Below, piece by piece: positions 1-64,000 of a stretch of DNA of 64,000 nucleotides. Source of the stretch: Gracilimonas mengyeensis (GTDB lineage Bacteria; Bacteroidota; Rhodothermia; Balneolales; Balneolaceae). The DNA lies in contig NZ_FXTP01000007.1 in NCBI RefSeq assembly GCF_900182705.1, forward strand, positions 124,001-188,000, in the 5' to 3' direction. The translations under genes were made by a program, and so were the position numbers. The stretch's first letter is position 1. Each line of letters begins with the position of its first letter. Under the pieces are notes generated by a model. It worked only from the letters and a program-made list of their open reading frames with translations, was not told the origin of the DNA and did not search any database.

Positions 1-617
1 ATTACCGGCGGGCACTCCCCTATTTTTTGAAGGTAAAGGAGTTGCTGGGTGAAGAAGCGATTGGCAAAGTAAATTCTCTGCAAATCAATCTGTTGCAAGC
101 TCCCAAACCCGATGACTTCAAATCTCCGGATCAACATAATAACTGGCGTACTAAACCGGAGATTTCAGGAGGAGGATATTTCCATGACCTGGCCTCCCAT
201 CAGCTGGATTTGGTTGAATTTTTATTGGGGGAAATCAAAGAAGTCTCCGGTCATGCCACCAACCAAATGGGTTGGTATGAAGCCAATGATGTAATTTCTG
301 CCTGTTTCAAGTTCCAGAATGGGGCAACTGGCAATGGCTTGTGGAATTTCACAGTGCAGCCGGAAGAGCAAAAAGATGAGATCATCATTATCGGGCGTGA
401 GGGTTCCATTACCTTCAGCACCTTTAATGATGAGAACCCGGTGATCTTGAAGAACGCTTCCGGTAAAAAAGAATTCCAACTGCCTTATCCTCCACATGTA
501 CAACAGCCGCTTATCCAAACTGTGGTGAATGCATTAAGAGGAAAAGGTGATTGTGCCAGTACCGGCAAAAGCGGCGCCCGGGCCAACCTGCTCATGGATA
601 GGATTTTGGAAAGCTAA
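1..617 (+). CDS. Gfo/Idh/MocA family oxidoreductase, C-terminal part (5' end outside window)
   Basis: The reading frame is open from base 3 and reads YRRALPYFLKVKELL before the first possible TTG start at 27, so the gene begins upstream of the window and lacks its NAD(P)-binding Rossmann half here. What remains is the substrate-binding alpha/beta domain of the Gfo/Idh/MocA family. The stretch NWRTKPEISGGGYFHDLASH contains the family's Gly-rich turn and the D-x3-H active-site pair, and QLD follows. Members oxidise or epimerise sugars and inositols with NAD(P); the substrate cannot be read from sequence. The gene stops with TAA at 615-617. A 150-bp gap with heptamer repeats separates it from the next gene, so there is no evidence of an operon. 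Confidence 0.85.
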   Translation, partial: YRRALPYFLKVKELLGEEAIGKVNSLQINLLQAPKPDDFKSPDQHNNWRTKPEISGGGYFHDLASHQLDLVEFLLGEIKEVSGHATNQMGWYEANDVISACFKFQNGATGNGLWNFTVQPEEQKDEIIIIGREGSITFSTFNDENPVILKNASGKKEFQLPYPPHVQQPLIQTVVNALRGKGDCASTGKSGARANLLMDRILES

Positions 618-691
618 ATGTTCTGCTCAAAAACAATATAAAGGACCGTTTTCAGCAGTAATGATCCGTTAGAAAATTGAAACAGTCACAA

Positions 692-764
692 GGTTTTAGG
701 AGCAAGCTTCAAGGAATCCTTGTCCTAAAACTTGTACCTTGCACCTAAAACCTAACACCTCCCA
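692..764. repeat. Heptanucleotide (CCTNNNA) tandem repeat with facing inverted copy
   Basis: Positions 737-764 read as four consecutive 7-mers: CCTTGCA, CCTAAAA, CCTAACA, CCTCCCA. Another CCTAAAA stands at 724-730. An inverted copy (GTTTTAGGA, about 693-701) faces TCCTAAAAC at 723-731, so the tract can form a stem of about 9 bp. It ends three bases before the ATG of the exonuclease gene. A second tract of the same period lies at 19994-20035. Confidence 0.65.
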
Positions 765-767
765 ACC

Positions 768-1484
768 ATGTTTTTCATTTTTGATTTAGAAACCATTCCT
801 GACATCGAGTTTATTCGCCGGGTACTGAATGACCAGGAATCAGAAGAAGATCTTTTACTTGAAAAGGCCAGTGAAGAGCTGGCCAGGAATTCCTCAGGCT
901 TCCTTCCTCCCATGTACCATCGAATGGTTTCCTGGGTGGGTTTATGGATTGAAAATACCGGGGGGCCCAAGCAAAAAGTAGCCTGGAGTGGTAAAGATGA
1001 AAAGCAGGGTTTGTTGAAGATTTTTGATGCCATCGGGACTTACAAAGACTTTGGGTTGATCCACCACAATGGCAAAGGCTTTGATATCCCCGTACTCACC
1101 TACCGCGCCATGAAGCACGGACTGCAAATGCCGGTTCGTATGCACGACTATGACATCCGCTACCGCTACAGCCGGCACAATGTGGACCTGGTGGATGAAT
1201 TCAGCAATTACGGGGCCAGCTCGTGGCCTAAACTCAAGCACCTGGGACAGCTCATTGGCATCCCTTTTAAACAAACCGGTGAAGGTAATGAAGTGTATGC
1301 CATGTATCAGCGGGATGAGCTGGACCTGATTGAGCACTATTGTTACGAGGACGTAATGGCCACCTACATCGTTTGGCTATACCACGAGTACACCGCGGGA
1401 CACATTCCCGAAGATCAGTTTGAGAACTTGAGAGACCGTGCCATGAAGAAATTGGAAGAGATTCAGGCTGGTCCACCGAAGTAG
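768..1484 (+). CDS. Predicted 3'-5' exonuclease of the PolB-exonuclease-like family
   Basis: This 238-residue DnaQ/RNase H-fold nuclease is of the type described as related to the exonuclease domain of DNA polymerase B. Seen in sequence: Exo I D-x-E at the start (D6-L-E8-T), Exo II region HHNGKGFDIP with N101 and D106, and Exo III Y191-x3-D195 (YCYED). These acidic residues bind the two catalytic metal ions. There is no polymerase domain, signal peptide or membrane segment, so it should be cytosolic. The ATG at 768 gives the expected N-terminus because the DLET motif always sits a few residues in. No operon partner is evident; a short gap separates it from the AT-rich pair that follows. Its biological substrate is unknown. 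Confidence 0.85.
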   Translation: MFFIFDLETIPDIEFIRRVLNDQESEEDLLLEKASEELARNSSGFLPPMYHRMVSWVGLWIENTGGPKQKVAWSGKDEKQGLLKIFDAIGTYKDFGLIHHNGKGFDIPVLTYRAMKHGLQMPVRMHDYDIRYRYSRHNVDLVDEFSNYGASSWPKLKHLGQLIGIPFKQTGEGNEVYAMYQRDELDLIEHYCYEDVMATYIVWLYHEYTAGHIPEDQFENLRDRAMKKLEEIQAGPPK

Positions 1485-1523
1485 ACTTGACTAAAATCGA
1501 TAAAGTTCGAAATCTGGTCATAC

Positions 1524-1862
1524 ATGTTACTACCAAACTATCAAAACGCGATCATACCGGATGAAAAGCTTAGAAATTATTGTTTAGATTTTGATCACCG
1601 TACAGGGAAACACAAAGCTATTCTTTTTCAATCAATATTGAATTTTGAAAAGAAGGATTATAAAGAACTAAAGAAACTAATTCTTGAAGGGGTTTCTATG
1701 CACGAAGCCGTACTTAGAAATAAGGATCGGTTTGGAAAGAGATACTTCGTTGACATTTCATTAAATGAAATTTATTCACATATTCTAAGAACAGCATGGA
1801 TTATTAAGAATGAAGAAGAAAATCCTATTCTGACAACCTGCTATCTAAAACAAAAACCATGA
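1524..1862 (+). CDS. DUF6883-like protein
   Basis: This 112-residue protein resembles the small domain of unknown function DUF6883. Diagnostic pieces are LPNYQNAIIPDEKLRNYCLD, then HRTGKHKAILFQSILNF, then a Lys-rich helix and a C-terminal YFVDISL strand; family members share the LPN...I....KL.dYlL and H..G..KA.fF blocks. It has no signal peptide or membrane segment. Its stop codon overlaps the ATG of the next gene by four bases (ATGA), so the two are translationally coupled. Base composition is clearly more AT-rich than the genes on either side, which suggests acquisition. DUF6883 domains are, from memory, found in toxin-like contexts; a toxin role here is inference. Confidence 0.7.
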   Translation: MLLPNYQNAIIPDEKLRNYCLDFDHRTGKHKAILFQSILNFEKKDYKELKKLILEGVSMHEAVLRNKDRFGKRYFVDISLNEIYSHILRTAWIIKNEEENPILTTCYLKQKP

Positions 1863-2074
1863 AATCTTCCCTGAACATATTAGATGTTGTTGCCACTAAA
1901 AAGGCATTCCCAAAGCATCATTTATTAGATGGACAGGTAGGTACTGTAATAGAAATATTGGCAGATGGATTTGTGGAAGTAGAGTTTCATCTAAAAAAGA
2001 AAGATGATCCAACGCTAATTCCTCTTCATGAAAAAGAACTCATAAAACTTCATTTCGAGCTTAAGCAAGCCTGA
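1859..2074 (+). CDS. DUF4926-like small protein, partner of the preceding gene
   Basis: This 71-residue protein matches the pattern of DUF4926: LNILDVVATKKAFPKHHL, the central GQVGTVIEIL, then VEVEF and a C-terminal LIKLH. These form an SH3-like small beta barrel in predictions of the family. It overlaps the upstream DUF6883-like gene by four bases and shares its low GC content. DUF4926 genes are commonly seen beside DUF6883 genes, which would fit an immunity or antitoxin partner; that role is inferred from arrangement only. The next gene is convergent and begins 10 bp downstream. Confidence 0.7.
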   Translation: MKSSLNILDVVATKKAFPKHHLLDGQVGTVIEILADGFVEVEFHLKKKDDPTLIPLHEKELIKLHFELKQA

Positions 2075-2083
2075 AATACTTTA

Positions 2084-3568
2084 TCAAACCACCCGATCCG
2101 GATCACTGAAATCCGGCACCTCTCCCCGATAGCCGAACAGTGTTTTGATCAGCTTTACCGACCACTCACTTTGGTTTTTTATGTACCATTGGTCAGCCGC
2201 ACGGCGAGCTCCCAATCCCCAGCTTGGATAGGGATGTATGGTATCCGCAATGCCACGCATGGATACCCCGTTTTTTATGGCCACGGCATATTCCGAGATG
2301 AATTCCCCGGCATGAGCGCCCACCACTGAAGCTCCCAGTATTTTACCCGATAATTTCTTCGCAAAAATCTTAACCAGTCCGGTAGTTTCTCCCTCAGTCA
2401 CCGCCCGGTCAATTTTGGAATAAGGAAAACGGTATACCTCAAACTTTTCCCCGGCCTCTTTTAATTGCTGCTCTGTCTTGCCCACATGTGCCAGCTCAGG
2501 CTCGGTGTAGGTCACCCAGGAAAGCATATCATCTTCAATCTTCATAGGAATGAATTTCAGGATTGCTTTGGTGGCAGCAATCTTGGCCATGTGCTCACTC
2601 ATATGGGTAAACTGATATCGTCCGGTTACATCTCCGGCCGCATAAATGTGTTTTTGGTTAGTCCGGCAACTATCATTTACAATTACCTGACCGTTTTGGG
2701 TAGCAACTCCGGCCGCCTCGAGATTTAACACGGCCGTATTCGCCTTTCTGCCGGTAGCCACCAGCAAGGCATCTCCTTCCAAAACAAAATGTTCTCCTTC
2801 TTTTTTGATATGAACCTGGATGTTTTTTCCATCCTGCTCAACTTTTTCTACTGATGCATCAAGGGCATACTTCACTCCCTGCTCCTTCAATTTTTGCTGC
2901 AAAATGTCTACAAGCTCAGGATCATCTTTAGAAAGAATCCTCGAAGCCATATCAATCACCGTAACTTCTGATCCCAGGTTCACAAAAGCCTGCGACATTT
3001 CCGTGCCAATAGGTCCCCCCCCAATAATGAGCAACTTTTCAGGAAGGTTCTCAATCTCAAACAGACTTTCATTCGTTAAATAATCGACGCTATCTAAACC
3101 CGGAATCTCAGGCACAAAAGATTTTGCCCCCGTTGCAATGATGAATTTCTTTGAGCTTACCGCTCTCCGCTTCCCTTCTTTGGTTTGAATCTCAATGGTA
3201 TGCGGATCCAAAAAAGCAGCTTTGCCATGGACTACATCAATCCCCATATCCTCGAAAATCTCCGGCCGGTCGGCATCTTCGTAAACCTCCTTCTTGACCT
3301 CATCCACGTGTTTCATTACTTTTTTGAAGTTTATTTCTGGTTCATTATCAACCAAACCGTATTTACCGGCATCTTTAATCTGGCGTGCAACTTTAGAAGC
3401 TTTAAGCAGGGTTTTGGAAGGGATACAGCCCGTCCAGGTACAATCTCCACCAAGCCGGTCTGCCTCCACCATCATGGTTTTAGCCCCAAAATTTGCAGCA
3501 ATGCCCGCGGCTGTCAGTCCAGCAGATCCACCGCCGATTACAATCATGTCAAACTCATAGGAACTCAT
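2084..3568 (-). CDS. Mercuric-reductase/lipoamide-dehydrogenase-like FAD disulfide oxidoreductase
   Basis: This is a class I pyridine nucleotide-disulfide oxidoreductase of about 494 residues. It has an N-terminal FAD-binding IGGGSAG (11-17), the redox-active pair C43-TWTG-C48 with IPSK after it, a central NAD(P) site IGGGPIGTE and a second FAD motif IYAAGDV. The C-terminal dimerisation domain contains IHPYPSW in place of the usual catalytic HAHP. I chose the ATG at 3566-3568 because MSSYEFDMIVIGGG is the normal family start; an upstream GTG at 3628 would add 20 unrelated residues. CTWTGCIPSK is typical of MerA-like rather than true E3 enzymes. It has no heavy-metal-binding N-terminal domain and no pyruvate dehydrogenase neighbours, so the substrate is open. 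Confidence 0.88.
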   Translation of the reverse strand: MSSYEFDMIVIGGGSAGLTAAGIAANFGAKTMMVEADRLGGDCTWTGCIPSKTLLKASKVARQIKDAGKYGLVDNEPEINFKKVMKHVDEVKKEVYEDADRPEIFEDMGIDVVHGKAAFLDPHTIEIQTKEGKRRAVSSKKFIIATGAKSFVPEIPGLDSVDYLTNESLFEIENLPEKLLIIGGGPIGTEMSQAFVNLGSEVTVIDMASRILSKDDPELVDILQQKLKEQGVKYALDASVEKVEQDGKNIQVHIKKEGEHFVLEGDALLVATGRKANTAVLNLEAAGVATQNGQVIVNDSCRTNQKHIYAAGDVTGRYQFTHMSEHMAKIAATKAILKFIPMKIEDDMLSWVTYTEPELAHVGKTEQQLKEAGEKFEVYRFPYSKIDRAVTEGETTGLVKIFAKKLSGKILGASVVGAHAGEFISEYAVAIKNGVSMRGIADTIHPYPSWGLGARRAADQWYIKNQSEWSVKLIKTLFGYRGEVPDFSDPDRVV

Positions 3569-3781
3569 ATCAATATTTTTTTGGAGTGATGAGGGAGTAT
3601 ACTGATTTCCTGCTTTAGCAAATAACACAGAACTATCATTCCTGCAGCTCTAAAAAGCCTAAACTTTCAATGGTTTGGGACTATTCCCCAATCAGCATAA
3701 AGAAGACAAATACAATAGAATTTCTGAATTAGCCTTTGTGATTTACCCTCAGGTAGTCTTATCTTAGGAGCCTTCACTTTT

Positions 3782-3863
3782 GCCAAAGTGGCGGAATTGG
3801 TAGACGCGCGCGACTCAAAATCGCGTTCCTTCGGGAGTGAGGGTTCGAGTCCCTCCTTTGGTA
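3782..3863 (+). tRNA. tRNA-Leu (anticodon CAA)
   Basis: The cloverleaf is complete. The acceptor strand GCCAAAG pairs with CTTTGGT (G1-U72, as in some other leucine tRNAs). The D arm contains GGAATTGGTAGA, and the anticodon stem CGCGA/TCGCG holds loop CTCAAAA, giving anticodon CAA for UUG codons. A long class II variable arm (TTCCTTCGGGAGTG) and T arm AGGGTTCGAGTCCCT follow. Discriminator A73 is at 3863; CCA is not encoded. Confidence 0.95.
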
Positions 3864-3866
3864 CTT

Positions 3867-3898
3867 AAAAGCTCTGCAAACTATTGCAGAGCTTTTTT
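3867..3898 (+). terminator. Rho-independent terminator after tRNA-Leu
   Basis: Stem AGCTCTGCAA / TTGCAGAGCT with a 4-nt loop is followed at once by six T residues, three bases after the tRNA end. Confidence 0.9.
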
Positions 3899-4005
3899 AT
3901 TTTAGGCTTATCTTCAAACCCAAAAAATTTGATTATTAAAAATTTATAATAATTATGTAACATCATGGGGATGATAGTACTCTTGATGTAAAAGAAGGAC
4001 TGCAT

Positions 4006-4590
4006 ATGCTCAAATACATCGTTCTCTGCATAATGGTTATTGCCGGATATTTGGTTTACATAAATTACCCGGTTTCACATGGCCCTGGCAAAGTAGCTAA
4101 AGAGGCACCCAAAATAGAATCAGCCCGATGGGAAAAACCCTTTGAATTTAAAGGCGCCACCCTCACCCCGAAAAAAAAGATTGCCGCCAAAGTGCGGGTT
4201 ATCAAAAAGGAGCCCTATTATTTTGATGACTTCACTGAATTTTCGCCTATGGACGTGCTTGTGGGCTGGAATGAGCTTTCTGACGAACGGAATCTTGAGT
4301 TCATCTATTTTTCACTTCAAGATCGTAGCTACGAGGTTGAACTTACCCGCCCCCCTTTGGAAGTTTCAACTATCCACCGTGAAAGTGATTTATGGCACCT
4401 GATTCCTTCCTCCTCAAAAATCAAAGATCAAATTAAAGAGATCAGAAATGGACACGTCATATCCATAAGCGGCATGCTGGTTGATATTGACACCTCGGGT
4501 GAGTTTAACTTTACTACCGATACCGAAATAACGCCCCGACAAAATGAAAACGGATTTGGTATCTGGGTTGAAGAAATGAGTATACGTTGA
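4006..4590 (+). CDS. Membrane-anchored hypothetical protein
   Basis: This protein of 194 residues has one N-terminal hydrophobic segment (about 3-20, YIVLCIMVIAGYLVY) that would act as a signal anchor or uncleaved signal peptide. The rest is predicted to be periplasmic. The core reads FSPMDVLVGWNELSD, then HRESDLWHLIPSS and a C-terminal block with GHVISISGMLVDI. From memory this order (D-x-x-VGW-x-x-x-SD, H-x-x-N/DxHxIP, and VxxxGxLVD) recurs in small uncharacterised proteins of many Gram-negative bacteria. No catalytic motif is recognised. It stands alone between the tRNA and the cold-shock gene. It is a real gene judged by codon-like composition and by this conserved pattern, but its function is unknown. 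Confidence 0.7.
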   Translation: MLKYIVLCIMVIAGYLVYINYPVSHGPGKVAKEAPKIESARWEKPFEFKGATLTPKKKIAAKVRVIKKEPYYFDDFTEFSPMDVLVGWNELSDERNLEFIYFSLQDRSYEVELTRPPLEVSTIHRESDLWHLIPSSSKIKDQIKEIRNGHVISISGMLVDIDTSGEFNFTTDTEITPRQNENGFGIWVEEMSIR

Positions 4591-4693
4591 CATAATCACT
4601 CGGGCTATTGACTGTATTGGCTTCAAAAATTATTTTAGCCACATAAAGAGGTGACTCTTTAAAAGTAAAACAATCAAATTAATTCGGGAATAT

Positions 4694-4927
4694 ATGTCAG
4701 TTAAGCAAAAGGGTACGGTGAAGTGGTTTCATAACACCAAAGGTTATGGGTTTATTAGTACAAATACCGGGGAAGATGCTTTTGTCCACTACTCCGAAAT
4801 TCAGGCCGATGGGTTTAAAAAACTGCGCCGTGGCGAAGAAGTAGAATTCATATTAGATGAAGGTGAAAAAGGATTACATGCAAAAGAAGTGGTATCTTTA
4901 AACCCTGTTGAAGATCAAGCGGAATAA
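4694..4927 (+). CDS. Cold-shock domain protein (CspA family)
   Basis: A 77-residue single cold-shock domain that binds single-stranded RNA or DNA. RNP1 is KGYGFIS (about 16-22) and RNP2 is DAFVHYSEI (about 28-36); the N-terminal GTVKWFHNTKGYG is characteristic, with His replacing the more usual Asn. The acidic C-terminal tail ends DQAE. The 100-bp upstream region contains AAAGAG-GTGA-CTCTTT at about 4651-4666, a small hairpin that could sit in the leader. A Bacteroidota-style promoter (TTG about 20 nt before TATTTTAG) is visible near 4608-4640, but this is a weak match. The next gene follows after 18 bp and is probably cotranscribed. Confidence 0.93.
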   Translation: MSVKQKGTVKWFHNTKGYGFISTNTGEDAFVHYSEIQADGFKKLRRGEEVEFILDEGEKGLHAKEVVSLNPVEDQAE

Positions 4928-4945
4928 CATACACTAATTAAATAT

Positions 4946-5281
4946 ATGAGCTGGCTAAAAGATGCTGCCCTGGATTTTATCGTACTAATTATAATTATGG
5001 TATTAGCCTTTATGGGAGGCGATATCTTGTATGTTGTACTTTGGGTCTATTCAGCTCTGATGCTTCTAACCAAAATTCTGGCACAATTCATGCCAGCTCT
5101 AAAGCAAAAAGCTAACAAAACCAGTGCTCCCGCTTACGTTTATCATGGTATTTACGGGTTGATCGTTGCAATATTGATTGCATCAGGTTACTATTATCTG
5201 GCTGCCCCCTGGGCAATAATCTGGATTTTATCCTTTTATAATCGCCCAAAGGTCAGTAAAAAATCGCAAGCTGCCTCCTAA
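4946..5281 (+). CDS. Small integral membrane protein, unknown function
   Basis: This protein of 111 residues is strongly hydrophobic, with about three to four predicted membrane helices: about 10-27, 29-45, 70-85 and 88-100. The loop between helices 2 and 3 is Lys-rich (LKQKANKTSAP) and the tail is basic (KVSKKSQAAS). It follows the cold-shock gene by 18 bp and precedes the PagL-like gene by 12 bp, so a short operon csp, this gene, pagL-like is likely. I recognise no family motif. Confidence 0.7.
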   Translation: MSWLKDAALDFIVLIIIMVLAFMGGDILYVVLWVYSALMLLTKILAQFMPALKQKANKTSAPAYVYHGIYGLIVAILIASGYYYLAAPWAIIWILSFYNRPKVSKKSQAAS

Positions 5282-5293
5282 ACGGTCACCCTT

Positions 5294-5920
5294 TTGTTGA
5301 AGATATTTGAGAAGTTCTTCAGTTCTTTTTCTTACCCTCTGCTCGTGCTAGGGTGCCTGATCTTTGTGGTATTCCCAAAAAACGGATTCGCCCAGAAATC
5401 CCCGGCTCACCATTATTACTCCCTCTGGGGCGGTTATTCGTTCAATTCAGTAAAGTTTTTAGGAAAAACAGGGAATTCCCAGACAGGCATTTTTGCCATC
5501 GGATACAGGCATCAATTGAAAAAATTCCATGGAGAGGGCAATGTATATTATACCACCGACCTCATTCCTTACGTACATTTTGATTATCCCAAAAGAGATG
5601 AAAACGACCGAAGAGTCTCCAGAAATGGTTTTGGTGTATCCCCTGTTGGTTTTATGTGGAAAGAAGATGAATTGGATACCGTAGTCCCCTTTGCGCAAAT
5701 CAGCGGAGGACTTATATATATGGAAAGCGAGTTTCCCACAGATCTATCCAGAAAGTTAAATTTCACCTTTGATATCACCGTTGGTACAGACATCAAGGTG
5801 GGTTCTATCTTTGAATTTTCTTTGGGATATAAATTCCATCATATTTCCAATGCCGAAACAGGTAAACATAACCCTGGCTTAGACTCGAACTTTTTATTTC
5901 TATCAATTTCAACCCAATAA
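5294..5920 (+). CDS. Acyloxyacyl hydrolase / lipid A 3-O-deacylase (PagL-like)
   Basis: A 208-residue outer-membrane beta barrel predicted to remove the 3-O acyl chain from lipid A. The N-terminus has a signal peptide ending near GFAQ (about 34). The C-terminal strand carries [19 protein letters not shown], the PagL signature: the catalytic His-x-Ser (HIS) followed by NPG; an acidic residue follows as in the family. The body alternates short amphipathic strands. The start is uncertain: two adjacent TTG codons (5294, 5297) open the frame and no ATG precedes the signal peptide. The cyclophilin gene begins 5 bp after its stop, so the two are probably cotranscribed. Outer-membrane remodelling is established for the family; activity here is inferred. 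Confidence 0.78.
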
Positions 5921-5925
5921 ATTTT

Positions 5926-6456
5926 ATGGATATACAAGCTGCTTTACATACCAACAAAGGCACCATCAACCTCAAGCTTTTTGCCGACCGTGTGCCTAAA
6001 ACGGTTGCAAATTTTGTAAACCTGGCCTCTCGCGGATTCTATGATGACATTAAATTTCACCGTGTGATTAATGATTTTATGATACAGGGTGGATGTCCCA
6101 ACGGTGACGGACGCGGCGGACCGGGTTACTACATTGACGATGAGTTCCAGGACGAGCTGATTCATGACGAACCCGGTAAATTGTCGATGGCGAATGCAGG
6201 GCCAGATACAAATGGAAGCCAATTCTTTATTACTCATGTTGCCACCCCGTGGTTGGATGGACGCCACAGCGTATTTGGTGAAGTGGTTGATGATGAAGAC
6301 CAGGAAATCGTTGATGCTATTGAACAAGGTGATACCATTGAAAAGGTAGAACTCGAGGGCGATGTAAAAGAACTCCTGGAATCAATTGACGAGGTCCAGA
6401 TGTGGAATTCAACTCTCGACGACAAGTTTGAAGACCTGAAAGATCCCTTAGTTTAA
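5926..6456 (+). CDS. Cyclophilin-type peptidyl-prolyl cis-trans isomerase
   Basis: This 176-residue cyclophilin catalyses proline isomerisation during protein folding. Visible motifs are [12 protein letters not shown], the catalytic Arg in [28 protein letters not shown] and [12 protein letters not shown], in the normal order. There is no signal peptide, so it is a cytosolic form. An acidic extension (residues 140-176) after the core is slightly longer than in minimal bacterial cyclophilins. It starts 5 bp after the PagL-like stop and is followed by a strong terminator, so it ends that transcription unit. Confidence 0.95.
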
Positions 6457-6474
6457 TCCATTCTTTTTTATAAG

Positions 6475-6510
6475 CTATCCCGGTTTACTATAAAACCGGG
6501 ATAGTTTTCT
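6475..6510 (+). terminator. Rho-independent terminator after cyclophilin gene
   Basis: Stem CTATCCCGGTTT / AAACCGGGATAG with a 6-nt loop is followed by TTTTCTTTAT. Confidence 0.9.
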
Positions 6511-6642
6511 TTATGCCCTTCTCATTTATGTCAGCTCCTTTTGAGAATTTGCAGCCTGATCATAACTTCTCCCTAAACTTTTACAGAACATTTTCGTACG
6601 GCTTTTCCGAAACAAATTTTTGAATCTTAAGGCAAAACAGAA

Positions 6643-8217
6643 ATGAAGAAAAAGATACTTTTGCTGGTCGCATTATGTAGTATGATGATCCCCTTACAAG
6701 TTATGGGGCAACACTCGGGAGAAGAAATAGAGCTGGAATATCGAAAATGGCGTGTAACTCTTTTCCCTCCTTTAAGCACTAACGGCCTGGAAGCTGTTGA
6801 TTACACCGCACGCTACTCTATTAATATCTTAGGTGGCTATCACGGAGGACTGGATGGCGGAGAACTGGGAGGACTTATCAACTATAACAAATATTACACC
6901 CATGGCGGACAGCTTGCCGGGCTCGCCAATATAAGCGGCGGCGACATGCAGGGAGTAAACATTGCCGGAATTGGTAACTTTTCAAACTACTCCATGTCAG
7001 GCATTCAGGTAGCGGGCCTTGGTAACGTTTCCGGTGCCGAACTGGAAGGTATTCAATTTGCCGGATTGCTTAATTCGGCGGCAGAAGGCTCCAGCGGTTT
7101 ACAGTTTGCCGGACTGGCGAACGTAGCCGGTGGCGATCTGGAAGGCTTGCAATTCGGTGGGCTCATAAATGCAACTGACGGTAGTATTTCCGGATTGCAA
7201 GGCGCTGGTATTACAAACCTTGCCCGCAATGATGTAGAAGGTCTGCAGGCCGCTGGTATTCTAAACTTTGCCGGTGGCGATATATCAGGTGTTCAGGCCG
7301 CAGGGGTTGCAAACATTGCTCGTGATGATGTGGAAGGCCTGCAGGCTGCAGGAGCCATCAACTTTGCAGGGGCCGATGTTTCAGGACTGATTGCTTCCGG
7401 TGGTGCAAATATCGCATTAAAAAATATTGAAGGACTTTTAGTAACCGGCGGTGCTAACATCGCACTTGAAGATGCCAGTGGCTTTCTGGTAGCCGGCGGA
7501 CTTAACGTTGCCCGACAAATGGAAGGCTTGATGATTTCAGGCGGTGCCAACATTGCTCAAAACATGGAGGGGCTTCAGTTTGCCGGTTTCTTAAATGCTT
7601 CACAGACTGCAAAAGGTTTACAAATTGGAGTGATCAACATTGCCAAAGAGTTTGAAGGTGTTCCCATTGGCCTCATCAGCTTGTATGGCAATGGTCGTAA
7701 AAATATGGACGTACGCTACTCTGATGGCGGATTCACCGATATTGGTATCACATTAGGAACTTATCGGGTGTACAATGCAGCTATCCTTGGGTACAACACA
7801 TCCTTAGACAGGGATGTATATCGTGTGGGGATGGCCGTTGGGCTTGAGAAGAACATTCAGGATGCTTTTGAGAATTGGAATGATAAATCCATGTATGTAA
7901 ACCAGGAGTTCTCCGTTCTACATCATTTTGAGGATGAATGGTCTGACAAGCTAAATCTGCTTTATTCTTATAAATATCATATCGGTAAGCGTTTTAGCAG
8001 TGGATTTTCAATTTATGGCGGCCCTACCTTTAACATGCTGGTAAGCCGGGTTGATGGCGCTTCTGACTACAGCTGGTACAGCCTATGGTCGCCCAAGTGG
8101 AAAGGACGAGATTACCGTTTCTGGGTTGGCTTTACAGCAGGTATTCGCTTGTTCAAACAGAAAGAAATGAAACGCTTTAGAAACGAATTTCAAAGCTGGG
8201 ACATTGACTGGAACTGA
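6643..8217 (+). CDS. Secreted surface repeat protein (LA_2272-type repeats)
   Basis: A 524-residue exported protein. The signal peptide is MKKKILLLVALCSMMIPLQ with cleavage near VMGQ. Residues about 101-335 are roughly fourteen repeats of 16 (later 15) residues with consensus -D/S-x-E/S-G-L-Q-x-A-G-L-x-N-x-A-, matching what is called the LA_2272 family surface repeat. Such regular G-x-Q-x-A-G-x-x-N turns suggest a solenoid or barrel strand array. The remaining C-terminal 180 residues (VYRVGMAVGLEKN, FSIYGGPTFNM, RFWVGFTAGIRLF) look like outer-membrane beta strands. It stands alone, with its own upstream region. Function is unknown; surface exposure is inferred from the signal peptide and strands. 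Confidence 0.8.
   Translation: MKKKILLLVALCSMMIPLQVMGQHSGEEIELEYRKWRVTLFPPLSTNGLEAVDYTARYSINILGGYHGGLDGGELGGLINYNKYYTHGGQLAGLANISGGDMQGVNIAGIGNFSNYSMSGIQVAGLGNVSGAELEGIQFAGLLNSAAEGSSGLQFAGLANVAGGDLEGLQFGGLINATDGSISGLQGAGITNLARNDVEGLQAAGILNFAGGDISGVQAAGVANIARDDVEGLQAAGAINFAGADVSGLIASGGANIALKNIEGLLVTGGANIALEDASGFLVAGGLNVARQMEGLMISGGANIAQNMEGLQFAGFLNASQTAKGLQIGVINIAKEFEGVPIGLISLYGNGRKNMDVRYSDGGFTDIGITLGTYRVYNAAILGYNTSLDRDVYRVGMAVGLEKNIQDAFENWNDKSMYVNQEFSVLHHFEDEWSDKLNLLYSYKYHIGKRFSSGFSIYGGPTFNMLVSRVDGASDYSWYSLWSPKWKGRDYRFWVGFTAGIRLFKQKEMKRFRNEFQSWDIDWN
6943..7647 (+). repeat. 48-bp in-frame tandem repeats inside the surface protein gene
   Basis: About fourteen units of 48 bp (45 bp near the end) encode the 16-residue repeat. 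Units beginning near 7213 and 7327 are close to identical in DNA (for example CTGCAGGC with GC-GG after it), which points to recent unequal exchange. The E-G and S-G versions alternate, giving a 96-bp super-period. Confidence 0.75.
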
Positions 8218-8252
8218 TGAATTGTTAAGGTGAGAATTTCCCTGAACATATA

Positions 8253-8470
8253 TCATTTAGGTTTGTTGATATCTGTTTGGGGAATTCTTGATTTCTGAAG
8301 GTTTTTATTTTGAGGTGCTCTATCCAGTTCTTCGTCTATCGTCTGACAACTACAGCTCGTCCGACGATTGAATACTGGCAAGCCTTTTTGTTCTGGCTTA
8401 CCAGCGTAGTACCATAAACGATCGCCAGACCACTTTCTTCTGGATTCTCGCGATGTATCCTGCATTATTT
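8253..8470 (-). other. Structured intergenic region, possible RNA on the minus strand
   Basis: This part of the 387-bp gap between the surface protein and msrB holds several hairpins. On the minus strand: GCTGGTAAGCC / GGCTTGCCAGT (8405-8374, 11 bp, 10-nt loop), then ATCGTC-G-GACGA / TTGTC-A-GACGAT (8368-8338), and CCAGA / TCTGG (8443-8425). Three pairs in the first two stems are G-U on the minus strand but would be A-C mismatches on the plus strand, so if a structured RNA is made it is the minus one. A 70-codon minus frame covers the same bases, but its product looks like no known protein. No known RNA family is recognised. Confidence 0.35.
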
Positions 8471-8604
8471 CACGTACAAGTTCATCCTAATTCCCCTTTC
8501 TGTGGTCGGGCGAAATTCTTTAGTTTATATCCTGCCCCATCCAAACTTTATTGGTTTTCGTAGTGTTATTTGAACGCTATTCAAAATGAACCAACACTAC
8601 TGCT

Positions 8605-9171
8605 ATGAAATATTCCTTTGTTACCGGTTTAATAGTCACACTACTGCTTTCTCTCTTTTTTCTTTATCCAGGTCATTCAAAGTCTTCTGAACGACATACC
8701 CATACATCCGCAACCACATTCACTGCTGAACGAGATACTACGCCTGAAGGTGAATATCCCGTACAAAAAACAGAAGCTGAGTGGAAAGAAATTTTAACCT
8801 CTAAAGAATACCGGATTCTCAGGGACCGGGGCACGGAACTTCCCTATGTAAATGAATTTGACGGATTCGATAAAGACGGCATTTATGTGTGTGCTGCTTG
8901 TGGACAGAAACTATATAGCTCAGAGCATAAGTATGACAGCGGCACTGGCTGGCCAAGTTTTTGGCGTCCTATTGCAGATTCATTGGTGGGCGAACGTGAA
9001 GATAACAGCTGGTTTATGACGCGAACGGAGATTGTGTGCTCCAATTGTGGGAGCCATTTAGGTCATGTGTTTGACGATGGTCCCCGCCCTACCGGACTTC
9101 GCTACTGCATGAATTCTGCTGCTATGGACTTTATCAGCGAAGAGGAAATCTCATCAAACCAACAAAACTAA
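8605..9171 (+). CDS. msrB: Exported peptide-methionine (R)-S-oxide reductase
   Basis: MsrB repairs R-methionine sulfoxide in proteins. The 188-residue product has an N-terminal hydrophobic segment (about 6-21) followed by a Ser/Thr/His-rich linker, so it is exported or membrane-anchored and would act in the periplasm. The MsrB domain (about 52-178) has both zinc pairs, C96-AA-C99 and C145-SN-C148, the GWPSF substrate motif (115-119) and the catalytic Cys168 in RYCMNS. There is no fused MsrA. The gene is monocistronic as far as can be seen, with a 387-bp gap before it. Confidence 0.93.
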   Translation: MKYSFVTGLIVTLLLSLFFLYPGHSKSSERHTHTSATTFTAERDTTPEGEYPVQKTEAEWKEILTSKEYRILRDRGTELPYVNEFDGFDKDGIYVCAACGQKLYSSEHKYDSGTGWPSFWRPIADSLVGEREDNSWFMTRTEIVCSNCGSHLGHVFDDGPRPTGLRYCMNSAAMDFISEEEISSNQQN

Positions 9172-9240
9172 AATAACAGTTGTTTTTTGCGGCAACCATT
9201 TGGATTATCTGACGTGTACCACTCACGGTATTAATCTAAA

Positions 9241-9777
9241 ATGCATATTGTCATGTCGCAAAAAGCTACCATTCTGTATGAGGCGGAATTTAATCCCAAA
9301 ATCAAAACCTACCTGAATACCATTGGGATTCTGGTTTGTGTGATTACCGTGGTGGGAATTTTCCTACTCCCCCTTTGGCTAATTTTCGCCTCATTTTATT
9401 TTAAGCGATACTTTGAACGGCTGGAATGTGAGCTTACCACTCGCGCCTTACGCTTCAAAAAAGGATATATCTTTCATACTGAGCGCACTATTCCACTGGA
9501 TAAAATTCAGGATCTGACATTCAAAGAAGGGCCAGTACTGAAATATTTTGGATTGAGTATCCTTAAAGTGGAAACGGCCGGTGGCAACACCCAAACAGGT
9601 TCAGACCTCTCCCTCATAGGTATACAATCTGCATCAGAGTTTCGACAAATGGTGCTGGATCAGCGTGATAAAGTAACTGACAATGTTTCTTCATCTAATT
9701 CGGACACTGAGTCCACTGCGGAATTGCTAAAGGATATCAGGGATTCCCTGCAGCGCATTGAAGCCAAGATTAATTAG
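9241..9777 (+). CDS. PH domain-containing membrane protein (bPH_2/YdbS-like)
   Basis: A 178-residue protein with two closely spaced membrane helices (about 25-56, TIGILVCVITVVGIFLLPLW) followed by a bacterial PH-like domain. The domain includes the typical LTTRALRFKKGYIFHTERTI, then PLDKIQDLTFKEG and KYFGLSILKVETAGG. The C-terminal 40 residues are Ser-rich with a short helix LLKDIRDSLQRIEAKI. bPH_2 proteins are inner-membrane proteins of poorly known function, some linked to resistance against antimicrobial peptides. A start at the internal ATG 12 bp downstream (MSQKATIL) is equally possible. It is isolated from the adjacent repeat element. Confidence 0.82.
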   Translation: MHIVMSQKATILYEAEFNPKIKTYLNTIGILVCVITVVGIFLLPLWLIFASFYFKRYFERLECELTTRALRFKKGYIFHTERTIPLDKIQDLTFKEGPVLKYFGLSILKVETAGGNTQTGSDLSLIGIQSASEFRQMVLDQRDKVTDNVSSSNSDTESTAELLKDIRDSLQRIEAKIN

Positions 9778-9865
9778 CACTGATTTTCAGAAAAAGCTCT
9801 AATTGCGAAAGAACTGTGGAGTAAAATTCCCCTTTTGGGAGGGAATTAAGGGTGTGCGTAATAAT

Positions 9866-10130
9866 CCACCCTGCCCTGAAAGTGCATGGGTTTGGTTGAA
9901 GGCTAAAAGTCCCGAACTCTTTCCACAATCTCGGTCATCCATCCCGAATTGCTCGGGACGATGGACGTTGCATTTCGCGGAGCCTTTTCAACCTATTTTT
10001 TGAGCAATATTACCAGTGGCTAAAGCGGTGTTGCCAATGGCAGGTTGGGAATCATTTTGTGGCTAAGATTCTTCAGCGGTAGCTTCTGAATGACCCATGA
10101 TCTACGCAATTATTTTTTTTCGGAATTTTA
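9866..10130 (+). repeat. Dispersed ~270-bp intergenic repeat, copy 1
   Basis: Same order of blocks as copies at 54118-54384 and 62281-62570: CCACCCTGC..CTGAAAGTGCA, AAAGTCCC, TCTCGGTCATCCA, TGGACSTTGCATTT-GCGGAGC, CCAGTGGCT, and CTAAGATTCTTCAGCGGTAG then CTTCTGAATGACCC and TTTCGGAAT. This copy is the most diverged at its 5' hairpin. It fills most of the 439-bp gap between the bPH gene and the amidohydrolase operon; a 66-codon frame inside it is not a gene. Confidence 0.75.
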
Positions 10131-10149
10131 AAACCCGAGCTTTGCCTCA

Positions 10150-10185
10150 TAAAAAAACCCGTCAGATAATGATACCTGACGGGTT
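10150..10185 (-). terminator. Terminator of the amidohydrolase operon
   Basis: On the minus strand AACCCGTCAG / CTGACGGGTT with a 10-nt loop is followed by a run of seven T. Confidence 0.9.
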
Positions 10186-10216
10186 CCTATCAAACCAACC
10201 AATCAATTGGTCTTTA

Positions 10217-11539
10217 CTACTCTTCTGTTGAAACGGCGTCGCGGTCTAAAAATTCTTCATAAAGTTGAATATGGCGACTATCCATAGGAATTTTATATCC
10301 TTTAATAAATACCTGTTCAATATTGGTCATAGGCTGTAAAGGATCTCCATCAGAAATAAACAGGTTGGCCTGCTTGCCGGCTTCCAGAGAACCTAGCTTA
10401 TCATCCACCCCAAATATCTCTGCAGGGTTGATGGTGAGTGCTTTGATAGCTTCCTCTTTACCCAATCCATAAGCAGCAGCATAACCGGCTTCAAATGGGG
10501 CGTTGCGGGAATTCTCAGTATCATCTGAAACAATAGCCACCTTCACTCCTGCTTCCGCCATCAGTCCGGGGTTTTGGTAGGGACGCTGGTAGTTGTCGTA
10601 ATCGCGGCTTGGCGTATACAAGGTGGTAGTAAGCACCGGGATTCCAGCCTCGGCGATTTCTTCTGCCACACGCCATCCTTCTTCCACACCGGCAAAGATA
10701 ACATTCAGTCCTTCCTGACTCTCTGTCCATTTGATAGCTTCAAGAATTTCCTGTTCGCGACCTACTTCAATCACCACTGGTACTTCGCCAGATAATACTT
10801 CCCGCATGGCTTCCATTCGGGGATCGTGGTCCGGTTTAGTTTTTCCTGAAGGATTACCCTCATAGGCAGAAACCATTCGGTCATAAAAGCGGGCTTTCTC
10901 AAAGAAATCATTGATTTCCTTAATCTCCTGCTCATACTCTTTTTTGATCTCTTCCTCGCTGCGGTCATCCCACCAGCCACCACCGGTTGAAGACGGAAGC
11001 TCCATCACCAACGCACCGCTTTTTGCAACGGCCATGGAATCCGGAGAATATCCCCATAAATCCATTACGGCCGCTTTACCGGCAATGATGCCAGAAGACG
11101 GAGCGGAAAGCACAGTGGTAACTCCACTCACCCGGGTTACAGGCACCGAAGCGCTATGCGGGTTGAAAGCCGTAAAGGCATACATGTGGGGGTTAAAATC
11201 TCCCAGTTCCTGGTTATCCACCGTTACTGCTACAGCAGAAACTTCTACCAGCCCAAGGGCGGTCCACCCATCGATAAAGCCGGGATAAACGTGCTTGCCG
11301 GATGCATCAATTCGCGCATAATCGTCCGTGATTTTTGCGTTTTTCCCAACAAAGGAAATCTCATTTCCATCGATAAGAATAATTCCGCTTTCAATGGTAC
11401 CGTTTGTAACGGTATGGATGGTTGCGCCCGTAATGGCATATTTACCAAAGCCGGGCTTCTCTGTGATTTGTGCCTGGGCGGCCGCATGTAATCCAAACAG
11501 CAGCGCAGCTACAACAATAAAAATATTGAGTTTTTTCAT
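10217..11539 (-). CDS. Secreted amidohydrolase-family protein lacking metal ligands (third gene of operon)
   Basis: A 440-residue exported protein (signal peptide to about AQAQ, 24) with the imidazolonepropionase-like amidohydrolase fold: a small beta domain (KYAITGATIHTV, IDGNEISFVG), then VYPGFIDGWTALG, and the C-terminal return KALTINPAEIFGV with KLGSLEAGKQANLFI. At the position of the first metal-binding motif (normally D-x-H-x-H) it has D90-G-W-T, so both histidines are missing; no replacement HxH is seen. It is therefore probably not a classical metal hydrolase and may be a structural or regulatory partner. It follows the active paralogue by 20 bp in the same operon. An SD-like sequence (GAGAC) precedes it. 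Confidence 0.83.
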   Translation of the reverse strand: MKKLNIFIVVAALLFGLHAAAQAQITEKPGFGKYAITGATIHTVTNGTIESGIILIDGNEISFVGKNAKITDDYARIDASGKHVYPGFIDGWTALGLVEVSAVAVTVDNQELGDFNPHMYAFTAFNPHSASVPVTRVSGVTTVLSAPSSGIIAGKAAVMDLWGYSPDSMAVAKSGALVMELPSSTGGGWWDDRSEEEIKKEYEQEIKEINDFFEKARFYDRMVSAYEGNPSGKTKPDHDPRMEAMREVLSGEVPVVIEVGREQEILEAIKWTESQEGLNVIFAGVEEGWRVAEEIAEAGIPVLTTTLYTPSRDYDNYQRPYQNPGLMAEAGVKVAIVSDDTENSRNAPFEAGYAAAYGLGKEEAIKALTINPAEIFGVDDKLGSLEAGKQANLFISDGDPLQPMTNIEQVFIKGYKIPMDSRHIQLYEEFLDRDAVSTEE

Positions 11540-11559
11540 GATTCTGTCTCCTGTTTAGA

Positions 11560-12957
11560 TTAATTATGTTGCTGGGCTGATTGCTCGCCAAATAAGATGA
11601 AGGCATCCTGCAGGCAGGCATCGGCTTCTCTTCGCGATACGATTTCGCGCATGTGCGAACCATCTTCAAACTTGGTGCCCGGTTCAATGTGGATGCGCAT
11701 GTCATCGGCATCATTCGCCAGATCGAAGTACTTTTTGCCATCCACAAAAGTCATCTCGGCTTTACTGTAAATGTCAAAAGGATGTCCACTCCAAATGGCC
11801 ACGTCCCCGTCTTTACCTTCTTCGATGCTGCCTACCCGGTCATCAATACCTAACTGGATAGCGGGATGCAAAGTAATCATCTTGAGCGCATCATTAACCG
11901 AGGTATTTCCATAACGTACTACCTTGGCCGCTTCATGATTCAAGGTACGCTGGAGCTGATCGTTATCACTGTTAATAGAGTTAATCACTCCATTGGCATT
12001 TAAAATAGATGCGTTGTATGCAGTAGAATAATACACTTCAAACTTATAGGCCCACCAGTCAGAGAAAACCGAAGTATGAGCGCCATGTTTAGCCAATTCC
12101 GGGGCTACTTTAAATGCTTCATTCGCATGTTGGAAGGTGTAATTTTCAATCCCATAATCATTGAAAACGCGCACCAGCATCAGGATTTCATCGGCACGGT
12201 ACGAGTGACAGTGAACCAGGATTTCTCCTTCGATGATGTCATTCAATATTTCGTACCGTAGGTTTTTGGCTACGGGTACCGGAGGTGTTCCCCGTCCATT
12301 GCGGTCAAAACCTTGTTTGGCTTCAAGGTAAGCTTCGCGCTTTCTTTTGTAATCCAGTGCTTCGTCAAAGTGATTTCGGATAATCTGTTCCACGCCCATG
12401 CGGGTTCGGGGCTGGATACTATTCCCCTGGCCATGGACACGAGTTGGATTTTCACCCAGTGCAAACTTAATCGTTCGTGGAGCATCCTCAAACTTCAGGC
12501 CTTCCTGATCGGCACCATAGCGCAACTTCAGGGTCTCACCCTGACCGCCGATTACGTTGGCAGAACCGTGCATCAGGTGGATGGAGGTAACCCCTCCGGC
12601 CAAAGAATGATAAATTCCCACTTCGTTAGGGTCAACCGATTCTTCCATTGTTACTTCGGCTGTGACCGGATTGCGAGGCTCGTTGATATCCACGCCGTTC
12701 AAATGCGAATGCGCATCAATAATACCCGGCATCACATATTTGCCTGAAGCATCAATGGTTTCCACGCCACGAGGAGCGTTAAGGTCTTTCCCAATACGTT
12801 CAATGATACCGTCCCGGATCAATACGTCCGTATCTTCCAAATCACCATCCGTAATGGTAATAACGGTGGCGTTCTGGATGAGCACTGAGCCCTTTTCCTG
12901 AGCTTGGGCAGTCCACCCAAACGCGACAATCAATAAAAATAATGTCAATTTCTTCAT
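11560..12957 (-). CDS. Secreted metal-dependent amidohydrolase (second gene of operon)
   Basis: A 465-residue exported amidohydrolase with signal peptide MKKLTLFLLIVAFGWTAQAQ. All ligands of a metal-dependent TIM-barrel hydrolase are in place: D81-A-H83-S-H85, H249 and H251 in ILVHCHSY, H277 in FQHANE, and D331 in SINSDND. The C-terminal closing domain (GIDDRVGSIEEGKDGDVAIW) is normal. Homologues include imidazolonepropionase-like enzymes and prolidase-like peptidases; the substrate cannot be told. The operon order is 12960 gene, this gene (2 bp apart), then the 10217 gene, so three family members are co-expressed, with this one the only intact enzyme. Confidence 0.88.
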   Translation of the reverse strand: MKKLTLFLLIVAFGWTAQAQEKGSVLIQNATVITITDGDLEDTDVLIRDGIIERIGKDLNAPRGVETIDASGKYVMPGIIDAHSHLNGVDINEPRNPVTAEVTMEESVDPNEVGIYHSLAGGVTSIHLMHGSANVIGGQGETLKLRYGADQEGLKFEDAPRTIKFALGENPTRVHGQGNSIQPRTRMGVEQIIRNHFDEALDYKRKREAYLEAKQGFDRNGRGTPPVPVAKNLRYEILNDIIEGEILVHCHSYRADEILMLVRVFNDYGIENYTFQHANEAFKVAPELAKHGAHTSVFSDWWAYKFEVYYSTAYNASILNANGVINSINSDNDQLQRTLNHEAAKVVRYGNTSVNDALKMITLHPAIQLGIDDRVGSIEEGKDGDVAIWSGHPFDIYSKAEMTFVDGKKYFDLANDADDMRIHIEPGTKFEDGSHMREIVSRREADACLQDAFILFGEQSAQQHN

Positions 12958-12959
12958 GC

Positions 12960-14297
12960 TTACTCTCCGTTAAATTCGTGAATAGTGCCGTTTGAGATGC
13001 TGTGCAGCACCTTCGCCTTTTCTTCTGAAAACGGCTTACTGAAAACCGAGAAACTGGCATTTTTTCCTTTTTCCAGGCTTCCAAGTCGATCACCCAGTCC
13101 AAGGATTTCAGCGGTATTTTGTGTCATTAGCTGCACGGCCTCTTCTTCTGATACGCTGCCTTCATTCAACAGGATCTCCAGCTTGTCGGCTAAATCTTTT
13201 AGTTCCAGTCCTGCGGAAGCATATCCTACCGAAACACCAGCGTCCATGAGTTTGCGGATGTTCGTGACTTCTGCCTTCCAGGCTTCCATCTGTTTATCAC
13301 GATAGGCTTGTTCTTCTTCGGAAACTTCTTCTTCCTCAGCTTCCTCATCGGAGTCTTCGGCTTCTTTTTGCTTCTTATACCAATCCGGCATGTCCGTAAA
13401 ATCGATACTGGCCAGCACGGGGATGTTGCGATCTTTAAGCTCATCTGCTTTGGCGTATGCCTCTTTACCAGACACTATCACCACATCAAAGCCAAATTCA
13501 TCCTTAAGCTTAAGCAAGCGTTCAATGTGCTCTTTTTGATCCACTTCAAAATAAAGCGGTACTTCTTTATTGAGCAACGGAAAAAGGGATTCAATCACGG
13601 GATCGCGATCGGGTGCCGGCATCTCGGGATTTTGAGAATAATACTTGATGTGCTGTTGCAGCGCTTCGGCATCAAACATCAACTGGCGGAATTTCGCCAT
13701 CACTCCCATCAGCGTTGATGGATATACACCACGTGTCCATCCGCCGGGGGCTTCCTCAAAAGAACCGGACTGAGCCAGCTGCTCATGCAGCAACTCAACA
13801 GATTCCAAATCATCGGACAAATAGAAAACCTCCACTTGTCCGGGTAACATATATCCTTTGGGAACCAAAGCGGCCGTTGTGAAACCGGCCTTCATTCCTG
13901 TTTCAAAATTCTTATCGCTTTGTAGAACCACAGAAGGTCTTCGGTCGGGTTGAATGCCGGCTCGATCGTAAGGGGGATTGCCGGGATCGTCTACGGGTTT
14001 TAAATCGGTGGGCAAATCAGGACTTCCCCAAACTGAGAAACCATCGATGAAGCCCGGATATACATGCAGGCTGTCGCCGCCGTCAATCTCAAAGGCATCA
14101 AATGGAATGTTAACGTTGGAACCGGCAGCTTCAATAACGCCATCTCGCCACACCAGGGTAGCAGATTCGTCAATCGAGCCATCGGCATGGTGAATAGTAA
14201 TGTTTGTGAGCGCGTGCGCGGGAGTAGTCTGAGCCACAGCGGCTTCAAAGCTCACCCCTAAAAACAACAGCGCTAACCATAGTATCTGTTTTTTCAT
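12960..14297 (-). CDS. Secreted amidohydrolase-family protein lacking metal ligands (first gene of operon)
   Basis: A 445-residue exported protein (signal peptide to about AVAQ, 23) with amidohydrolase-like ends: ALTNITIHHADG, then YPGFIDGFSVWG, and C-terminal MTQNTAEILGLGDRLGSLEKG. The HxH site reads D85-G-F-S, so the metal ligands are lost, as in the third operon gene. A very acidic segment around residues 315-335 (EEAEEEEVSEEEQ) is unusual for the family. It ends 2 bp before the intact enzyme's start, which implies tight coupling. The likely role is as a non-catalytic partner; an alternative is an enzyme with unrecognised chemistry. The 274-bp divergent gap before it (14298-14571) holds the operon promoter; I could not assign its elements. 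Confidence 0.8.
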   Translation of the reverse strand: MKKQILWLALLFLGVSFEAAVAQTTPAHALTNITIHHADGSIDESATLVWRDGVIEAAGSNVNIPFDAFEIDGGDSLHVYPGFIDGFSVWGSPDLPTDLKPVDDPGNPPYDRAGIQPDRRPSVVLQSDKNFETGMKAGFTTAALVPKGYMLPGQVEVFYLSDDLESVELLHEQLAQSGSFEEAPGGWTRGVYPSTLMGVMAKFRQLMFDAEALQQHIKYYSQNPEMPAPDRDPVIESLFPLLNKEVPLYFEVDQKEHIERLLKLKDEFGFDVVIVSGKEAYAKADELKDRNIPVLASIDFTDMPDWYKKQKEAEDSDEEAEEEEVSEEEQAYRDKQMEAWKAEVTNIRKLMDAGVSVGYASAGLELKDLADKLEILLNEGSVSEEEAVQLMTQNTAEILGLGDRLGSLEKGKNASFSVFSKPFSEEKAKVLHSISNGTIHEFNGE

Positions 14298-14571
14298 AGC
14301 ATCTCATATGATTAGTATTTGCAGGCCCGAAATAAGCGCATTAATTCGCTATTAATAAAGGCGGGCTGATCTAAATTTTGTAAATAATGCATGCATTAGT
14401 ATCAACTGTACTTTTATAACATCATTCTATAGTCTTCAGAAGATTCTCGCGTAGTCGTGATTTTTTATTTGATATAATCCTAAAAACCGTGAATCATTTT
14501 TAGACGATTTCCATTTACTTAAGTAGATTGAATTAATTAGATAAAGGCTAAAACTTAAAAAACGGAGATTC

Positions 14572-15276
14572 ATGAATACACAAGTCAAAGCACATTGGTT
14601 GGGACATTCGGCTTTTAAGCTGGAGAGTCAAAGCGGAAAGATTATTTACATTGATCCTTTCCTAAAAAATAATCCTTCAACTCCCGATGAATTTAAGGAA
14701 GTAAGCAAAGCAGATTATATTCTGCTCACCCACGGCCATGAGGACCACGTTGGAGATACCGTAGAGATTGCTAAGAACACCGGAGCTAAAGTAGCCGGAA
14801 TGGTAGAACTTATAGGTTTATTGCAAGAAGAGGGATTACCTGAAGACCAGGCCATTGGCTTTAACAAAGGCGGAACCGTGCATTTTGATGATTTTTCCGT
14901 GACAACGGTTTCCGCTAACCACAGCTCTTCGTTCAAAGGCAAGTATGCAGGGGACCCCGGCGGACTCGTACTTTCTTTTGAGGATGATATCTGCATTTAC
15001 CATATGGGTGACACTAACATTTTTGCAGATCTTGAATTATATGGAGAGATGTACCGACCGCATGTGGTACTGGCCCCTATTGGTGATCATTTTACCATGG
15101 GACCTGAAGAAGCAGCTTATGCTGTTGAACTCATTGGTTGCGAAACAGCCGTACCCATCCATTACGGAACTTGGCCTCCAATTGACAGCGACCCGGAAGA
15201 ATTTAAAGAGATTCTTGAAGGCATCACGGACACTGATGTAGTGATCCCTGAAAAAGGCGCTAACTTTTTAGGATGA
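14572..15276 (+). CDS. Metal-dependent hydrolase, metallo-beta-lactamase fold (UPF0173)
   Basis: A 234-residue MBL-fold protein of the UPF0173/YtkL group. The N-terminus KAHWLGHSAFKLES and the metal motif T53-H-G-H-E-D-H59 are diagnostic; ANHSSSF, YHMGDTNIF and PIHYGTWP supply further metal ligands. It lacks a signal peptide, so is cytosolic. Length matches the family. The start ATG follows AACGGAGATTC, a plausible SD. Divergent from the amidohydrolase operon and followed by its own terminator, so it is monocistronic. The physiological substrate of this family is unknown. Confidence 0.9.
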   Translation: MNTQVKAHWLGHSAFKLESQSGKIIYIDPFLKNNPSTPDEFKEVSKADYILLTHGHEDHVGDTVEIAKNTGAKVAGMVELIGLLQEEGLPEDQAIGFNKGGTVHFDDFSVTTVSANHSSSFKGKYAGDPGGLVLSFEDDICIYHMGDTNIFADLELYGEMYRPHVVLAPIGDHFTMGPEEAAYAVELIGCETAVPIHYGTWPPIDSDPEEFKEILEGITDTDVVIPEKGANFLG

Positions 15277-15338
15277 TGTTCCCGACAATAATGGAATAAC
15301 ATTTGAGGAACATAATTTCTCGCCTATTACAAAATATT

Positions 15339-15376
15339 AAAGCCACAGGCTGATAAAGTCTGTGGCTTTTCTTTTT
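15339..15376 (+). terminator. Terminator after UPF0173 gene
   Basis: Stem AAAGCCACAG / CTGTGGCTTT with loop GCTGATAAAGT is followed by TCTTTTTA. Confidence 0.9.
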
Positions 15377-15439
15377 ACTAAAATGATATCATCTGGCAAT
15401 CATCATGTTAGTCATAAGTTGGCAAATAGAAGAGTGAAT

Positions 15440-15634
15440 TTACCCCCTCTCTTTATCCCCAAAATATTTTTTATGCTCTTGCAACTCATTGAAAACCAAT
15501 GCCCCCTGACCAACAATAATGCCACCATAGGCAAGCCATTTAACGCTGGCATGGTTTGTAAACAAAATCACTGAGGCTAAGAGAATGATGAAGAATGAAA
15601 AGAAGATTATGTTGATCGGTGATCTTTCTCGCAT
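15440..15634 (-). CDS. Small two-helix membrane protein
   Basis: A 64-residue protein with two hydrophobic helices (about 8-25, IIFFSFFIILLASVILF, and 31-46, WLAYGGIIVGQGALVF) and charged ends (MRERSP, EHKKYFGDKERG). It is probably an inner-membrane protein. There is no family recognition. The upstream side is the very AT-rich gap at 15635-15956 from which it would be transcribed leftwards. Confidence 0.5.
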   Translation of the reverse strand: MRERSPINIIFFSFFIILLASVILFTNHASVKWLAYGGIIVGQGALVFNELQEHKKYFGDKERG

Positions 15635-15956
15635 AAATATATTATTCGGTTTTAACTTCTTTATAATACAATTTAATAATTAAACTGAATTGTATAAAAA
15701 AATTACATATATAAATATTTGAATTACAATAATTAAAAGTAATCAATATTTTTATAATAAAAATAATATTATTTATATGCATTCAACTATTAATTATTAC
15801 TACCTAACAACCTCTCTGCACTTAAACTATTTGGGCTTAACACCATCAAAATTTTGCTGCTTATTTTTATTGAAGTATCACATTAATTCATAAGAACTAC
15901 ATAAATTTGGCTAAGATTCAAGGTTGGTCTAATCCATTAACTCAAAATTTATTACG
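15635..15956. other. AT-rich divergent intergenic region
   Basis: This 322-bp stretch contains no gene and is very AT-rich, particularly 15660-15790. It includes the inverted repeat ATACAATT (15666-15673) / AATTGTAT (15688-15695), a possible operator or hairpin, lying between the divergent small membrane protein and lipoprotein genes. Confidence 0.5.
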
Positions 15957-16370
15957 ATGAAATCATATCAATTGGGTGCATTATTTTTACTTGTCTTGCT
16001 ATTTACCGGCTGTTCAAATTCAGGAATGTTTATTGCCAGTAATAGCACCGAAGTACAATTAAACGAGGGGAACTACACTATCGTGGCCAAAAATGTGACC
16101 GGCAGTGCAGAATCGGCCTATATATTAGGGGGAAGCTTTTCCTGGGGCATGGCTACCAATTCATTTGGGCTTATCCCATTAGAAGGCAGCAAAACACTGT
16201 ATAAAGACGCCCGCGAAAACCTCTGGATCAATTTTGAAGCCGAACATGAACCGATTGAAGGCAAAAAACTGGCCTTGGTAAATGTTCAGTACGATGGAGC
16301 TACCTCGAATTTTATTCTATATACCAAAGCCAAAGTAACCATCACTGCTGATGTCATAGAATTTGAGTAA
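15957..16370 (+). CDS. Lipoprotein, DUF6567-like
   Basis: A 137-residue predicted lipoprotein. The signal peptide ends in the lipobox LFTGC (Cys at 19), so the mature protein would be lipidated. The body has conserved-looking blocks: YTIVAKNVTGSAESAYILGG, WGMATNSFGLIPL, LYKDARENLW and KKLALVNVQYDG. From memory this pattern belongs to DUF6567 lipoproteins of Bacteroidota relatives; function unknown. It ends 166 bp before the convergent cupin gene, with a shared hairpin between them. Confidence 0.75.
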   Translation: MKSYQLGALFLLVLLFTGCSNSGMFIASNSTEVQLNEGNYTIVAKNVTGSAESAYILGGSFSWGMATNSFGLIPLEGSKTLYKDARENLWINFEAEHEPIEGKKLALVNVQYDGATSNFILYTKAKVTITADVIEFE

Positions 16371-16503
16371 AAAAACAGCCAAGGTTTATTGTCATCCAAC
16401 TGAGCACAACTGGCTTACATCGGGCCTTTTTCCTGACCCAATTTGGATAAGCCAGCTAAAAAACATCTTCTCATTTATAAACTTCAGCACTGAAAGCTAT
16501 AAG

Positions 16504-16535
16504 ACAAAGAGGAAATATGTATTCTTCCTCTTTGT
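16504..16535. terminator. Possible bidirectional terminator hairpin
   Basis: ACAAAGAGGAA / TTCCTCTTTGT forms an 11-bp stem with a 10-nt loop between convergent genes, directly after the cupin stop. T-runs are weak on both sides, so function as a terminator is likely but not certain. Confidence 0.55.
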
Positions 16536-16536
16536 T

Positions 16537-17031
16537 CTAGATCTCGTTCCAGATCTCCACCAGTCCCCCGTTTTTTCCTACCACCGGATCGGTTTCTGGG
16601 ATGGGGACTTCAGCAATATTCTTGTCCGCTTGTGGACGCTCACCTGGTTTGCCGGTTTTTAAATCGTAACCACTGCCATTTGGATAAGCACCTACTACTC
16701 CGAAATCCGCACTACTCTGCAGGTTTTTGTGGCCCACACCTGCGGGGATGATGATGACGTCCCCGAATGCTACATCTACTATCTTTCCGTTCTCTCCTCC
16801 GAGTTGAAGGCGGGCAGTACCAGAATACACACCCAACACTTCATGAGCATTACTATGGTAGTGATGATAACTGAACACCCCATTTTTCCAGGCATTTGAC
16901 CATGAGTGTTGCCTGAAATGATCCATCAGACCCGAAGCACCTTTATTCAAAGCATCCCGATAAAGAAGTAACGGAAGCTTGTTGTTCGGAATGTTTCCGT
17001 CGTCATCAAAAAAATATTTCTCTGGCTGCAT
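16537..17031 (-). CDS. Cupin domain protein (YjlB-like)
   Basis: A 164-residue single-domain cupin. Motif 1 is HHYHSNAHEVLGVYSG and motif 2 is FGDVIIIPAGVGHK, giving the usual three-His/Glu metal site. The N-terminal PLLLYRDAL and C-terminal EVPIPETDPVVGKNGGL (P-x-P-x-x-D-P) match the YjlB family of cupins. It is cytosolic, without a signal peptide. It lies 68 bp downstream of the YbaK gene on the same strand, so the two may be cotranscribed. Enzymatic activity of this group is not established. Confidence 0.85.
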   Translation of the reverse strand: MQPEKYFFDDDGNIPNNKLPLLLYRDALNKGASGLMDHFRQHSWSNAWKNGVFSYHHYHSNAHEVLGVYSGTARLQLGGENGKIVDVAFGDVIIIPAGVGHKNLQSSADFGVVGAYPNGSGYDLKTGKPGERPQADKNIAEVPIPETDPVVGKNGGLVEIWNEI

Positions 17032-17099
17032 ACAATTTGTACAGTTTAGATAATGAAATATTTTTAATTGGTTTAACTGATTCTAAATTGCTCTAAAAG

Positions 17100-17570
17100 C
17101 TAAGCTGTTTTAACTCCTAAAGGAAAGACCTTCGGCTTTTCGAGCTCTTCAAAATCCGCATAACTCATTTTTACCAATTCTTTATGCGTGCCGGCATTAA
17201 AAGCAATCTCCTTGTCCTCGGCTAAGGCTTCGGATACCAAGGTATCCATATCGTATAAATTACCAAATGGCGGCATAGCTCCTACTTCGCAATCCGGAAA
17301 CATGGATTCGAATTCATCTTCGGTAGCCAACTTTACGGTTTCGGCATTTAACGCATCTTTTATAGCTTCGAATTCAACATCATGAGTGGAAGGCAATACT
17401 ACCATCTTAAAATCCCCGTCCACTTTAACGATAACCGTTTTAGCCATTTCCTTGCCCGGTATATGAGCGGAAGCAGCTACTTCCTGTGCCGTAAAAGCTT
17501 TGGAATGCTTGATAACTACGTATTTTTTGTCGTGCTGATCTAAGTAGTCTATTAATCTGTTAAGTGGCAT
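17100..17570 (-). CDS. YbaK/EbsC-type aminoacyl-tRNA deacylase
   Basis: A 156-residue protein of the YbaK/ProX editing family, which hydrolyses mischarged aminoacyl-tRNA in trans. Family features are KHSKAFTAQEVAASAHIPG (N-terminal helix), MAKTVIVKVDGDFKMVVLP with the conserved Lys, and CEVGAMPPFGNLY (the G-x-x-P-F-G substrate loop). The AFNAGTHKELVKMSYADF end is typical of the group that lacks a fused synthetase. Specificity (Cys-tRNA-Pro, Ala-tRNA-Pro or other) is not decidable. The ATG follows GGAGGAATT, a good SD. Confidence 0.9.
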   Translation of the reverse strand: MPLNRLIDYLDQHDKKYVVIKHSKAFTAQEVAASAHIPGKEMAKTVIVKVDGDFKMVVLPSTHDVEFEAIKDALNAETVKLATEDEFESMFPDCEVGAMPPFGNLYDMDTLVSEALAEDKEIAFNAGTHKELVKMSYADFEELEKPKVFPLGVKTA

Positions 17571-17803
17571 AATTCCTCCTGATTAATTGGTTAGACACTA
17601 TATAATATACTTTAAAATCAGGCGATTATACAGCTACAGGCTCTATTTATTTAGGCTTTAACTAATGAACTATTCATTTATAACAGGTAGTTATTTCTAT
17701 AAAAATATTCCAGAATACATTAATATTATTGGGATTTTTTCTGTAAGGTTTTATTATACTTACTAATAAGTATTACAGAGCAGGAACCATTTATTTACAG
17801 GTC

Positions 17804-19051
17804 ATGAAGATACCCGAACAACAAGAGAGCATCATGTTCACCTTTCGCAAACAGTCCATCCTTTTATGTTTGATTTTAGGGATCATGTGCTTCTTTCAAT
17901 CTCAAAGTCAGGCCCAGGTTGCCATTACTGCCGTTCCGTTTCTTCAGATTAATAATGATGCACGGAGTATGGGCATGGCCGGGGCTAATGTTGCCATGCG
18001 AGGAGCTCGCTCAGGAATCCATTTGAATCCAGCTGCTTTTGGAAAGCCTGGAAAAATAGAATTTACATCACAGTTAAATCTAAGTGGCAACGGTGATTTG
18101 TTTGGAACTCAGTGGCTACCTAAATATTGGAGTTCAAACTTGAACATTTATAGCCCTCAATTTATTGTCGGATTTAATAATTACTCAATTGCATACCAAT
18201 ACACTCATTTCGATCTGGGCAAACACTATAATGCAAATCCCACTAACCCTGAACCTAAGGATTCGTTTCAAAGTTACGAAAATGCTCATACACTATCCGC
18301 GGCTTACCACTTGAGTCCATATGTATCGGTGGGTATGGGTCTCAATTTCATTAGAAGCAGTTTGGGCAGTGGCACTGTCGTAAGTAGCTATAAAGTAAAG
18401 GATGCAACGCGGATATCCCTGGATTTGGGCGTATATGCCGATTATCCTATGCAACATAATTTTTTTCAATTAACTCCATCATTTGGCTGGTCCATCACCG
18501 ATATAGGCAGACCTGTTAAATATACAGCTAATGTTAACGGTGATCCCATGCCAATAATAATGAGAGGTGGTATAGGATTAGATATAGCCGTAATGGAAAA
18601 GAAGTATGGGCTTGAAGTATTACAAGTTAGTGGCTATTTAAGCCTTGATAAAATTATGGCACGTTCGGAACCCCACATAACACAAAATGGGGATACTACT
18701 CGTAAAGCTATGGGACCTATTGAAGCCCTTTTCAACTCCTGGGATTCATACAGCCTGTATACAGGATCAGAAACTGTAAGTGTACCCCTTAAAGATCAGC
18801 TTAGGCGACATAGTGGTTTAGAAATCACTTTATTGGAATACGTAAGTCTGCGTTTTGGACGATACTGGGAGCATGAGCACAATGGAAATCGCAAATATAA
18901 CACCTATGGATTTGGCATCAACCTAAAGTATCTTTCCATTGATTATTCCAAAATAAACACCGATGTACGCTATCATGCACTCGACCAAACTAGCTTCTTC
19001 CAATTCACAGCCAAAGTGCCATTTGATGATATTGAGCATTGGTTTAACTGA
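17804..19051 (+). CDS. PorV/PorQ-like outer-membrane beta-barrel protein
   Basis: A 415-residue outer-membrane protein. After the signal peptide (ends SQAQ) the mature start reads ITAVPFLQINNDARSMGMAG, followed by GIHLNPAAFG; D-A-R-x-x-G-x-A/G and NPA are the hallmark of PorV/PorQ/FadL-type barrels used in type IX-associated systems. The rest alternates strands with many aromatic termini, ending in FQFTAKVPF. No type IX genes are adjacent, so assignment to that pathway is inference. An alternative start at 17834 (MFTFRKQ) would give a more standard signal peptide. A terminator follows. Confidence 0.82.
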   Translation: MKIPEQQESIMFTFRKQSILLCLILGIMCFFQSQSQAQVAITAVPFLQINNDARSMGMAGANVAMRGARSGIHLNPAAFGKPGKIEFTSQLNLSGNGDLFGTQWLPKYWSSNLNIYSPQFIVGFNNYSIAYQYTHFDLGKHYNANPTNPEPKDSFQSYENAHTLSAAYHLSPYVSVGMGLNFIRSSLGSGTVVSSYKVKDATRISLDLGVYADYPMQHNFFQLTPSFGWSITDIGRPVKYTANVNGDPMPIIMRGGIGLDIAVMEKKYGLEVLQVSGYLSLDKIMARSEPHITQNGDTTRKAMGPIEALFNSWDSYSLYTGSETVSVPLKDQLRRHSGLEITLLEYVSLRFGRYWEHEHNGNRKYNTYGFGINLKYLSIDYSKINTDVRYHALDQTSFFQFTAKVPFDDIEHWFN

Positions 19052-19068
19052 GATGTAAATCTCAATGG

Positions 19069-19114
19069 CCCCTCCATCAAGCCTCACTTCAGCCTGATTT
19101 GAGGGGGAATTTTC
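19069..19114 (+). terminator. Terminator after PorV/PorQ-like gene
   Basis: CCCCTC / GAGGGG with an inner ATCA / TGAT pairing is followed by GAATTTTCTT. Confidence 0.6.
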
Positions 19115-19208
19115 TTCGACAGATTTTGCGACTCCTGGTATAAAAATAGTTCCCCATTATTGGAAATAATCATACTATTCAGCTTCTAAATTCAGGAGTT
19201 GTCTGCGT

Positions 19209-19907
19209 ATGTACACTATCGACTATCTTCTCAAAAATTCTAATCTGCCGGGACCTCGGGCTAACTTGGAGTTACTCAATAAATCCTCAAAAGAAACGGA
19301 TGATGTCCTAATCCAAGAATGCCTGGCTATGATAAAACCAGACACTGCCAATTCCCCGGAAGAGGTTGTTGGGATGTGTGGAGTTTTGGGATACGCAGAG
19401 ATCAATAAGGCTAACCCAATAGCTGCTCTGGATTATTTACGTCCTTATGCTTCCCATAAAAGCTGGCGAATCAGGGAAGCCGTAGCTATGGCTATACAGG
19501 TTCTTGCGAAAGAGAATATCCGGATGATACTAAGACATATTCGTTCCTGGGTCAATGACAATGGATATGAACAACGTGCTGTCATTGCCGGTTTTTGTGA
19601 ACCTGTAGTTTTGGTAGATGAAAGTCATAATCAAACCATTCTGAAAATAATCAGAGAGATTACCGAAAACCTGGATCACAATGACCGATTAAACGAGCCA
19701 GAAATAGCTCTGCGAAAAGCATTGGCTTATGGATGGAGTGTTTTCATTGTAGCGTCCCCTACTGCTGGAAAGAAACAGTTTGAAGCACTCTTCGACCTAA
19801 CTGGTAAGCACATCAAATGGATTATCAAACAAAACCTAAAAAAGAACCGCTTGCTAAAATTAGATCCCGAATGGGTTGAAAAATGTCAGTCCACGTTAAT
19901 CGACTAA
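19209..19907 (+). CDS. HEAT-repeat protein, unknown function
   Basis: A 232-residue all-helical protein without signal peptide or membrane segment. It has repeats typical of HEAT/ALK-like proteins: ASHKSWRIREAVAMAIQVLA (about 77-96), HIRSWVNDNGYEQRAVIAGF and an IKWIIKQNLKKNRLLKLDPEW end, which resembles the C-terminal pattern of AlkD-like HEAT proteins. No DNA-glycosylase catalytic Asp can be identified with confidence, so DNA repair is only one possibility. It stands alone between the PorV/PorQ-like gene and the convergent amidase. Confidence 0.72.
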   Translation: MYTIDYLLKNSNLPGPRANLELLNKSSKETDDVLIQECLAMIKPDTANSPEEVVGMCGVLGYAEINKANPIAALDYLRPYASHKSWRIREAVAMAIQVLAKENIRMILRHIRSWVNDNGYEQRAVIAGFCEPVVLVDESHNQTILKIIREITENLDHNDRLNEPEIALRKALAYGWSVFIVASPTAGKKQFEALFDLTGKHIKWIIKQNLKKNRLLKLDPEWVEKCQSTLID

Positions 19908-19993
19908 GCCTCTTCTTTTAACATAAAACCGCCCTTCAATCATTTAGCATCTACAGCAATAACAAATTCTTAAACCTGGAAAAGAGCTTCCAC

Positions 19994-20035
19994 CCTAACC
20001 ACTAAAACCTCATAACTAACACCTAAAACCTAAAG
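19994..20035. repeat. Heptanucleotide (M-CTAAMA-type) tandem repeat
   Basis: Six consecutive 7-mers: CCTAACC, ACTAAAA, CCTCATA, ACTAACA, CCTAAAA, CCTAAAG. Two units are shared with the tract at 724-764. The last unit overlaps the stop codon of the convergent amidase gene. Confidence 0.65.
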
Positions 20036-20836
20036 CACCCTGTGCCTCAATGAAGGCAATTTCTTCCTCACATCCTCCAAATAATCCAAATCAACTTCCG
20101 CAGTGATAACGCCCGGCATAATTCCGGCATCGGCCAGCACTTTACCCCAGGGATCAATAATCATAGCATGGCCAAAAGTTTTGCGGTATTCTCCGTGCGT
20201 ACCCGTTTGAGCGGGGGCAATCAGGTAGGCCGTATTCTCTATCGCCCGGGCCCGGAGTAATACTTCCCAATGGTCCGAACCTGTAGTTTGAGTGAAAGCT
20301 GATGGAACCGTTAGCAATTCGGCACCTGCCTCAGCTTGTTTGCGATACAATTCCGGGAAGCGAACATCATAACAAATAGAAAGGCCCATTTTGGGCAAGT
20401 CTGGGGTGCCTACAACCACCGGTTCCGGTTTACCCGCCTGCGTGTAATCCGATTCACCGTATTTCTCATCTTCCGAAAGGCTCACATCAAACAAATGCAT
20501 TTTATTATAGCTGGCGATGGTCTCTCCCTCCGGATTTACCATGATAGCATGATTGTACACTTTTCCATTTTCTGCTGGAACGGGATATCCGCCTGCTAAG
20601 ATATATACACCAAACTCCTGAGCCCATTCGGGAAGCTTCTCTTCAACTTGCCCCGATATTTCTGATGCCTGAGATACCATCGCCTCATCATCCCCGTAAA
20701 ACGCAAAATTTTCAGGTAAACCTACCAGCTTGGCTCCTTCTTCGGCGGCTTCTTTAATGAAATGATAAATTTGATCCAGGTTTTGATTCAGCTTTGGTTG
20801 GCTGTTGAGCTGAATGGCAGCAATGGTGGTTTTCAT
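20030..20836 (-). CDS. Carbon-nitrogen hydrolase (Nit1/Nit2-like amidase)
   Basis: A 268-residue nitrilase-superfamily amidase with the catalytic triad E42 (GLPENFAF), K112 (NKMHLFD) and C155 (GLSICYDVRFPE). The ICYDVRFPELYR signature and the MHLFDV segment place it with the Nit1/Nit2 group, which acts on deaminated glutathione or omega-amides of 2-oxo acids as a metabolite-repair enzyme. It is cytosolic and of full family length. Its 3' end runs into the heptamer tract. It is divergent from the M3 peptidase gene (164 bp gap). Confidence 0.92.
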   Translation of the reverse strand: MKTTIAAIQLNSQPKLNQNLDQIYHFIKEAAEEGAKLVGLPENFAFYGDDEAMVSQASEISGQVEEKLPEWAQEFGVYILAGGYPVPAENGKVYNHAIMVNPEGETIASYNKMHLFDVSLSEDEKYGESDYTQAGKPEPVVVGTPDLPKMGLSICYDVRFPELYRKQAEAGAELLTVPSAFTQTTGSDHWEVLLRARAIENTAYLIAPAQTGTHGEYRKTFGHAMIIDPWGKVLADAGIMPGVITAEVDLDYLEDVRKKLPSLRHRVL

Positions 20837-21000
20837 GGTGATGCTTTTATCTACAGTTCAATCTTAGTATAGTAATTACAGACATCAGGTGAGAAATCAC
20901 CTCAACACATTTCAAGTGTAAGAATAACTAAAAATTCATACGATTTTTATAATTCGGCCGTAAGCTTTTCTGATATCCCTTTTTCACCAACTGCCTCATT

Positions 21001-23127
21001 ATGAAAATTATTTTCTCCATTCCTCTCCTGATACTTGTTATCTTTGCGGGCCTCATTTCCTGTTCAAAATCAAATTCTACAATGACTGAAGCCCCATTCC
21101 AAAACCCCAGCTCTTTACCTTTCGAAGCTCCTGACTTTTCAACTATTGAAAACGAGCATTTTAAGCCGGCCTTTGAAGAAGGCATGAAAATTGAGCTTGA
21201 AGAAATTAAAGCCATCGCGGAGAACCCTGAAGCTCCTACATTTGAAAATACCATAGTTGCCCTTGAGAAAACCGGTCAATTATTAAACCGAGCTCAAAGT
21301 GTGTTTTATAACCTTACCTCTGCCCATATAAATGATACCCTGCAGCAGATACAAAGCGAAATGGCTCCGAAGTTTTCGGCTCATTTTGATAATATTCTCT
21401 TAAATAAGCAGCTGTTCCAACGTATTGAAACCTTACATGAGAAAAGAGAGGAACTGGGTTTAGATGGTCCTTCACGGAAACTGCTTGAAGACGCTTACCG
21501 GGATTTTGTCCGCGCAGGAGCCAAGCTTAATGAGAAGCAAAAAACTCGCATAAGGGAAATCAATGAACGTATCTCATCACTGACAACCGATTTCCAGGAA
21601 AAGCTGTTGGACATGAACAAAACCCGGGTTGTAGTACTGGATGATGAAGAAGAGCTGGCAGGACTAAGTGATGCACGGATTGCCGCAGCGAAGGAAGCTG
21701 CTGAAGAACGCGGAATGGAAGGCAAATACTTACTCACCATCAGCAATACCACCCGCGTACCGGTTCTTGCAAGCCTTGAAAACCGTTCTGTTAGACAAAG
21801 GTTATGGGAAGCATCAGCAAATCGTGGTGTGGGCGAAAATGGCGGCGTTGATACCCAACCCATCATCCTTGAACTGGTAAAACTGCGGGCCGAAAGAGCC
21901 AGGTTGCTTGGTTATGATTCCCATGCGGCTTATGTGTTGGAAGATCAAACAGCTCAAACTCCTGAAAGAGCGTTGGATATGCTTTCTGATCTCGTCGATC
22001 CGGTACTTAGAAATTCGGCCGCAGAGCAGGAAAAAATCACTCAAAAATTACATGAAGACGGCATTGACGGCGAATTAGAACCTTGGGATTGGGAATATTA
22101 TGCCGAGCAAGTGCGCAGCGAAGAGTATGACATCGATGAAACTGAAGTACGCGGATATTTCGAGCTGGACCGGGTACTGAAAGACGGTGTGTTTTACACC
22201 ATGAATAAATTATTTGGTATCACTTTTAAAGAGCGATATGATCTTCCTGTTTATCATCCAGATGTACGTGTATTTGATGTGCTTGATGAAGACGGTGAGC
22301 AAATAGGCCTATTTTATGGCGATTATTTTGCCCGGGATTCTAAACGCGGCGGTGCCTGGATGAGTTCTTTTGTAAGCCAGTCGCATCTGCTGGATAAAAA
22401 GCCGGTAATTGTAAATGTGCTGAACATCGACAAACCAGCCAAAGGCGAGCCTGCTCTAATCAGTTTTGACAACGTAACTACCCTATTTCACGAGATGGGA
22501 CATGGTGTGCATGGTTTATTGTCGGATGTAAAATATCCTTCCCAGTCCGGAACTTCTGTCCCCAGAGATTTTGTAGAATTCCCCTCCACTTTTGAAGAAG
22601 ACTGGGCCATTCAACCTGAAATCCTGCAAAACTACGCGATACATCATGAAACCGGCAAGCAAATTCCACAGGAGCTGCTCGATAAGGTGATAGCAGCCCA
22701 AACCTTTAATCAGGGTTTTGATACGCAGGAATACCTCGCAGCTGCCCTGCTTGATATGGAATGGCATCAACTTACCTTGGATGATATACCTACCGATGTG
22801 CAGGCTTTTGAAAAAACGGCCCTTGGCCGATACAATATGGACTCTGCTGTCATCCCTCCCCGTTATAAATCCCCTTATTTTGCGCACGTTTTTTCCGGAG
22901 GATATGCAGCTGGATATTACGCCTATATTTGGAGTGAAGTACTGGCCGCCGATGCCTTTGCCTTTATGAAAGCAAATGGTGGCGCTGTATTGGCAAATGG
23001 AAATGCCTACCGCGAGCACATTCTTAGCAAAGGCGGTAGCGAGGATCCAATGCAATTATACCGGAGATATCGAGGACAAGAGCCAGATGTGAAGCACCTC
23101 TTGCTTCGCAGGGGCTTGGATCAATAG
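21001..23127 (+). CDS. M3-family zinc metallopeptidase (peptidyl-dipeptidase Dcp-like), lipoprotein
   Basis: A 708-residue M3 peptidase that cleaves oligopeptides. The zinc site is H497-E-M-G-H501 in LFHEMGHGVHGLL, with the downstream EFPSTFEEDW Glu as third ligand, and the C-terminal SGGYAAGYYAYIWSEVLAADAF is typical of Dcp/OpdA. The N-terminus MKIIFSIPLLILVIFAGLISC has a lipobox (L-I-S-C, Cys21), so the enzyme is tethered in the periplasm or to the outer membrane. Length is normal for exported Dcp. The stop is followed by a hairpin whose T-run lies on the opposite strand. Confidence 0.92.
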   Translation: MKIIFSIPLLILVIFAGLISCSKSNSTMTEAPFQNPSSLPFEAPDFSTIENEHFKPAFEEGMKIELEEIKAIAENPEAPTFENTIVALEKTGQLLNRAQSVFYNLTSAHINDTLQQIQSEMAPKFSAHFDNILLNKQLFQRIETLHEKREELGLDGPSRKLLEDAYRDFVRAGAKLNEKQKTRIREINERISSLTTDFQEKLLDMNKTRVVVLDDEEELAGLSDARIAAAKEAAEERGMEGKYLLTISNTTRVPVLASLENRSVRQRLWEASANRGVGENGGVDTQPIILELVKLRAERARLLGYDSHAAYVLEDQTAQTPERALDMLSDLVDPVLRNSAAEQEKITQKLHEDGIDGELEPWDWEYYAEQVRSEEYDIDETEVRGYFELDRVLKDGVFYTMNKLFGITFKERYDLPVYHPDVRVFDVLDEDGEQIGLFYGDYFARDSKRGGAWMSSFVSQSHLLDKKPVIVNVLNIDKPAKGEPALISFDNVTTLFHEMGHGVHGLLSDVKYPSQSGTSVPRDFVEFPSTFEEDWAIQPEILQNYAIHHETGKQIPQELLDKVIAAQTFNQGFDTQEYLAAALLDMEWHQLTLDDIPTDVQAFEKTALGRYNMDSAVIPPRYKSPYFAHVFSGGYAAGYYAYIWSEVLAADAFAFMKANGGAVLANGNAYREHILSKGGSEDPMQLYRRYRGQEPDVKHLLLRRGLDQ

Positions 23128-23156
23128 AAGGATCATCAAATTCAAAATTTTAGCCC

Positions 23157-23191
23157 AAAAAAAGAGACCGTTCCTGTTCAGGGAACGGTCT
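23157..23191 (-). terminator. Terminator reading leftwards
   Basis: On the minus strand AGACCGTTCC / GGAACGGTCT is followed by a run of seven T. The plus side lacks a T-run. It lies 27 bp beyond the end of the minus-strand frame at 23219-23437. Confidence 0.75.
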
Positions 23192-23218
23192 ATGGTTAGG
23201 GTATGATAAAACCTGAGA

Positions 23219-23437
23219 TTACTCTTCTATAAAATAAGTTGCTTTGTTTGTTACGGAGAAAGGCCCTGCTGAAAAATCGAAAATGTTGCGGATAGAAAAT
23301 GCAGTTCGCTTTGGGCAGGGTGGTTTTGGAACTTCAACTCTACCCACAACATTTCAATATTCTGATCTATTTATAATTCTTACCATCATAACTGAAAGAA
23401 ATACCCGGAGTTCAAAGAATGATTTAACTCCGGGTGC
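23219..23437 (-). pseudogene. Minus-strand small coding frame broken by one in-frame TGA
   Basis: Reading leftwards, 27 codons (ending MMVRIINRSEY), one TGA (23354-23356), then 44 codons (beginning NVVGRVEVPKPPCPKRTAFS, ending NKATYFIEE) and a TAA form one frame. The sequence looks protein-like, and the minus-oriented terminator follows directly. This would fit a small gene with a nonsense change, or a 42-codon gene starting at GTG 23345-23347. I recognise no family. An overlapping 70-codon plus frame (23244-23456) is the competing reading. Confidence 0.3.
23403..23435. repeat. Hairpin in intergenic region
   Basis: ACCCGGAGTT / AACTCCGGGT, a 10-bp perfect stem with a 13-nt loop, at the start of the minus-strand frame described above. 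It lies in the 884-bp gap 23128-24011, which also holds the MITE at 23673. Confidence 0.6.
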
Positions 23438-23672
23438 TCATATTACTCCTTATTAATTTCTTTCTACCCCATTACCTAATTGCGTCATTCCGATAATTAG
23501 TGATTAACTTTGATGTTTTTGTTTAACCTAACACCAAAAATGTAGGAGAAGCAGGTCTTTCAATCATCCGAATAAGTGACAAATTTGTTCGGAATTCCTA
23601 CAAAAAGATCTGAATAAGTGTATTCAGGCACTTTTTCGTACAACCGCTCTATGCCATCCACTAATATTAATT

Positions 23673-23875
23673 AACGTGAGTTCGATATAAAACCGGTCAT
23701 TGCGAGGTATTCAGCGACCGAAGGGGAGCAAATACCGTGGCAATCTCCCGGATAATGCCTCTGAGCGTTGATAGGGAGATCGCTTCGTCGGTACGTATAA
23801 TATCTTATACATATAAATGGGCTCCTCGCGATGACAGGCCTGTTTTTTGTGTTATTCTTATGTCGAACTCACGTT
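23673..23875. mobile_element. MITE-like element with 18-bp terminal inverted repeats
   Basis: Left end AACGTGAGTTCGATATAA (23673-23690) and right end TTATGTCGAACTCACGTT (23858-23875) are inverted with one mismatch. The 203-bp body carries a nested palindrome of the widespread type CGGTCATTGCGAGG .. GCAATCTCCC .. GGGAGATCGC .. CTCGCGATGAC. No transposase is encoded; a 75-codon frame (23737-23964) crossing it is not a gene. A related element lies at 62171-62260. Confidence 0.75.
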
Positions 23876-24011
23876 TATTAGTTTTTCTTGAGGTGATGGA
23901 TCTTCAATTCACCGGGGTTTGGAGGAGTCAAAAAAAGTTCGCTTGCCTGTTTTTTGAAGAATAGATTCCGGCTAACACAGAACTTTAGATTGGAAATTTT
24001 ATCTGTTTCAT

Positions 24012-25829
24012 CTAAGCCCTTTGCGACATTTTTCTGTATTGATTGGGGGTCATTCCACTCACTTTATCAAAAGCCGAATAAAAAGTGGAACGGGAAGCAA
24101 AACCACTGTCTTCCATCACGGCTTCAAGGCTAAGATGATTTTTAGATTCGTCTTCCAGGGCTTTCATTGCATCCACCACCCGAAACTCATTGATGAAGTG
24201 ATTAAAAGACAATCCTGAATAATAGTTGATAGACTCCGATGCAGCTCTGGATGAAACACCGGCCTCCGCTGACAAATCAGCAAGGGTTAAATTAGGATCT
24301 TTATACAACTCCTTTTCATCCATTAAATCATTGATCTTGCTAAAAATCCAGCGTTCGGCCCTATCCGGTTTATCCTCAGTTTCTTGGGGATCATTTTCAG
24401 GAACCTCAGCCACTATATCCGCTGCATTTTCTTCTGCCGGCTTCGTAGAATTCTTCTCAACAGGAGCCTCTTCTGCAATTAAATCAGCTTCATTTGTCTT
24501 TTGATAAAAACGCTTATGCTGGGTAACTACTCGCTTGTTAACCTGGTACAGTTTCTTCAGTTTTTGATCGCGGTACCGGAAAAATATAAAGCCTCCTATA
24601 AGTACTATACCCAGAAACGAACTCAGGTAGATATAATTTCTGTTCTTGGTTCGCTCTTGCTGTAGCGCTATGGTTTGTTCTCTCATTTTGGCAAGATTTT
24701 CGCTCACCTTCAGCTGCAATTCAAGCTCATTGATTTCTGTTGTTTGCCGGGCGATATCCCTTTCCTCTCTGATCTTTTCATATTCCCTAAAGGTATCCAT
24801 CACCTCTTCAGCCTTACCCATTTGGGCATACGCCTCTAATCTGCTTTCATAAAGCTCCATGGGAAAACTGGAATAGGTTTCCTCAAACTGTGCAATGGTG
24901 GAATCGGCAACATCAAAATATTTAATAGCGGATTCAGGATTCTTTTCCAGCAGTTCAATACGTCCAAGCTGTATATTAAGCAATGCCCTTTGTACCGGTA
25001 CCTGGTAGGTAAAAGACTCTTCAATGGCTTCTTCGATGATGTCGCGCGCCTGCTGGTATTCCCCGGTGTCAATATAATTTATACTTTGGTTGTATTTGCT
25101 TTGCAGAATACTCCGGTGAATATCATGTTCTTCAAATATATCGATGGCATTTTGGGTCGCCTCTTTAGAATCTACGAACCGCCCCATGGCCTTATACACA
25201 ATCCCCAAATTTTGCTGAATAAGTCCTCGGGTATACCCCACAGATAGACCTTCTACCAAAGATTGAGCCGTCTTAAAGTTCTCGAGTGCTTGTTCATATT
25301 TATTTATAGAATGATATACTAAGCCAATATTAATATACATGTCAGCCATCTCTGCCGGATCGCCCCTCTCCTTTTCAACTTCAAGGGCTTTATGATAGTT
25401 ACGAAGTGCCTCGTCGTGCTCCTTCAATTTATCATGGCAAACTCCCAGGTTATTATAAATGCGTACCTGGAAATCCTGGCTATTTTGGGCAAAGCTGGTG
25501 GTAAGAGCTTCTTGATAACTCTCAATCGCCATATTGTAATAGTCTTTATAGATATACCCCACGCCTTCTAAATACTTTACGGTGGTGTATAATGAGTCAT
25601 CACCCTGAACTTCTGTCCGATTAAGTAACTGATCCGTTACAAAAAGCAAACTATCGGGATGGTTAGGTATAAACCCTTTGGCCCGCTCAATTAAAGAGGA
25701 AACAGATTCCGAAGTTTTCTCTTTATCAAATACCTGAACAGAGTCGTTAGCCTTGAGAGTTGACGTATTGACAATAAGTAATACACTTAGATAAAAAAAT
25801 AGCCCCATTTCCGCTGAATGTCCTAACAT
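24012..25829 (-). CDS. TPR-containing membrane regulator with AraC-type DNA-binding domain
   Basis: A 605-residue protein. An N-terminal hydrophobic segment (about 9-24) is followed by tandem TPRs (about 80-345; for example AIESYQEAL, ALRNYHKAL, ALENFKTAQ), a coiled segment, one membrane helix (about 398-417), a variable acidic linker and a C-terminal AraC-type HTH (about 505-603) with LSLEAVMEDSGFASRSTFYSAF and SGMTPNQYRK. This layout is the one-piece sensor-regulator common in Bacteroidota relatives, with TPRs outside and DNA binding inside. It is divergent from the RND efflux operon with 201 bp between, so that operon is its likeliest target. Confidence 0.9.
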   Translation of the reverse strand: MLGHSAEMGLFFYLSVLLIVNTSTLKANDSVQVFDKEKTSESVSSLIERAKGFIPNHPDSLLFVTDQLLNRTEVQGDDSLYTTVKYLEGVGYIYKDYYNMAIESYQEALTTSFAQNSQDFQVRIYNNLGVCHDKLKEHDEALRNYHKALEVEKERGDPAEMADMYINIGLVYHSINKYEQALENFKTAQSLVEGLSVGYTRGLIQQNLGIVYKAMGRFVDSKEATQNAIDIFEEHDIHRSILQSKYNQSINYIDTGEYQQARDIIEEAIEESFTYQVPVQRALLNIQLGRIELLEKNPESAIKYFDVADSTIAQFEETYSSFPMELYESRLEAYAQMGKAEEVMDTFREYEKIREERDIARQTTEINELELQLKVSENLAKMREQTIALQQERTKNRNYIYLSSFLGIVLIGGFIFFRYRDQKLKKLYQVNKRVVTQHKRFYQKTNEADLIAEEAPVEKNSTKPAEENAADIVAEVPENDPQETEDKPDRAERWIFSKINDLMDEKELYKDPNLTLADLSAEAGVSSRAASESINYYSGLSFNHFINEFRVVDAMKALEDESKNHLSLEAVMEDSGFASRSTFYSAFDKVSGMTPNQYRKMSQRA

Positions 25830-26030
25830 TGTAAATTTTGGATCGCTAAAATAATAGCTTGGCCTTTTAATATCTATACATTAATCAACAGTTTATTCTT
25901 TTTCTTTGCTCAAGAAATACAATGGTAAATATTGTAATGGAAGAAATTCTGTCTAATCAATCCGTAACAATTTTTTTATAGCAGCGTAGCCATCAACCGT
26001 TGTACAAAACTAAAAAACGGTTGAAACCTC

Positions 26031-27089
26031 ATGAAAACTCTACGCAAATTTATTCTTTCCTTACTACTGTTCGCTGGTATCTTTTTAAGTATTACGGCTT
26101 GTAACAATGGCGAAGAAGAAGCCAATCTAAATGAAGATGAGAAACTGGTGGTTCCCGTTGAAGTCAGCCATGTAAGCCGTGGCAATATCTCCGCTTACTA
26201 TGCCAATACTGCCACTCTGGAAGCCGAGCAAGAAGCCACCGTAGTATCAAAAGTGCGCGGAATTGTAAATAAAATATATGTAGAGGAAGGTGATGTGGTT
26301 CAGGAAGGACAAGTCATCGCCAAGATTGAGGATGAACAATACCGCATTGAAGCCGCCCGCGCCGAAGCCACCCTCAATCGACTGAAAAGTGAATACGAAC
26401 GCAACAAGCAACTCTTCGAGCGTAATCTTGTATCTGCTGAAACCTTTCAAAATGCTCAATACGAGTATGAATCTCAGAAAGCAGAATATGAATTAGCTCA
26501 ATTGAATCTAGAATATACTTCTATTGAATCTCCCATAAGCGGCGTGGTCTCCGAACGATATGTGAAACGCGGTAATATGGTTACCTCAGATGAACAAGTA
26601 TATCACATTACCGATTTCTCACCCCTTCAGGCTATCCTCCACGTCCCGGAACATGAAATGTCCAAAATCAGAAAGGGACAGTCTGCTCAATTACAAGTAG
26701 ACGCCCATCCAGGAGAAACATTTGCAGGACACGTAGAACGCATCAGCCCCATTGTAGACTCCGAAACTGGAACCTTTAAGGTGACGGTATACGTGGATGA
26801 AACCAAAGACCTGTTGCGTCCCGGAATGTTTGGGCGTGTAAAGATTGTGTATGACACCCGCCAAAACACCCGCATGATTCCCAAGTCGGCCGTTATTTCT
26901 GAGGATCTTTCCAAAAGTGTATACGTGATACGGGACTCGCTGGCTTTCAAAAAATCCATCCAAACCGGTTATACCAATGGCTTAAATATTGAAGTTGTTG
27001 AGGGACTTGATGATGGAGAAACCGTGGTAACCATTGGACAGGGAAGCTTACAAGACAGTTCAAAAGTAAACGTAATCAACAACCTGTAA
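26031..27089 (+). CDS. RND efflux periplasmic adaptor (membrane-fusion protein), lipoprotein
   Basis: A 352-residue HlyD/AcrA-family adaptor. The lipobox LSITAC (Cys24) anchors it to the inner membrane. It contains the biotinyl-lipoyl-like halves (VSKVRGIVNKIYVEEGDVVQ and LEYTSIESPISGVVSERYVK) flanking a helical hairpin (about 105-150), then the beta-barrel and membrane-proximal domains (GETFAGHVERISPIVD). It links an RND pump to an outer-membrane channel. It starts the operon; the first permease follows by 13 bp. No TolC-like gene is in the window, so the channel must be encoded elsewhere. Confidence 0.93.
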   Translation: MKTLRKFILSLLLFAGIFLSITACNNGEEEANLNEDEKLVVPVEVSHVSRGNISAYYANTATLEAEQEATVVSKVRGIVNKIYVEEGDVVQEGQVIAKIEDEQYRIEAARAEATLNRLKSEYERNKQLFERNLVSAETFQNAQYEYESQKAEYELAQLNLEYTSIESPISGVVSERYVKRGNMVTSDEQVYHITDFSPLQAILHVPEHEMSKIRKGQSAQLQVDAHPGETFAGHVERISPIVDSETGTFKVTVYVDETKDLLRPGMFGRVKIVYDTRQNTRMIPKSAVISEDLSKSVYVIRDSLAFKKSIQTGYTNGLNIEVVEGLDDGETVVTIGQGSLQDSSKVNVINNL

Positions 27090-27102
27090 GCCCCGGATTA
27101 TC

Positions 27103-30100
27103 ATGAAAATTGTCGATCTCTCCATACGCCGGAAAGTTACCATTGCCATGTTCACCCTCGGGGTGCTGCTCTTTGGCATGGTTTCCCTCTCGCGCTTAAA
27201 TGTAAACCTGCTTCCCGAACTCAGTTATCCCACTCTTACCATCCGTACTGAATTTGAAGGTGCCGCTCCTGTTGAGGTAGAGAATCTGATTACCAAACCG
27301 GTAGAAGAAGCTGTAGGCGTAGTTAAAGGTGTACAGCAGGTTCGCTCAATCTCTCGCGCCGGACAATCGGATGTTGTGTTGGAATTTGCCTGGGGCACCG
27401 ATATGAACATCGCCAACCTGGATGTTATGGCTAAACTGGATGCCATCCAGCTTCCTTTAGATGCTGAAAAACCGGTCACCCTTCGCTTCGATCCTACCCT
27501 GGATCCTATCATGCGATATGCACTTTATTACAATGAAACGGGAGATAGCGAATCCACTCCGGAAGACGATGTACAAATAGACTATGCCTCTCTCGAAGAA
27601 GACCTGTCCAGTGAGGATGCTATTTCCCGGTTAAAAGGATTGCGCGTACTTGCAGATGAACAACTAAAGAAAAACCTGGAATCCTCATCAGGGGTTGCTT
27701 CGGTAAAAGTAAGCGGCGGACTGGAAGAAGAAATTCAGGTTAATATTGACCAGCGTCGCTTGTCCTATCTAAATATTCCCATTGAAAGTGTAACTCAAAT
27801 TCTGGCGGCTGAGAATGTGAACTTGTCCGGCGGACGTCTGGAAGAAGGCGCTCAGCAATACCTGGTGCGTACCCTGAATGAATTTAGGACGGTTGATCAG
27901 ATTCGGGATGTAGTCATTACCCGAAACGGGGAAAATACCGTGTACCTGAAAGATGTGGCCACGGTTGAACAGGCCTATAAAGAACGCGAGGCGATCACCC
28001 GGTTGAATGGAGCGGAAGCCGTTGAAATTGCTATCTACAAAGAAGGAGATGCCAACACGGTAGCCACTGCCGAATCGGTGGATTCCCGCATTTCAGAAAT
28101 CAGGGAAATACTGCCGGCAAATATGAAGCTGGAAAAAGTATATGACCAGTCGGTCTTTATCTCCTCAGCAGTGAATGAAGTGAAAAATGCCGGAATTATC
28201 GGTGGTATTTTGGCTGTGTTAGTACTGTATCTCTTCCTTCGGAATTTCTGGACTACCGTCATCATTTCCGTATCCATCCCCGTTTCCATCATCGCCACAT
28301 TCAATCTGATGTATGGGAATGATATTTCACTCAATATCATGTCTCTGGGTGGTATAGCCTTGGGTATTGGTATGTTAGTAGATAACTCCATTGTAGTACT
28401 TGAAAACATTGCCCGGCATAGGGAGATGGGAAAAGGAATGTTAGAATCGGCCCGGGAAGGCGCCGGTGAAGTGGGCATGGCGGTGATTGCCTCTACCCTC
28501 ACCACGATTGCGGTTTTCTTCCCGCTGGTATTTGTGCAGGGCATTGCCGGCCAGTTATTCCGTGACCAAGCACTCACAGTAACCTTTTCCTTACTGGCAT
28601 CTTTGGTTGTTGCCATCACTCTGATTCCAATGATGTCGTCCATTGGCGGGAAAAAATCTGAAGTAGAACCTTTGGATTTAAAAGAACCCAAAACCAAATT
28701 TGGGCGTGGTTTGCGAGCCGTACATATGTTCCTTTTCTATACCATACCCACGGCTATTACCCGCTTTTTTAAGTTTATATTTCGATGGATTGGCAAAATT
28801 ACCAGAGCGCTCTTCGCTCCGTTTGTATATGTATTTGATAAAAGTTATCAATCCGTAGAAAAATCTTATGCCTCCGCCCTGCAGTGGTCACTGGATCATA
28901 AGTTTGCGGTATTAGGCTCGGCTCTGCTGATTTTTGCCGGTACGCTGGCGCTGGTACCACGTATTGGTATTGAACTCATTCCTCAATTATCACAAGGGGA
29001 ATTCTCTGTAGAATTTAAGCTTCCTCCCGGCACCCCTATTGAGAAAACAGACGGAGCCCTTCAGGCTGTTCAAAATTCTGCCAAACAACATGATCACATC
29101 CAAACTACCTTTGCCGTAGCCGGTACCGGAAACCGCATGGACGCCAACCCGGACGAAGGTGGTGAAAATTGGGGTGAACTCAACGTAACGCTGGCTTCCG
29201 GAGCTTCGGTTTATCAAGAAGAAAATGCCATGGATAACCTGCGTACCTCATTAAGCCAGGTTCCTGGGTTGCAGTACAAATTTGAACGACCAGCCTTATT
29301 CACCTTTAGCACACCGGTTGAAATTGAAATTAGCGGCTTTGATCTGGATAAACTTAAACAAGCCGGCGATGCTGTAGCCCGCAAACTCTCCAACAATGAC
29401 CGTTTTGCCGATGTAAAAAGCACCATGGAAACCGGCAGCCCTGAAATACAAATCCTGTTTGACCGTGATAAAGCGGCTGCATTGGGCTTGCAAGTGCACC
29501 AGGTGGCTGATCGTGTGGTGAGTAATGTCCGCGGTGATGTAGCCACTCGCTACTCCTGGAGAGACCGGAAGATAGATGTATTGGTACGTGCCCGCGAGAA
29601 CGACCGTGCTTCCATTGATGAAATTCAGCAGTTGGTGATTAATCCCGAAAGCGAGCGCCCCGTGCCCTTAAGTGCAATTGCAGAAGTTCGGGTAGCCGAA
29701 GGCCCGGGAGAAATCCGCCGGGTTGATCAGCAGCGTGTTGCCATTGTATCTGCCAACCTGAATTATGGAGATTTGGGCGAAGCTGCTGAAGAAGTGGAAC
29801 AAGCGTTGGCCGAAGTCACTCTCCCCACAGGCATTTTAGCACAAATAGCCGGACAGAATGAAGAGATGTCTGAATCCTTCCGCTCAATGGTCTTTGCTCT
29901 GCTATTGGCTGTATTCTTGGTGTATTTGGTGATGGCCTCACAGTTTGAATCACTCCTTCACCCTTTTATCATCCTCTTCACCATTCCGCTGGCTTTGGTC
30001 GGAGCAATCTTAGCTCTGTTTATAACTGGCACCACCATTAGTGTGGTCGTGTTTATCGGATTGATATTATTGGCCGGCATCGTGGTAAACAATGCCATCA

Positions 30101-30405
30101 TTCTCATTGACCTGATCAACCAGATGCGTGAAAAAGGCATGGAGAAGCTGGAAGCCATCAAAGAAGGCGGGAAATCACGCTTGCGCCCTATTTTGATGAC
30201 CACGATGACCACTTCGCTGGGCTTGCTGCCCCTGGCCATTGGCTTTGGAGACGGGGCCGAATTACGAGCCCCGATGGGTATCACGGTAATTGGCGGTTTA
30301 TTGATATCAACCCTGTTAACACTGCTGGTTATTCCCGTGATGTATTCCCTGCTGGACCGCAAGCAATACCCCACCGCTTCTGAAACTCAAACCGAAACCG
30401 CGTAA
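27103..30405 (+). CDS. RND efflux permease (AcrB-like), first of two
   Basis: A 1100-residue inner-membrane RND transporter driven by the proton gradient. It starts IRRKVTIAMFTLGVLLFG (TM1) and shows the usual two halves: GIALGIGMLVDNSIVVLENI in TM4 with the proton-relay Asp pair, and ILLAGIVVNNAIILIDLINQ in the second half, then SRLRPILMTTMTTSLGLLPLA. Between the halves (about 520-585) there is an extra, largely amphipathic stretch (FYTIPTAITRFFKFIFRWIG), which explains its greater length over the second permease. It is followed after 9 bp by a paralogous permease. Substrates unknown. Confidence 0.93.
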   Translation: MKIVDLSIRRKVTIAMFTLGVLLFGMVSLSRLNVNLLPELSYPTLTIRTEFEGAAPVEVENLITKPVEEAVGVVKGVQQVRSISRAGQSDVVLEFAWGTDMNIANLDVMAKLDAIQLPLDAEKPVTLRFDPTLDPIMRYALYYNETGDSESTPEDDVQIDYASLEEDLSSEDAISRLKGLRVLADEQLKKNLESSSGVASVKVSGGLEEEIQVNIDQRRLSYLNIPIESVTQILAAENVNLSGGRLEEGAQQYLVRTLNEFRTVDQIRDVVITRNGENTVYLKDVATVEQAYKEREAITRLNGAEAVEIAIYKEGDANTVATAESVDSRISEIREILPANMKLEKVYDQSVFISSAVNEVKNAGIIGGILAVLVLYLFLRNFWTTVIISVSIPVSIIATFNLMYGNDISLNIMSLGGIALGIGMLVDNSIVVLENIARHREMGKGMLESAREGAGEVGMAVIASTLTTIAVFFPLVFVQGIAGQLFRDQALTVTFSLLASLVVAITLIPMMSSIGGKKSEVEPLDLKEPKTKFGRGLRAVHMFLFYTIPTAITRFFKFIFRWIGKITRALFAPFVYVFDKSYQSVEKSYASALQWSLDHKFAVLGSALLIFAGTLALVPRIGIELIPQLSQGEFSVEFKLPPGTPIEKTDGALQAVQNSAKQHDHIQTTFAVAGTGNRMDANPDEGGENWGELNVTLASGASVYQEENAMDNLRTSLSQVPGLQYKFERPALFTFSTPVEIEISGFDLDKLKQAGDAVARKLSNNDRFADVKSTMETGSPEIQILFDRDKAAALGLQVHQVADRVVSNVRGDVATRYSWRDRKIDVLVRARENDRASIDEIQQLVINPESERPVPLSAIAEVRVAEGPGEIRRVDQQRVAIVSANLNYGDLGEAAEEVEQALAEVTLPTGILAQIAGQNEEMSESFRSMVFALLLAVFLVYLVMASQFESLLHPFIILFTIPLALVGAILALFITGTTISVVVFIGLILLAGIVVNNAIILIDLINQMREKGMEKLEAIKEGGKSRLRPILMTTMTTSLGLLPLAIGFGDGAELRAPMGITVIGGLLISTLLTLLVIPVMYSLLDRKQYPTASETQTETA

Positions 30406-30414
30406 CTCATAGCC

Positions 30415-33400
30415 ATGCATATTACCGAACTTTCTCTTCGTCGTCCGGTTACCACCCTCATGGTTTTTGTGAGTCTGTTGGTAGTAGGTTTGATAGCCAC
30501 GCGGATGGTGCCCATGGAATTCATGCCTAATATCACCTTTCCCGGTGCTTTTGTTAATATTCCATACCCCAACTCAACTCCAGCCGAGGTAAATGAAAAC
30601 ATTGCCCGCCCTATTGAGGAAGTGTTGGCCACCATAAGTGGTATTGAGCAGATCAACTCCAACTCCGGCGAAGACAATGCCGGTGTGATGGTAACCTTTA
30701 AGCAGGGCAACGAAATTGACCTGAAAGCCATCGAGATCAAAGAGAAAATCGAGAGCATTCGCCATCAGTTGCCAGATGACTTCGAGTACTACCAAATACA
30801 CAAATTCCGGGATGGTGCTGACGCTACCCTTATGCTTCGTATTTCCAGCGAAAGGGACCTCTCCGATGCTTACGAGCTCCTGAACCGAAATATAAAACAG
30901 CGCATCGAACGCATCCCAGGCGTGGGACAAGTTGAACTTTATGGGGTAGAGAAAAAGGAAGTACGGGTTGAAGTCATTCCGGAACGTATCACCCAATACA
31001 ATATCGACCTGAACGAGCTCAGCAACCAGTTGCGGCAAGCTAACTTCTCCATTTCTGCCGGTAAAATTACAGATGCCGGTCTGCGATACATGGTACGTCC
31101 CGTAGGTAATTTACACACCACGGAAGATATCGAAAACCTCATCATCGCCGAACCTACCCTGCGGGTAAAAGACATTGCCAATGTAACCTACACCTCCCCG
31201 GAACGGGACTATGCCCGCCACCTGGACCAAAAATATGCCATTGGTCTGGATATCACCAAAGAATCCACTGCCAACTCGGTAGAAGTAGTAAACAACATTT
31301 TGGCTGAAATTGAAGAGATCAACAAGCTGCCGGAAATGCGGGGTATTGAAATCTATGAGATGTTCAATGAAGCCGATGGCATCTTAAGTTCTCTTCGTGA
31401 GCTGTTTAAATCCGGGATGATTGGTGCACTACTTTCTATCATTGTACTGTACATATTCCTGCGTCAGTTTAGTACCACGCTGATTGTAGCTACGGCCGTC
31501 CCCTTTTCACTTATTGTAACACTGGGCTTTTTCTTCTTCCTTGATATTTCCCTCAACATTCTTTCTATGATGGGTTTGATGCTGGCTATTGGTATGCTAG
31601 TGGACAATGCCGTAGTGGTAACGGAAAACATTCACCGTTACCAAAGGTTGGGATATAATGCATGGAAATCGGCCGTATTTGGAGCTAAAGAAGTATCCAT
31701 TGCGGTAACGGCCGGTACCCTTACTTCCATCATTGTATTTTTGCCCAATGTGGTGAATGAAAGTTTTATCTCGCAGCATATGTATTACATCGGGATGGCT
31801 ATCATCATTGCTTTGTTGGCATCTCTGGTCATATCCCTGACTGTGATTCCACTGCTGGCTTCCAAAATCGCCCCCCCTGAAGAAAACAATAAGCGAACCA
31901 TCATTGATAAATTTTCAGATAAGTATGCCAACCTGTTGGAATGGTTCCTGGCCCGGCGAAAAACATCCGTTGTATTCATAGCGCTTTTGTTCTTAAGTGG
32001 AATTATTCCAGCCTCATTTATGAGCGTAGATATGTTTCCACGGGTTGAAGAACGCCAGCTTGGGCTCACCTATAACCTAAACGCATCCTACACCCTGGAT
32101 ACGGTAAAAGAGTCAGTAGACCGAATTGAACAATATCTTTATGACAATCAGGAGAAGTTTGAAATCGAATCAGTGTACACCTACTACACTCCGGATTATG
32201 CCGAATCAACTCTTAACCTAACCGCAGACGACGAAGCCACCAAATCCGTATCACAGATCAAAAAAGAAGTCGCAGAGAATCTTCCACAAATCGCTATTGG
32301 GCAACCCGCTTTTGAGTACATCAGCAGAAACAACGCCGAACAAGTGCGGGTTTTTGTGCAGGGAGAATCGATGGACGTACTGGAAGAACTGGCCGAACAG
32401 GTAGAATGGCAACTCGGTCAAATTGAAGGCTTTGCGGACGTTCGCTCCGAAGCTGAAACCGGCTCTGATGAAGTTCGCTTAACGGTAAACCACGACCGGG
32501 CCCGCAATTTTGGGCTTACCTCTTCACAGGTGGCCAACATGGTATCCAACTCCGTACGGGGACAAACCGTGCAGCGCATCCGGGGTGAGAACGGTGAAAT
32601 TGATGTAGTGCTTGCTTTCCAGGATGTGAACCGTCAAACCGTAGACGATCTTAAGAACCTTCCCATTGCCATTGGTGAACAGACCGTTCAGCTGGCCTCC
32701 CTGGCTGATTTTGAACAGAGTCAGGGCGCCGGTCGCATCATCCGACAGGATCGCAGGACCTCGTTGGGTATTGCTATCAATTTAGAGGACATTACTCCAG
32801 ACGAAGCACGCACTGAGATCTCCAAAGTGATGAATCAAATAGCCATGCCCACAGGTTATGAATGGAGCTACGGTCGAAGTTTCGGGATGGACCAGGACGT
32901 TATGGGCTCGATGCTTTTTAATATTGGCATAGCTTTCTTCCTGATTTATTTGATTATGGCATCGCTATTTGAGTCGCTGTTGTATCCTACCAGCGTGATC
33001 TCTTGTATCTTCTTTGGAGTGGTTGGGATTTTCTGGTTCTTCTTCATCACCAATACCACTTTCGATCTGATGGCTTTTATTGGTATTCTGATTCTGATGG
33101 GGATCGTGGTAAATAACGGGATCGTACTTATTGACCATATTAACCATTTGCGTAGCGAAGGCTTATCACGGCGTGATGCCGTGATTCAGGGCGGCCGCGA
33201 CCGCATGCGTCCTATCCTGATGACCGCCGCCACTACTGTATTGGGCCTTGTTCCACTTTGTATCGGCACTACCCAAATTGGTGGAGACGGTCCTCCCTAT
33301 TTCCCTATGGCGCGGGCCATCGTGGGCGGGCTCACATTCTCAACTATCGTAACCCTTCTGGTACTGCCTTCTATTTATGTGATACTGGATGATATCCGCT

Positions 33401-33435
33401 TATGGTCTTCACGCATTTTGCATGCCGCAAAATAA
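30415..33435 (+). CDS. RND efflux permease (AcrB-like), second of two
   Basis: A 1006-residue RND transporter, paralogous to the preceding gene. Signatures are LRRPVTTLMVFVSLLVVGL, MMGLMLAIGMLVDNAVVVTENI and ILILMGIVVNNGIVLIDHIN, and RDRMRPILMTAATTVLGLVPL. The porter domains show the normal YPNSTPAEVNENIARPIEE. It lacks the inter-half insertion. Two non-identical permeases with one adaptor recall heteromeric RND pumps such as MdtBC, but whether these two assemble together is inference. It is the last gene; a convergent MCP gene follows without a clear terminator. Confidence 0.93.
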   Translation: MHITELSLRRPVTTLMVFVSLLVVGLIATRMVPMEFMPNITFPGAFVNIPYPNSTPAEVNENIARPIEEVLATISGIEQINSNSGEDNAGVMVTFKQGNEIDLKAIEIKEKIESIRHQLPDDFEYYQIHKFRDGADATLMLRISSERDLSDAYELLNRNIKQRIERIPGVGQVELYGVEKKEVRVEVIPERITQYNIDLNELSNQLRQANFSISAGKITDAGLRYMVRPVGNLHTTEDIENLIIAEPTLRVKDIANVTYTSPERDYARHLDQKYAIGLDITKESTANSVEVVNNILAEIEEINKLPEMRGIEIYEMFNEADGILSSLRELFKSGMIGALLSIIVLYIFLRQFSTTLIVATAVPFSLIVTLGFFFFLDISLNILSMMGLMLAIGMLVDNAVVVTENIHRYQRLGYNAWKSAVFGAKEVSIAVTAGTLTSIIVFLPNVVNESFISQHMYYIGMAIIIALLASLVISLTVIPLLASKIAPPEENNKRTIIDKFSDKYANLLEWFLARRKTSVVFIALLFLSGIIPASFMSVDMFPRVEERQLGLTYNLNASYTLDTVKESVDRIEQYLYDNQEKFEIESVYTYYTPDYAESTLNLTADDEATKSVSQIKKEVAENLPQIAIGQPAFEYISRNNAEQVRVFVQGESMDVLEELAEQVEWQLGQIEGFADVRSEAETGSDEVRLTVNHDRARNFGLTSSQVANMVSNSVRGQTVQRIRGENGEIDVVLAFQDVNRQTVDDLKNLPIAIGEQTVQLASLADFEQSQGAGRIIRQDRRTSLGIAINLEDITPDEARTEISKVMNQIAMPTGYEWSYGRSFGMDQDVMGSMLFNIGIAFFLIYLIMASLFESLLYPTSVISCIFFGVVGIFWFFFITNTTFDLMAFIGILILMGIVVNNGIVLIDHINHLRSEGLSRRDAVIQGGRDRMRPILMTAATTVLGLVPLCIGTTQIGGDGPPYFPMARAIVGGLTFSTIVTLLVLPSIYVILDDIRLWSSRILHAAK

Positions 33436-33498
33436 TTAGCCCATTAAACGGGAAGAAACCAAACCACTCTTTTACGCCTATTTATATCTCAGTTTTAC

Positions 33499-35094
33499 TC
33501 ACACTTGTTCAAGCATGCGTGAACCATTTTTAATCAAGGCTTTCTCAAAGCGACCATTTTCTTTACGATGGCTAACGGTTGGTTTATAATAGTTGTCCTT
33601 TCCATATCGCGATCCTTTATATGACTGTTCATATTTAGAGCTATTTATTGAGGCAGCTCCTTCAATAATTCTTGACAGTGCTGCTACCATAATCTTCAGC
33701 TCATTTGACTGAGCTGAAAGTTCCTGACTGGCACTGGCTGTTTCCTCCGCACTAGCCGCGTTTGCTTGAACTACCGAATCCATTTCCATTACAGCCGCAT
33801 TAACCTGGGTAAGGCCAGAACTCTGTTCTCGGGAAGCTTCAGCTATTTCCGTCACTAAAGCGGCTACTTTCTCTGCATTATCAGCCACATTTTTTAAGGA
33901 ATTAGCCAGTGACTCCGTCACAGCCACACCCGATTCAGCATTATGCTGAGACTCTTCTATCAACAGCGTAGTACTGCTTGCTGCTTCCGAACTTCTTTTT
34001 GCCAGCGATCTCACCTCCTCTGCTACTACAGCAAAGCCTTTTCCTGCATCCCCGGCACGGGCAGCTTCTACAGCTGCATTTAAAGCCAAAAGATTAGTTT
34101 GAAAAGCAATGTCATCAATGGTTTTAACAATGGCTGCGGTTTGGTTAGAAGAGTCACTTATTAGCGAGATTTGCTTGCTCATTTGCTCCATCTCCTCCAA
34201 GGTCTGACTCAGAAGCTTCCGGGTTGTCTCCATCAAGGTGTTTGCCTGTTGGGCATTTTCCGAGTTTTGCTTTGTCATTACCTCTAATTCCTCATGAGAT
34301 GAAGCCATCTCCTCCAAGCTTGAAGCCTGTTCACTTGCGCCTTCTGCCAATGATTGGCTTGCTCCTGACACTTGCTCCGAGGCCGAAGCAACTTGTTCAG
34401 ATACAGAGGATATTTGGGTAGATGTTTCTCGTAATTTTTCACTAAGATTGCGAGAGAATATAAACGTTGCCACCATGGCAAGTCCCATGGCAATAAGTGA
34501 CATTAATGTCAGATATAAGCCAGCAGACCAAACTGTTGATTCTACATCATTGATATACACCCCAGTTCCGAGAATCCATCCCCATGGGGCAAATTCAGAA
34601 ACATAAGAGAGTTTAGGTTCTACGCGGGATTTATCATCATAATATTGCCATTGATATGGAACAAAACCCCTGCCGTTTTTTTCGCTCGTTCGTACGAATT
34701 CAACGAAAATTTTGATCCCGTCCGGATCCTGTACATTCGAAATGTCCTGACCTTCCAAATCTCCACGAAAAGGATGCATAATCATGCGTGGATGAAAGTC
34801 ATTAATCCAGAAGTAATCTTTTCCCCGGTCTCCAAATCGCAGAGCTTTAATGGTTTCCTTCGCCATAAGCTGAGCTTCTTCTCTGCTTAACTCGCCCGAC
34901 TTTTCCATTTCATAAAAGTGTTCCAAAGTAGACAAGCCCACCCTTACCAACTCGGTGGTTTGGGTTTCCTTTTCCTTCATTATTGAGCTATTTAACAGAT
35001 ACAGCCCCAGTATGATAATCAGTATTCCTGATGTTAACAGTGTTCCCGTAGTAAGGGAAGTTATCTTTGCCTTTAGTCCAGTCCTTTCCCACAT
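33499..35094 (-). CDS. Methyl-accepting chemotaxis protein with sCache_2-like sensor
   Basis: A 531-residue chemoreceptor. TM1 is about 15-34 and TM2 about 192-214. The periplasmic part has the sCache_2 pattern [30 protein letters not shown] and [16 protein letters not shown], a domain that often binds small carboxylates. The cytoplasmic part joins TM2 directly to a helical signalling domain with the tip [20 protein letters not shown] and [20 protein letters not shown]; no HAMP is evident. Unlike the other four receptors here it lacks the LIPF..F tail, ending SRMLEQV. A sigma-28-like promoter lies about 120 bp before its start. Confidence 0.95.
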
Positions 35095-35212
35095 AATTCT
35101 CCTAGCTGTTTAAATTATCACCAACTATGCTTTTACCGATGAACCTAACTTTCTTTATAAATCGGCACTGCACTTTAAAATGTCCTTCATCATGCAGGCA
35201 TATTTACTTTAT

Positions 35213-35241
35213 TTATCGGACTTAAAGAATGCAAACTTAAA
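35213..35241 (-). promoter_or_regulatory. Sigma-28 (FliA)-like promoter of the sCache MCP gene
   Basis: On the minus strand TTTAAG, 16 nt and CCGATAA (35219-35213), matching the FliA pattern with one extra base compared with most sites here. It lies about 120 bp upstream of the MCP start at 35094. Confidence 0.65.
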
Positions 35242-35448
35242 TATATGGCGCAGAGCAACTTAAGCGATCTGCAAATAATTCATTTGGACTAATTCATTTA
35301 TTTAGCTCAATTTACATCGAGCTCATAAACAACTCTTTCACGACCGCCTTCATCAAAATATAGTGTAGATATGCTTAACGGCCATATCATCCCTAAAGAA
35401 AACTTTGAGAGAACAAAACTCCTCCCCGCCCGTAAGCCCCTCTTGTAT

Positions 35449-35492
35449 TTATGTTTTTCGTGATACTGCCGATAATATAAATACCGGCAGTA
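35449..35492 (+). promoter_or_regulatory. Possible sigma-28-like promoter overlapping an inverted repeat
   Basis: TTAT (35449-35452), 16 nt, CCGATAA (35469-35475) has the correct spacing but a poorer -35. TACTGCCG (35464-35471) / CGGCAGTA (35485-35492) form an inverted repeat over the -10, which could be an operator or a hairpin. It would serve the small gene at 35551. The remainder of the 456-bp gap 35095-35550 shows nothing else I can name. Confidence 0.35.
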
Positions 35493-35550
35493 TTAGAGAA
35501 GGTACAAATGGTCTAATGGCCCCTGCCAAATAGAAAACTCAGGAGGTTTT

Positions 35551-35739
35551 ATGCATACTTTATTACACGATCCCCGGGTAGAGTTACCAATACGACTGCT
35601 TATCCTTGCTATAATTATTCTGGGCCTGAACTACTGCAACATGACAACCTCCGTCAATGAAGAATCCATATCTTCTTTTACTTCCTCTCAAACAACTTTG
35701 ACTATTGAATCACCGGTTGAAACCAATTTTGGTCCCTAA
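35551..35739 (+). CDS. Small single-helix membrane protein
   Basis: A 62-residue frame with a strong SD (AGGAGGTTTT) before its ATG. It has one hydrophobic helix (about 15-30, LPIRLLILAIIILGLNY) followed by a Ser/Thr-rich tail (SISSFTSSQTTLTI). It lacks a proper lipobox even though a Cys follows the helix. I recognise no family. It precedes the decarboxylase operon by 240 bp in the same direction, so it may be its leader gene or independent. Confidence 0.5.
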   Translation: MHTLLHDPRVELPIRLLILAIIILGLNYCNMTTSVNEESISSFTSSQTTLTIESPVETNFGP

Positions 35740-35978
35740 TTTTTACATCTCTATTACGCCAAGCCTTTAGTTGCTATTCATTGTCCAGTAGTTTTATAAA
35801 ACTACTTTCACCTCTCTTTGCTCTTCACACATAATTCATTTCACCTCAGTATTTAACAGCTGTTTATTTGAGGGCTTCAAAAGCGCTCAAATAAAACGCG
35901 TTCTTATCAAAATAGTTACCAGCAACGCCACTTTTGGCTGTTGCTGATATAGACCCAAAACTCACATCACACACTCAT

Positions 35979-37538
35979 ATGGGCACTAAAGAAGACATCA
36001 GGAAACTGGTTGAATACCGAGAAAAAGCGCGACTTGGCGGCGGCGAGAAGCGCATCGAATCACAACACGAAAAAGGAAAGTTTACAGCACGCGAACGAAT
36101 CGAATTTTTACTGGACGAAGGTAGTTTTGAAGAATTCGATATGTTTGTGACCCACCGAACCAAATCATTTGGATTATGGGATAAGCGCATTTTATCCGAT
36201 GCCGTAGTAACCGGTCATGGTACGATTGACGGACGTCTGGTTTACGTTTTTTCCCAGGATTTCACCGTATTTGGCGGCTCCCTGTCCGAGGTTTTTGCAC
36301 AGAAAATATGCAAGATCATGGATCAAGCTATGAAAATGGGCGCTCCCCTGATCGGAATTAATGACAGTGGCGGCGCACGGATTCAGGAAGGCGTTCGCAG
36401 CTTGGCTGGTTACGGCGACGTATTCCAGAAAAACATCGAGGCCTCCGGGGTCATCCCTCAAATATCAGCCATCTTTGGCCCTTGTGCCGGTGGCGCCGTG
36501 TACTCCCCCGCTCTTACCGACTTCACCATGATGGTGGAAAAAACCAGTTACATGTTCGTAACCGGTCCCAAAGTTGCTAAAACAGTAACCGGGGAAGACA
36601 TCACCGTTGAAGAGCTGGGCGGCCCCAACGTTCATGCTACCAAATCAGGTGTAACACACTTTGTGGCAGAAAATGAAGAGGAAGGCCTTTTAATGCTTCG
36701 CAAACTGCTGAGCTACCTCCCTCAAAACAACCTGGAAGATCCTCCTATCACCAAATGCGAAGATCCTATCGACCGGCTGGATGATGAGCTGAATGAAATC
36801 ATTCCTGACAGCCCACAGGTTCCATATAACGTGAAAGATATCATCTACACCATAGCAGATGATGGCGAGTTCCTGGAAGTTCACCGGAGATACGCCCGTA
36901 ATATTGTAGTTGGCTTTGCAAAATTTAACGGGATGCCTGTAGGTATTGTTGCCAATCAACCCAACTACCTGGCGGGTGTGCTAGATATTGAGGCCTCAAG
37001 AAAAGCAGCTCGTTTTGTACGCTTCTGCGATGCCTTTAATGTACCTCTGGTTACCTTGGTTGACGTGCCCGGCTTCCTGCCCGGTAGTGCCCAGGAATAT
37101 GGCGGTATTATAACACACGGTGCCAAATTACTGTATGCGTATGGTGAGGCCACGGTTCCAAAAATCACGGTAATTCTTCGTAAAGCATATGGCGGTGCCT
37201 ATGACGTAATGAGCTCCAAGCATCTGAAGAGCGATATCAATTACGCCTGGCCTTCTGCAGAGATTGCTGTTATGGGTCCCAAAGGAGCTGTAGAGATTCT
37301 TTACGGAAGAGAAGCCAGAGATATCGAGGACGAAGAGGAACGTGCCAAGTTTATGGCCGAAAAAGAGAAGGAATACAAAGACCGCTTCTCTAATCCCTAC
37401 GAGGCTGCCCGTTACGGCTACATTGATGATGTAATTGAGCCCCGAAATACCCGCTTCCGCATTATCCGGGCCCTGCAATCGCTGCAAACCAAGAAGCAGG
37501 TTAATCCACCCAAGAAACACAGTAACATTCCACTTTAA
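35979..37538 (+). CDS. mmdA: Methylmalonyl-CoA decarboxylase / acyl-CoA carboxylase carboxyltransferase subunit
   Basis: A carboxyltransferase of about 519 residues (crotonase fold twice). Motifs: [20 protein letters not shown] at the N-terminus, [19 protein letters not shown] and [18 protein letters not shown] in the first half, [20 protein letters not shown] and [14 protein letters not shown] in the second. It transfers the carboxyl group of methylmalonyl-CoA (or a related acyl-CoA) to biotin. I chose ATG 35979 because family proteins start just before the [10 protein letters not shown] helix; a TTG at 35934 would add 15 residues. The operon with the OadG-like, biotin and beta subunits shows it works as the alpha part of a Na+-pumping decarboxylase rather than as propionyl-CoA carboxylase. 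Confidence 0.9.
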
Positions 37539-37552
37539 GGACAGGAGCAACT

Positions 37553-37978
37553 ATGTTTTTTGACCGATTAACAGAACTGGACTTTTCCCTGGTCACAACC
37601 GAAGAAATCTTCATAATGATTGAAGGTTACGCGGTGGTATTTGTGGTTCTTTCACTACTGTACCTTGTGTTCCACAACATGCCTAAATTCATAGATCTGG
37701 GTAAAAGTTTGAAGAAAAAACTGCAAAGCCGAAAGCAATCTATTGTAGAGGCTGCTGAAAAGCGAATGGGCAAAAACGGTAACGGTGCTGCTAAGGAGCA
37801 GGATCAGGCCGTACCTGAAATATCCGGAGAAGTAAACGCTGCTATTGGCGCCGCCATACACATGTTTGCAAACGAGCATCACGATGAAGAAAGCACGGTG
37901 CTTACCATCGAAGAAGTATCGCGCCGCTATTCTCCCTGGAGTTCAAAAATTTATTCCGTAACCAATCTCAGACGGTAA
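37553..37978 (+). CDS. Sodium-pump decarboxylase gamma/delta subunit (OadG family)
   Basis: A 141-residue membrane subunit that scaffolds the decarboxylase. One membrane helix (about 23-43, MIEGYAVVFVVLSLLYLVF) is followed by a charged linker and the C-terminal VNAAIGAAIHMFANEHH ending in WSSKIYSVTNLRR, which is how OadG/MmdD-type subunits end. It begins 14 bp after mmdA and precedes the biotin subunit by 9 bp. In the complex it bridges the carboxyltransferase and the membrane beta subunit. Low sequence conservation is normal for this subunit; position in the operon supports the call. Confidence 0.85.
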   Translation: MFFDRLTELDFSLVTTEEIFIMIEGYAVVFVVLSLLYLVFHNMPKFIDLGKSLKKKLQSRKQSIVEAAEKRMGKNGNGAAKEQDQAVPEISGEVNAAIGAAIHMFANEHHDEESTVLTIEEVSRRYSPWSSKIYSVTNLRR

Positions 37979-37987
37979 TCACTCATC

Positions 37988-38413
37988 ATGAAAAAATATC
38001 AATTCGAAATAAACGGAAACAACTACGACGTTAAGATTCGCACTTTTGAAGATAACGTTGTAGATCTGGAAGTAAACGGCACCCCTTACAAGGTGAACCT
38101 GAAACAGGAAGTAAAGACCAAGAAAACACCTCGCTTGGTTCGTTCTAAGACCCCGCCTCCTTCTACCAAAGACAATAAACCGCTAACCCGTGGTGGCAAG
38201 CTTTCTACGATTAAAGCACCACTTCCCGGTAAAATACTAACGGTATTGGTTAAAGAAGGCGACACCGTCAGCAAGGATCAAAAGCTGATTGTAATGGAAG
38301 CCATGAAAATGGAAAACAACATCCAGTCCGATACGGATGGTGTAATCAAATCCATTAAAGTCAGCCCTGGCAGTGCCGTACTGCAAGATGACATCTTATT
38401 AGAAATCGAATAA
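37988..38413 (+). CDS. mmdC: Biotin carboxyl carrier subunit of the decarboxylase
   Basis: A 141-residue biotin carrier. The C-terminal biotinyl domain (about 72-141) contains VMEAMKMENN with biotinylated Lys107, preceded by APLPGKILTVLVKEGDTVSK. The Pro/Lys-rich linker (about 43-68) is typical. The N-terminal 40 residues (YQFEINGNNYDVKIRTFEDN) form the short assembly domain of such carriers. It receives CO2 from the carboxyltransferase and delivers it to the beta subunit. It lies between OadG-like and beta subunit genes with 9-bp and 8-bp gaps. Confidence 0.92.
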   Translation: MKKYQFEINGNNYDVKIRTFEDNVVDLEVNGTPYKVNLKQEVKTKKTPRLVRSKTPPPSTKDNKPLTRGGKLSTIKAPLPGKILTVLVKEGDTVSKDQKLIVMEAMKMENNIQSDTDGVIKSIKVSPGSAVLQDDILLEIE

Positions 38414-38421
38414 TTACTTCC

Positions 38422-39558
38422 ATGCAAGGCTTAGAGAACTTTTACCACTATACCGGGTTTTACAACGTAACTCCCGGGCACCTGATTATGATTGCTGTGG
38501 CCTGTTTTTTCATTTATCTGGCCATAAAAAAAGGATATGAACCTCTCTTACTGGTACCTATCGGTTTTGGTATCATTATAGGAAACATCCCCTTTTTGCA
38601 AGGCGCGGATCTTCAGCTTGGTATTTATGAAGATGGCAGCGTGATGAACTACCTGTACCAGGGTGTTTTAAAAGGCGTGTACCCACCCCTTATATTTTTG
38701 GGGATCGGAGCCATGACCGATTTTTCAACCTTAATTTCGAACCCAAAACTTGTGCTGTTAGGTGCAGCTGCCCAGATCGGGATTTTCCTGACCTTTTTTG
38801 GAGCCATTGCGCTGGCTTTTAATACGGGTGCAGCCGGAGCTATCGCCATCATTGGTGGTGCCGACGGCCCTACTGCTATTTTCCTTTCATCCAGGCTGGC
38901 TCCTGATTTAATTGGACCTATCGCTATTGCTGCCTATTCGTACATGGCGCTGGTACCGGTTATACAGCCCCCGATTATGCGTTTGCTTACCAGCGATAAA
39001 GAACGCCGGATCCGGATGAAACCGCCTCGCGCAGTATCTAAAATTGAAAAAGTACTGTTCCCCATCATTGGTTTGCTGCTTACCGCTTTTATTGCTCCGG
39101 CAGCTCTTCCTCTATTGGGAATGCTCTTTTTTGGAAACCTGCTGAAAGAATCTATGGTAACGGAACGACTGGCTGAAACCGCCCGTAACTCTATGATTGA
39201 TATCGTTACTATTCTTCTGGGACTTACCGTAGGTGCTTCCACACAAGCCACTACTTTCCTTACCCCGGAATCTATATTGATCTTTGTGCTGGGCGCCCTG
39301 TCATTCATGATTGCAACAGCTGGCGGTGTATTGTTCGCCAAGTTCATGAACCTGTTCCTTCCGGATGATAATAAAATCAATCCACTGATTGGTGCAGCGG
39401 GCGTATCTGCCGTACCCGATAGTGCCCGTGTGGTACAGCATGAAGGCCTCCGCTACGATTCCTCCAATCACCTGCTGATGCATGCCATGGCCCCTAATGT
39501 AGCTGGTGTTATCGGATCAGCTGTAGCAGCCGGTTTGCTGATGAGCTTCTTGATGTGA
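38422..39558 (+). CDS. mmdB: Na+-translocating decarboxylase beta subunit
   Basis: A 378-residue integral membrane protein that decarboxylates carboxybiotin and exports Na+. The conserved core motif GGADGPTAIFLSSRLAPDLI (with the essential Asp) and AYSYMALVPVIQPPIM are present, along with NPLIGAAGVSAVPDSARVV. About nine to eleven helices are expected. It ends the operon, followed by a strong terminator. Because no pyruvate/oxaloacetate-type carboxyltransferase (OadA) is in the operon and mmdA is, the enzyme is best read as methylmalonyl-CoA decarboxylase; malonate or glutaconyl-CoA decarboxylase are less likely alternatives. Confidence 0.93.
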   Translation: MQGLENFYHYTGFYNVTPGHLIMIAVACFFIYLAIKKGYEPLLLVPIGFGIIIGNIPFLQGADLQLGIYEDGSVMNYLYQGVLKGVYPPLIFLGIGAMTDFSTLISNPKLVLLGAAAQIGIFLTFFGAIALAFNTGAAGAIAIIGGADGPTAIFLSSRLAPDLIGPIAIAAYSYMALVPVIQPPIMRLLTSDKERRIRMKPPRAVSKIEKVLFPIIGLLLTAFIAPAALPLLGMLFFGNLLKESMVTERLAETARNSMIDIVTILLGLTVGASTQATTFLTPESILIFVLGALSFMIATAGGVLFAKFMNLFLPDDNKINPLIGAAGVSAVPDSARVVQHEGLRYDSSNHLLMHAMAPNVAGVIGSAVAAGLLMSFLM

Positions 39559-39589
39559 CCTCTGGGTTTTTCGGAACATCAACATGACC

Positions 39590-39627
39590 AAAAAACCTCT
39601 ATCTTGTTTGAGATAGAGGGTTTTTTA
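39590..39627 (+). terminator. Terminator of the decarboxylase operon
   Basis: AACCTCTATCT / AGATAGAGGGTT with a 6-nt loop is followed by TTTTATTG. Confidence 0.9.
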
Positions 39628-39640
39628 TTGAAGAGGGTTT

Positions 39641-39657
39641 TTATTTGAACTCACGCT
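39641..39657. mobile_element. Single diverged MITE end
   Basis: TTATTTGAACTCACGCT resembles the right terminal repeat of the element at 23673-23875 (TTATGTCGAACTCACGTT) with one missing base and one change, and the flanking TTATTAG is also shared. No partner end is seen nearby, so it is a decayed remnant. Confidence 0.45.
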
Positions 39658-39670
39658 TTATTAGAAAATA

Positions 39671-40216
39671 CTAGCGAGACCAGGGCGGTGTGATCTCATT
39701 CATGCGGGCGTACGCTATAGATTGGCCAGTATGTTCGCTCATATGCGTCTGAAGCTGGAATAGTACTTGCCAACCTGGTACTGTTCGTCCATAGAGCTCG
39801 GTCTCTGCCTGCAGTTCGCTTGCGGTCATGGCTCCTATGTGTTCCTTGATATGTTCTACCGATTGTTTCAGGTGTTCAATCACTACCTCTTTATCGGCGA
39901 GCTCTTCCATATCATCCAAATCTATATCTTCTGGCACCTCTATACCCAAAGAGGATTGCGGATATAGAAAATTATACCGTGCAATATGCATGTAAACTTG
40001 AGCAACGGGCATTGCTTCCCCATCAGGACTCCAGGTGTAGCTATCGGCCGGCATGGCTTCTGCCAGAGATACAAGACGATTTGTGGTGTAGGTAAACTGC
40101 CCAAGGAAGGCTTCTTTAAAATCGCCTGGCTCACTTTGTGCTGTAGCCAGGTTTCCTCCGCTAAGAGTGGCTGCCAGAATTAGTATCCCTGTAAAAATCT
40201 TTTTGATGTCGTTCAT
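39671..40216 (-). CDS. Exported DinB-family protein
   Basis: A 181-residue DinB/YfiT-like four-helix bundle. The helix-1 block FLGQFTYTTNRLVSLAEAMP, the metal-type His in YMHIARYN and the pair QTHMSEHTGQSIAYARMN give the three histidines (H-x-x..H-x-x-x-H) of the family. A signal peptide (MNDIKKIFTGILILAATLSG ... ATAQ) precedes the domain, so unlike most DinB proteins it would act in the periplasm. Function unknown; some relatives are thiol transferases. It is convergent with the decarboxylase operon. Confidence 0.88.
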   Translation of the reverse strand: MNDIKKIFTGILILAATLSGGNLATAQSEPGDFKEAFLGQFTYTTNRLVSLAEAMPADSYTWSPDGEAMPVAQVYMHIARYNFLYPQSSLGIEVPEDIDLDDMEELADKEVVIEHLKQSVEHIKEHIGAMTASELQAETELYGRTVPGWQVLFQLQTHMSEHTGQSIAYARMNEITPPWSR

Positions 40217-40419
40217 TATAGTTCGCTGTTTTTGGGTTGATGATTTGTCTTTTTAAATAACGAACAATTGAGAATAAAAACAGCAGGTGCTTTGTGCAGG
40301 ATGGTATTCGTTGCTAATCACCAGCTTAGAAATAGCGGTTTATCATCATAATACCGCATCCGTATGCTATTTCAGACCCGGCATGTATCCGGTTTATTAC
40401 TTTTAAAACCGGAGTATTT

Positions 40420-40932
40420 ATGCTTTACAGATTATCTCTCCCAAGTGCCCTCATAATTCTAATGCTTTTTACAGGCTGTAGCTATATCGAGTATAATGGG
40501 CAGTGGCCACCCGCCGATTACACATCCAATAAAAACACTTATAGGGAACAGATTTTTATCTCACCAAATGCCCGCTATTTTACTACGGGAGAACGGATTA
40601 CTGCCGTCTATACCAATCATACCTCTGATACCGTATATGTATTCAAACCTGATGGTAGTGGTGATGATCCTTTAAAAAGACGGACAAATGATGGCTGGAA
40701 AGCCGTAAAAACTAAACCCGAAAGCGTAGCATATATACAAGTGGCTAGTTATATCCCTATAAAGCCTGGGGGTACGCGAAAACTCATATTCCCTGAAGCA
40801 CGACTAAGGGAAATGGGCAAAAAAGTTACCGGGACTTATCGGTTTTCTTTTACTATTACCTCAAAAAAACATGATGGCAAGAGTACTACTGTTCACTCCA
40901 GAGCATTCACCATTCGGGAAACTCTGGATTAA
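40420..40932 (+). CDS. Lipoprotein with Ig-like fold, unknown function
   Basis: A 170-residue predicted lipoprotein with lipobox LFTGC (Cys20). The remainder is beta-rich: ITAVYTNHTSDTVYVFKPD, GGTRKLIFPEARL and TGTYRFSFTIT resemble small Ig-like domains of the BsuPI/NEAT-like type that start with a tract about Y-x-N. No catalytic residues are recognised. It faces the cheY gene convergently, with a 4-bp gap between the stop codons, so the genes share the 3' space. Confidence 0.65.
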   Translation: MLYRLSLPSALIILMLFTGCSYIEYNGQWPPADYTSNKNTYREQIFISPNARYFTTGERITAVYTNHTSDTVYVFKPDGSGDDPLKRRTNDGWKAVKTKPESVAYIQVASYIPIKPGGTRKLIFPEARLREMGKKVTGTYRFSFTITSKKHDGKSTTVHSRAFTIRETLD

Positions 40933-40936
40933 CAGC

Positions 40937-41335
40937 TTATTCCGATTTCGCCTGGTGTTTCTCCATGATAGCCTTCACCTTATCCTTCAGCAACACATGA
41001 GTAAGCGGTTTGTGCACAAAGCCAAGTCCTTTGCGCATGATAGCATCAATCCGGTCTTCATCGTTTTCAGTGGAAACAACAATAGCGGGGATGTCCTTCC
41101 ATTCTGGATGATCGTAGGTGTATTCCAACATTTCCATCCCGTCCATAATGGGCATATAGATATCCACAAGCATGAGGTCTATCTTCTCATTTTCAAGTAC
41201 GTCCAGCCCTTCTCTTCCGTTTTCAGCTTCATAGATTTCACCGATTTCAATTCCATCATCCACCGAAAGCACGGTGCTTCTTAAGACAACCCGCATGGCA
41301 GCATCATCTTCCACTATCAAAACGTTAATCTTCAT
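40937..41335 (-). CDS. cheY: CheY-like response regulator, single receiver domain
   Basis: A 132-residue receiver with acidic pocket E9-D10-D11, phosphorylation site D58 (LVDIYMPIMDG), Thr/Ser region VVSTEND and Lys in FVHKPLT. The F-V-H-K-P block is shared with the receivers at 54591 and 56591, marking a paralogous set distinct from classical CheY (61476). No output domain. It lies 44 bp downstream of the unknown membrane-protein gene (41380), with which it shares the sigma-28-like promoter at 41846. Role in chemotaxis is inferred from relatives and promoter. Confidence 0.88.
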   Translation of the reverse strand: MKINVLIVEDDAAMRVVLRSTVLSVDDGIEIGEIYEAENGREGLDVLENEKIDLMLVDIYMPIMDGMEMLEYTYDHPEWKDIPAIVVSTENDEDRIDAIMRKGLGFVHKPLTHVLLKDKVKAIMEKHQAKSE

Positions 41336-41379
41336 CTTTTTCCAATTTCCTTTTTAATATTTTTTGATGATCACTGGTT

Positions 41380-41784
41380 TTACAACAACAACGCCAACCC
41401 GATGGATATAATTGATATAACCAAAGCCGTTGCAGAGATTATGATAAAAGTTTCAACTTTCTTTTTCTCTGTTTTAAGATCTGCTAACACAGCGGCCACT
41501 AAGGGGAAGTTTACACTAAGTCCCTCGAATTTATCCGTTATAAAAAAAGTGGTAATCTCTCCCTTCTCATCCCTGTAGCTGTACTTTTTATTGAAGTGAT
41601 AAAACATACGGCCAAAAATCATGTCTTCTGAAACACCACATTCCTTAGCTACTTCTTTCACATCAACAGGCACGCGGATACGGGCAATACGATCGGGCTC
41701 TTCTCGGGCGTATTTCTTAAACTCATCGTAATACCGATAATAAATGTCCTCAAGAATTTCGAGGTCCGTAGGTATTTTGTCCAT
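41380..41784 (-). CDS. Tail-anchored membrane protein, unknown function, sigma-28-like promoter
   Basis: A 134-residue protein with a soluble N-terminal part (about 1-108) and one C-terminal membrane helix (about 112-132, FIIISATALVISIISIGLALLL). The soluble part contains VDVKEVAKECGVSEDMIFGR, which reads like a small helix-turn-helix-type segment, then HFNKKYSYRDEKGEITTFFI with beta strands. I recognise no family. It is transcribed from a FliA-type promoter and is followed by the single-domain response regulator gene, so it may be a motility component. Confidence 0.7.
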   Translation of the reverse strand: MDKIPTDLEILEDIYYRYYDEFKKYAREEPDRIARIRVPVDVKEVAKECGVSEDMIFGRMFYHFNKKYSYRDEKGEITTFFITDKFEGLSVNFPLVAAVLADLKTEKKKVETFIIISATALVISIISIGLALLL

Positions 41785-41845
41785 TTTGTATCTCCGTTAT
41801 TATAAATAGAAAACTTACTGCATCTGGCAATAAGTCCTTATGTCA

Positions 41846-41872
41846 TTATCGGCTGAAAAGGCAAATACTTAA
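41846..41872 (-). promoter_or_regulatory. Sigma-28-like promoter of the 41380-cheY operon
   Basis: On the minus strand TTAA (41872-41869), 16 nt, CCGATAA (41852-41846), preceded by G as GCCGATAA. About 62 nt before the start at 41784. Confidence 0.75.
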
Positions 41873-41936
41873 AAATTCCCTCCTTCCCTACCAAACATTC
41901 TTTCATTTATACAACAACCCTCAACTGCAATAAATA

Positions 41937-41969
41937 AAAAAAGCACCGCCCATTCAGAACGATGCTTTT
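41937..41969 (-). terminator. Terminator after the TonB-like gene
   Basis: AAAAGCA / TGCTTTT with a long loop is followed on the minus strand by a T-rich stretch (TTTTTATTTATTG). A 7-bp core stem makes it weaker than others here. Confidence 0.5.
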
Positions 41970-42010
41970 ACAATTATCAGGGATATATAGGGATAGATAT
42001 ATTCAGATAA

Positions 42011-42469
42011 TTAATCAGTAATTTGAAAATTGATCGGCATCGTGTAATACACTTTTACCGTTTTACCCTGATGTTTACCAGGAGTAAATTTTACTTTTTT
42101 AATCCCTTTCACGGCTGCTTCACCGCAACCAGCGCCAATGTCTTTGAGAATCTCCGGACTTTCTACATCGCCATTTTCATTCACAATAAATTTTATGAAT
42201 ACACGGCCTTCAATACCTCTGTTTGATGCAGAAGTTGGATATTCAATGTGTTTATAAATTTCAGGGAGGCCTCCTTCCACCTCCGGCATTTGGTCAACTA
42301 CCGTATAGATTTCAGAAGAATCGGCTATAGCATACCCAGCTTCACCGGTAGTCAGAGCATCAGGACTTGCAAAAGCTACTGTTGAGCTCAATAAAAAGGC
42401 TGCCAGCACGGCTACTGAAAGCAAAACTGTACGTTCTGATTTGTTGGGAGTAGAGAATAAATATTTCAT
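42011..42469 (-). CDS. TonB C-terminal-domain protein (energy-transducer-like)
   Basis: A 152-residue protein with a hydrophobic N-terminal segment (about 15-33, VLLSVAVLAAFLLSSTVAFA) and a TonB-type C-terminal domain (about 65-151): PEIYKHIEYPTSASNRGIEG, GRVFIKFIVNENGDV, and VKKVKFTPGKHQGKTVKVYY ending in PINFQITD. The Pro-rich linker of classical TonB is missing, and the signal appears cleavable (AFAS), so it may be periplasmic rather than a proton-motive TonB. No ExbBD genes are near. It has a sigma-28-like promoter next to cheW, which is unusual for a TonB relative. Confidence 0.82.
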   Translation of the reverse strand: MKYLFSTPNKSERTVLLSVAVLAAFLLSSTVAFASPDALTTGEAGYAIADSSEIYTVVDQMPEVEGGLPEIYKHIEYPTSASNRGIEGRVFIKFIVNENGDVESPEILKDIGAGCGEAAVKGIKKVKFTPGKHQGKTVKVYYTMPINFQITD

Positions 42470-42533
42470 GATAATGTATCTATTGTTGTGTTTTTTCCGA
42501 AATAACTGCTCTTTATTTGGCTTGTTATTAAGG

Positions 42534-42560
42534 TTATCGGCACAGCCTGAAATTTCTTAA
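42534..42560 (-). promoter_or_regulatory. Sigma-28-like promoter of the TonB-like gene
   Basis: On the minus strand TTTAAG, 15 nt, GCCGATAA (CCGATAA 42540-42534), i.e. TTAA-N16-CCGATAA. It lies just beyond the cheW stop and 65 nt before the TonB-like start. Confidence 0.75.
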
Positions 42561-42570
42561 ACACTTTTTA

Positions 42571-43116
42571 TTATTCTGCTTCAGACTGCTCCAATACCTC
42601 TTCCTGAGCCACAGCATTTGCAGGTGCTTTCACCTCATCAGCTACGTCAAAAACTACCTTGTGTACATCTACAATCATCTTCACAGAATCCTGCACTTTG
42701 GCGATACCAGCCAGGTAATCGGAATTAGCTTCAATACCGAAAGAAGGCACTTCTTCAATTTGGTTGGTGATGATGTCGGCTACTTCCGACACTTTATCTA
42801 CTAAAACACCCATCAGGTATTTACCGTCTTGCACTACAATCACACAAGTCTCGTCTGTGTCTTCCACCGGCTGCAGACCGAAGCGAAGCCTCAGGTTCAT
42901 TACCGGTACAATTTTTCCTCTCAGGTTTAATACACCTCGTATGTATGAAGGCATTTTTGGTACAGGCGTAATGGGCATCAAGCCAATAATTTCCTGTACT
43001 TTAAGTATCTCAATTGCATACTCCTCTTCTCCAAGAAAGAAGCTCAAAAACTTGCCTCCTTCAATACCGGCTTCGTTGAGCTCAGTCTCTTTTTCTTTTA
43101 CAACTGTTTCTTCCAT
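42571..43116 (-). CDS. cheW: Chemotaxis coupling protein CheW
   Basis: A 181-residue CheW that links receptors to CheA. The core (about 20-155) has FLSFFLGEEEYAIEILKVQE, PSYIRGVLNLRGKIVPVMNL with the signature NLRG, and VGVLVDKVSEV-type strands. A 20-residue acidic C-terminal tail (QEEVLEQSEAE) is additional. It is the only separate cheW in the window; the big che cluster lacks one. A sigma-28-like promoter lies about 90 nt upstream. Confidence 0.95.
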   Translation of the reverse strand: MEETVVKEKETELNEAGIEGGKFLSFFLGEEEYAIEILKVQEIIGLMPITPVPKMPSYIRGVLNLRGKIVPVMNLRLRFGLQPVEDTDETCVIVVQDGKYLMGVLVDKVSEVADIITNQIEEVPSFGIEANSDYLAGIAKVQDSVKMIVDVHKVVFDVADEVKAPANAVAQEEVLEQSEAE

Positions 43117-43204
43117 GATCTGAATGTTTTGATATATATTTTTGGAACAATCTCAGCAGTTACTTTTCATCCTGCTGAATACTTTAATTGTTTCACTGTG
43201 ATTC

Positions 43205-43231
43205 TTATCGGTGTATTCCGAGTTTTCTTAA
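43205..43231 (-). promoter_or_regulatory. Sigma-28-like promoter of cheW
   Basis: On the minus strand TTAA (43231-43228), 16 nt, CCGATAA (43211-43205). The -35 context GTTTAAG is identical to that of the 42534 site. Confidence 0.75.
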
Positions 43232-43256
43232 ACGATATTTTAAAAATTGATTTGTA

Positions 43257-44417
43257 TTACAGATTTAATATCAATCCAATATTAAACTGTGCATGCCCTG
43301 ACTTATCGGCCGAACGCAACCACTGGTAGTCTGTTTTTATTTCAATTCGCTTAAAAGGCTGATATAGCAGCCCCAGCGTATATTCTTGTCGCTGATATTT
43401 GGGTTCGTCTTCAAAGCCCTCAGTTCTATATTGGGTGTCATATGCTTCCATACGACCGTACGCAATCAAATGCTTTCCTTGTTTTCCAACCTGGGCATTG
43501 TAGAGAAAGTCGTAGCTAAGCTCTGCTAAGACACCATACTGAGCTGAACCGATATGCTCATGAAGGGCATAATTAATCTTTTCCGTTTCCGCTATGGCAC
43601 TATACACTCCAACTATTCTCGTCGTCACAGCTCCGGTTTTATAGGATGCAAAGCCTTCAAACATCGTATAGCTTGCTCCTTTGAGCTCGCTCCCATATTC
43701 CTGGTTGCTTTCCAAGCCTGAGTAAAGTACGGAAGTACCCAAAGTCAGATGATTATTCAGTTTATACTGTAGCTGTCCTGCTGCGGCAATATTATTTATT
43801 GAAGAAAATAGCCGGCTGTTTCTGGCATAGTATATTCCATATTTGCTGGATATTTCTGAAGCTTCAAGCCCTGTAGTAACACTGGCCTGATAACTTAATT
43901 TACCGCTCAAATCACCATACATTAATATCCCTAGTTCCCTCCAAGCGTAAGACAGGTACTTCTCTACGGGAGCCAGCTCCACACCGGCATACATCTTTGA
44001 ATGCGAAGCCGTAACTGGAAGGGACACCAATCCCGCTTTAAAACCGACTTTTTGGGTTTTGTGATAATCCAGATAGGCCTGTTTGAAGAAAGCATCCCCT
44101 CCATCATACTGGCTATCAAACACATGCTCTACTTCCAAAGCCGTCTTTATCTTTAGATGTTTATTCACCTTGTAGCCAGCTTTAAAATGAAGTTCATGGA
44201 AATCCAGCTCTCCTTGTTCAATTAGACCATATTTCCCGTCTACTGCATCATTGTAATGCAGTTCTGTGAGAATATTATAACTGAATTTTGATGCAAACTT
44301 CTCAGTGTACGGATCTTTATGCAGTTCATTATGCTGAGCCTGTACGTGAAAACAAGGCTGGGAGAAAATTCCTACCAACAGAACTATTGGCAGGTATTTT
44401 GAAACGTTAGAGTTCAT
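43257..44417 (-). CDS. Outer-membrane porin-like beta-barrel protein
   Basis: A 386-residue exported protein (signal peptide to about VQAQ, 28) made of alternating strands such as LHFKAGYKVNKHLKIKTALE, FKAGLVSLPVT, HLIAYGRMEAYD and QRQEYTLGLLYQPFKRIEIK. It ends in QFNIGLILNL, a Gram-negative porin-like last strand. The LYQPFKRIEIKTDY block resembles phosphate-selective porin-type (OprO/OprP-like) barrels. No sigma-28-like site precedes it, so it seems outside the motility regulon even though it sits among chemotaxis genes. Substrate unknown. Confidence 0.82.
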   Translation of the reverse strand: MNSNVSKYLPIVLLVGIFSQPCFHVQAQHNELHKDPYTEKFASKFSYNILTELHYNDAVDGKYGLIEQGELDFHELHFKAGYKVNKHLKIKTALEVEHVFDSQYDGGDAFFKQAYLDYHKTQKVGFKAGLVSLPVTASHSKMYAGVELAPVEKYLSYAWRELGILMYGDLSGKLSYQASVTTGLEASEISSKYGIYYARNSRLFSSINNIAAAGQLQYKLNNHLTLGTSVLYSGLESNQEYGSELKGASYTMFEGFASYKTGAVTTRIVGVYSAIAETEKINYALHEHIGSAQYGVLAELSYDFLYNAQVGKQGKHLIAYGRMEAYDTQYRTEGFEDEPKYQRQEYTLGLLYQPFKRIEIKTDYQWLRSADKSGHAQFNIGLILNL

Positions 44418-44527
44418 AACAATTAGCTTTTGTGATATTCTTGGGATGATTTTTTATTCATTTTTTGATGTATCTCAGAAGAGTTTCTAACAGCTTTAGC
44501 GGGCTCTCCTGAGAAAGAGAATTCTTC

Positions 44528-46246
44528 TTAAAAATCACCGAAGTCATCGTCATCAAATGGAATCAGTTCTTCTACCCGGCTTTTCTTAGGAGCTACCTTA
44601 TCCATGGGATGTAAAAAACCATTGCCTTTTTTAACCGTATTTCCTGTGACAGGTCTTTTTGGTGTAATAAATTCAGAGAAATTCATTTGGCTGTCTGCAG
44701 ATTCGAAGTATTTATTTGAAATCTGAATTTCTTCTGAAGTGGCATTTTTCCCGGATACCAGGCTTACCATCTCACTTACAATAGAATCCAACTCATTGGC
44801 CTGGGAGGATAACTCTTCGGCAGCACTGGCAGACTCTTCAGAAGCAGATGCATTGTCTTGTACCACATGATCCATTTCAGACATAATCGAATTCATCTGC
44901 TGAATACCAACGGACTGTTCTTTAGATGCCGCTGAAATTTCTTCTACCAGCGTATGTACATTGCCTATACTCTGTTCAATTTTCTTGAGGTTTTCGGATA
45001 CTTCTCCCGCTACTCCGGTACCACGATCAGAGTTTTCTTGTGATTTTTGTATTAACTCTGAAGTACTTTTAGCTGCTTCTGCACTACGCTGTGCCAAGTT
45101 TCTAACTTCTTCAGCTACTACTGCAAATCCCTTACCGGCTTCCCCTGCCCGTGCAGCTTCTACTGCTGCATTCAATGCCAGCAAGTTGGTCTGAAAGGCA
45201 ATATCATCGATAGTTTTAATAATCTTGGAGGTTTCCTGCGAAGAATTTCTAATTTCATCCATTGCATGATTCATACGCTCCATAGCCTCTACCCCTTTTT
45301 CTACCATCGGCCGAGCTTCCCGCATGGCTGATTCGGCTTCTGTTGAATTTTCGGCAGAAGCTTTGATCTGTGACGCCATTTCTTCCAGTGATGAAGTAGT
45401 TTCCTGGAGACTCGCCGCCTGTTCGCTTGAACTTTCAGCCAACGACTGGCTGGCTGTTGATAACTGATCTGAAGAAGCCGATACCTGCTCAGATCCGCTC
45501 TTAAGTCTTTCGATAATCCTTTTGAGGATACCACTTATCGACCTGCCAATAAAAAAGCCCAACACCATTGCTATAGTAACCGCGATGAGTGAAATAAAAC
45601 CGATAATCCATGTATAATTGAATACGGTGTGCTCGGTATTGATGGCCATTTGCCTAGCTGATCCTTCAGCTGACTGACGCACCTGAACAGACTTTGCCAG
45701 TAAAACTTCGTATTCCTTTTTCGCAGCCTGACGGGATGAAGTGAGTATTTGTGTAAGCTCAGCAGTCTTGGTACTGTCCTGGTTCTCTTCCAGGTTTTGG
45801 GTGGCTTGTTCATAGTTAATGAGATACCCTTCATAAAGATCAATTTCATCTTTCAACCCAACCAATTGCTTTTCAAGTACGGGAAGGTCATAATTATCAG
45901 CAAGTACTACCAGGGTATCATGATATCGGTTGATATCGGAAATGCGGGATAAAGCTGATTCAATATACTTCTCATCCCCTGTATTCGTATATGTAAGATG
46001 TTCATATCCGGCATTACGAACTTCGGTCTCAAATGCTGAGGCAGAGCTCCACTCATTCAAATAGACTTTACTTAAGTCTTTTGAATAAGTATCAATTTTG
46101 TACAATGAAAAGATGGCAATGGCACCTAATAATAGTGTGATGCCAGAAGTAATTATCGTCAACGAAACAATACGTTGACCTATGGTTCTTTGGGCTCTGC
46201 CAGTTCTTTTCTGGTTATAGCCACCTGAATGAATGTTGGATGTCAT
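44528..46246 (-). CDS. Methyl-accepting chemotaxis protein with helical sensor and LIPF-F tail
   Basis: A 572-residue chemoreceptor. TM1 (about 30-50) and TM2 (about 215-237) enclose about 165 residues of predicted helices (4HB/HBM-type sensor). TM2 passes straight into the signalling coil ([20 protein letters not shown]) without an evident HAMP. The hairpin tip is [20 protein letters not shown]. It ends [15 protein letters not shown]; the last five residues (D-F-G-D-F) fit the CheR/CheB-tethering consensus x-aromatic-x-x-aromatic. A sigma-28-like promoter lies 265 bp upstream, giving a long leader in which a 75-codon frame overlaps the start as ATGA. Confidence 0.95.
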
Positions 46247-46511
46247 GATATGGATGATTGGATTATAGTTGACAAAGGCAGATTATAAGTCCAGAGCTTC
46301 ATTCTGAATGCGTATGATTTGTACTGTACGATTTGGATCCCATGGGAATCCCTCTTTGCTACAGAGAAATTCCATCGCATAATTAATCCTTGGGTATACT
46401 TTTTTGTCCTTCTTAAAAAAATCAAATGGAGTTGATCAAACCCTAACTTCACTTGATGAATCATTTGCACCAGTTGTATAGCTAAAACCTAAAATCTATC
46501 TAGCACTATTT

Positions 46512-46539
46512 TTATCGGACACGATTAAACTTTACTTAA
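46512..46539 (-). promoter_or_regulatory. Sigma-28-like promoter of the 44528 MCP gene
   Basis: On the minus strand GTTTAAG with TTAA at 46539-46536, 17 nt, CCGATAA (46518-46512). It has one base more spacing than most sites here. The predicted leader is about 255 nt. The 635-bp gap 46247-46881 also contains the terminator of the next MCP gene. Confidence 0.65.
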
Positions 46540-46795
46540 ACATTAAACAATTAGAGCTTGAAGCAATAAGCCAATCAGTGAATAGTGAGCTATGAGTTTC
46601 GTATTGTTTTGCCTTATATACACTTACAGCGCCTGCAAAAAACGATGTATGTGTACTTTACGGCAAAAAACCGCATCATCTTATCAAGCTGATAAATTTT
46701 CTGTATCCCTTTTTCTCTATTTCTGAGCTAAGGTGAGATTAATACAGTTCTAATAGAATAGAGAAACAGAATATGAAACCGGATCAAATATCCAT

Positions 46796-46837
46796 AAAAA
46801 AACCGGACAGAATCTGTTACTAAGATCCTGTCCGGTT
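46796..46837 (-). terminator. Terminator after the 46882 MCP gene
   Basis: On the minus strand AACCGGACAG / CTGTCCGGTT with a 17-nt loop is followed by TTTTTATGG. Confidence 0.85.
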
Positions 46838-46881
46838 TTGGTGGATGACCTGAAATTTATTTATGTGTTTACAGCTTCTTT

Positions 46882-48576
46882 CTAAAAGTCACTGAAGTCA
46901 TCGTCATCATCAAAGGGAATCAATTCAACAGCTGATTGTTTGTGATCTTTAGCTGGTTTCCCATTCTTGATTTCCTTTTTGGGTTTAGCGGGTGCAGACC
47001 AATTATCCTCCCCGGATTCTGCCGCGAAGTTATATTTTGGACTGCTACTGATATTTTCCCTTTGAAACGTCACTGACTCGTGGATTGCATCATGATTAAC
47101 ATTAGCTCCAACCAGTTCCTGCAATTCGTCAACAATGGTTTTTAGCTCATGTGCTTGTGAAGACAGTTCCTCAGCCGCACTCGCAGATTCTTCTGAAGAG
47201 GATGCATTATTTTGGACCACCCCGTCCATTTCAGCCATCGCGGAGTTCATCTGTTCAATGCCCACCGATTGTTCTTTTGAGGCCGCTGAAATTTCAGCAA
47301 CAAGGGTAGCTACCTGACTAATGCTTTCCTCGATTTTTTCCAGGTTCTCCGATACTTCCAAGGCCACGCCGGTCCCCCGGTCGGTACTTTCCTGGGACCG
47401 CTGAATCAATTCAGAAGTATCCTTGGCTGCTTCGGCACTGCGCTGGGCCAGGTTTCGCACCTCTTCAGCAACTACGGCAAAGCCCTTACCGGCTTCACCT
47501 GCCCGGGCCGCTTCCACGGCTGCGTTTAATGCCAATAGATTGGTCTGGAAGGCAATATCATCAATAGTTTTAATGATTTTGGATGTCTCCTGCGAGGCAC
47601 CTTTAATTTCACTCATTGCCTTAGACATCCGCTTCATCGCCTCCACCCCATTGGCCACATAAGGCTGCGCTTCGCTCATGGCCGTTTCAGCTTCCCGGGC
47701 ATTGCCTGCATTTTGTTTTATCTGGGATGACATCTCTTCCAGCGAAGAGGTAGTCTCCTGCAAATTCGCAGCCTGCTCGCTGGTACTTTCAGCCAGCTCC
47801 TGGCTAGAACCCGAAAGCTGGGAGGAAGATGCATTCACCTGATCTGAACCACTGTTTAAACGGGTGATGATATGCATTAAGATTTTATTAATGGCGTTGC
47901 TAAAGTACCATGCTACAAATGATCCACCCGCAATAATCAACAAAAGTATAAGTCCGGTGTTTCTAATAATTGTATTACGCGCCTCCGCGATAAGGCCGTT
48001 TACTTCATTCATTGGAATTCCAACAAACAGAATACCTATCACCTCGTCCCGGCTATTAATTACCGGATCGTATGCGGTGATATAGGAAATGCCTAAAATA
48101 TCAGCCCGGCCAATATATAATTCGCGGTCCATAATGGGTTTATAAGCAGCACTTTGTGTGCCCAGCTTGGTACCCACTACCCTTTTCCCGGCATCGTCCC
48201 TGATACTGGTTACTACGCGGGTAAAGTCATTGCCTTCCCTTTTAAAAATAGTTGCTACAGCTTCGTGTTCACTTGCAAATTTGTCCACTGCCCGCTCATC
48301 GGTTCCGATGATATTGCCATCGGCATCGACCAAATTACCGTCAACCAGTTGCAGATCACCAAAATTATGTGCAGCATAGGTGTTCATTGAGCTGATGTCC
48401 CCATCGAGCTTCATTTGAAGGGTGTGGGTGGTCAGGTTTCTTAAACCCTGATTGGCCGTAAAAATAGTTGTGATCACCAGCAACAAACCCGTAATAGTGA
48501 TTAGTGTAGTGGTGAGCGCTATAATACGTTTCTTGATCGTCCACTTTTTAGCAGACGGTATGGTGTTTTCCAGCAT
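46882..48576 (-). CDS. Methyl-accepting chemotaxis protein with Cache_3/Cache_2-type sensor and LIPF-F tail
   Basis: A 564-residue chemoreceptor. The periplasmic region (about 40-200) reads [69 protein letters not shown] and GILFVGIPM, the layout of Cache_3-Cache_2 fusion sensors. TM2 (about 204-226) joins the signalling coil directly; no clear HAMP. The tip motif [20 protein letters not shown] is standard. The C-terminus is [15 protein letters not shown], ending D-F-S-D-F. A sigma-28-like promoter lies about 175 bp before the start and a terminator follows. Confidence 0.95.
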
Positions 48577-48750
48577 AGTCTTACTCCTTAAATAATATTT
48601 TGATGTTGCCCTGTCTTAAGACAACATCATACCTAATCATTAATTCAGTGGCTTCTACACTTTTAATACCTGAATCTAATGATTGTATTAAGGTATCAGC
48701 CCCTGCATTACGGTCCATATACCTTCAGGCCGTAATATCCTTCATCATTA

Positions 48751-48777
48751 TTATCGGAGATCTCTATTAACACTTAA
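48751..48777 (-). promoter_or_regulatory. Sigma-28-like promoter of the 46882 MCP gene
   Basis: On the minus strand TTAA (48777-48774), 16 nt, CCGATAA (48757-48751). About 175 nt before the start at 48576. Confidence 0.75.
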
Positions 48778-48884
48778 ATGTATGAGTAGCCGTCAATTAG
48801 AGTTGGAAAGCTTATACTATTTAATAACAATAATTAAAGAATAAGAAAATTTTAGTAACCCCTTCATATCCATTCAATCAAATT

Positions 48885-48918
48885 GAAAAAAGGCGGTAGT
48901 TTTTCAATACTACCGCCC
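48885..48918 (-). terminator. Terminator after the 48954 MCP gene
   Basis: On the minus strand GGCGGTAGT / ACTACCGCC with a 9-nt loop is followed by TTTTTTCAATTT. The stem is nearly the same as the one at 51634-51672. Confidence 0.85.
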
Positions 48919-48953
48919 ATTGGTTTCACTGCATGGCAAATGCAATCTTAGGA

Positions 48954-50636
48954 TTAAAATTCGGCTAAATCCTCCTCAAAAGGAATCAAGTCTATCGCTT
49001 CATGGCTCACCTTCGACTTTTTACTAAGATCGTTTTCCTGATTTTGTTCTTTATTAGGATTTTTTGAAGGCTTTAATACCTTAACCGTTTTTTTGATACC
49101 TGATACAGCCCGTGATTTACGGGTAAATTTATTCGGAGATTTGGGTTTTTCATTGGCCGTACCAACCAGTTCCATCAACTCTGTTACCACAGATTTTAAT
49201 TCATGAGACTGAGATGACAACTCCTCTGCAGCACTTGCGGATTCCTCGGATGTGGAGGCATTTTCCTGGACTGTATCATCCATTTCCCCCATTGCGGTAT
49301 TCATCTGCTCAATGCCGATTGACTGCTCTTTAGAAGCCGCTGAAATCTCTGCAACCAAAGAAGCCACGCTATCAATACTTTCTTCTATCTGGTGAAGGTT
49401 ATGGGATACTTCAGAAGCGACTCCCGTTCCTTTATCCGAACTTTCCTGGGAACGCTGAATTAATTCAGAAGTATTCTCAGCGGCTTCTGCACTTCGCTGT
49501 GCAAGGTTTCGTACTTCTTCGGCCACAACGGCAAAGCCTTTTCCAGCTTCACCGGCGCGTGCAGCCTCAACCGCCGCATTTAAGGCCAGCAAGTTGGTTT
49601 GGAAAGCAATATCATCAATCGTTTTAATGATTTTTGAAGTTTCTTGGGAAGCTCCTTTAATCTCTTCCATGGTCTGGGTCATCCGTTTCATAGCCTGAAC
49701 CCCATTGGCAACCATTGGTTGTGCTTCGTTCATGGCCGTCTCAGCTTCGCCGGCATTACCGGCATTTTGCTTAATCTGCGAGGACATCTCTTCCAGAGAA
49801 GATGTGGTTTCCTGGAGGCTGGCCGCCTGTTCGCTGGAGCGTTCGGCCAATTCCTGGCTGGCTCCTGAAAGCTGCACTGAAGCAGAGTTAACTTGTTCAG
49901 AACCGGTATTCAGGCGATCAATAATAGATCGGAGTGATTTATTTACAGAACGAGTGATGAAGTAGCCTAACAGAATAGAAATCCCCACCCCAATTATTAA
50001 AGCTATAATGCTTAGCCGCCTCAGTATTGCATTTTCAGTATCTGCTTTTTCAATTTCTTGATCCGCACTTTCACTGTTCATCGCAACCAATTCGTCAATG
50101 TCAGAGATATTCTGTTTTTTTGATTCCAGGTTCTCGTCTAAAAATTGGGTTCTTAATTTTTCAAGTATACCCGCAGATGTTTCATCGTCGTTTTCATTGG
50201 CATAGTCATTAGCAATACTCATGAATGTTTCATGGTCAGTTTTCCATTTCTCAAACGAGACAAGGAATTCGGTCCATTTCTCTTTTTCACTCCCGGTTTG
50301 AGGCAAAGATTCATAAACCGCCCATTCTTCCTCCAGGATATCCCAGTTTAAAGCAATATTTCCTTCTACATCTTCTCTTTCACTGAAGTTAAGTAAGGGG
50401 TTTTGCAATGCTTCTTCTCCGGCATTTATTTCCGTTAGAGCCTGGCTCATTTTTAATAATGATTCAACTCCCTGCAAACTCACAACACCTATGTCGTAAA
50501 TAGTTTCATCACTGCTTTTTGCACCATAGTAGCCTATAGCACCAAGTATTAATACAATAATTGCCAACCCGGAAAATGATGCGGTAAGTTTCTTTCCAAT
50601 AGTCCACGCTTTGTTTTTTGAATCTTGAGCGTTCAT
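48954..50636 (-). CDS. Methyl-accepting chemotaxis protein with four-helix sensor (duplicate A)
   Basis: A 560-residue chemoreceptor, paralogue of the gene at 51701. TM1 about 15-33 and TM2 about 210-230 flank a helical sensor (4HB_MCP-like; [35 protein letters not shown]). After TM2, [20 protein letters not shown] enters the signalling coil without a recognisable HAMP. Tip [21 protein letters not shown] basic linker ([20 protein letters not shown]) precedes the tail [14 protein letters not shown]. The last five, D-L-A-E-F, are the acidic-F version with Leu in place of the aromatic. Its promoter lies about 630 bp upstream, which means an unusually long leader. Confidence 0.95.
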
Positions 50637-51269
50637 GATTATATCCTTAATAGAGTTTGTTTTGTTTATTAAATCGTTGGATACGAATCGCTAAAGTCTG
50701 CCCTCTTTAGGTTGATGTTCAATCTGCCTTTAAAGCACTATTACCAATAGGTATAGCGATCTTACTCAAAGTCAGATCTCTCTGATTATTCCGGCAATTT
50801 TTCGTTAAGCGGTTATTGAGTTTTAATGCCATGCCTCTCGAATTCTTGCCGGGCAATAAGGCTTTGCTAAGGCTTTTGCGCCTCTGTTAATAGCAAAGTT
50901 TGGGTGCACCTTGTAAATGCACTTCCATTATTAGAGGGTTTGGGAATAGAAATAGCAGATATTTTTAATTAATACCATACCTCATCTTCACTGATTGAAT
51001 CCTTCTTGATGTTCATTTTAAGGATAGAGCTACTCTTTCTATCTTATTCAGCTAATGATTCCCTGATCATTTTATGATCGATCACATCTCCAACAGTATG
51101 TAAGTAAGTGTTATTCTGAATTCCAGTATGGACGTTCAGTATCTACCCGACTTTACGGGTTTAGTTAGCTTTGTAAATCGACTGGCTTAAAACGAATGCT
51201 CTCTTGAAAAACCGAAACTTGAACGGTTGTAGCAGTTTTTAATAAGTCAGTTTTTTCTTCTGTTACTAC
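50637..51269 (-). other. Long 5' leader region of MCP duplicate A
   Basis: About 630 bp between the promoter at 51270 and the MCP start. No gene is supported. The promoter-proximal 170 bp and the last 20 bp match the leader of duplicate B, while the middle does not. Leader B carries CTTTTCAACG near 53690, opposite CGTTGAAAAAG near 53664; leader A has only loose inverted repeats. Confidence 0.5.
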
Positions 51270-51296
51270 TTATCGGATTGGTAGAAATAACCTTAA
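51270..51296 (-). promoter_or_regulatory. Sigma-28-like promoter of MCP duplicate A
   Basis: On the minus strand TTAA (51296-51293), 16 nt, CCGATAA (51276-51270). It aligns with the site at 53906 in duplicate B. Confidence 0.7.
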
Positions 51297-51478
51297 AAAC
51301 TTTTTCACTCCCCAAATATCATGTGCGACATATGTTTAAAAGACACTTTTAGCAATTTTAAAGAGTCATTTTTTTGCATTTTCACATTATAGAGGAGATC
51401 AAATCAAAGCATAGAAAATCAAGAAAAGAGGAATATTTAAGATTCGCTGAGCGCGCCCGGGTTTTACACCGTTCGGGA

Positions 51479-51525
51479 ATAAAAAAAGCCGGATAACTTT
51501 CCAAGTTTGGTTCAGTTACCCAGCT
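51479..51525 (-). terminator. Terminator-like hairpin upstream of MCP duplicate A promoter
   Basis: On the minus strand AGCTGGGTAACT / AGTTATCCGGCT (12 bp with two G-U) followed by seven T. It corresponds to the terminator at 54402-54452. What it terminates is unclear because the MCP terminator at 51634 precedes it. Confidence 0.6.
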
Positions 51526-51633
51526 TTCAAGTGGAACTCTCTTTGTTCTTGACCAGCCAACTTGCACTAAAATTGTTATAAAGCCTGAATGACGATTCAA
51601 CTTTCTGGATAGTTTTCCCAACCAAGTCTTTTT

Positions 51634-51672
51634 TTTAAAATGGGGCGGTAGGCTTTGTCAATACTACCGCCC
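51634..51672 (-). terminator. Terminator after MCP duplicate B
   Basis: GGGCGGTAG / CTACCGCCC with a 12-nt loop, followed on the minus strand by CATTTTAAAA; the T-run is short. Confidence 0.65.
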
Positions 51673-51700
51673 AGTTTTTCACTGTATGATGATATCAGGT

Positions 51701-53404
51701 TTAAAAATCAACCAAATCATCTTCGAAAGGAATCAAGTCCATTGCCTTAGTGGTAACTACTTGTTTCTTAGTTTGATTATTTTTTTGAATGTTTCCATTC
51801 TTAGCGCCATTGGCTGAATGCTTAACTTTAGTTACTGCTTTTTTAATACCTGAAACAGCCCGTGATTTGGGCGCATAATTGGTATATGACTCAGTATGTA
51901 CATTAGCACTATTACCGTTAGCTGTTCCAACCAACTCCATCAGTTCATTCACTACGGTTTTTAGTTCCTGGGCCTGGGATGAAAGTTCTTCTGCAGCACT
52001 GGCTGATTCTTCAGAAGTAGAAGCATTATCCTGCACCACGTCATCCATTTCTGTCATGGCTGCGTTCATCTGCTGAATACCAACCGCCTGCTCTTTGGAG
52101 GCCGCAGATATTTCTGCTACCAGAGCCGCTACATTGTTAATGCTTTCTTCTATCTGATGCAGGTTGTCCGATACTTCCGTAGCTACACCGGTACCCCGCT
52201 CAGAGCTTTCCTGGGAACGCTGGATCAAATCAGACGTATCTTTTGCAGCTTCGGCACTTCGCTGGGCCAGGTTTCGTACTTCCTCTGCAACCACCGCAAA
52301 GCCTTTACCGGCTTCCCCGGCACGAGCCGCTTCTACCGCTGCATTCAGGGCTAACAGGTTGGTTTGAAAAGCAATATCGTCAATGGTTTTGATAATTTTC
52401 GAAGTCTCTTGCGAGGCTCCTTTAATCTCTTCCATAGTTTTGGTCATACGCTTCATGGCCTGAACTCCGTTTGCAACCATGGGCTGCGCTTCGGTCATAG
52501 CCGTTTCAGCCTCTCCGGCATTACCGGCATTCTGCTTAATCTGGGAAGACATTTCTTCCAGCGAAGAAGTGGTTTCCTGAAGGCTTGCTGCCTGTTCACT
52601 GGAACGTTCAGCCAATTCCTGGCTGGCACCGGATAATTGGGTTGAAGCCGAATTCACCTGTTCAGAACCACTATTCAATCGTTCGATAATAGAGCGGAGA
52701 GATTTGTTGATAGAACGGGTCATGTAATAGCCTAACAGCACAGAACCGGCAAGGCCTAAAATCAACCCAAGAATGCTAAGTGTTTTTAACACGGTACTTT
52801 GGGTGCTGGCTGAACTTATCGTGCCGGTGGCCTGATTTTGATTAATGTTTACCAAACCGGTCAATTCATTATTAACCTGATTAAAAGTTGGTATGATATC
52901 GGCCACGAAAAAACTGGTCAGGTTCTTGTAATCAGTACCGGTGCTATCCCTGCTAATTATGGCTTGATCAAATTTTCCAGAAAGAACTAAGAATTGCTCA
53001 TGCGTATTCTGCCATTTCTTAATACTTGGTTTAAGTTTTTCCCAGGCAATATCTTCTTCCTTACTATGGGGCAGATCAATGTATTCACTTTCAGCCTGCT
53101 GAAATCTTTCAAAACTACTGTTTATGATATCATAGATTTCCTTTCGGCGGTCTAAAGTCAGAGTTTGGTTCTGTAATGCTTCCTGAAAAGCATACACCGT
53201 AACCAACTCAATGTTCATATCCTGAAGCGTTTGTACGCTGGGTAATATAGCAGTACCGATTTCCTGTATGGTTTCTTCACTTTTATAAGCGCCGTAGTAT
53301 CCAATACCTCCTAAAACAAATACAACCGTTGCCAATGCAGTAAATGAAACCGTGAGTTTTTTACCAATGGTCCACGCTTTTTTATTAGTGTGTAGAGCGT
53401 TCAT
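51701..53404 (-). CDS. Methyl-accepting chemotaxis protein with four-helix sensor (duplicate B)
   Basis: A 567-residue chemoreceptor closely related to the gene at 48954 throughout the signalling half (for example [20 protein letters not shown] is the same) but with a clearly different sensor half ([40 protein letters not shown]). Same-start residues [20 protein letters not shown] define TM1; TM2 (about 215-235) leads to [20 protein letters not shown] with no HAMP. The tail is [14 protein letters not shown]. The pair therefore keeps the signalling output and tail while the sensor diverged, suggesting different ligands. A sigma-28-like promoter lies about 500 bp upstream. Confidence 0.95.
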
Positions 53405-53905
53405 AATTTTAACCTTAATAGAATTATTGTTGAGTGAATTGGATAGAGTCAGGTAATCTCTGTTGATACCCTGCTTAGTTAGTCTGCATCTCTTAATGAG
53501 AAGCTCCCGGTTTTGTTAACAATTACCGGATTGATGCATTCTTTTAAGAAGTGAGCACAAGGAATTTTCTGTAAATATTCCTTGAATACCAATGGTTCAG
53601 AATTCGACTTAAGAGGTATCATCCATAGCTATAAAGACAGAATCTCTTATAGCTGAGCGTTGAAAAAGCCCTACTCATACTCTCCTTTTCAACGACTCTA
53701 CCGCCCTAATCAAACTGGCCGTCTCGTTTCCAACTGTATGTTTATATGTTTATGCTGAAATCCTCTTTTGGAAATTCAGTATCTACCTGAAATAACAGGT
53801 TCATTTTGTCTCAAATAAGCTGGCTTAATAGGAATGCCCTCTTGAAAAACCAATTGTTTTAGGTTGTAGCAATTTTAATAAGTCAGTTATCTCATCTCTG
53901 ATTAT
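53405..53905 (-). other. Long 5' leader region of MCP duplicate B
   Basis: About 500 bp between the promoter and the MCP start without a supportable gene. It contains inverted sequences CGTTGAAAAAG (about 53662-53673) / CTTTTCAACG (about 53688-53698) and ATTCTTTTAAGAAGT. The promoter-proximal part (about 53770-53905) matches leader A. Confidence 0.5.
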
Positions 53906-53932
53906 TTATCGGACTAATAGAAAAAACCTTAA
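53906..53932 (-). promoter_or_regulatory. Sigma-28-like promoter of MCP duplicate B
   Basis: On the minus strand TTAA (53932-53929), 16 nt, CCGATAA (53912-53906). Confidence 0.7.
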
Positions 53933-54093
53933 AAACAATTTTATGCCTAAACATCATGTGCGACTGAAACTTAAAAGACTCTATTTACGGCTAAAATTGA
54001 ATCCTTTTACTTCATTTAAAATCCTTATTACATCGTATTTTTTTAGGAATCCCAAAAAAACCAAAGATATCTATTGTTACTTGTGCGAGCCTG

Positions 54094-54408
54094 GATTTCA
54101 AACCTCCCGGGAATAAACCATCCTGCACTGAAAGTACAGGGGTTTGGTTGGAGACTGAAAGTCCCAGCCTCCCCACCATCCCGGTCATCCAGATCCTACC
54201 GGCGAAGGACCTTGCATTTTGCAAAGCTCCACACCTCCTATTCCTTGAAAACCATCCCCAGTGAATCACACTCTATCACCAATGGTACGTCGGTAAGCAT
54301 GTTCTGGCTCAGGTTCTTCGGCAGTAGCCTCTGAATGACTGCATGATTTTAGCCATTAGACTTTTTCGGAATACTAAAGTGCCGAATTTGAAACCTCTCA
54401 GGAATAAA
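54094..54408 (+). repeat. Dispersed ~270-bp repeat, copy 2, with flanking direct repeats
   Basis: The element (54118-54384) begins CCATCCTGCACTGAAAGTAC, then GAGACTGAAAGTCCC, CCGGTCATCCAGA, GGACCTTGCATTTTGC, GGTTCTTCGGCAGTAGCCTC and TTTTTCGGAATACTAAAGTG. It is bounded by a 24-bp imperfect direct repeat (54094-54117 and 54385-54408, 20 identities, consensus ATTT-AAACCTC-C-GGAATAAA). In the unoccupied paralogous site near 51459-51483 the matching sequence occurs once. Frames of 85 and 86 codons within it are not genes. Confidence 0.7.
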
Positions 54409-54452
54409 AAAAGCCGGAATAACCTGCACTTAAATAGCTCAGTTATCCGGCT
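54402..54452 (-). terminator. Terminator of the che operon
   Basis: On the minus strand AGCCGGATAAC / GTTATTCCGGCT with a long loop is followed by a run of T, about 140 bp beyond the last cheY. Confidence 0.75.
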
Positions 54453-54590
54453 CACAAATGGGGACTTTCCAAATTCTTGATCAGCCCTCTCCTCTAAAAC
54501 AACGAACTTTAAAAATCACAACAGCACTTCAGTTTATTAAACATAAAACTGAAGAACCTCTTATCATCTCTTTAATAAAACCTCATGCCT

Positions 54591-54971
54591 TTAGTCTAAT
54601 ACTCCTAAAACAGACAGAATCTTTTCGCGGAGTTTTTCCGGGGTAAAAGGTTTATGCACGAATCCAGCATTATGTTCATTTATCCACTCAATACGTTGTT
54701 TATTACTTTCTGTGGATACAATAAGAACGGGTAAATCACGGGTATCCGGTGTATTACGGATGATGTCCAGCATTTCCATACCGTCCATAATAGGCATGTT
54801 CACGTCTATAAAGAGTAAATCAAGCCAGTTTTGGTCCAATATGTCCAGCCCTTCCTGTCCGTTGCTGGCTTCATATATATCGCCTACATCCACATTACTG
54901 CGGTGTATGGTCTTCTTTATCATACTGCGCATTACGGCGCTGTCGTCTACTACGAGTATATTTATAGGCAT
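54591..54971 (-). CDS. cheY: CheY-like response regulator (last gene of che cluster)
   Basis: A 126-residue receiver with D9-D10 acidic pair, phosphorylation site D56 (FIDVNMPIMDGMEML), IVSTESN and the Lys in FVHKPFT. It is close to the receiver at 40937 (both have MPIMDGMEML and VSTE) and less so to 56591; together they form the F-V-H-K-P set. It has no output domain. It follows cheB by 27 bp and ends the operon before its terminator. The role may be motor control or a phosphate sink; not decidable. Confidence 0.92.
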   Translation of the reverse strand: MPINILVVDDSAVMRSMIKKTIHRSNVDVGDIYEASNGQEGLDILDQNWLDLLFIDVNMPIMDGMEMLDIIRNTPDTRDLPVLIVSTESNKQRIEWINEHNAGFVHKPFTPEKLREKILSVLGVLD

Positions 54972-54998
54972 CTTAAGCTCCTGCCAGGGATTTTCTAA

Positions 54999-56072
54999 TT
55001 ACGCTGTTGGCTGTTTGGTTTGTTGTTTCATATGGCTTACAATAGAACCGGCAATATTTTGCAAAGGAAGTACCTGTTCTACCGCGCCAATGTTGTAGGC
55101 CTCTTTAGGCATTCCGTACACCACCGATGTGGCTTCATCCTGCCCGATAGTAAAAGCGCCTTTGTTTTTCATAGCAAGCAAACCTTTGGCACCGTCTGCT
55201 CCCATTCCCGTCAAAATAACACCCATGGCATTCACACCGGCAGCGTCGGCTACCGAGTTGAACATTACATCCACGCTTGGGCGTTGATGATGCACCTGGG
55301 GCCCTTGCTTGATACGGGTATAGTACTTGGCTCCACTTTTTTCCACCAGCATGTGGAAGTTACCGGGAGCAATAAGCACTTTACCTGGTTCAATAAGGTC
55401 ACCATCTTCGGCTTCTTTAACCGTGAGAGCACAAATTTGATTTAAGCGATCGGCAAAACTCTTTGTAAAAACCGGAGGCATGTGTTGTACGATAACAATT
55501 CCGGGTAAATTAGCCGGCAAATGGGTCAGCACGGTTTCCAGTGCTCGTGTACCTCCTGTTGATGAGCCAATGGCGATCAACTTGTTGGTGGTATGTACCA
55601 GGTTATAATTGCCCGTTACACCATCTGTTGGTTTAGCTACTCGGGTTCTTCCATTTGAATGAACAGCCGATTGTCGGTCAAGTCGCGCGACGGAAGCCGT
55701 ACGCACTGCGCGGATGATATCCTGAGAAATATTTTGAGTAGAATAAGCCGATCCTGGTTTACAGATTACATCTACCGCTCCCAGGCGTAATGCGTTCAGT
55801 GCATTCTGGCTGTTTTTAGGGGTCAGTGAACTCACCACCACTACCGGCATAGGAAAGTGCTTCATCAGCTTTGACAGGAACGACAGCCCGTCCATACGGG
55901 GCATCTCCAAATCAAGGGTAAGCACATCCGGTTTTAGTTCAATAATTTTTTCCCGGGCTATGTACGGGTTCATTGCCGTACCAACCACTTCAATATCTTT
56001 TTGTTTATTCAGATCTTCGGTTAAAAGTTTCCGAACCAAAGCTGAATCATCTACTACCAGAACTTTGATCAT
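54999..56072 (-). CDS. cheB: Chemotaxis methylesterase/deamidase CheB
   Basis: A 357-residue CheB. The N-terminal receiver has D8-D9 and D54 (LTLDLEMPRMDGL). The C-terminal methylesterase has its catalytic triad: S171 in AIGSSTGGTRALE, H197 in VIVQHMPP and D293 in GMGADGAKG. It demethylates and deamidates receptors, opposite to CheR. Its ATG overlaps the stop of the second cheX gene by 4 bases (ATGA), so they are translationally coupled. The length of about 30 linker residues between the domains is normal. Confidence 0.96.
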   Translation of the reverse strand: MIKVLVVDDSALVRKLLTEDLNKQKDIEVVGTAMNPYIAREKIIELKPDVLTLDLEMPRMDGLSFLSKLMKHFPMPVVVVSSLTPKNSQNALNALRLGAVDVICKPGSAYSTQNISQDIIRAVRTASVARLDRQSAVHSNGRTRVAKPTDGVTGNYNLVHTTNKLIAIGSSTGGTRALETVLTHLPANLPGIVIVQHMPPVFTKSFADRLNQICALTVKEAEDGDLIEPGKVLIAPGNFHMLVEKSGAKYYTRIKQGPQVHHQRPSVDVMFNSVADAAGVNAMGVILTGMGADGAKGLLAMKNKGAFTIGQDEATSVVYGMPKEAYNIGAVEQVLPLQNIAGSIVSHMKQQTKQPTA

Positions 56073-56575
56073 AGGTCTTCCGCGTTATAATAAATAGAAA
56101 TTTCTGCGATGCCCTCATCCAGCAGCACTTCCACATCTTCTCTGGTCATGCCTTTAAATAATTCGTCGGTATCTTCACCCTGAGCGGCAATTCGTGGTGG
56201 CCTGATGTAGCAAATCTGTTCATCATGAGCAAATAAAGGCACGGTGTTGCCACAAATGATATTGGCTATTTCACACAGTGCACCTTCCTTTTCCTCATCA
56301 TTGGCTTCTTCCACCCCAAGCATATTGGCTGCCAGGGCTTCCAACAAATCTTCAGAGGGTGATATAACCATCGCTCCTTCGGCTGCACCGTCAAAACGTA
56401 CTATCGAACGAACGTTGCCATCGGGGCGCTCCAGTTCACCTGCATCTTCCAGTTCCCATTCTTCCATAGGAAACATGTAGCATGTGAGTTCAAAAATATT
56501 GTATGCAATCTCCTGTATCTGGTCTTGATAGCCCGCAGAAGGTGATTGAGTTTTATTTGTTAATTCTGTTTCCAT
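56069..56575 (-). CDS. cheX: CheX-like phosphatase (second copy)
   Basis: A 168-residue protein with the CheC/CheX/FliY phosphatase fold. The active helix is EGALCEIANIICGN with the E-x-x-N pair; the N-terminal block ELTCYMFPMEEWEL and SIVRFDGAAEGAMVISPS fit CheX-type strands. It would dephosphorylate CheY-P. The acidic C-terminal part (TREDVEVLLDEGIAEISIYY) is additional. It is coupled to cheB by a 4-bp overlap and follows a cheY by 15 bp, which may mean it is dedicated to that receiver. It is only distantly similar to the first cheX (60963). Confidence 0.78.
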   Translation of the reverse strand: METELTNKTQSPSAGYQDQIQEIAYNIFELTCYMFPMEEWELEDAGELERPDGNVRSIVRFDGAAEGAMVISPSEDLLEALAANMLGVEEANDEEKEGALCEIANIICGNTVPLFAHDEQICYIRPPRIAAQGEDTDELFKGMTREDVEVLLDEGIAEISIYYNAEDL

Positions 56576-56590
56576 GTCAATAGCCTTAAT

Positions 56591-57001
56591 TTATTTTGGT
56601 GCAGCGCCTGGCCTTATTATCGATTGCTTCTCTAAAATCTTAAGCATTTTATCCCGAAGTGCTTCTACACAAAAGGGTTTATGCACGAAACCTTCGGTTA
56701 TGTCTGTTATAATTTCCACCCGGGTTTCGTTGCTTTCAGCAGATACGGTTAGTACGGGTACATATCGCAGGTTATCATCCACACGCATTTCAGCAATCAT
56801 CTCTGCTCCGTTTTTAACCGGCATATTCAGATCTACAATTGCGAGGTCGAAATCCATATTTCTTACCCATTCCAATCCTTCTTTACCATCTCCGGCTTCA
56901 ATAACTTCTACCGAATCAAATCCGCAAAGCTCTACGGTGCGTTTAATAATCTTTCGCATCACCGGGCAATCATCTACTATTAATACTCTTACATCCATCA
57001 T
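56591..57001 (-). CDS. cheY: CheY-like response regulator (middle of che cluster)
   Basis: A 136-residue receiver with D10-D11, phosphorylation site D57 (IVDLNMPVKNGAEMI), TVSAESN and FVHKPF. It carries Lys-Asn (PVKNG) in place of the usual acidic MDG after the site. It ends with a short tail (KQSIIRPGAAPK). It sits between cheD and the second cheX, with 11-bp and 15-bp gaps, and belongs to the F-V-H-K-P set. Confidence 0.92.
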   Translation of the reverse strand: MMDVRVLIVDDCPVMRKIIKRTVELCGFDSVEVIEAGDGKEGLEWVRNMDFDLAIVDLNMPVKNGAEMIAEMRVDDNLRYVPVLTVSAESNETRVEIITDITEGFVHKPFCVEALRDKMLKILEKQSIIRPGAAPK

Positions 57002-57012
57002 TCTCTCCGCGG

Positions 57013-57534
57013 TTAAACGCTTTTGATATATTGGTTAGTCACCGAAGAAGCTCTCTTTGGTGCATTGATAGGTTGTTTATTTATTGTGACTACACCATCT
57101 GCCACAGAGAGTGTCATGGTCCGTGAGATATTTCCTCCCACATCCTGATGGGCAATCATGAATCCGTTTTTCCAGAGGAGCTTACGAAGAGTGGTAAAAT
57201 TTCTCTTCCCAATCTTAAAATAATCGTCGCCATCCCCTCTTTTCATGCTGGCTCCACCCGCAACAATGATCTCAATATTATCTTTGCGGGCACCAAGGTC
57301 ATATACCTTGTGCAATAGCCATTGCAAACCGGTATCCACATACATGGCGGGCTTTTGCTTTGCTTTTTCCGGATCAGCCTTAGATAGTGGAAGCATTACA
57401 TGCACCATTCCACCCACTCCGGCTACCGGATCAAATGCCGTAATCCCAAGGCAGCTACCCAAAGCATGGGTTATTATTATCTCCCCGGGATTATTCGAAA
57501 CCTTTAAATCGCTTACTCCTACTACTTTTCTCAT
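57013..57534 (-). CDS. cheD: Chemoreceptor glutamine deamidase CheD
   Basis: A 173-residue CheD that deamidates specific receptor glutamines and can pair with CheC/CheX. Catalytic Cys28 is in ALGSCLGI and His45 in GGMVHVMLP; FKIGKRNF and IAHQDVGGNISRTMTL complete the family signature. The presence of CheD together with CheX-type phosphatases points to a Bacillus/Thermotoga-style adaptation set rather than the enteric CheZ type. Gaps are 13 bp to cheR and 11 bp to cheY. The C-terminal 15 residues (PKRASSVTNQYIKSV) are extra. Confidence 0.95.
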   Translation of the reverse strand: MRKVVGVSDLKVSNNPGEIIITHALGSCLGITAFDPVAGVGGMVHVMLPLSKADPEKAKQKPAMYVDTGLQWLLHKVYDLGARKDNIEIIVAGGASMKRGDGDDYFKIGKRNFTTLRKLLWKNGFMIAHQDVGGNISRTMTLSVADGVVTINKQPINAPKRASSVTNQYIKSV

Positions 57535-57547
57535 TTAGCCGCGTTTA

Positions 57548-58381
57548 TCATCGTTTTTGGTAAACCGCAGGGGCCAAATTCACAAAGCTCCTGTTTTCTT
57601 TCGGGATACTCTCTGAGTGTCCTAAAAATAAATAGCCGCCCGGTTCCAACAGTTGATGAAACTTAGCTACCAATTCCTGTTGTGTCTGCCTGTTAAAATA
57701 GATCATCACATTCCGGCACATAATCACATTAAACGGACCTTTTAGCGGCCACCTGTCCATCAGGTTTAAGCGCCCGTAGGTAATCATCTTGCGTATTTCA
57801 TTCGATACATGGAAATGTCCATTATCGTGAGAAAAGTACTTACGAAGAATATCCTGGGGTACGCCAGCCATTTTTGAAGCGGGATACACACCCTGTTTGG
57901 CAACTTCCAGCACGTCTCTGGAAAGATCCGTAGCCAGGATTTTTACCGAACCCCAGCCTGTATGTTGTTTGGCTTCCAGCAAGGTAATGGCCGTCGTTAT
58001 GGGCTCTTCTCCCGTAGAACACCCGGCATTCCACCATTTCACAGAACGTCCCCTCAGTTCAGGTAACACGCGGGATTCAATAAAATCGAAGTGTTTGGCT
58101 TCTCTGAAAAAATTCGTCTTGTTGGTAGTGATTACATCTACCAAAGCAAGAAATTCTTCCCCGGAAGAATCTGAATCTACATAATTCAGATATTCCTTAA
58201 AGCTTGAAAGTCCCAGTTTTCGTACGCGTTTCATCAGTCGGCTCTGTACCAGAGCCTCCTTGCCTTCTTGTATAAAAATACCGCTGTATCCATGAATGAT
58301 TTTCCGAACTTTCTGGAATTCATCATTTGTCAGCTTTAGCCCACCCACGGGCCTGGATACTTGTTCAACCGAGGACCTCAT
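57548..58381 (-). CDS. cheR: Chemoreceptor methyltransferase CheR
   Basis: A 277-residue CheR that methylates receptor glutamates with S-adenosylmethionine. The N-terminal helical domain (about 15-80) is followed by TNKTNFFREAKHF, the SAM site WNAGCSTGEEPIT, LATDLSRDVL and NVIMCRNVMIYFNRQT. A beta-subdomain with GRLNLMDRWPL is present, the part that in pentapeptide-dependent CheR proteins binds the receptor tail; this fits the x-F-x-x-F receptor ends in the window. It has an SD (AAGGAGT) 8 bp before the start and lies 34 bp after cheA. Confidence 0.95.
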   Translation of the reverse strand: MRSSVEQVSRPVGGLKLTNDEFQKVRKIIHGYSGIFIQEGKEALVQSRLMKRVRKLGLSSFKEYLNYVDSDSSGEEFLALVDVITTNKTNFFREAKHFDFIESRVLPELRGRSVKWWNAGCSTGEEPITTAITLLEAKQHTGWGSVKILATDLSRDVLEVAKQGVYPASKMAGVPQDILRKYFSHDNGHFHVSNEIRKMITYGRLNLMDRWPLKGPFNVIMCRNVMIYFNRQTQQELVAKFHQLLEPGGYLFLGHSESIPKENRSFVNLAPAVYQKR

Positions 58382-58415
58382 ATTCTTACTCCTTTTTCCT
58401 TTGAATTATAGCTCT

Positions 58416-60929
58416 TTATTCCATCAGGGCGGCAGTATCAAGAATCAACCCTACGCGACCATCTCCCATAATGGCGCCTCCGGAAATATGATCCATCTTC
58501 GCCATGATATTTATTGATTTACCTACCAGTTGCTGCTGCCCAATCACCTCGTCAACCAACAGTGCATAGCGCTTGTTGTTGTTTTTGATGACTAACAAAG
58601 TGCCTTCAGTCAGCTTCTCGACCGCACCTTTAATTTCAAATAAACGGTGCAGCCTGATTACCGGTACCGAATGGCCACGGAAGGATACCTGCTCTGAGTT
58701 ACCCATCACCGTAAATACATCATTGTTTTCGGCACGGAAGGTCATGTCAATATTGATGGTTGGGACGATAAAGCGATCCTGCCCAACCCGTACCACCATA
58801 CCGTCGGTGATAGCCAGGGTAAACGGAAGCTCAATGGTTATCGTGGTTCCTTTACCCAGTTCAGAGTTCACATCCACTTTACCTTGCAGCTGTTCAATGG
58901 AACGGCGAACTACATCCATACCTACTCCACGGCCCGACAAGTCGGTAACTTTCTCAGCCGATGAAAAACCAGGCAGGAAGATGAGATTGTAGATCTCTTT
59001 ATCTGACAGTTTCTTGTCAGGATCAATCAGGCCTTTTTCAATGGCTTTATTCAGGATCACATCTTTGTTGATACCACGGCCGTCATCTACAATCTTGATC
59101 ACTACTTTACCGCCTTCCTGAGAAGCTGAAAGCACAACTTCCGCTACCTCATCTTTATCGGTTTTCTTACGCTCTTCGGGTGTTTCTATACCGTGATCCA
59201 AACTGTTACGAAGCATGTGGATCAGCGGCTCGTTGATGACGTCCACCATGTTACGGTCAATCTCGGTGTCTTCACCAACGGTGATCAACTTCACATTTTT
59301 ACCGGCTTTGCGGGAGATATCCCGTACCAGGCGGTTCATCTTGTGGAAAGTGGCTTTCAACGGTACCATGCGCAGGGTCAAACTGGTGTCCTGCAGTTCA
59401 CGGATAATTTTTGTAGCGTGATTTACTTTACGCTGTAACTCAGAATCCTTGGGAATGGCCTTGTCTTGCGCCACTACCGAGTGGGCAATTACCAGCTCGC
59501 CAACCATGTCAATCAGACGATCCAATCGGTTTACGCTTACCCGTACCGATGACTCTGTTTCAGCACCTGAAGATTTATCTCCACCACCGGTTGATTCACC
59601 ATTCACTTTTTCTGCTGATTCCTGAGCATCTGAAGCGGCTTTAAGTTCAGCTTCTTCCTCAGCGTCAGCTATCGCATCTGCAATGTTTTCAGCTTCTTGT
59701 TTAAAAGCATCTTTGGGTTGTACATTTTCTTCTGATACTGCATGAAGCACTTTCATCATTGGGGCAAAAGCAGGAGGTTCCGGTAGCGGATCTCCACCTT
59801 GAGCCTGCTCCACCACGGCCAGCATCTGGTTTATAATATCAATGGATTCCAGGGAAATATCGGCACAAGCCCGGTCAAAACTCAGTTTGCCTTCGCGTAC
59901 CATACTCAGGAATGTTTCCACCGAGTGGGTAAATTCGGAAATGGGATCCAAGCCCATAAAAGCCGAAGTACCTTTGATCGTATGGAAAGCACGGAATACC
60001 GTGTTAATCAGCTCTTCGTCATCAGGACGTTCTTCAAGGTCCAGCAAAGCACCTTCCGCCATCTGAATTAGATCAGAACATTCCGTCACAAATTCGCCCA
60101 CCATAGATATCTCAATATCCTGTGGGATGTGAAATACTTCAGTTTCAGCTTCTTCAGTAACAGGTTCTTCCTTCGCTACTTCGGGCTCCGCTTTTGCGGG
60201 TTTTTCTTCGGATGAAGCCTGAGATTCTTCCCACTCCTCCTGTGATTCCGCCTCGATAGCCTGTTCGGTTTTATCGGATACCTGGGTGAACCAGTCGTCA
60301 TCGCCGTTGCCTTCAGCAACTTTTACAATAACTTCTTTAGCCTCGTTAAGGGCTTTGGCACTTTCACCGTCAGCTTTTGCTGCAAGATGATCAATAAGAG
60401 CCGCCAGTTGCTTGATCTCATCATCTTCCACAGAATCTTCATTCAGTGTCATGATAAAGGAAGCCAGATCATCAAGCGTAACACCATCCTGGTTGCCGGA
60501 AGCTTTTTTCTCTGCTTCTGCCTTTTCCAGGTGAGCCTTGATTTCTTCGTCGTCAAGCTCAATTACGGTATCCGCAGATTCGGCTCCTCCCAAAAGGGAC
60601 TTTTCCAGTTCTCCGTATGATTTTTCAAATTCCTCTACCTTTATATCGCCGTCCTGGACAATATATTCACGAATAGTGTTCACGGCCTGCATTGTTGCCG
60701 CTTTCACCATCATAAAGTATTCGTCTTTTTCGTAGAGGTGCTTCAGGCCGTCCCAGGAAAGGTTGATCAGCTTTTGCATCTGACCAAAATTCTGGTCGAA
60801 GTTGTCTATTACCTGTTCAAATCGGGCACCTGCTTCTGGCAGGTTTTCACGATCGGCAGGCCAGATATCGGCCATAAGCCGGATAATAGCACCCAGCTCT
60901 TCCGTCAAATGTTCTTTGTTATCGCTCAT
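58416..60929 (-). CDS. cheA: Chemotaxis histidine kinase CheA with long N-terminal extension
   Basis: An 837-residue CheA. Residues 1-270 are a helical, acidic region without a recognised domain (for example DNFDQNFGQMQKLINLSWDG), followed by the HPt domain with phosphorylated His316 in FRAFHTIKGTSAFMG. After an acidic linker there is the P3 dimerisation region (VNRLDRLIDMVGELVIAHS), the P4 kinase core (HMLRNSLDHGIE as N box, VDDGRGIN, LSGRGVGMDVV) and the P5 CheW-like domain from about 700. A P2 CheY/CheB-binding domain is not evident. Classical CheA begins with the HPt, so the extension is unusual. The gene has an AAGGAGT SD and sits third in the cluster. Confidence 0.95.
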   Translation of the reverse strand: MSDNKEHLTEELGAIIRLMADIWPADRENLPEAGARFEQVIDNFDQNFGQMQKLINLSWDGLKHLYEKDEYFMMVKAATMQAVNTIREYIVQDGDIKVEEFEKSYGELEKSLLGGAESADTVIELDDEEIKAHLEKAEAEKKASGNQDGVTLDDLASFIMTLNEDSVEDDEIKQLAALIDHLAAKADGESAKALNEAKEVIVKVAEGNGDDDWFTQVSDKTEQAIEAESQEEWEESQASSEEKPAKAEPEVAKEEPVTEEAETEVFHIPQDIEISMVGEFVTECSDLIQMAEGALLDLEERPDDEELINTVFRAFHTIKGTSAFMGLDPISEFTHSVETFLSMVREGKLSFDRACADISLESIDIINQMLAVVEQAQGGDPLPEPPAFAPMMKVLHAVSEENVQPKDAFKQEAENIADAIADAEEEAELKAASDAQESAEKVNGESTGGGDKSSGAETESSVRVSVNRLDRLIDMVGELVIAHSVVAQDKAIPKDSELQRKVNHATKIIRELQDTSLTLRMVPLKATFHKMNRLVRDISRKAGKNVKLITVGEDTEIDRNMVDVINEPLIHMLRNSLDHGIETPEERKKTDKDEVAEVVLSASQEGGKVVIKIVDDGRGINKDVILNKAIEKGLIDPDKKLSDKEIYNLIFLPGFSSAEKVTDLSGRGVGMDVVRRSIEQLQGKVDVNSELGKGTTITIELPFTLAITDGMVVRVGQDRFIVPTINIDMTFRAENNDVFTVMGNSEQVSFRGHSVPVIRLHRLFEIKGAVEKLTEGTLLVIKNNNKRYALLVDEVIGQQQLVGKSINIMAKMDHISGGAIMGDGRVGLILDTAALME

Positions 60930-60962
60930 AATACTCCTTTTTCCTGGATTCCTGACTTTGTT

Positions 60963-61463
60963 TTATTTTGATTCACTCATAGCCATGTTGAGCATGAATT
61001 GCCCACAAGGACTATTGAAAAGCATTTTTTCTGTTGGTGGTTTGTTGGGCATAAACAAGGTTAAGTCACTGCCCCGTGTAGCTGTAGGTAAAGACGATTG
61101 GCCTCTAAATCCTACTTTCTCAATATTAGCAGCTACTTCGCCAGCCAGAATATTGGCAATTTCCCCAATCAGGTCGCCCATATCATCGCTGTCGAAAGGA
61201 AGCTCCATACCTAAAAAGGCATCAGATATTTTTAGTGCCGTATCTTTTGGCAATGCCATCATTAATGAAAAAGTAAGCTCTGGGTTAAAAACCGCAATAT
61301 TTCCGATTATACCGTTTAAAGGTCTTGATCCCACTTCAGGATCATCTACGAATTCAGGAGCTTCACCACAAATAGAGGCAAATGTATTAATTACCGATTC
61401 TCTAACTACTTCTGTAACTTTTGCGGGTATATGGTCCGCTTTCTTTAATTCTTCTGTGATCAT
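60963..61463 (-). CDS. cheX: CheX phosphatase (first copy)
   Basis: A 166-residue CheX-type CheY-P phosphatase. The helix DDMGDLIGEIANILAGEVAA carries the E-x-x-N catalytic pair, and GIIGNIAVFNPELTFSLMMA plus LSL-type strands fit the fold; SLPTATRGSDLTLFMP is the C-terminal strand pair. It follows the first cheY by 12 bp and precedes cheA by 33 bp, so it probably acts on that CheY. No CheZ is in the cluster. Confidence 0.88.
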   Translation of the reverse strand: MITEELKKADHIPAKVTEVVRESVINTFASICGEAPEFVDDPEVGSRPLNGIIGNIAVFNPELTFSLMMALPKDTALKISDAFLGMELPFDSDDMGDLIGEIANILAGEVAANIEKVGFRGQSSLPTATRGSDLTLFMPNKPPTEKMLFNSPCGQFMLNMAMSESK

Positions 61464-61475
61464 TTTACCCGATTA

Positions 61476-61928
61476 TTAAGATTTAAGGATGCTGCTGAAG
61501 AAGCTTTTCTTTTCGTCGCCCTCTTCCTCACCACCAGTTGCGATTTGTCCATTGTCATCAAAGTAACGGCTGATGGCTTTGCTCATCTTATCTGCCGTAA
61601 ATGGCTTGGTGATGTATTCGTTGGCGCCACCTTCATTCAGCGCTTTATCCACCTTACCCATTGACTTCTCTGCGGTAACCATGATTATGGGAATTTTGTC
61701 ATATCCCTTATCACGTATGGCTCTGGAAAATTCTACACCGGTCATTTTCGGCATATTCCAATCCACAAACAGTATGTCTATGTCATCATTAAATTTCTCG
61801 AGGGCATCCTCGCCGTCCATTGCCTCCTCATATTCAAATTCAGCAATCATTAATTGGTCAAGTGCTCGTTTCACCTGACTTCTCATGATCTTTGAATCAT
61901 CTACAACAAGTGCCTTAATTTTACTCAT
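61476..61928 (-). CDS. cheY: CheY response regulator (first gene of che cluster)
   Basis: A 150-residue classical CheY: D10-D11, site D56 (FVDWNMPKMTGVEF), VTAEK and Lys in YITKPFT. A C-terminal extension of about 22 residues (ATGGEEEGDEKKSFFSSILK) after the receiver is acidic then basic and absent from standard CheY. Its D-W-N-M-P-x-M-x-G block is that of motor-type CheY, so this is the best candidate for the flagellar-motor signal. It opens the operon, with the sigma-28-like promoter 115 bp upstream. Confidence 0.95.
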   Translation of the reverse strand: MSKIKALVVDDSKIMRSQVKRALDQLMIAEFEYEEAMDGEDALEKFNDDIDILFVDWNMPKMTGVEFSRAIRDKGYDKIPIIMVTAEKSMGKVDKALNEGGANEYITKPFTADKMSKAISRYFDDNGQIATGGEEEGDEKKSFFSSILKS

Positions 61929-62041
61929 ATTTCACTCCTGGTTTACTTGGCTAATTGTAACCTGATATCCTGGTTCTGTTTTAAAATTGATTTATGTACC
62001 AACCCGCAGAAATGTCTGCGAATGCTATTGGATTACGGCTG

Positions 62042-62068
62042 TTATCGGTTGGGATCAAAATTCCTTAA
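62042..62068 (-). promoter_or_regulatory. Sigma-28-like promoter of the che operon
   Basis: On the minus strand CTTAAG with TTAA at 62068-62065, 16 nt, CCGATAA (62048-62042). Predicted leader of about 105 nt before the first cheY. It lies in the 798-bp gap 61929-62726 along with the MITE at 62171 and repeat copy 3. Confidence 0.75.
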
Positions 62069-62170
62069 GAAGATTGGCCAAGTTTTTTGTTGTTCTAATC
62101 CTATATTTTTCTCTCTGTCTACTTCCGGTTACTTCTCTGCAGCGAAGAACTTATTGGCTAATAATAGATT

Positions 62171-62260
62171 AACGTCAATTCGAGATAAGAAATAAGTTGC
62201 TCCGGCCTTCAGGCCGGAGCAATTACCCTGAAAGTTGAGATTTTATTTCGAACTGACGTT
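62171..62260. mobile_element. MITE-like element with 18-bp terminal inverted repeats (short version)
   Basis: Left end AACGTCAATTCGAGATAA and right end TTATTTCGAACTGACGTT are inverted repeats with two mismatches and share the A-A-C-G-T-S-A-x-T-T-C-G-A core of the 23673 element. The 90-bp body contains a perfect 12-bp hairpin TTGCTCCGGCCT / AGGCCGGAGCAA (62197-62222). No coding capacity. Confidence 0.75.
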
Positions 62261-62280
62261 AGATTACAAGTGATTATACT

Positions 62281-62570
62281 AAACCACCCTGCACTGAAAG
62301 TGCAGGGGTTTGGTTGGGGACTGAAAGTCCCGGTCGCTCCACCATCTCGGTCATCCAGAGGGTACCCCCGATGGACCTTGCATTTTGCGGAGCATCTTCA
62401 ACCAATTTCCTGAACTATATTTCCAGTGGCTCATGCGCTATTGCCACTGGTTGGTTGGCAATCATTTCTTGGCTAAGGTTCTTCAGCGGTAGCTTCTGAA
62501 TGACCCCATGATCTTAGCCATTTAGATTTTTTCGGAATACTAAAGTGCTGCACTAAAAGTGCAGGGTTTT
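62281..62570 (+). repeat. Dispersed ~270-bp repeat, copy 3
   Basis: The best preserved copy. It has the 5' hairpin CCTGCAC-TGAAA-GTGCAGG, a second GGGAC-TGAAA-GTCCC, TCTCGGTCATCCAGAGGGTA, TGGACCTTGCATTTTGCGGA, CCAGTGGCT, GGTTCTTCAGCGGTAGCTTC then TGAATGACC, TTTTTCGGAATACTAAAGTG and a closing hairpin TGCAC-TAAAA-GTGCA. The 5' GGTCATCCAGA block and the 3' TTCTGAATGACC block are inverted to each other, so the element is an imperfect palindrome. It lies 21 bp from the MITE at 62171. Confidence 0.78.
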
Positions 62571-62726
62571 TAACCTTCGGCTGGGACCAATAAATCAGAT
62601 TAGTTTAACCGAAGCTCCCAATACCTCCCTATCGTTCAAAGTTAACCGATTCTAACTGCATTCTTTATGCGTGCTACGTATTATTTAATCAGTAACAGTT
62701 AGGGTTATACAATTTGATTTTGATTT

Positions 62727-63149
62727 ATGGGTGTTAATAAAACTTATACTGCTTTATTTCAATCTGCCATTCAGCAGAACGGCCAGTCTCAATTGTTTGA
62801 GGCTCGTGTCATGTACAGGGAGACCAGCTCCGGGCAAGAAGTGCATAGCTTGCCTTTTCATTCAGAAGATGCAGAAAACTCAGGTCAGCAAGCTTATCAA
62901 AATAACAGTTCTTCTAATAACGGGCATCAAAAGAGAGCTTCTTATTTAGAAATTTTAGAAAAACTTAGCCAGGATAAGGAACGGCGGAAAGAGGAAGCTC
63001 TAACGCATAAAACGCCTGCTTCAGAGAGAGTAGCATTAACACAGTATCAAAACGGACACGGAAGAGAGGCTCGCAGAAGAAACCATTACAACCAATACAT
63101 GGCTGAATATTACGCCCCCAAAGGCGAGTGGTTAGACTTCAAAGTATAA
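62727..63149 (+). CDS. Hypothetical basic/polar protein
   Basis: A 140-residue soluble protein, rich in Gln, Asn, Glu and Arg and apparently flexible (QQAYQNNSSSNNGHQ). A helical segment SYLEILEKLSQDKERRKEEA (about 72-91) and a C-terminal HYNQYMAEYYAPKGEWLDF are the parts that look ordered. No signal peptide, membrane helix or known motif. It lacks an SD, starting after an AT-rich stretch. It is convergent with the sensor-kinase-like gene (3 bp between the stops). The ORF is real-looking because of length and codon-like content, but function is unknown. Confidence 0.6.
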   Translation: MGVNKTYTALFQSAIQQNGQSQLFEARVMYRETSSGQEVHSLPFHSEDAENSGQQAYQNNSSSNNGHQKRASYLEILEKLSQDKERRKEEALTHKTPASERVALTQYQNGHGREARRRNHYNQYMAEYYAPKGEWLDFKV

Positions 63150-63152
63150 AAC

Positions 63153-63971
63153 TTAGCAGAGAGGCAAAGATAATTCCAGCTTACCCCGGTCATTATCAAC
63201 TCTTTTAAATGCAATATGTCCGCCTACTTGCTTTACTAAGCGGGTGCTGGCAAATAATCCCTCGTTCATAGAATTGTCTTTTATCAGATCACTTGGATTT
63301 TGCTTGGGATCATACTGCACAATCTTGTCAATTTCTTCACTTTTGCACTCAGATACATTAAAGTATACGGCAAAAGTAGCCATCTCATCCCGCGACAACG
63401 TTCGCAGGCGTACAATATCTTTACTGGAAGAACATTTAGTGGCATAACTAATCATTTTAAAAAGGATAAGCTTGGTCACATATAAATCAGTTGTAATGTG
63501 CAATGCGCCGTTTCCGATTTCCATCTCTAATTCGGAATTTTCCAGGTGCATCTCATTGCAAACATCACGTACCATCCAGTTCAAGTCAACAACCAGAAGT
63601 TCTTCCCCCTCTTCCAACAAGTCAGATTCTTCACTGTAAACCTGCTGCAGCTGTTCAATGATGCTGTTTACTTCCTTTACCCCACTTTCAATTTTCTTCC
63701 GGTAGTAATCAATCTGATGTATATCGGCATTATCGTTGAGGGATAAATCAATCAGTTCTAAGTAGCCAGAGATGGCACTTAGGGGAGACATTGCATTGTG
63801 CATATTTTGCCGAACAATGCTTTTTTGTAGCTGTTTGATAATTCTATAGTGGGCAAATTTTTGCTTTAGCCCATTGTACTCATTCTGATCTTCTTTAACA
63901 GGAGGTTGTTCCTGGAAATAAAAACCCGAATTCAATGGTAATACTTTTGCTTCCATTTCTGATCGTCCCAT
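63153..63971 (-). CDS. Histidine-kinase-like protein with degenerate ATPase domain
   Basis: A 272-residue cytosolic protein. Residues about 45-110 form a HisKA-like helical hairpin with the H box NMHNAMSPLSAISGYLELI; a phospho-acceptor His is present but followed by Asn instead of Glu/Asp. The C-terminal half has the HATPase outline, but the N box is KMISYATK (Ser/Tyr where Asn is expected), the G1 D-x-G is not seen and the G2 motif is EGLFASTRLV rather than G-L-G-L. It ends GGHIAFKRVDNDRGKLELSL. It may be an inactive kinase or a scaffold. The frame is open to the edge of the window, so an upstream start is possible; M1 and M6 are both candidates. Confidence 0.68.
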   Translation of the reverse strand: MGRSEMEAKVLPLNSGFYFQEQPPVKEDQNEYNGLKQKFAHYRIIKQLQKSIVRQNMHNAMSPLSAISGYLELIDLSLNDNADIHQIDYYRKKIESGVKEVNSIIEQLQQVYSEESDLLEEGEELLVVDLNWMVRDVCNEMHLENSELEMEIGNGALHITTDLYVTKLILFKMISYATKCSSSKDIVRLRTLSRDEMATFAVYFNVSECKSEEIDKIVQYDPKQNPSDLIKDNSMNEGLFASTRLVKQVGGHIAFKRVDNDRGKLELSLPLC

Positions 63972-64000
63972 ATACCTGATAGTACTTGTTGCCTTCCTTC

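Follow-up and report, generated by a model that had tools for sequence, protein, structure and literature searches.

The 64-kb window, by which we mean the whole 64,000-nt stretch of DNA analysed here, carries chemoreceptor and chemotaxis genes preceded by similar promoter-like sites, which raises the question of what reads these sites and which motility machine the genes serve. Nine such sites on the minus strand had been proposed as sigma-28 promoters in the original prediction, and every letter matches in all nine. Seven read TTAAG-N15-CCGATAA and two (35213 and 46512) TTAAG-N16-CCGATAA. The pattern TTAAGN{15,16}CCGATAA occurs nine times in the window, always on the minus strand and always at these sites, whereas 100 dinucleotide-preserving shuffles of the window averaged 0.03 matches, with at most one in any shuffle. 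The fifth -35 base, G, is invariant across the nine sites and was absent from the original prediction, whose TTAA understates the motif because the following base is always G. The E. coli sigma-28 consensus appears as TAAAGTTT-n11-GCCGATAA in the available text of PMC2859248. The nine sites share its spacing and -10, as first proposed, whereas their -35 differs at its second base, being TTAAG and not TAAAG. In our assessment, the nine sites are very probably promoters for RNA polymerase carrying FliA (sigma-28) and would form part of one late motility regulon.

The genes behind the sites agree with the targets first named for them. The five MCPs found among 21 window proteins scanned with Pfam, CheW, the che cluster and two other units are all preceded by sites (Table 1). 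One of these units encodes a 134-aa protein followed by a receiver protein, and the other a 152-aa TonB_C protein. In a structure model of the 134-aa protein the helices follow one another in a winged-helix-like order, with a long helix at the C terminus; a fold search with this model gave no match at E <= 0.001, and the protein is also found in the motility loci of the four relatives read. A one-mismatch site within the che run may be an internal promoter, and a similar site (GCGATAA) precedes the CheX/CheC orthologue in a relative (G024, L206 2517-2543); the one-mismatch class to which it belongs barely exceeds its control.

Table 1. Predicted promoters and associated genes in the 64-kb window
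Feature	Position	Strand	Evidence and context
MCP, Cache_2-type sensor	33499-35094	-	Pfam
Predicted sigma-28 promoter, N16	35213-35240	-	exact site; before MCP 33499-35094
Receiver-domain protein behind 134-aa gene	40937-41335	-	Pfam
134-aa protein	41380-41784	-	no family match over cut-off
Predicted sigma-28 promoter	41846-41872	-	exact site; before 134-aa protein (41380-41784) and receiver protein (40937-41335)
152-aa protein with TonB_C domain	42011-42469	-	Pfam
Predicted sigma-28 promoter	42534-42560	-	exact site; before TonB_C protein 42011-42469
CheW	42571-43116	-	Pfam
Predicted sigma-28 promoter	43205-43231	-	exact site; before cheW 42571-43116
386-aa protein	43257-44417	-	weak DUF2490 match, below cut-off
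MCP	44528-46246	-	Pfam
Predicted sigma-28 promoter, N16	46512-46539	-	exact site; before MCP 44528-46246 and 386-aa protein 43257-44417
MCP, Cache_3-type sensor	46882-48576	-	Pfam
Predicted sigma-28 promoter	48751-48777	-	exact site; before MCP 46882-48576
MCP, four-helix-bundle sensor	48954-50636	-	Pfam
Predicted sigma-28 promoter	51270-51296	-	exact site; before MCP 48954-50636; 633-nt leader
MCP, four-helix-bundle sensor	51701-53404	-	Pfam
Predicted sigma-28 promoter	53906-53932	-	exact site; before MCP 51701-53404; 501-nt leader
Nine-gene che cluster: CheY, CheX, CheA, CheR, CheD, receiver, CheX/CheC, CheB, receiver	54591-61928	-	Pfam
Candidate internal promoter, TTAAG-N15-TCGATAA	56617-56643	-	one mismatch; before CheX/CheC gene 56069-56575
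Predicted sigma-28 promoter of che cluster	62042-62068	-	exact site; cheY 61476-61928 to receiver protein 54591

The distance from box to start is 61-265 nt for seven sites, compared to 501 and 633 nt for two MCPs. These long leaders, together with the second base of the -35, count against FliA as the sigma factor involved. As candidate riboswitches, the leaders gave only chance-level Rfam matches in that stretch, and a tRNA was the one Rfam match over threshold in the whole window. Their folding is unremarkable (z -0.75 and -1.60). The leader that was searched against a plasmid collection had no match there, and among the loci compared the two matched only each other. A covariance model built from both leaders returned five matches in 128 genomes, namely the leaders themselves and three weaker matches in unrelated contexts.

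The original prediction presupposes a sigma-28 gene, and the genome (4.67 Mb in 33 contigs) encodes FliA, with a TIGR02479 score of 225 bits against a cut-off of 189.6; scores for the narrower NCBI equivalog models PRK06986 and PRK06288 fell below their cut-offs. Relatives of this FliA from named genomes assign the organism to Balneolaceae, the nearest of them coming from a Balneola MAG. On another contig, fliA is the last gene of a run with FlhB, FlhA, an SRP54-type GTPase and a ParA/MinD-type ATPase, the latter two of which we take to be FlhF and FlhG from gene order. Flagellin_N has seven matches in the genome. We count six as flagellins, including two truncated at contig ends, and the seventh, a shorter protein, is read as FlgL by its position. 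The genome also encodes FliL, FliM, FliN, FliD, FliS, MotA and MotB. Flagella had been expected to be encoded outside the window, which is where FlhA and the six flagellin genes are located. Because FliA lies behind FlhB, FlhA and FlhF-like genes and six flagellin genes are present, the machine is a flagellum.

Exact sites number 21 across the genome, compared to three for the reversed pattern. Every one of the 21 lies between genes and is followed, 7-633 nt further downstream, by a start on the same strand; random positions, by comparison, land within long ORFs in 74% of cases. Of the 13 sites that have TTAA but lack the G of TTAAG, 12 were examined and seven are intergenic. When one mismatch was allowed, counts including the exact sites were 64 compared to 58 in the control for N15 and 47 compared to 40 for N16; because this barely exceeds the control, only exact sites, sites preceding flagellin genes and sites conserved in relatives were counted. 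All six flagellin genes have TTAAG-N15-(A/G)CGATAA upstream, which changes one -10 base. Outside the window, exact sites precede motAB-fliLMN, two MCPs (each with its own site), a PAS protein without an MCP domain match, a PAS histidine kinase, a GAF histidine kinase, a TonB-dependent receptor (plug domain), a sulfotransferase, a 119-aa gene after fliD, and three similar proteins of 372-393 aa with an outer-membrane look. Two of these three precede 141-aa PBP_like_2 proteins, and the last also precedes an MCP. Among the three further members expected of such a regulon, motAB and flagellin were thus recovered and flgM was not identified; the search for FlgM covered the two small sigma-28-controlled proteins after fliD and gave no match.

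We propose that FliA, from the end of the flhB-flhA-flhF-flhG-fliA run, would recognise TTAAG at -35 and (C/A)CGATAA at -10, separated by 15 or sometimes 16 bases, and would activate the late motility genes together, from at least 27 promoters (21 exact and six flagellin) that make up one regulon. Its predicted content is flagellins, motAB-fliLMN, chemoreceptors, the che cluster, cheW, sensory kinases and a small number of proteins of the cell surface. The computations show where the sites lie, that FliA and flagellar genes are encoded, and that sites accompany FliA across genomes; we infer actual transcription from the sites, its timing by hook completion and the action of an anti-sigma factor.

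The sites are retained in relatives. In each of three relatives from the same genus (G022, G023 and G024), exact sites precede motA, the cheY-cheA operon and cheW. The TonB_C orthologue also has an exact site in all three, which in G023 lies inside the called 5' end. Some MCP orthologues in relatives carry the site as well. In G009, of genus g3, the site takes the ACGATAA form at motA, cheY and cheW and the exact form at an MCP and at flagellins, and the TonB_C gene has no site. Of 34 flagellin loci taken across the order, one had no ORF; among the 33 counted, T(T/A)AAG-N15/16-NCGATAA is present in 27 and absent from six. C precedes CGATAA in the window sites, whereas 15 of 23 distinct N15 flagellin sites have A there. 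A GC-rich spacer of the flagellin promoters was considered as an operator and dropped, as it is not uniform across the order.

If FliA reads these sites, they should be numerous where FliA is present. Among 128 genomes of the order, FliA scored over the family cut-off in 52, which together have 301 sites compared to 87 for the reversed-pattern control, and not in 76, which have 108 compared to 111. The genomes are kin, and therefore the 52 and the 76 are not independent cases; a comparison within genera eases this in part. In all 10 genera that include genomes with and without FliA, the mean was higher in those with FliA (Wilcoxon p 0.001). One of the 10 is g2, a sister genus without flagella, and without it the result is 9 of 9; g2 adds nothing by number, because its 2.7 sites with FliA, compared to 1 without, face a control of 3.0. 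Exceptions are eight of the 52 genomes with FliA that have no more than two sites, a group that includes two g2 genomes, and four of the 76 genomes without FliA that have five or more. Three of the latter (G033, G102 and G108) are 82-94% complete in 360-590 contigs, and because they carry flagellin, a gap in the assembly may be all that hides their FliA. The fourth, G035, is 98% complete and has neither flagellin nor FlhA.

One alternative is that the sites belong to another regulator or to a housekeeping sigma factor, with FliA being coincidental. G006, a g2 genome with no detected FliA, keeps sites before two genes. In addition, some sites in relatives have a -35 that is overlapped by a palindrome, ATTAAGA-N2-4-T(C/T)TAAT. 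It was found in 21 distinct places (29 matches including duplicate loci) compared to one for the reversed pattern, a count that is not unbiased because the sequence examined was chosen around these genes. Four genomes have the palindrome 41-62 nt before g2 fliA, five have it before pilin-like clusters and three before the receiver RR1; at five further g2 sites, TTAAGA-N2-TCTTAA occupies the corresponding position. Against this alternative, the palindrome does not occur in the 64-kb window, the excess of sites over the control is confined to genomes with FliA, and the geometry and -10 fit known sigma-28 promoters. We consider it very unlikely.

A regulon serving a machine other than the flagellum, such as gliding or pili, appears more improbable still. 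It would be in keeping with the pilin-like clusters that adjoin two of the sigma-28 MCPs (L045), but those clusters have no exact site of their own in this genome, flagellin and FlhA are present, and motAB-fliLMN has a site. That the sites are chance matches in an AT-rich region can be dismissed: two-mismatch matching (N15 only) did find 13 matches in the window compared to a shuffle mean of 6.5, and was abandoned as unsafe because 2 of 100 shuffles reached 13, but the count of exact matches, their intergenic placement throughout the genome and footprinting in relatives all refute it.

The less expected result comes from beyond the window, in g2 (G001-G008, 98-100% complete). Neither flagellin nor FlhA was found in any of its eight genomes, and FliA is over the cut-off in seven, G006 being the exception. 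Five g2 FliA proteins that were aligned are full length and conserved in what we take to be the -35-binding region. The dN/dS of g2 fliA is 0.096-0.106 in three close pairs, with dS saturated in most other pairs, and the gene has a different, non-flagellar neighbourhood, which is shared as a syntenic block by the five genomes inspected. In the seven g2 genomes with FliA, the exact pattern shows no enrichment in number (19 compared to 21 in the control). A relaxed pattern gave 54 sites in the eight genomes compared to 97 for the reversed control, and number alone therefore argues against a large g2 regulon. Position argues in favour of one: of the 54, 37 lie between genes with a start no more than 120 nt away, compared to 144 of 1500 random positions in the stretches examined; nine of these 37 have their -35 inside the palindrome, and 28 of 45 remain when they are excluded.

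Several g2 sites precede orthologous genes, orthology being judged by sequence similarity at sight and BLAST rather than by a tree. These genes encode the receiver protein RR2 (six genomes), a HisKA_2 kinase (four, two scanned), a lipoprotein with Ig-like or invasin-like domains (four including G006, two scanned) and a lipoprotein-like protein of 521-527 aa (four, with an ammonium transporter nearby in three). Sites also precede a small gene divergent from fliA in three genomes, a fourth (G003) having no called ORF there, and pilin-like clusters or a gene between them in three. Because there is no numerical excess over the control, the case for these sites is one of position and orthology. Sites retained in G006 without detected FliA, and sites missing from some g2 species, count against a g2 regulon. 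On balance we lean towards the view that g2 lost the flagellum and kept and rewired sigma-28, so that a factor held by purifying selection at a non-flagellar locus would drive a conserved regulon of sensory kinases, receiver-only regulators, a pilin-like cluster and lipoproteins, some of them with Ig domains.

That the system is a classical flagellar regulon, in an order that has received little study, is well supported. In E. coli and Salmonella, sigma-28 targets are flagellin, mot, MCP and che genes, and the same kinds occur here. The class III regulon of these species shares the sigma family and promoter geometry, but the regulon described here has TTAAG rather than TAAAG at -35, tolerates 16-base spacing, mostly has ACGATAA at flagellin promoters, includes sensory kinases and outer-membrane-like proteins among its targets, and has no FlgM identified. 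Sigma-28 without flagella is also found in Chlamydia and Streptomyces. As in g2, flagellar genes were lost and FliA was kept in non-flagellated Legionella oakridgensis, which according to the excerpted text also retains FlgM (PMC5655016); unlike that case, g2 shows an orthologous promoter set before kinases, receivers and lipoproteins. FliA matches occur in 41% of non-motile genomes by the method of PMC12199754, as far as its available text goes. Flagella are recorded for Balneola vulgaris (PMC5167729), and the flagellar route is called incomplete in the Balneolaceae strains of PMC9909488; the available portions of both accounts make no mention of sigma-28 control.

The result is a sigma-28 promoter consensus tested by genome comparison, and no Balneolales sigma-28 regulon was among the matches listed from the titles and abstract openings of the open-licence literature. 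The motility regulons of the order could then be read from genomes. The window regulon itself is ordinary in kind, and it is the finding in g2 that deserves to be pursued. If the rewiring is true, g2 would exemplify, in nature, the recruitment of a flagellar sigma factor to surface sensing or attachment, and its comparison with flagellated relatives offers a before-and-after view of how the targets of a sigma factor change when the flagellum goes.

The sister genus g2 combines the flagellar sigma factor with the lack of a flagellum: FliA is encoded in seven of its eight genomes (G001-G008; stretches L183-L202 and L333-L372) despite the absence of both flagellin and FlhA from all eight. Sites resembling sigma-28 promoters lie upstream of orthologous kinase, receiver and lipoprotein genes in this genus. 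Another genome of the order, G035, contains five exact sites (TTAAG-N15/16-CCGATAA) and zero matches to the reversed control pattern. At 98% completeness, G035 has no FliA over the family cut-off, no flagellin and no FlhA.

In the Gracilimonas mengyeensis genome, sigma-28 sites precede several other genes (see table). Two of the three outer-membrane-like proteins on contig C1 are followed by 141-aa PBP_like_2 proteins, after which an MCP is encoded. The sulfotransferase could possibly modify flagellin or surface sugars. The two MCP leaders are 74% identical across 174 nt. Helices predicted for one leader are also predicted for the other, with a single compensatory change between them, and an Rfam search assigned the leaders to no family.

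The pilin-like clusters encode proteins of about 140-180, 200 and 356-446 aa, the third of which has relatives in 73 of 128 genomes. Among five cluster proteins scanned against Pfam, one matched DUF4900 and four had no match over the cut-off. The palindrome ATTAAGA-N2-4-T(C/T)TAAT occurs upstream of pilin-like clusters, of fliA in g2 and of a receiver gene, and looks like a putative operator of some regulator.

Locations of the features discussed
Feature	Location	Strand
MCP leader, promoter-proximal	window 51089-51262	minus
MCP leader, promoter-proximal	window 53729-53897	minus
Small protein in the clade's motility regulon, scarcely beyond one TonB_C domain	window 42011-42469	
Three successive sigma-28 sites, upstream of similar outer-membrane-like proteins	L040:8487-16104 (C1)	
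Sulfotransferase gene behind exact sigma-28 site	L046:3342-4160 (C14)	
Three-gene pilin-like clusters	L045:9602-15571 (C11)	
Palindrome	L045:12568, L185:10006, L129:2271, L228:3840, L232:3824 and others
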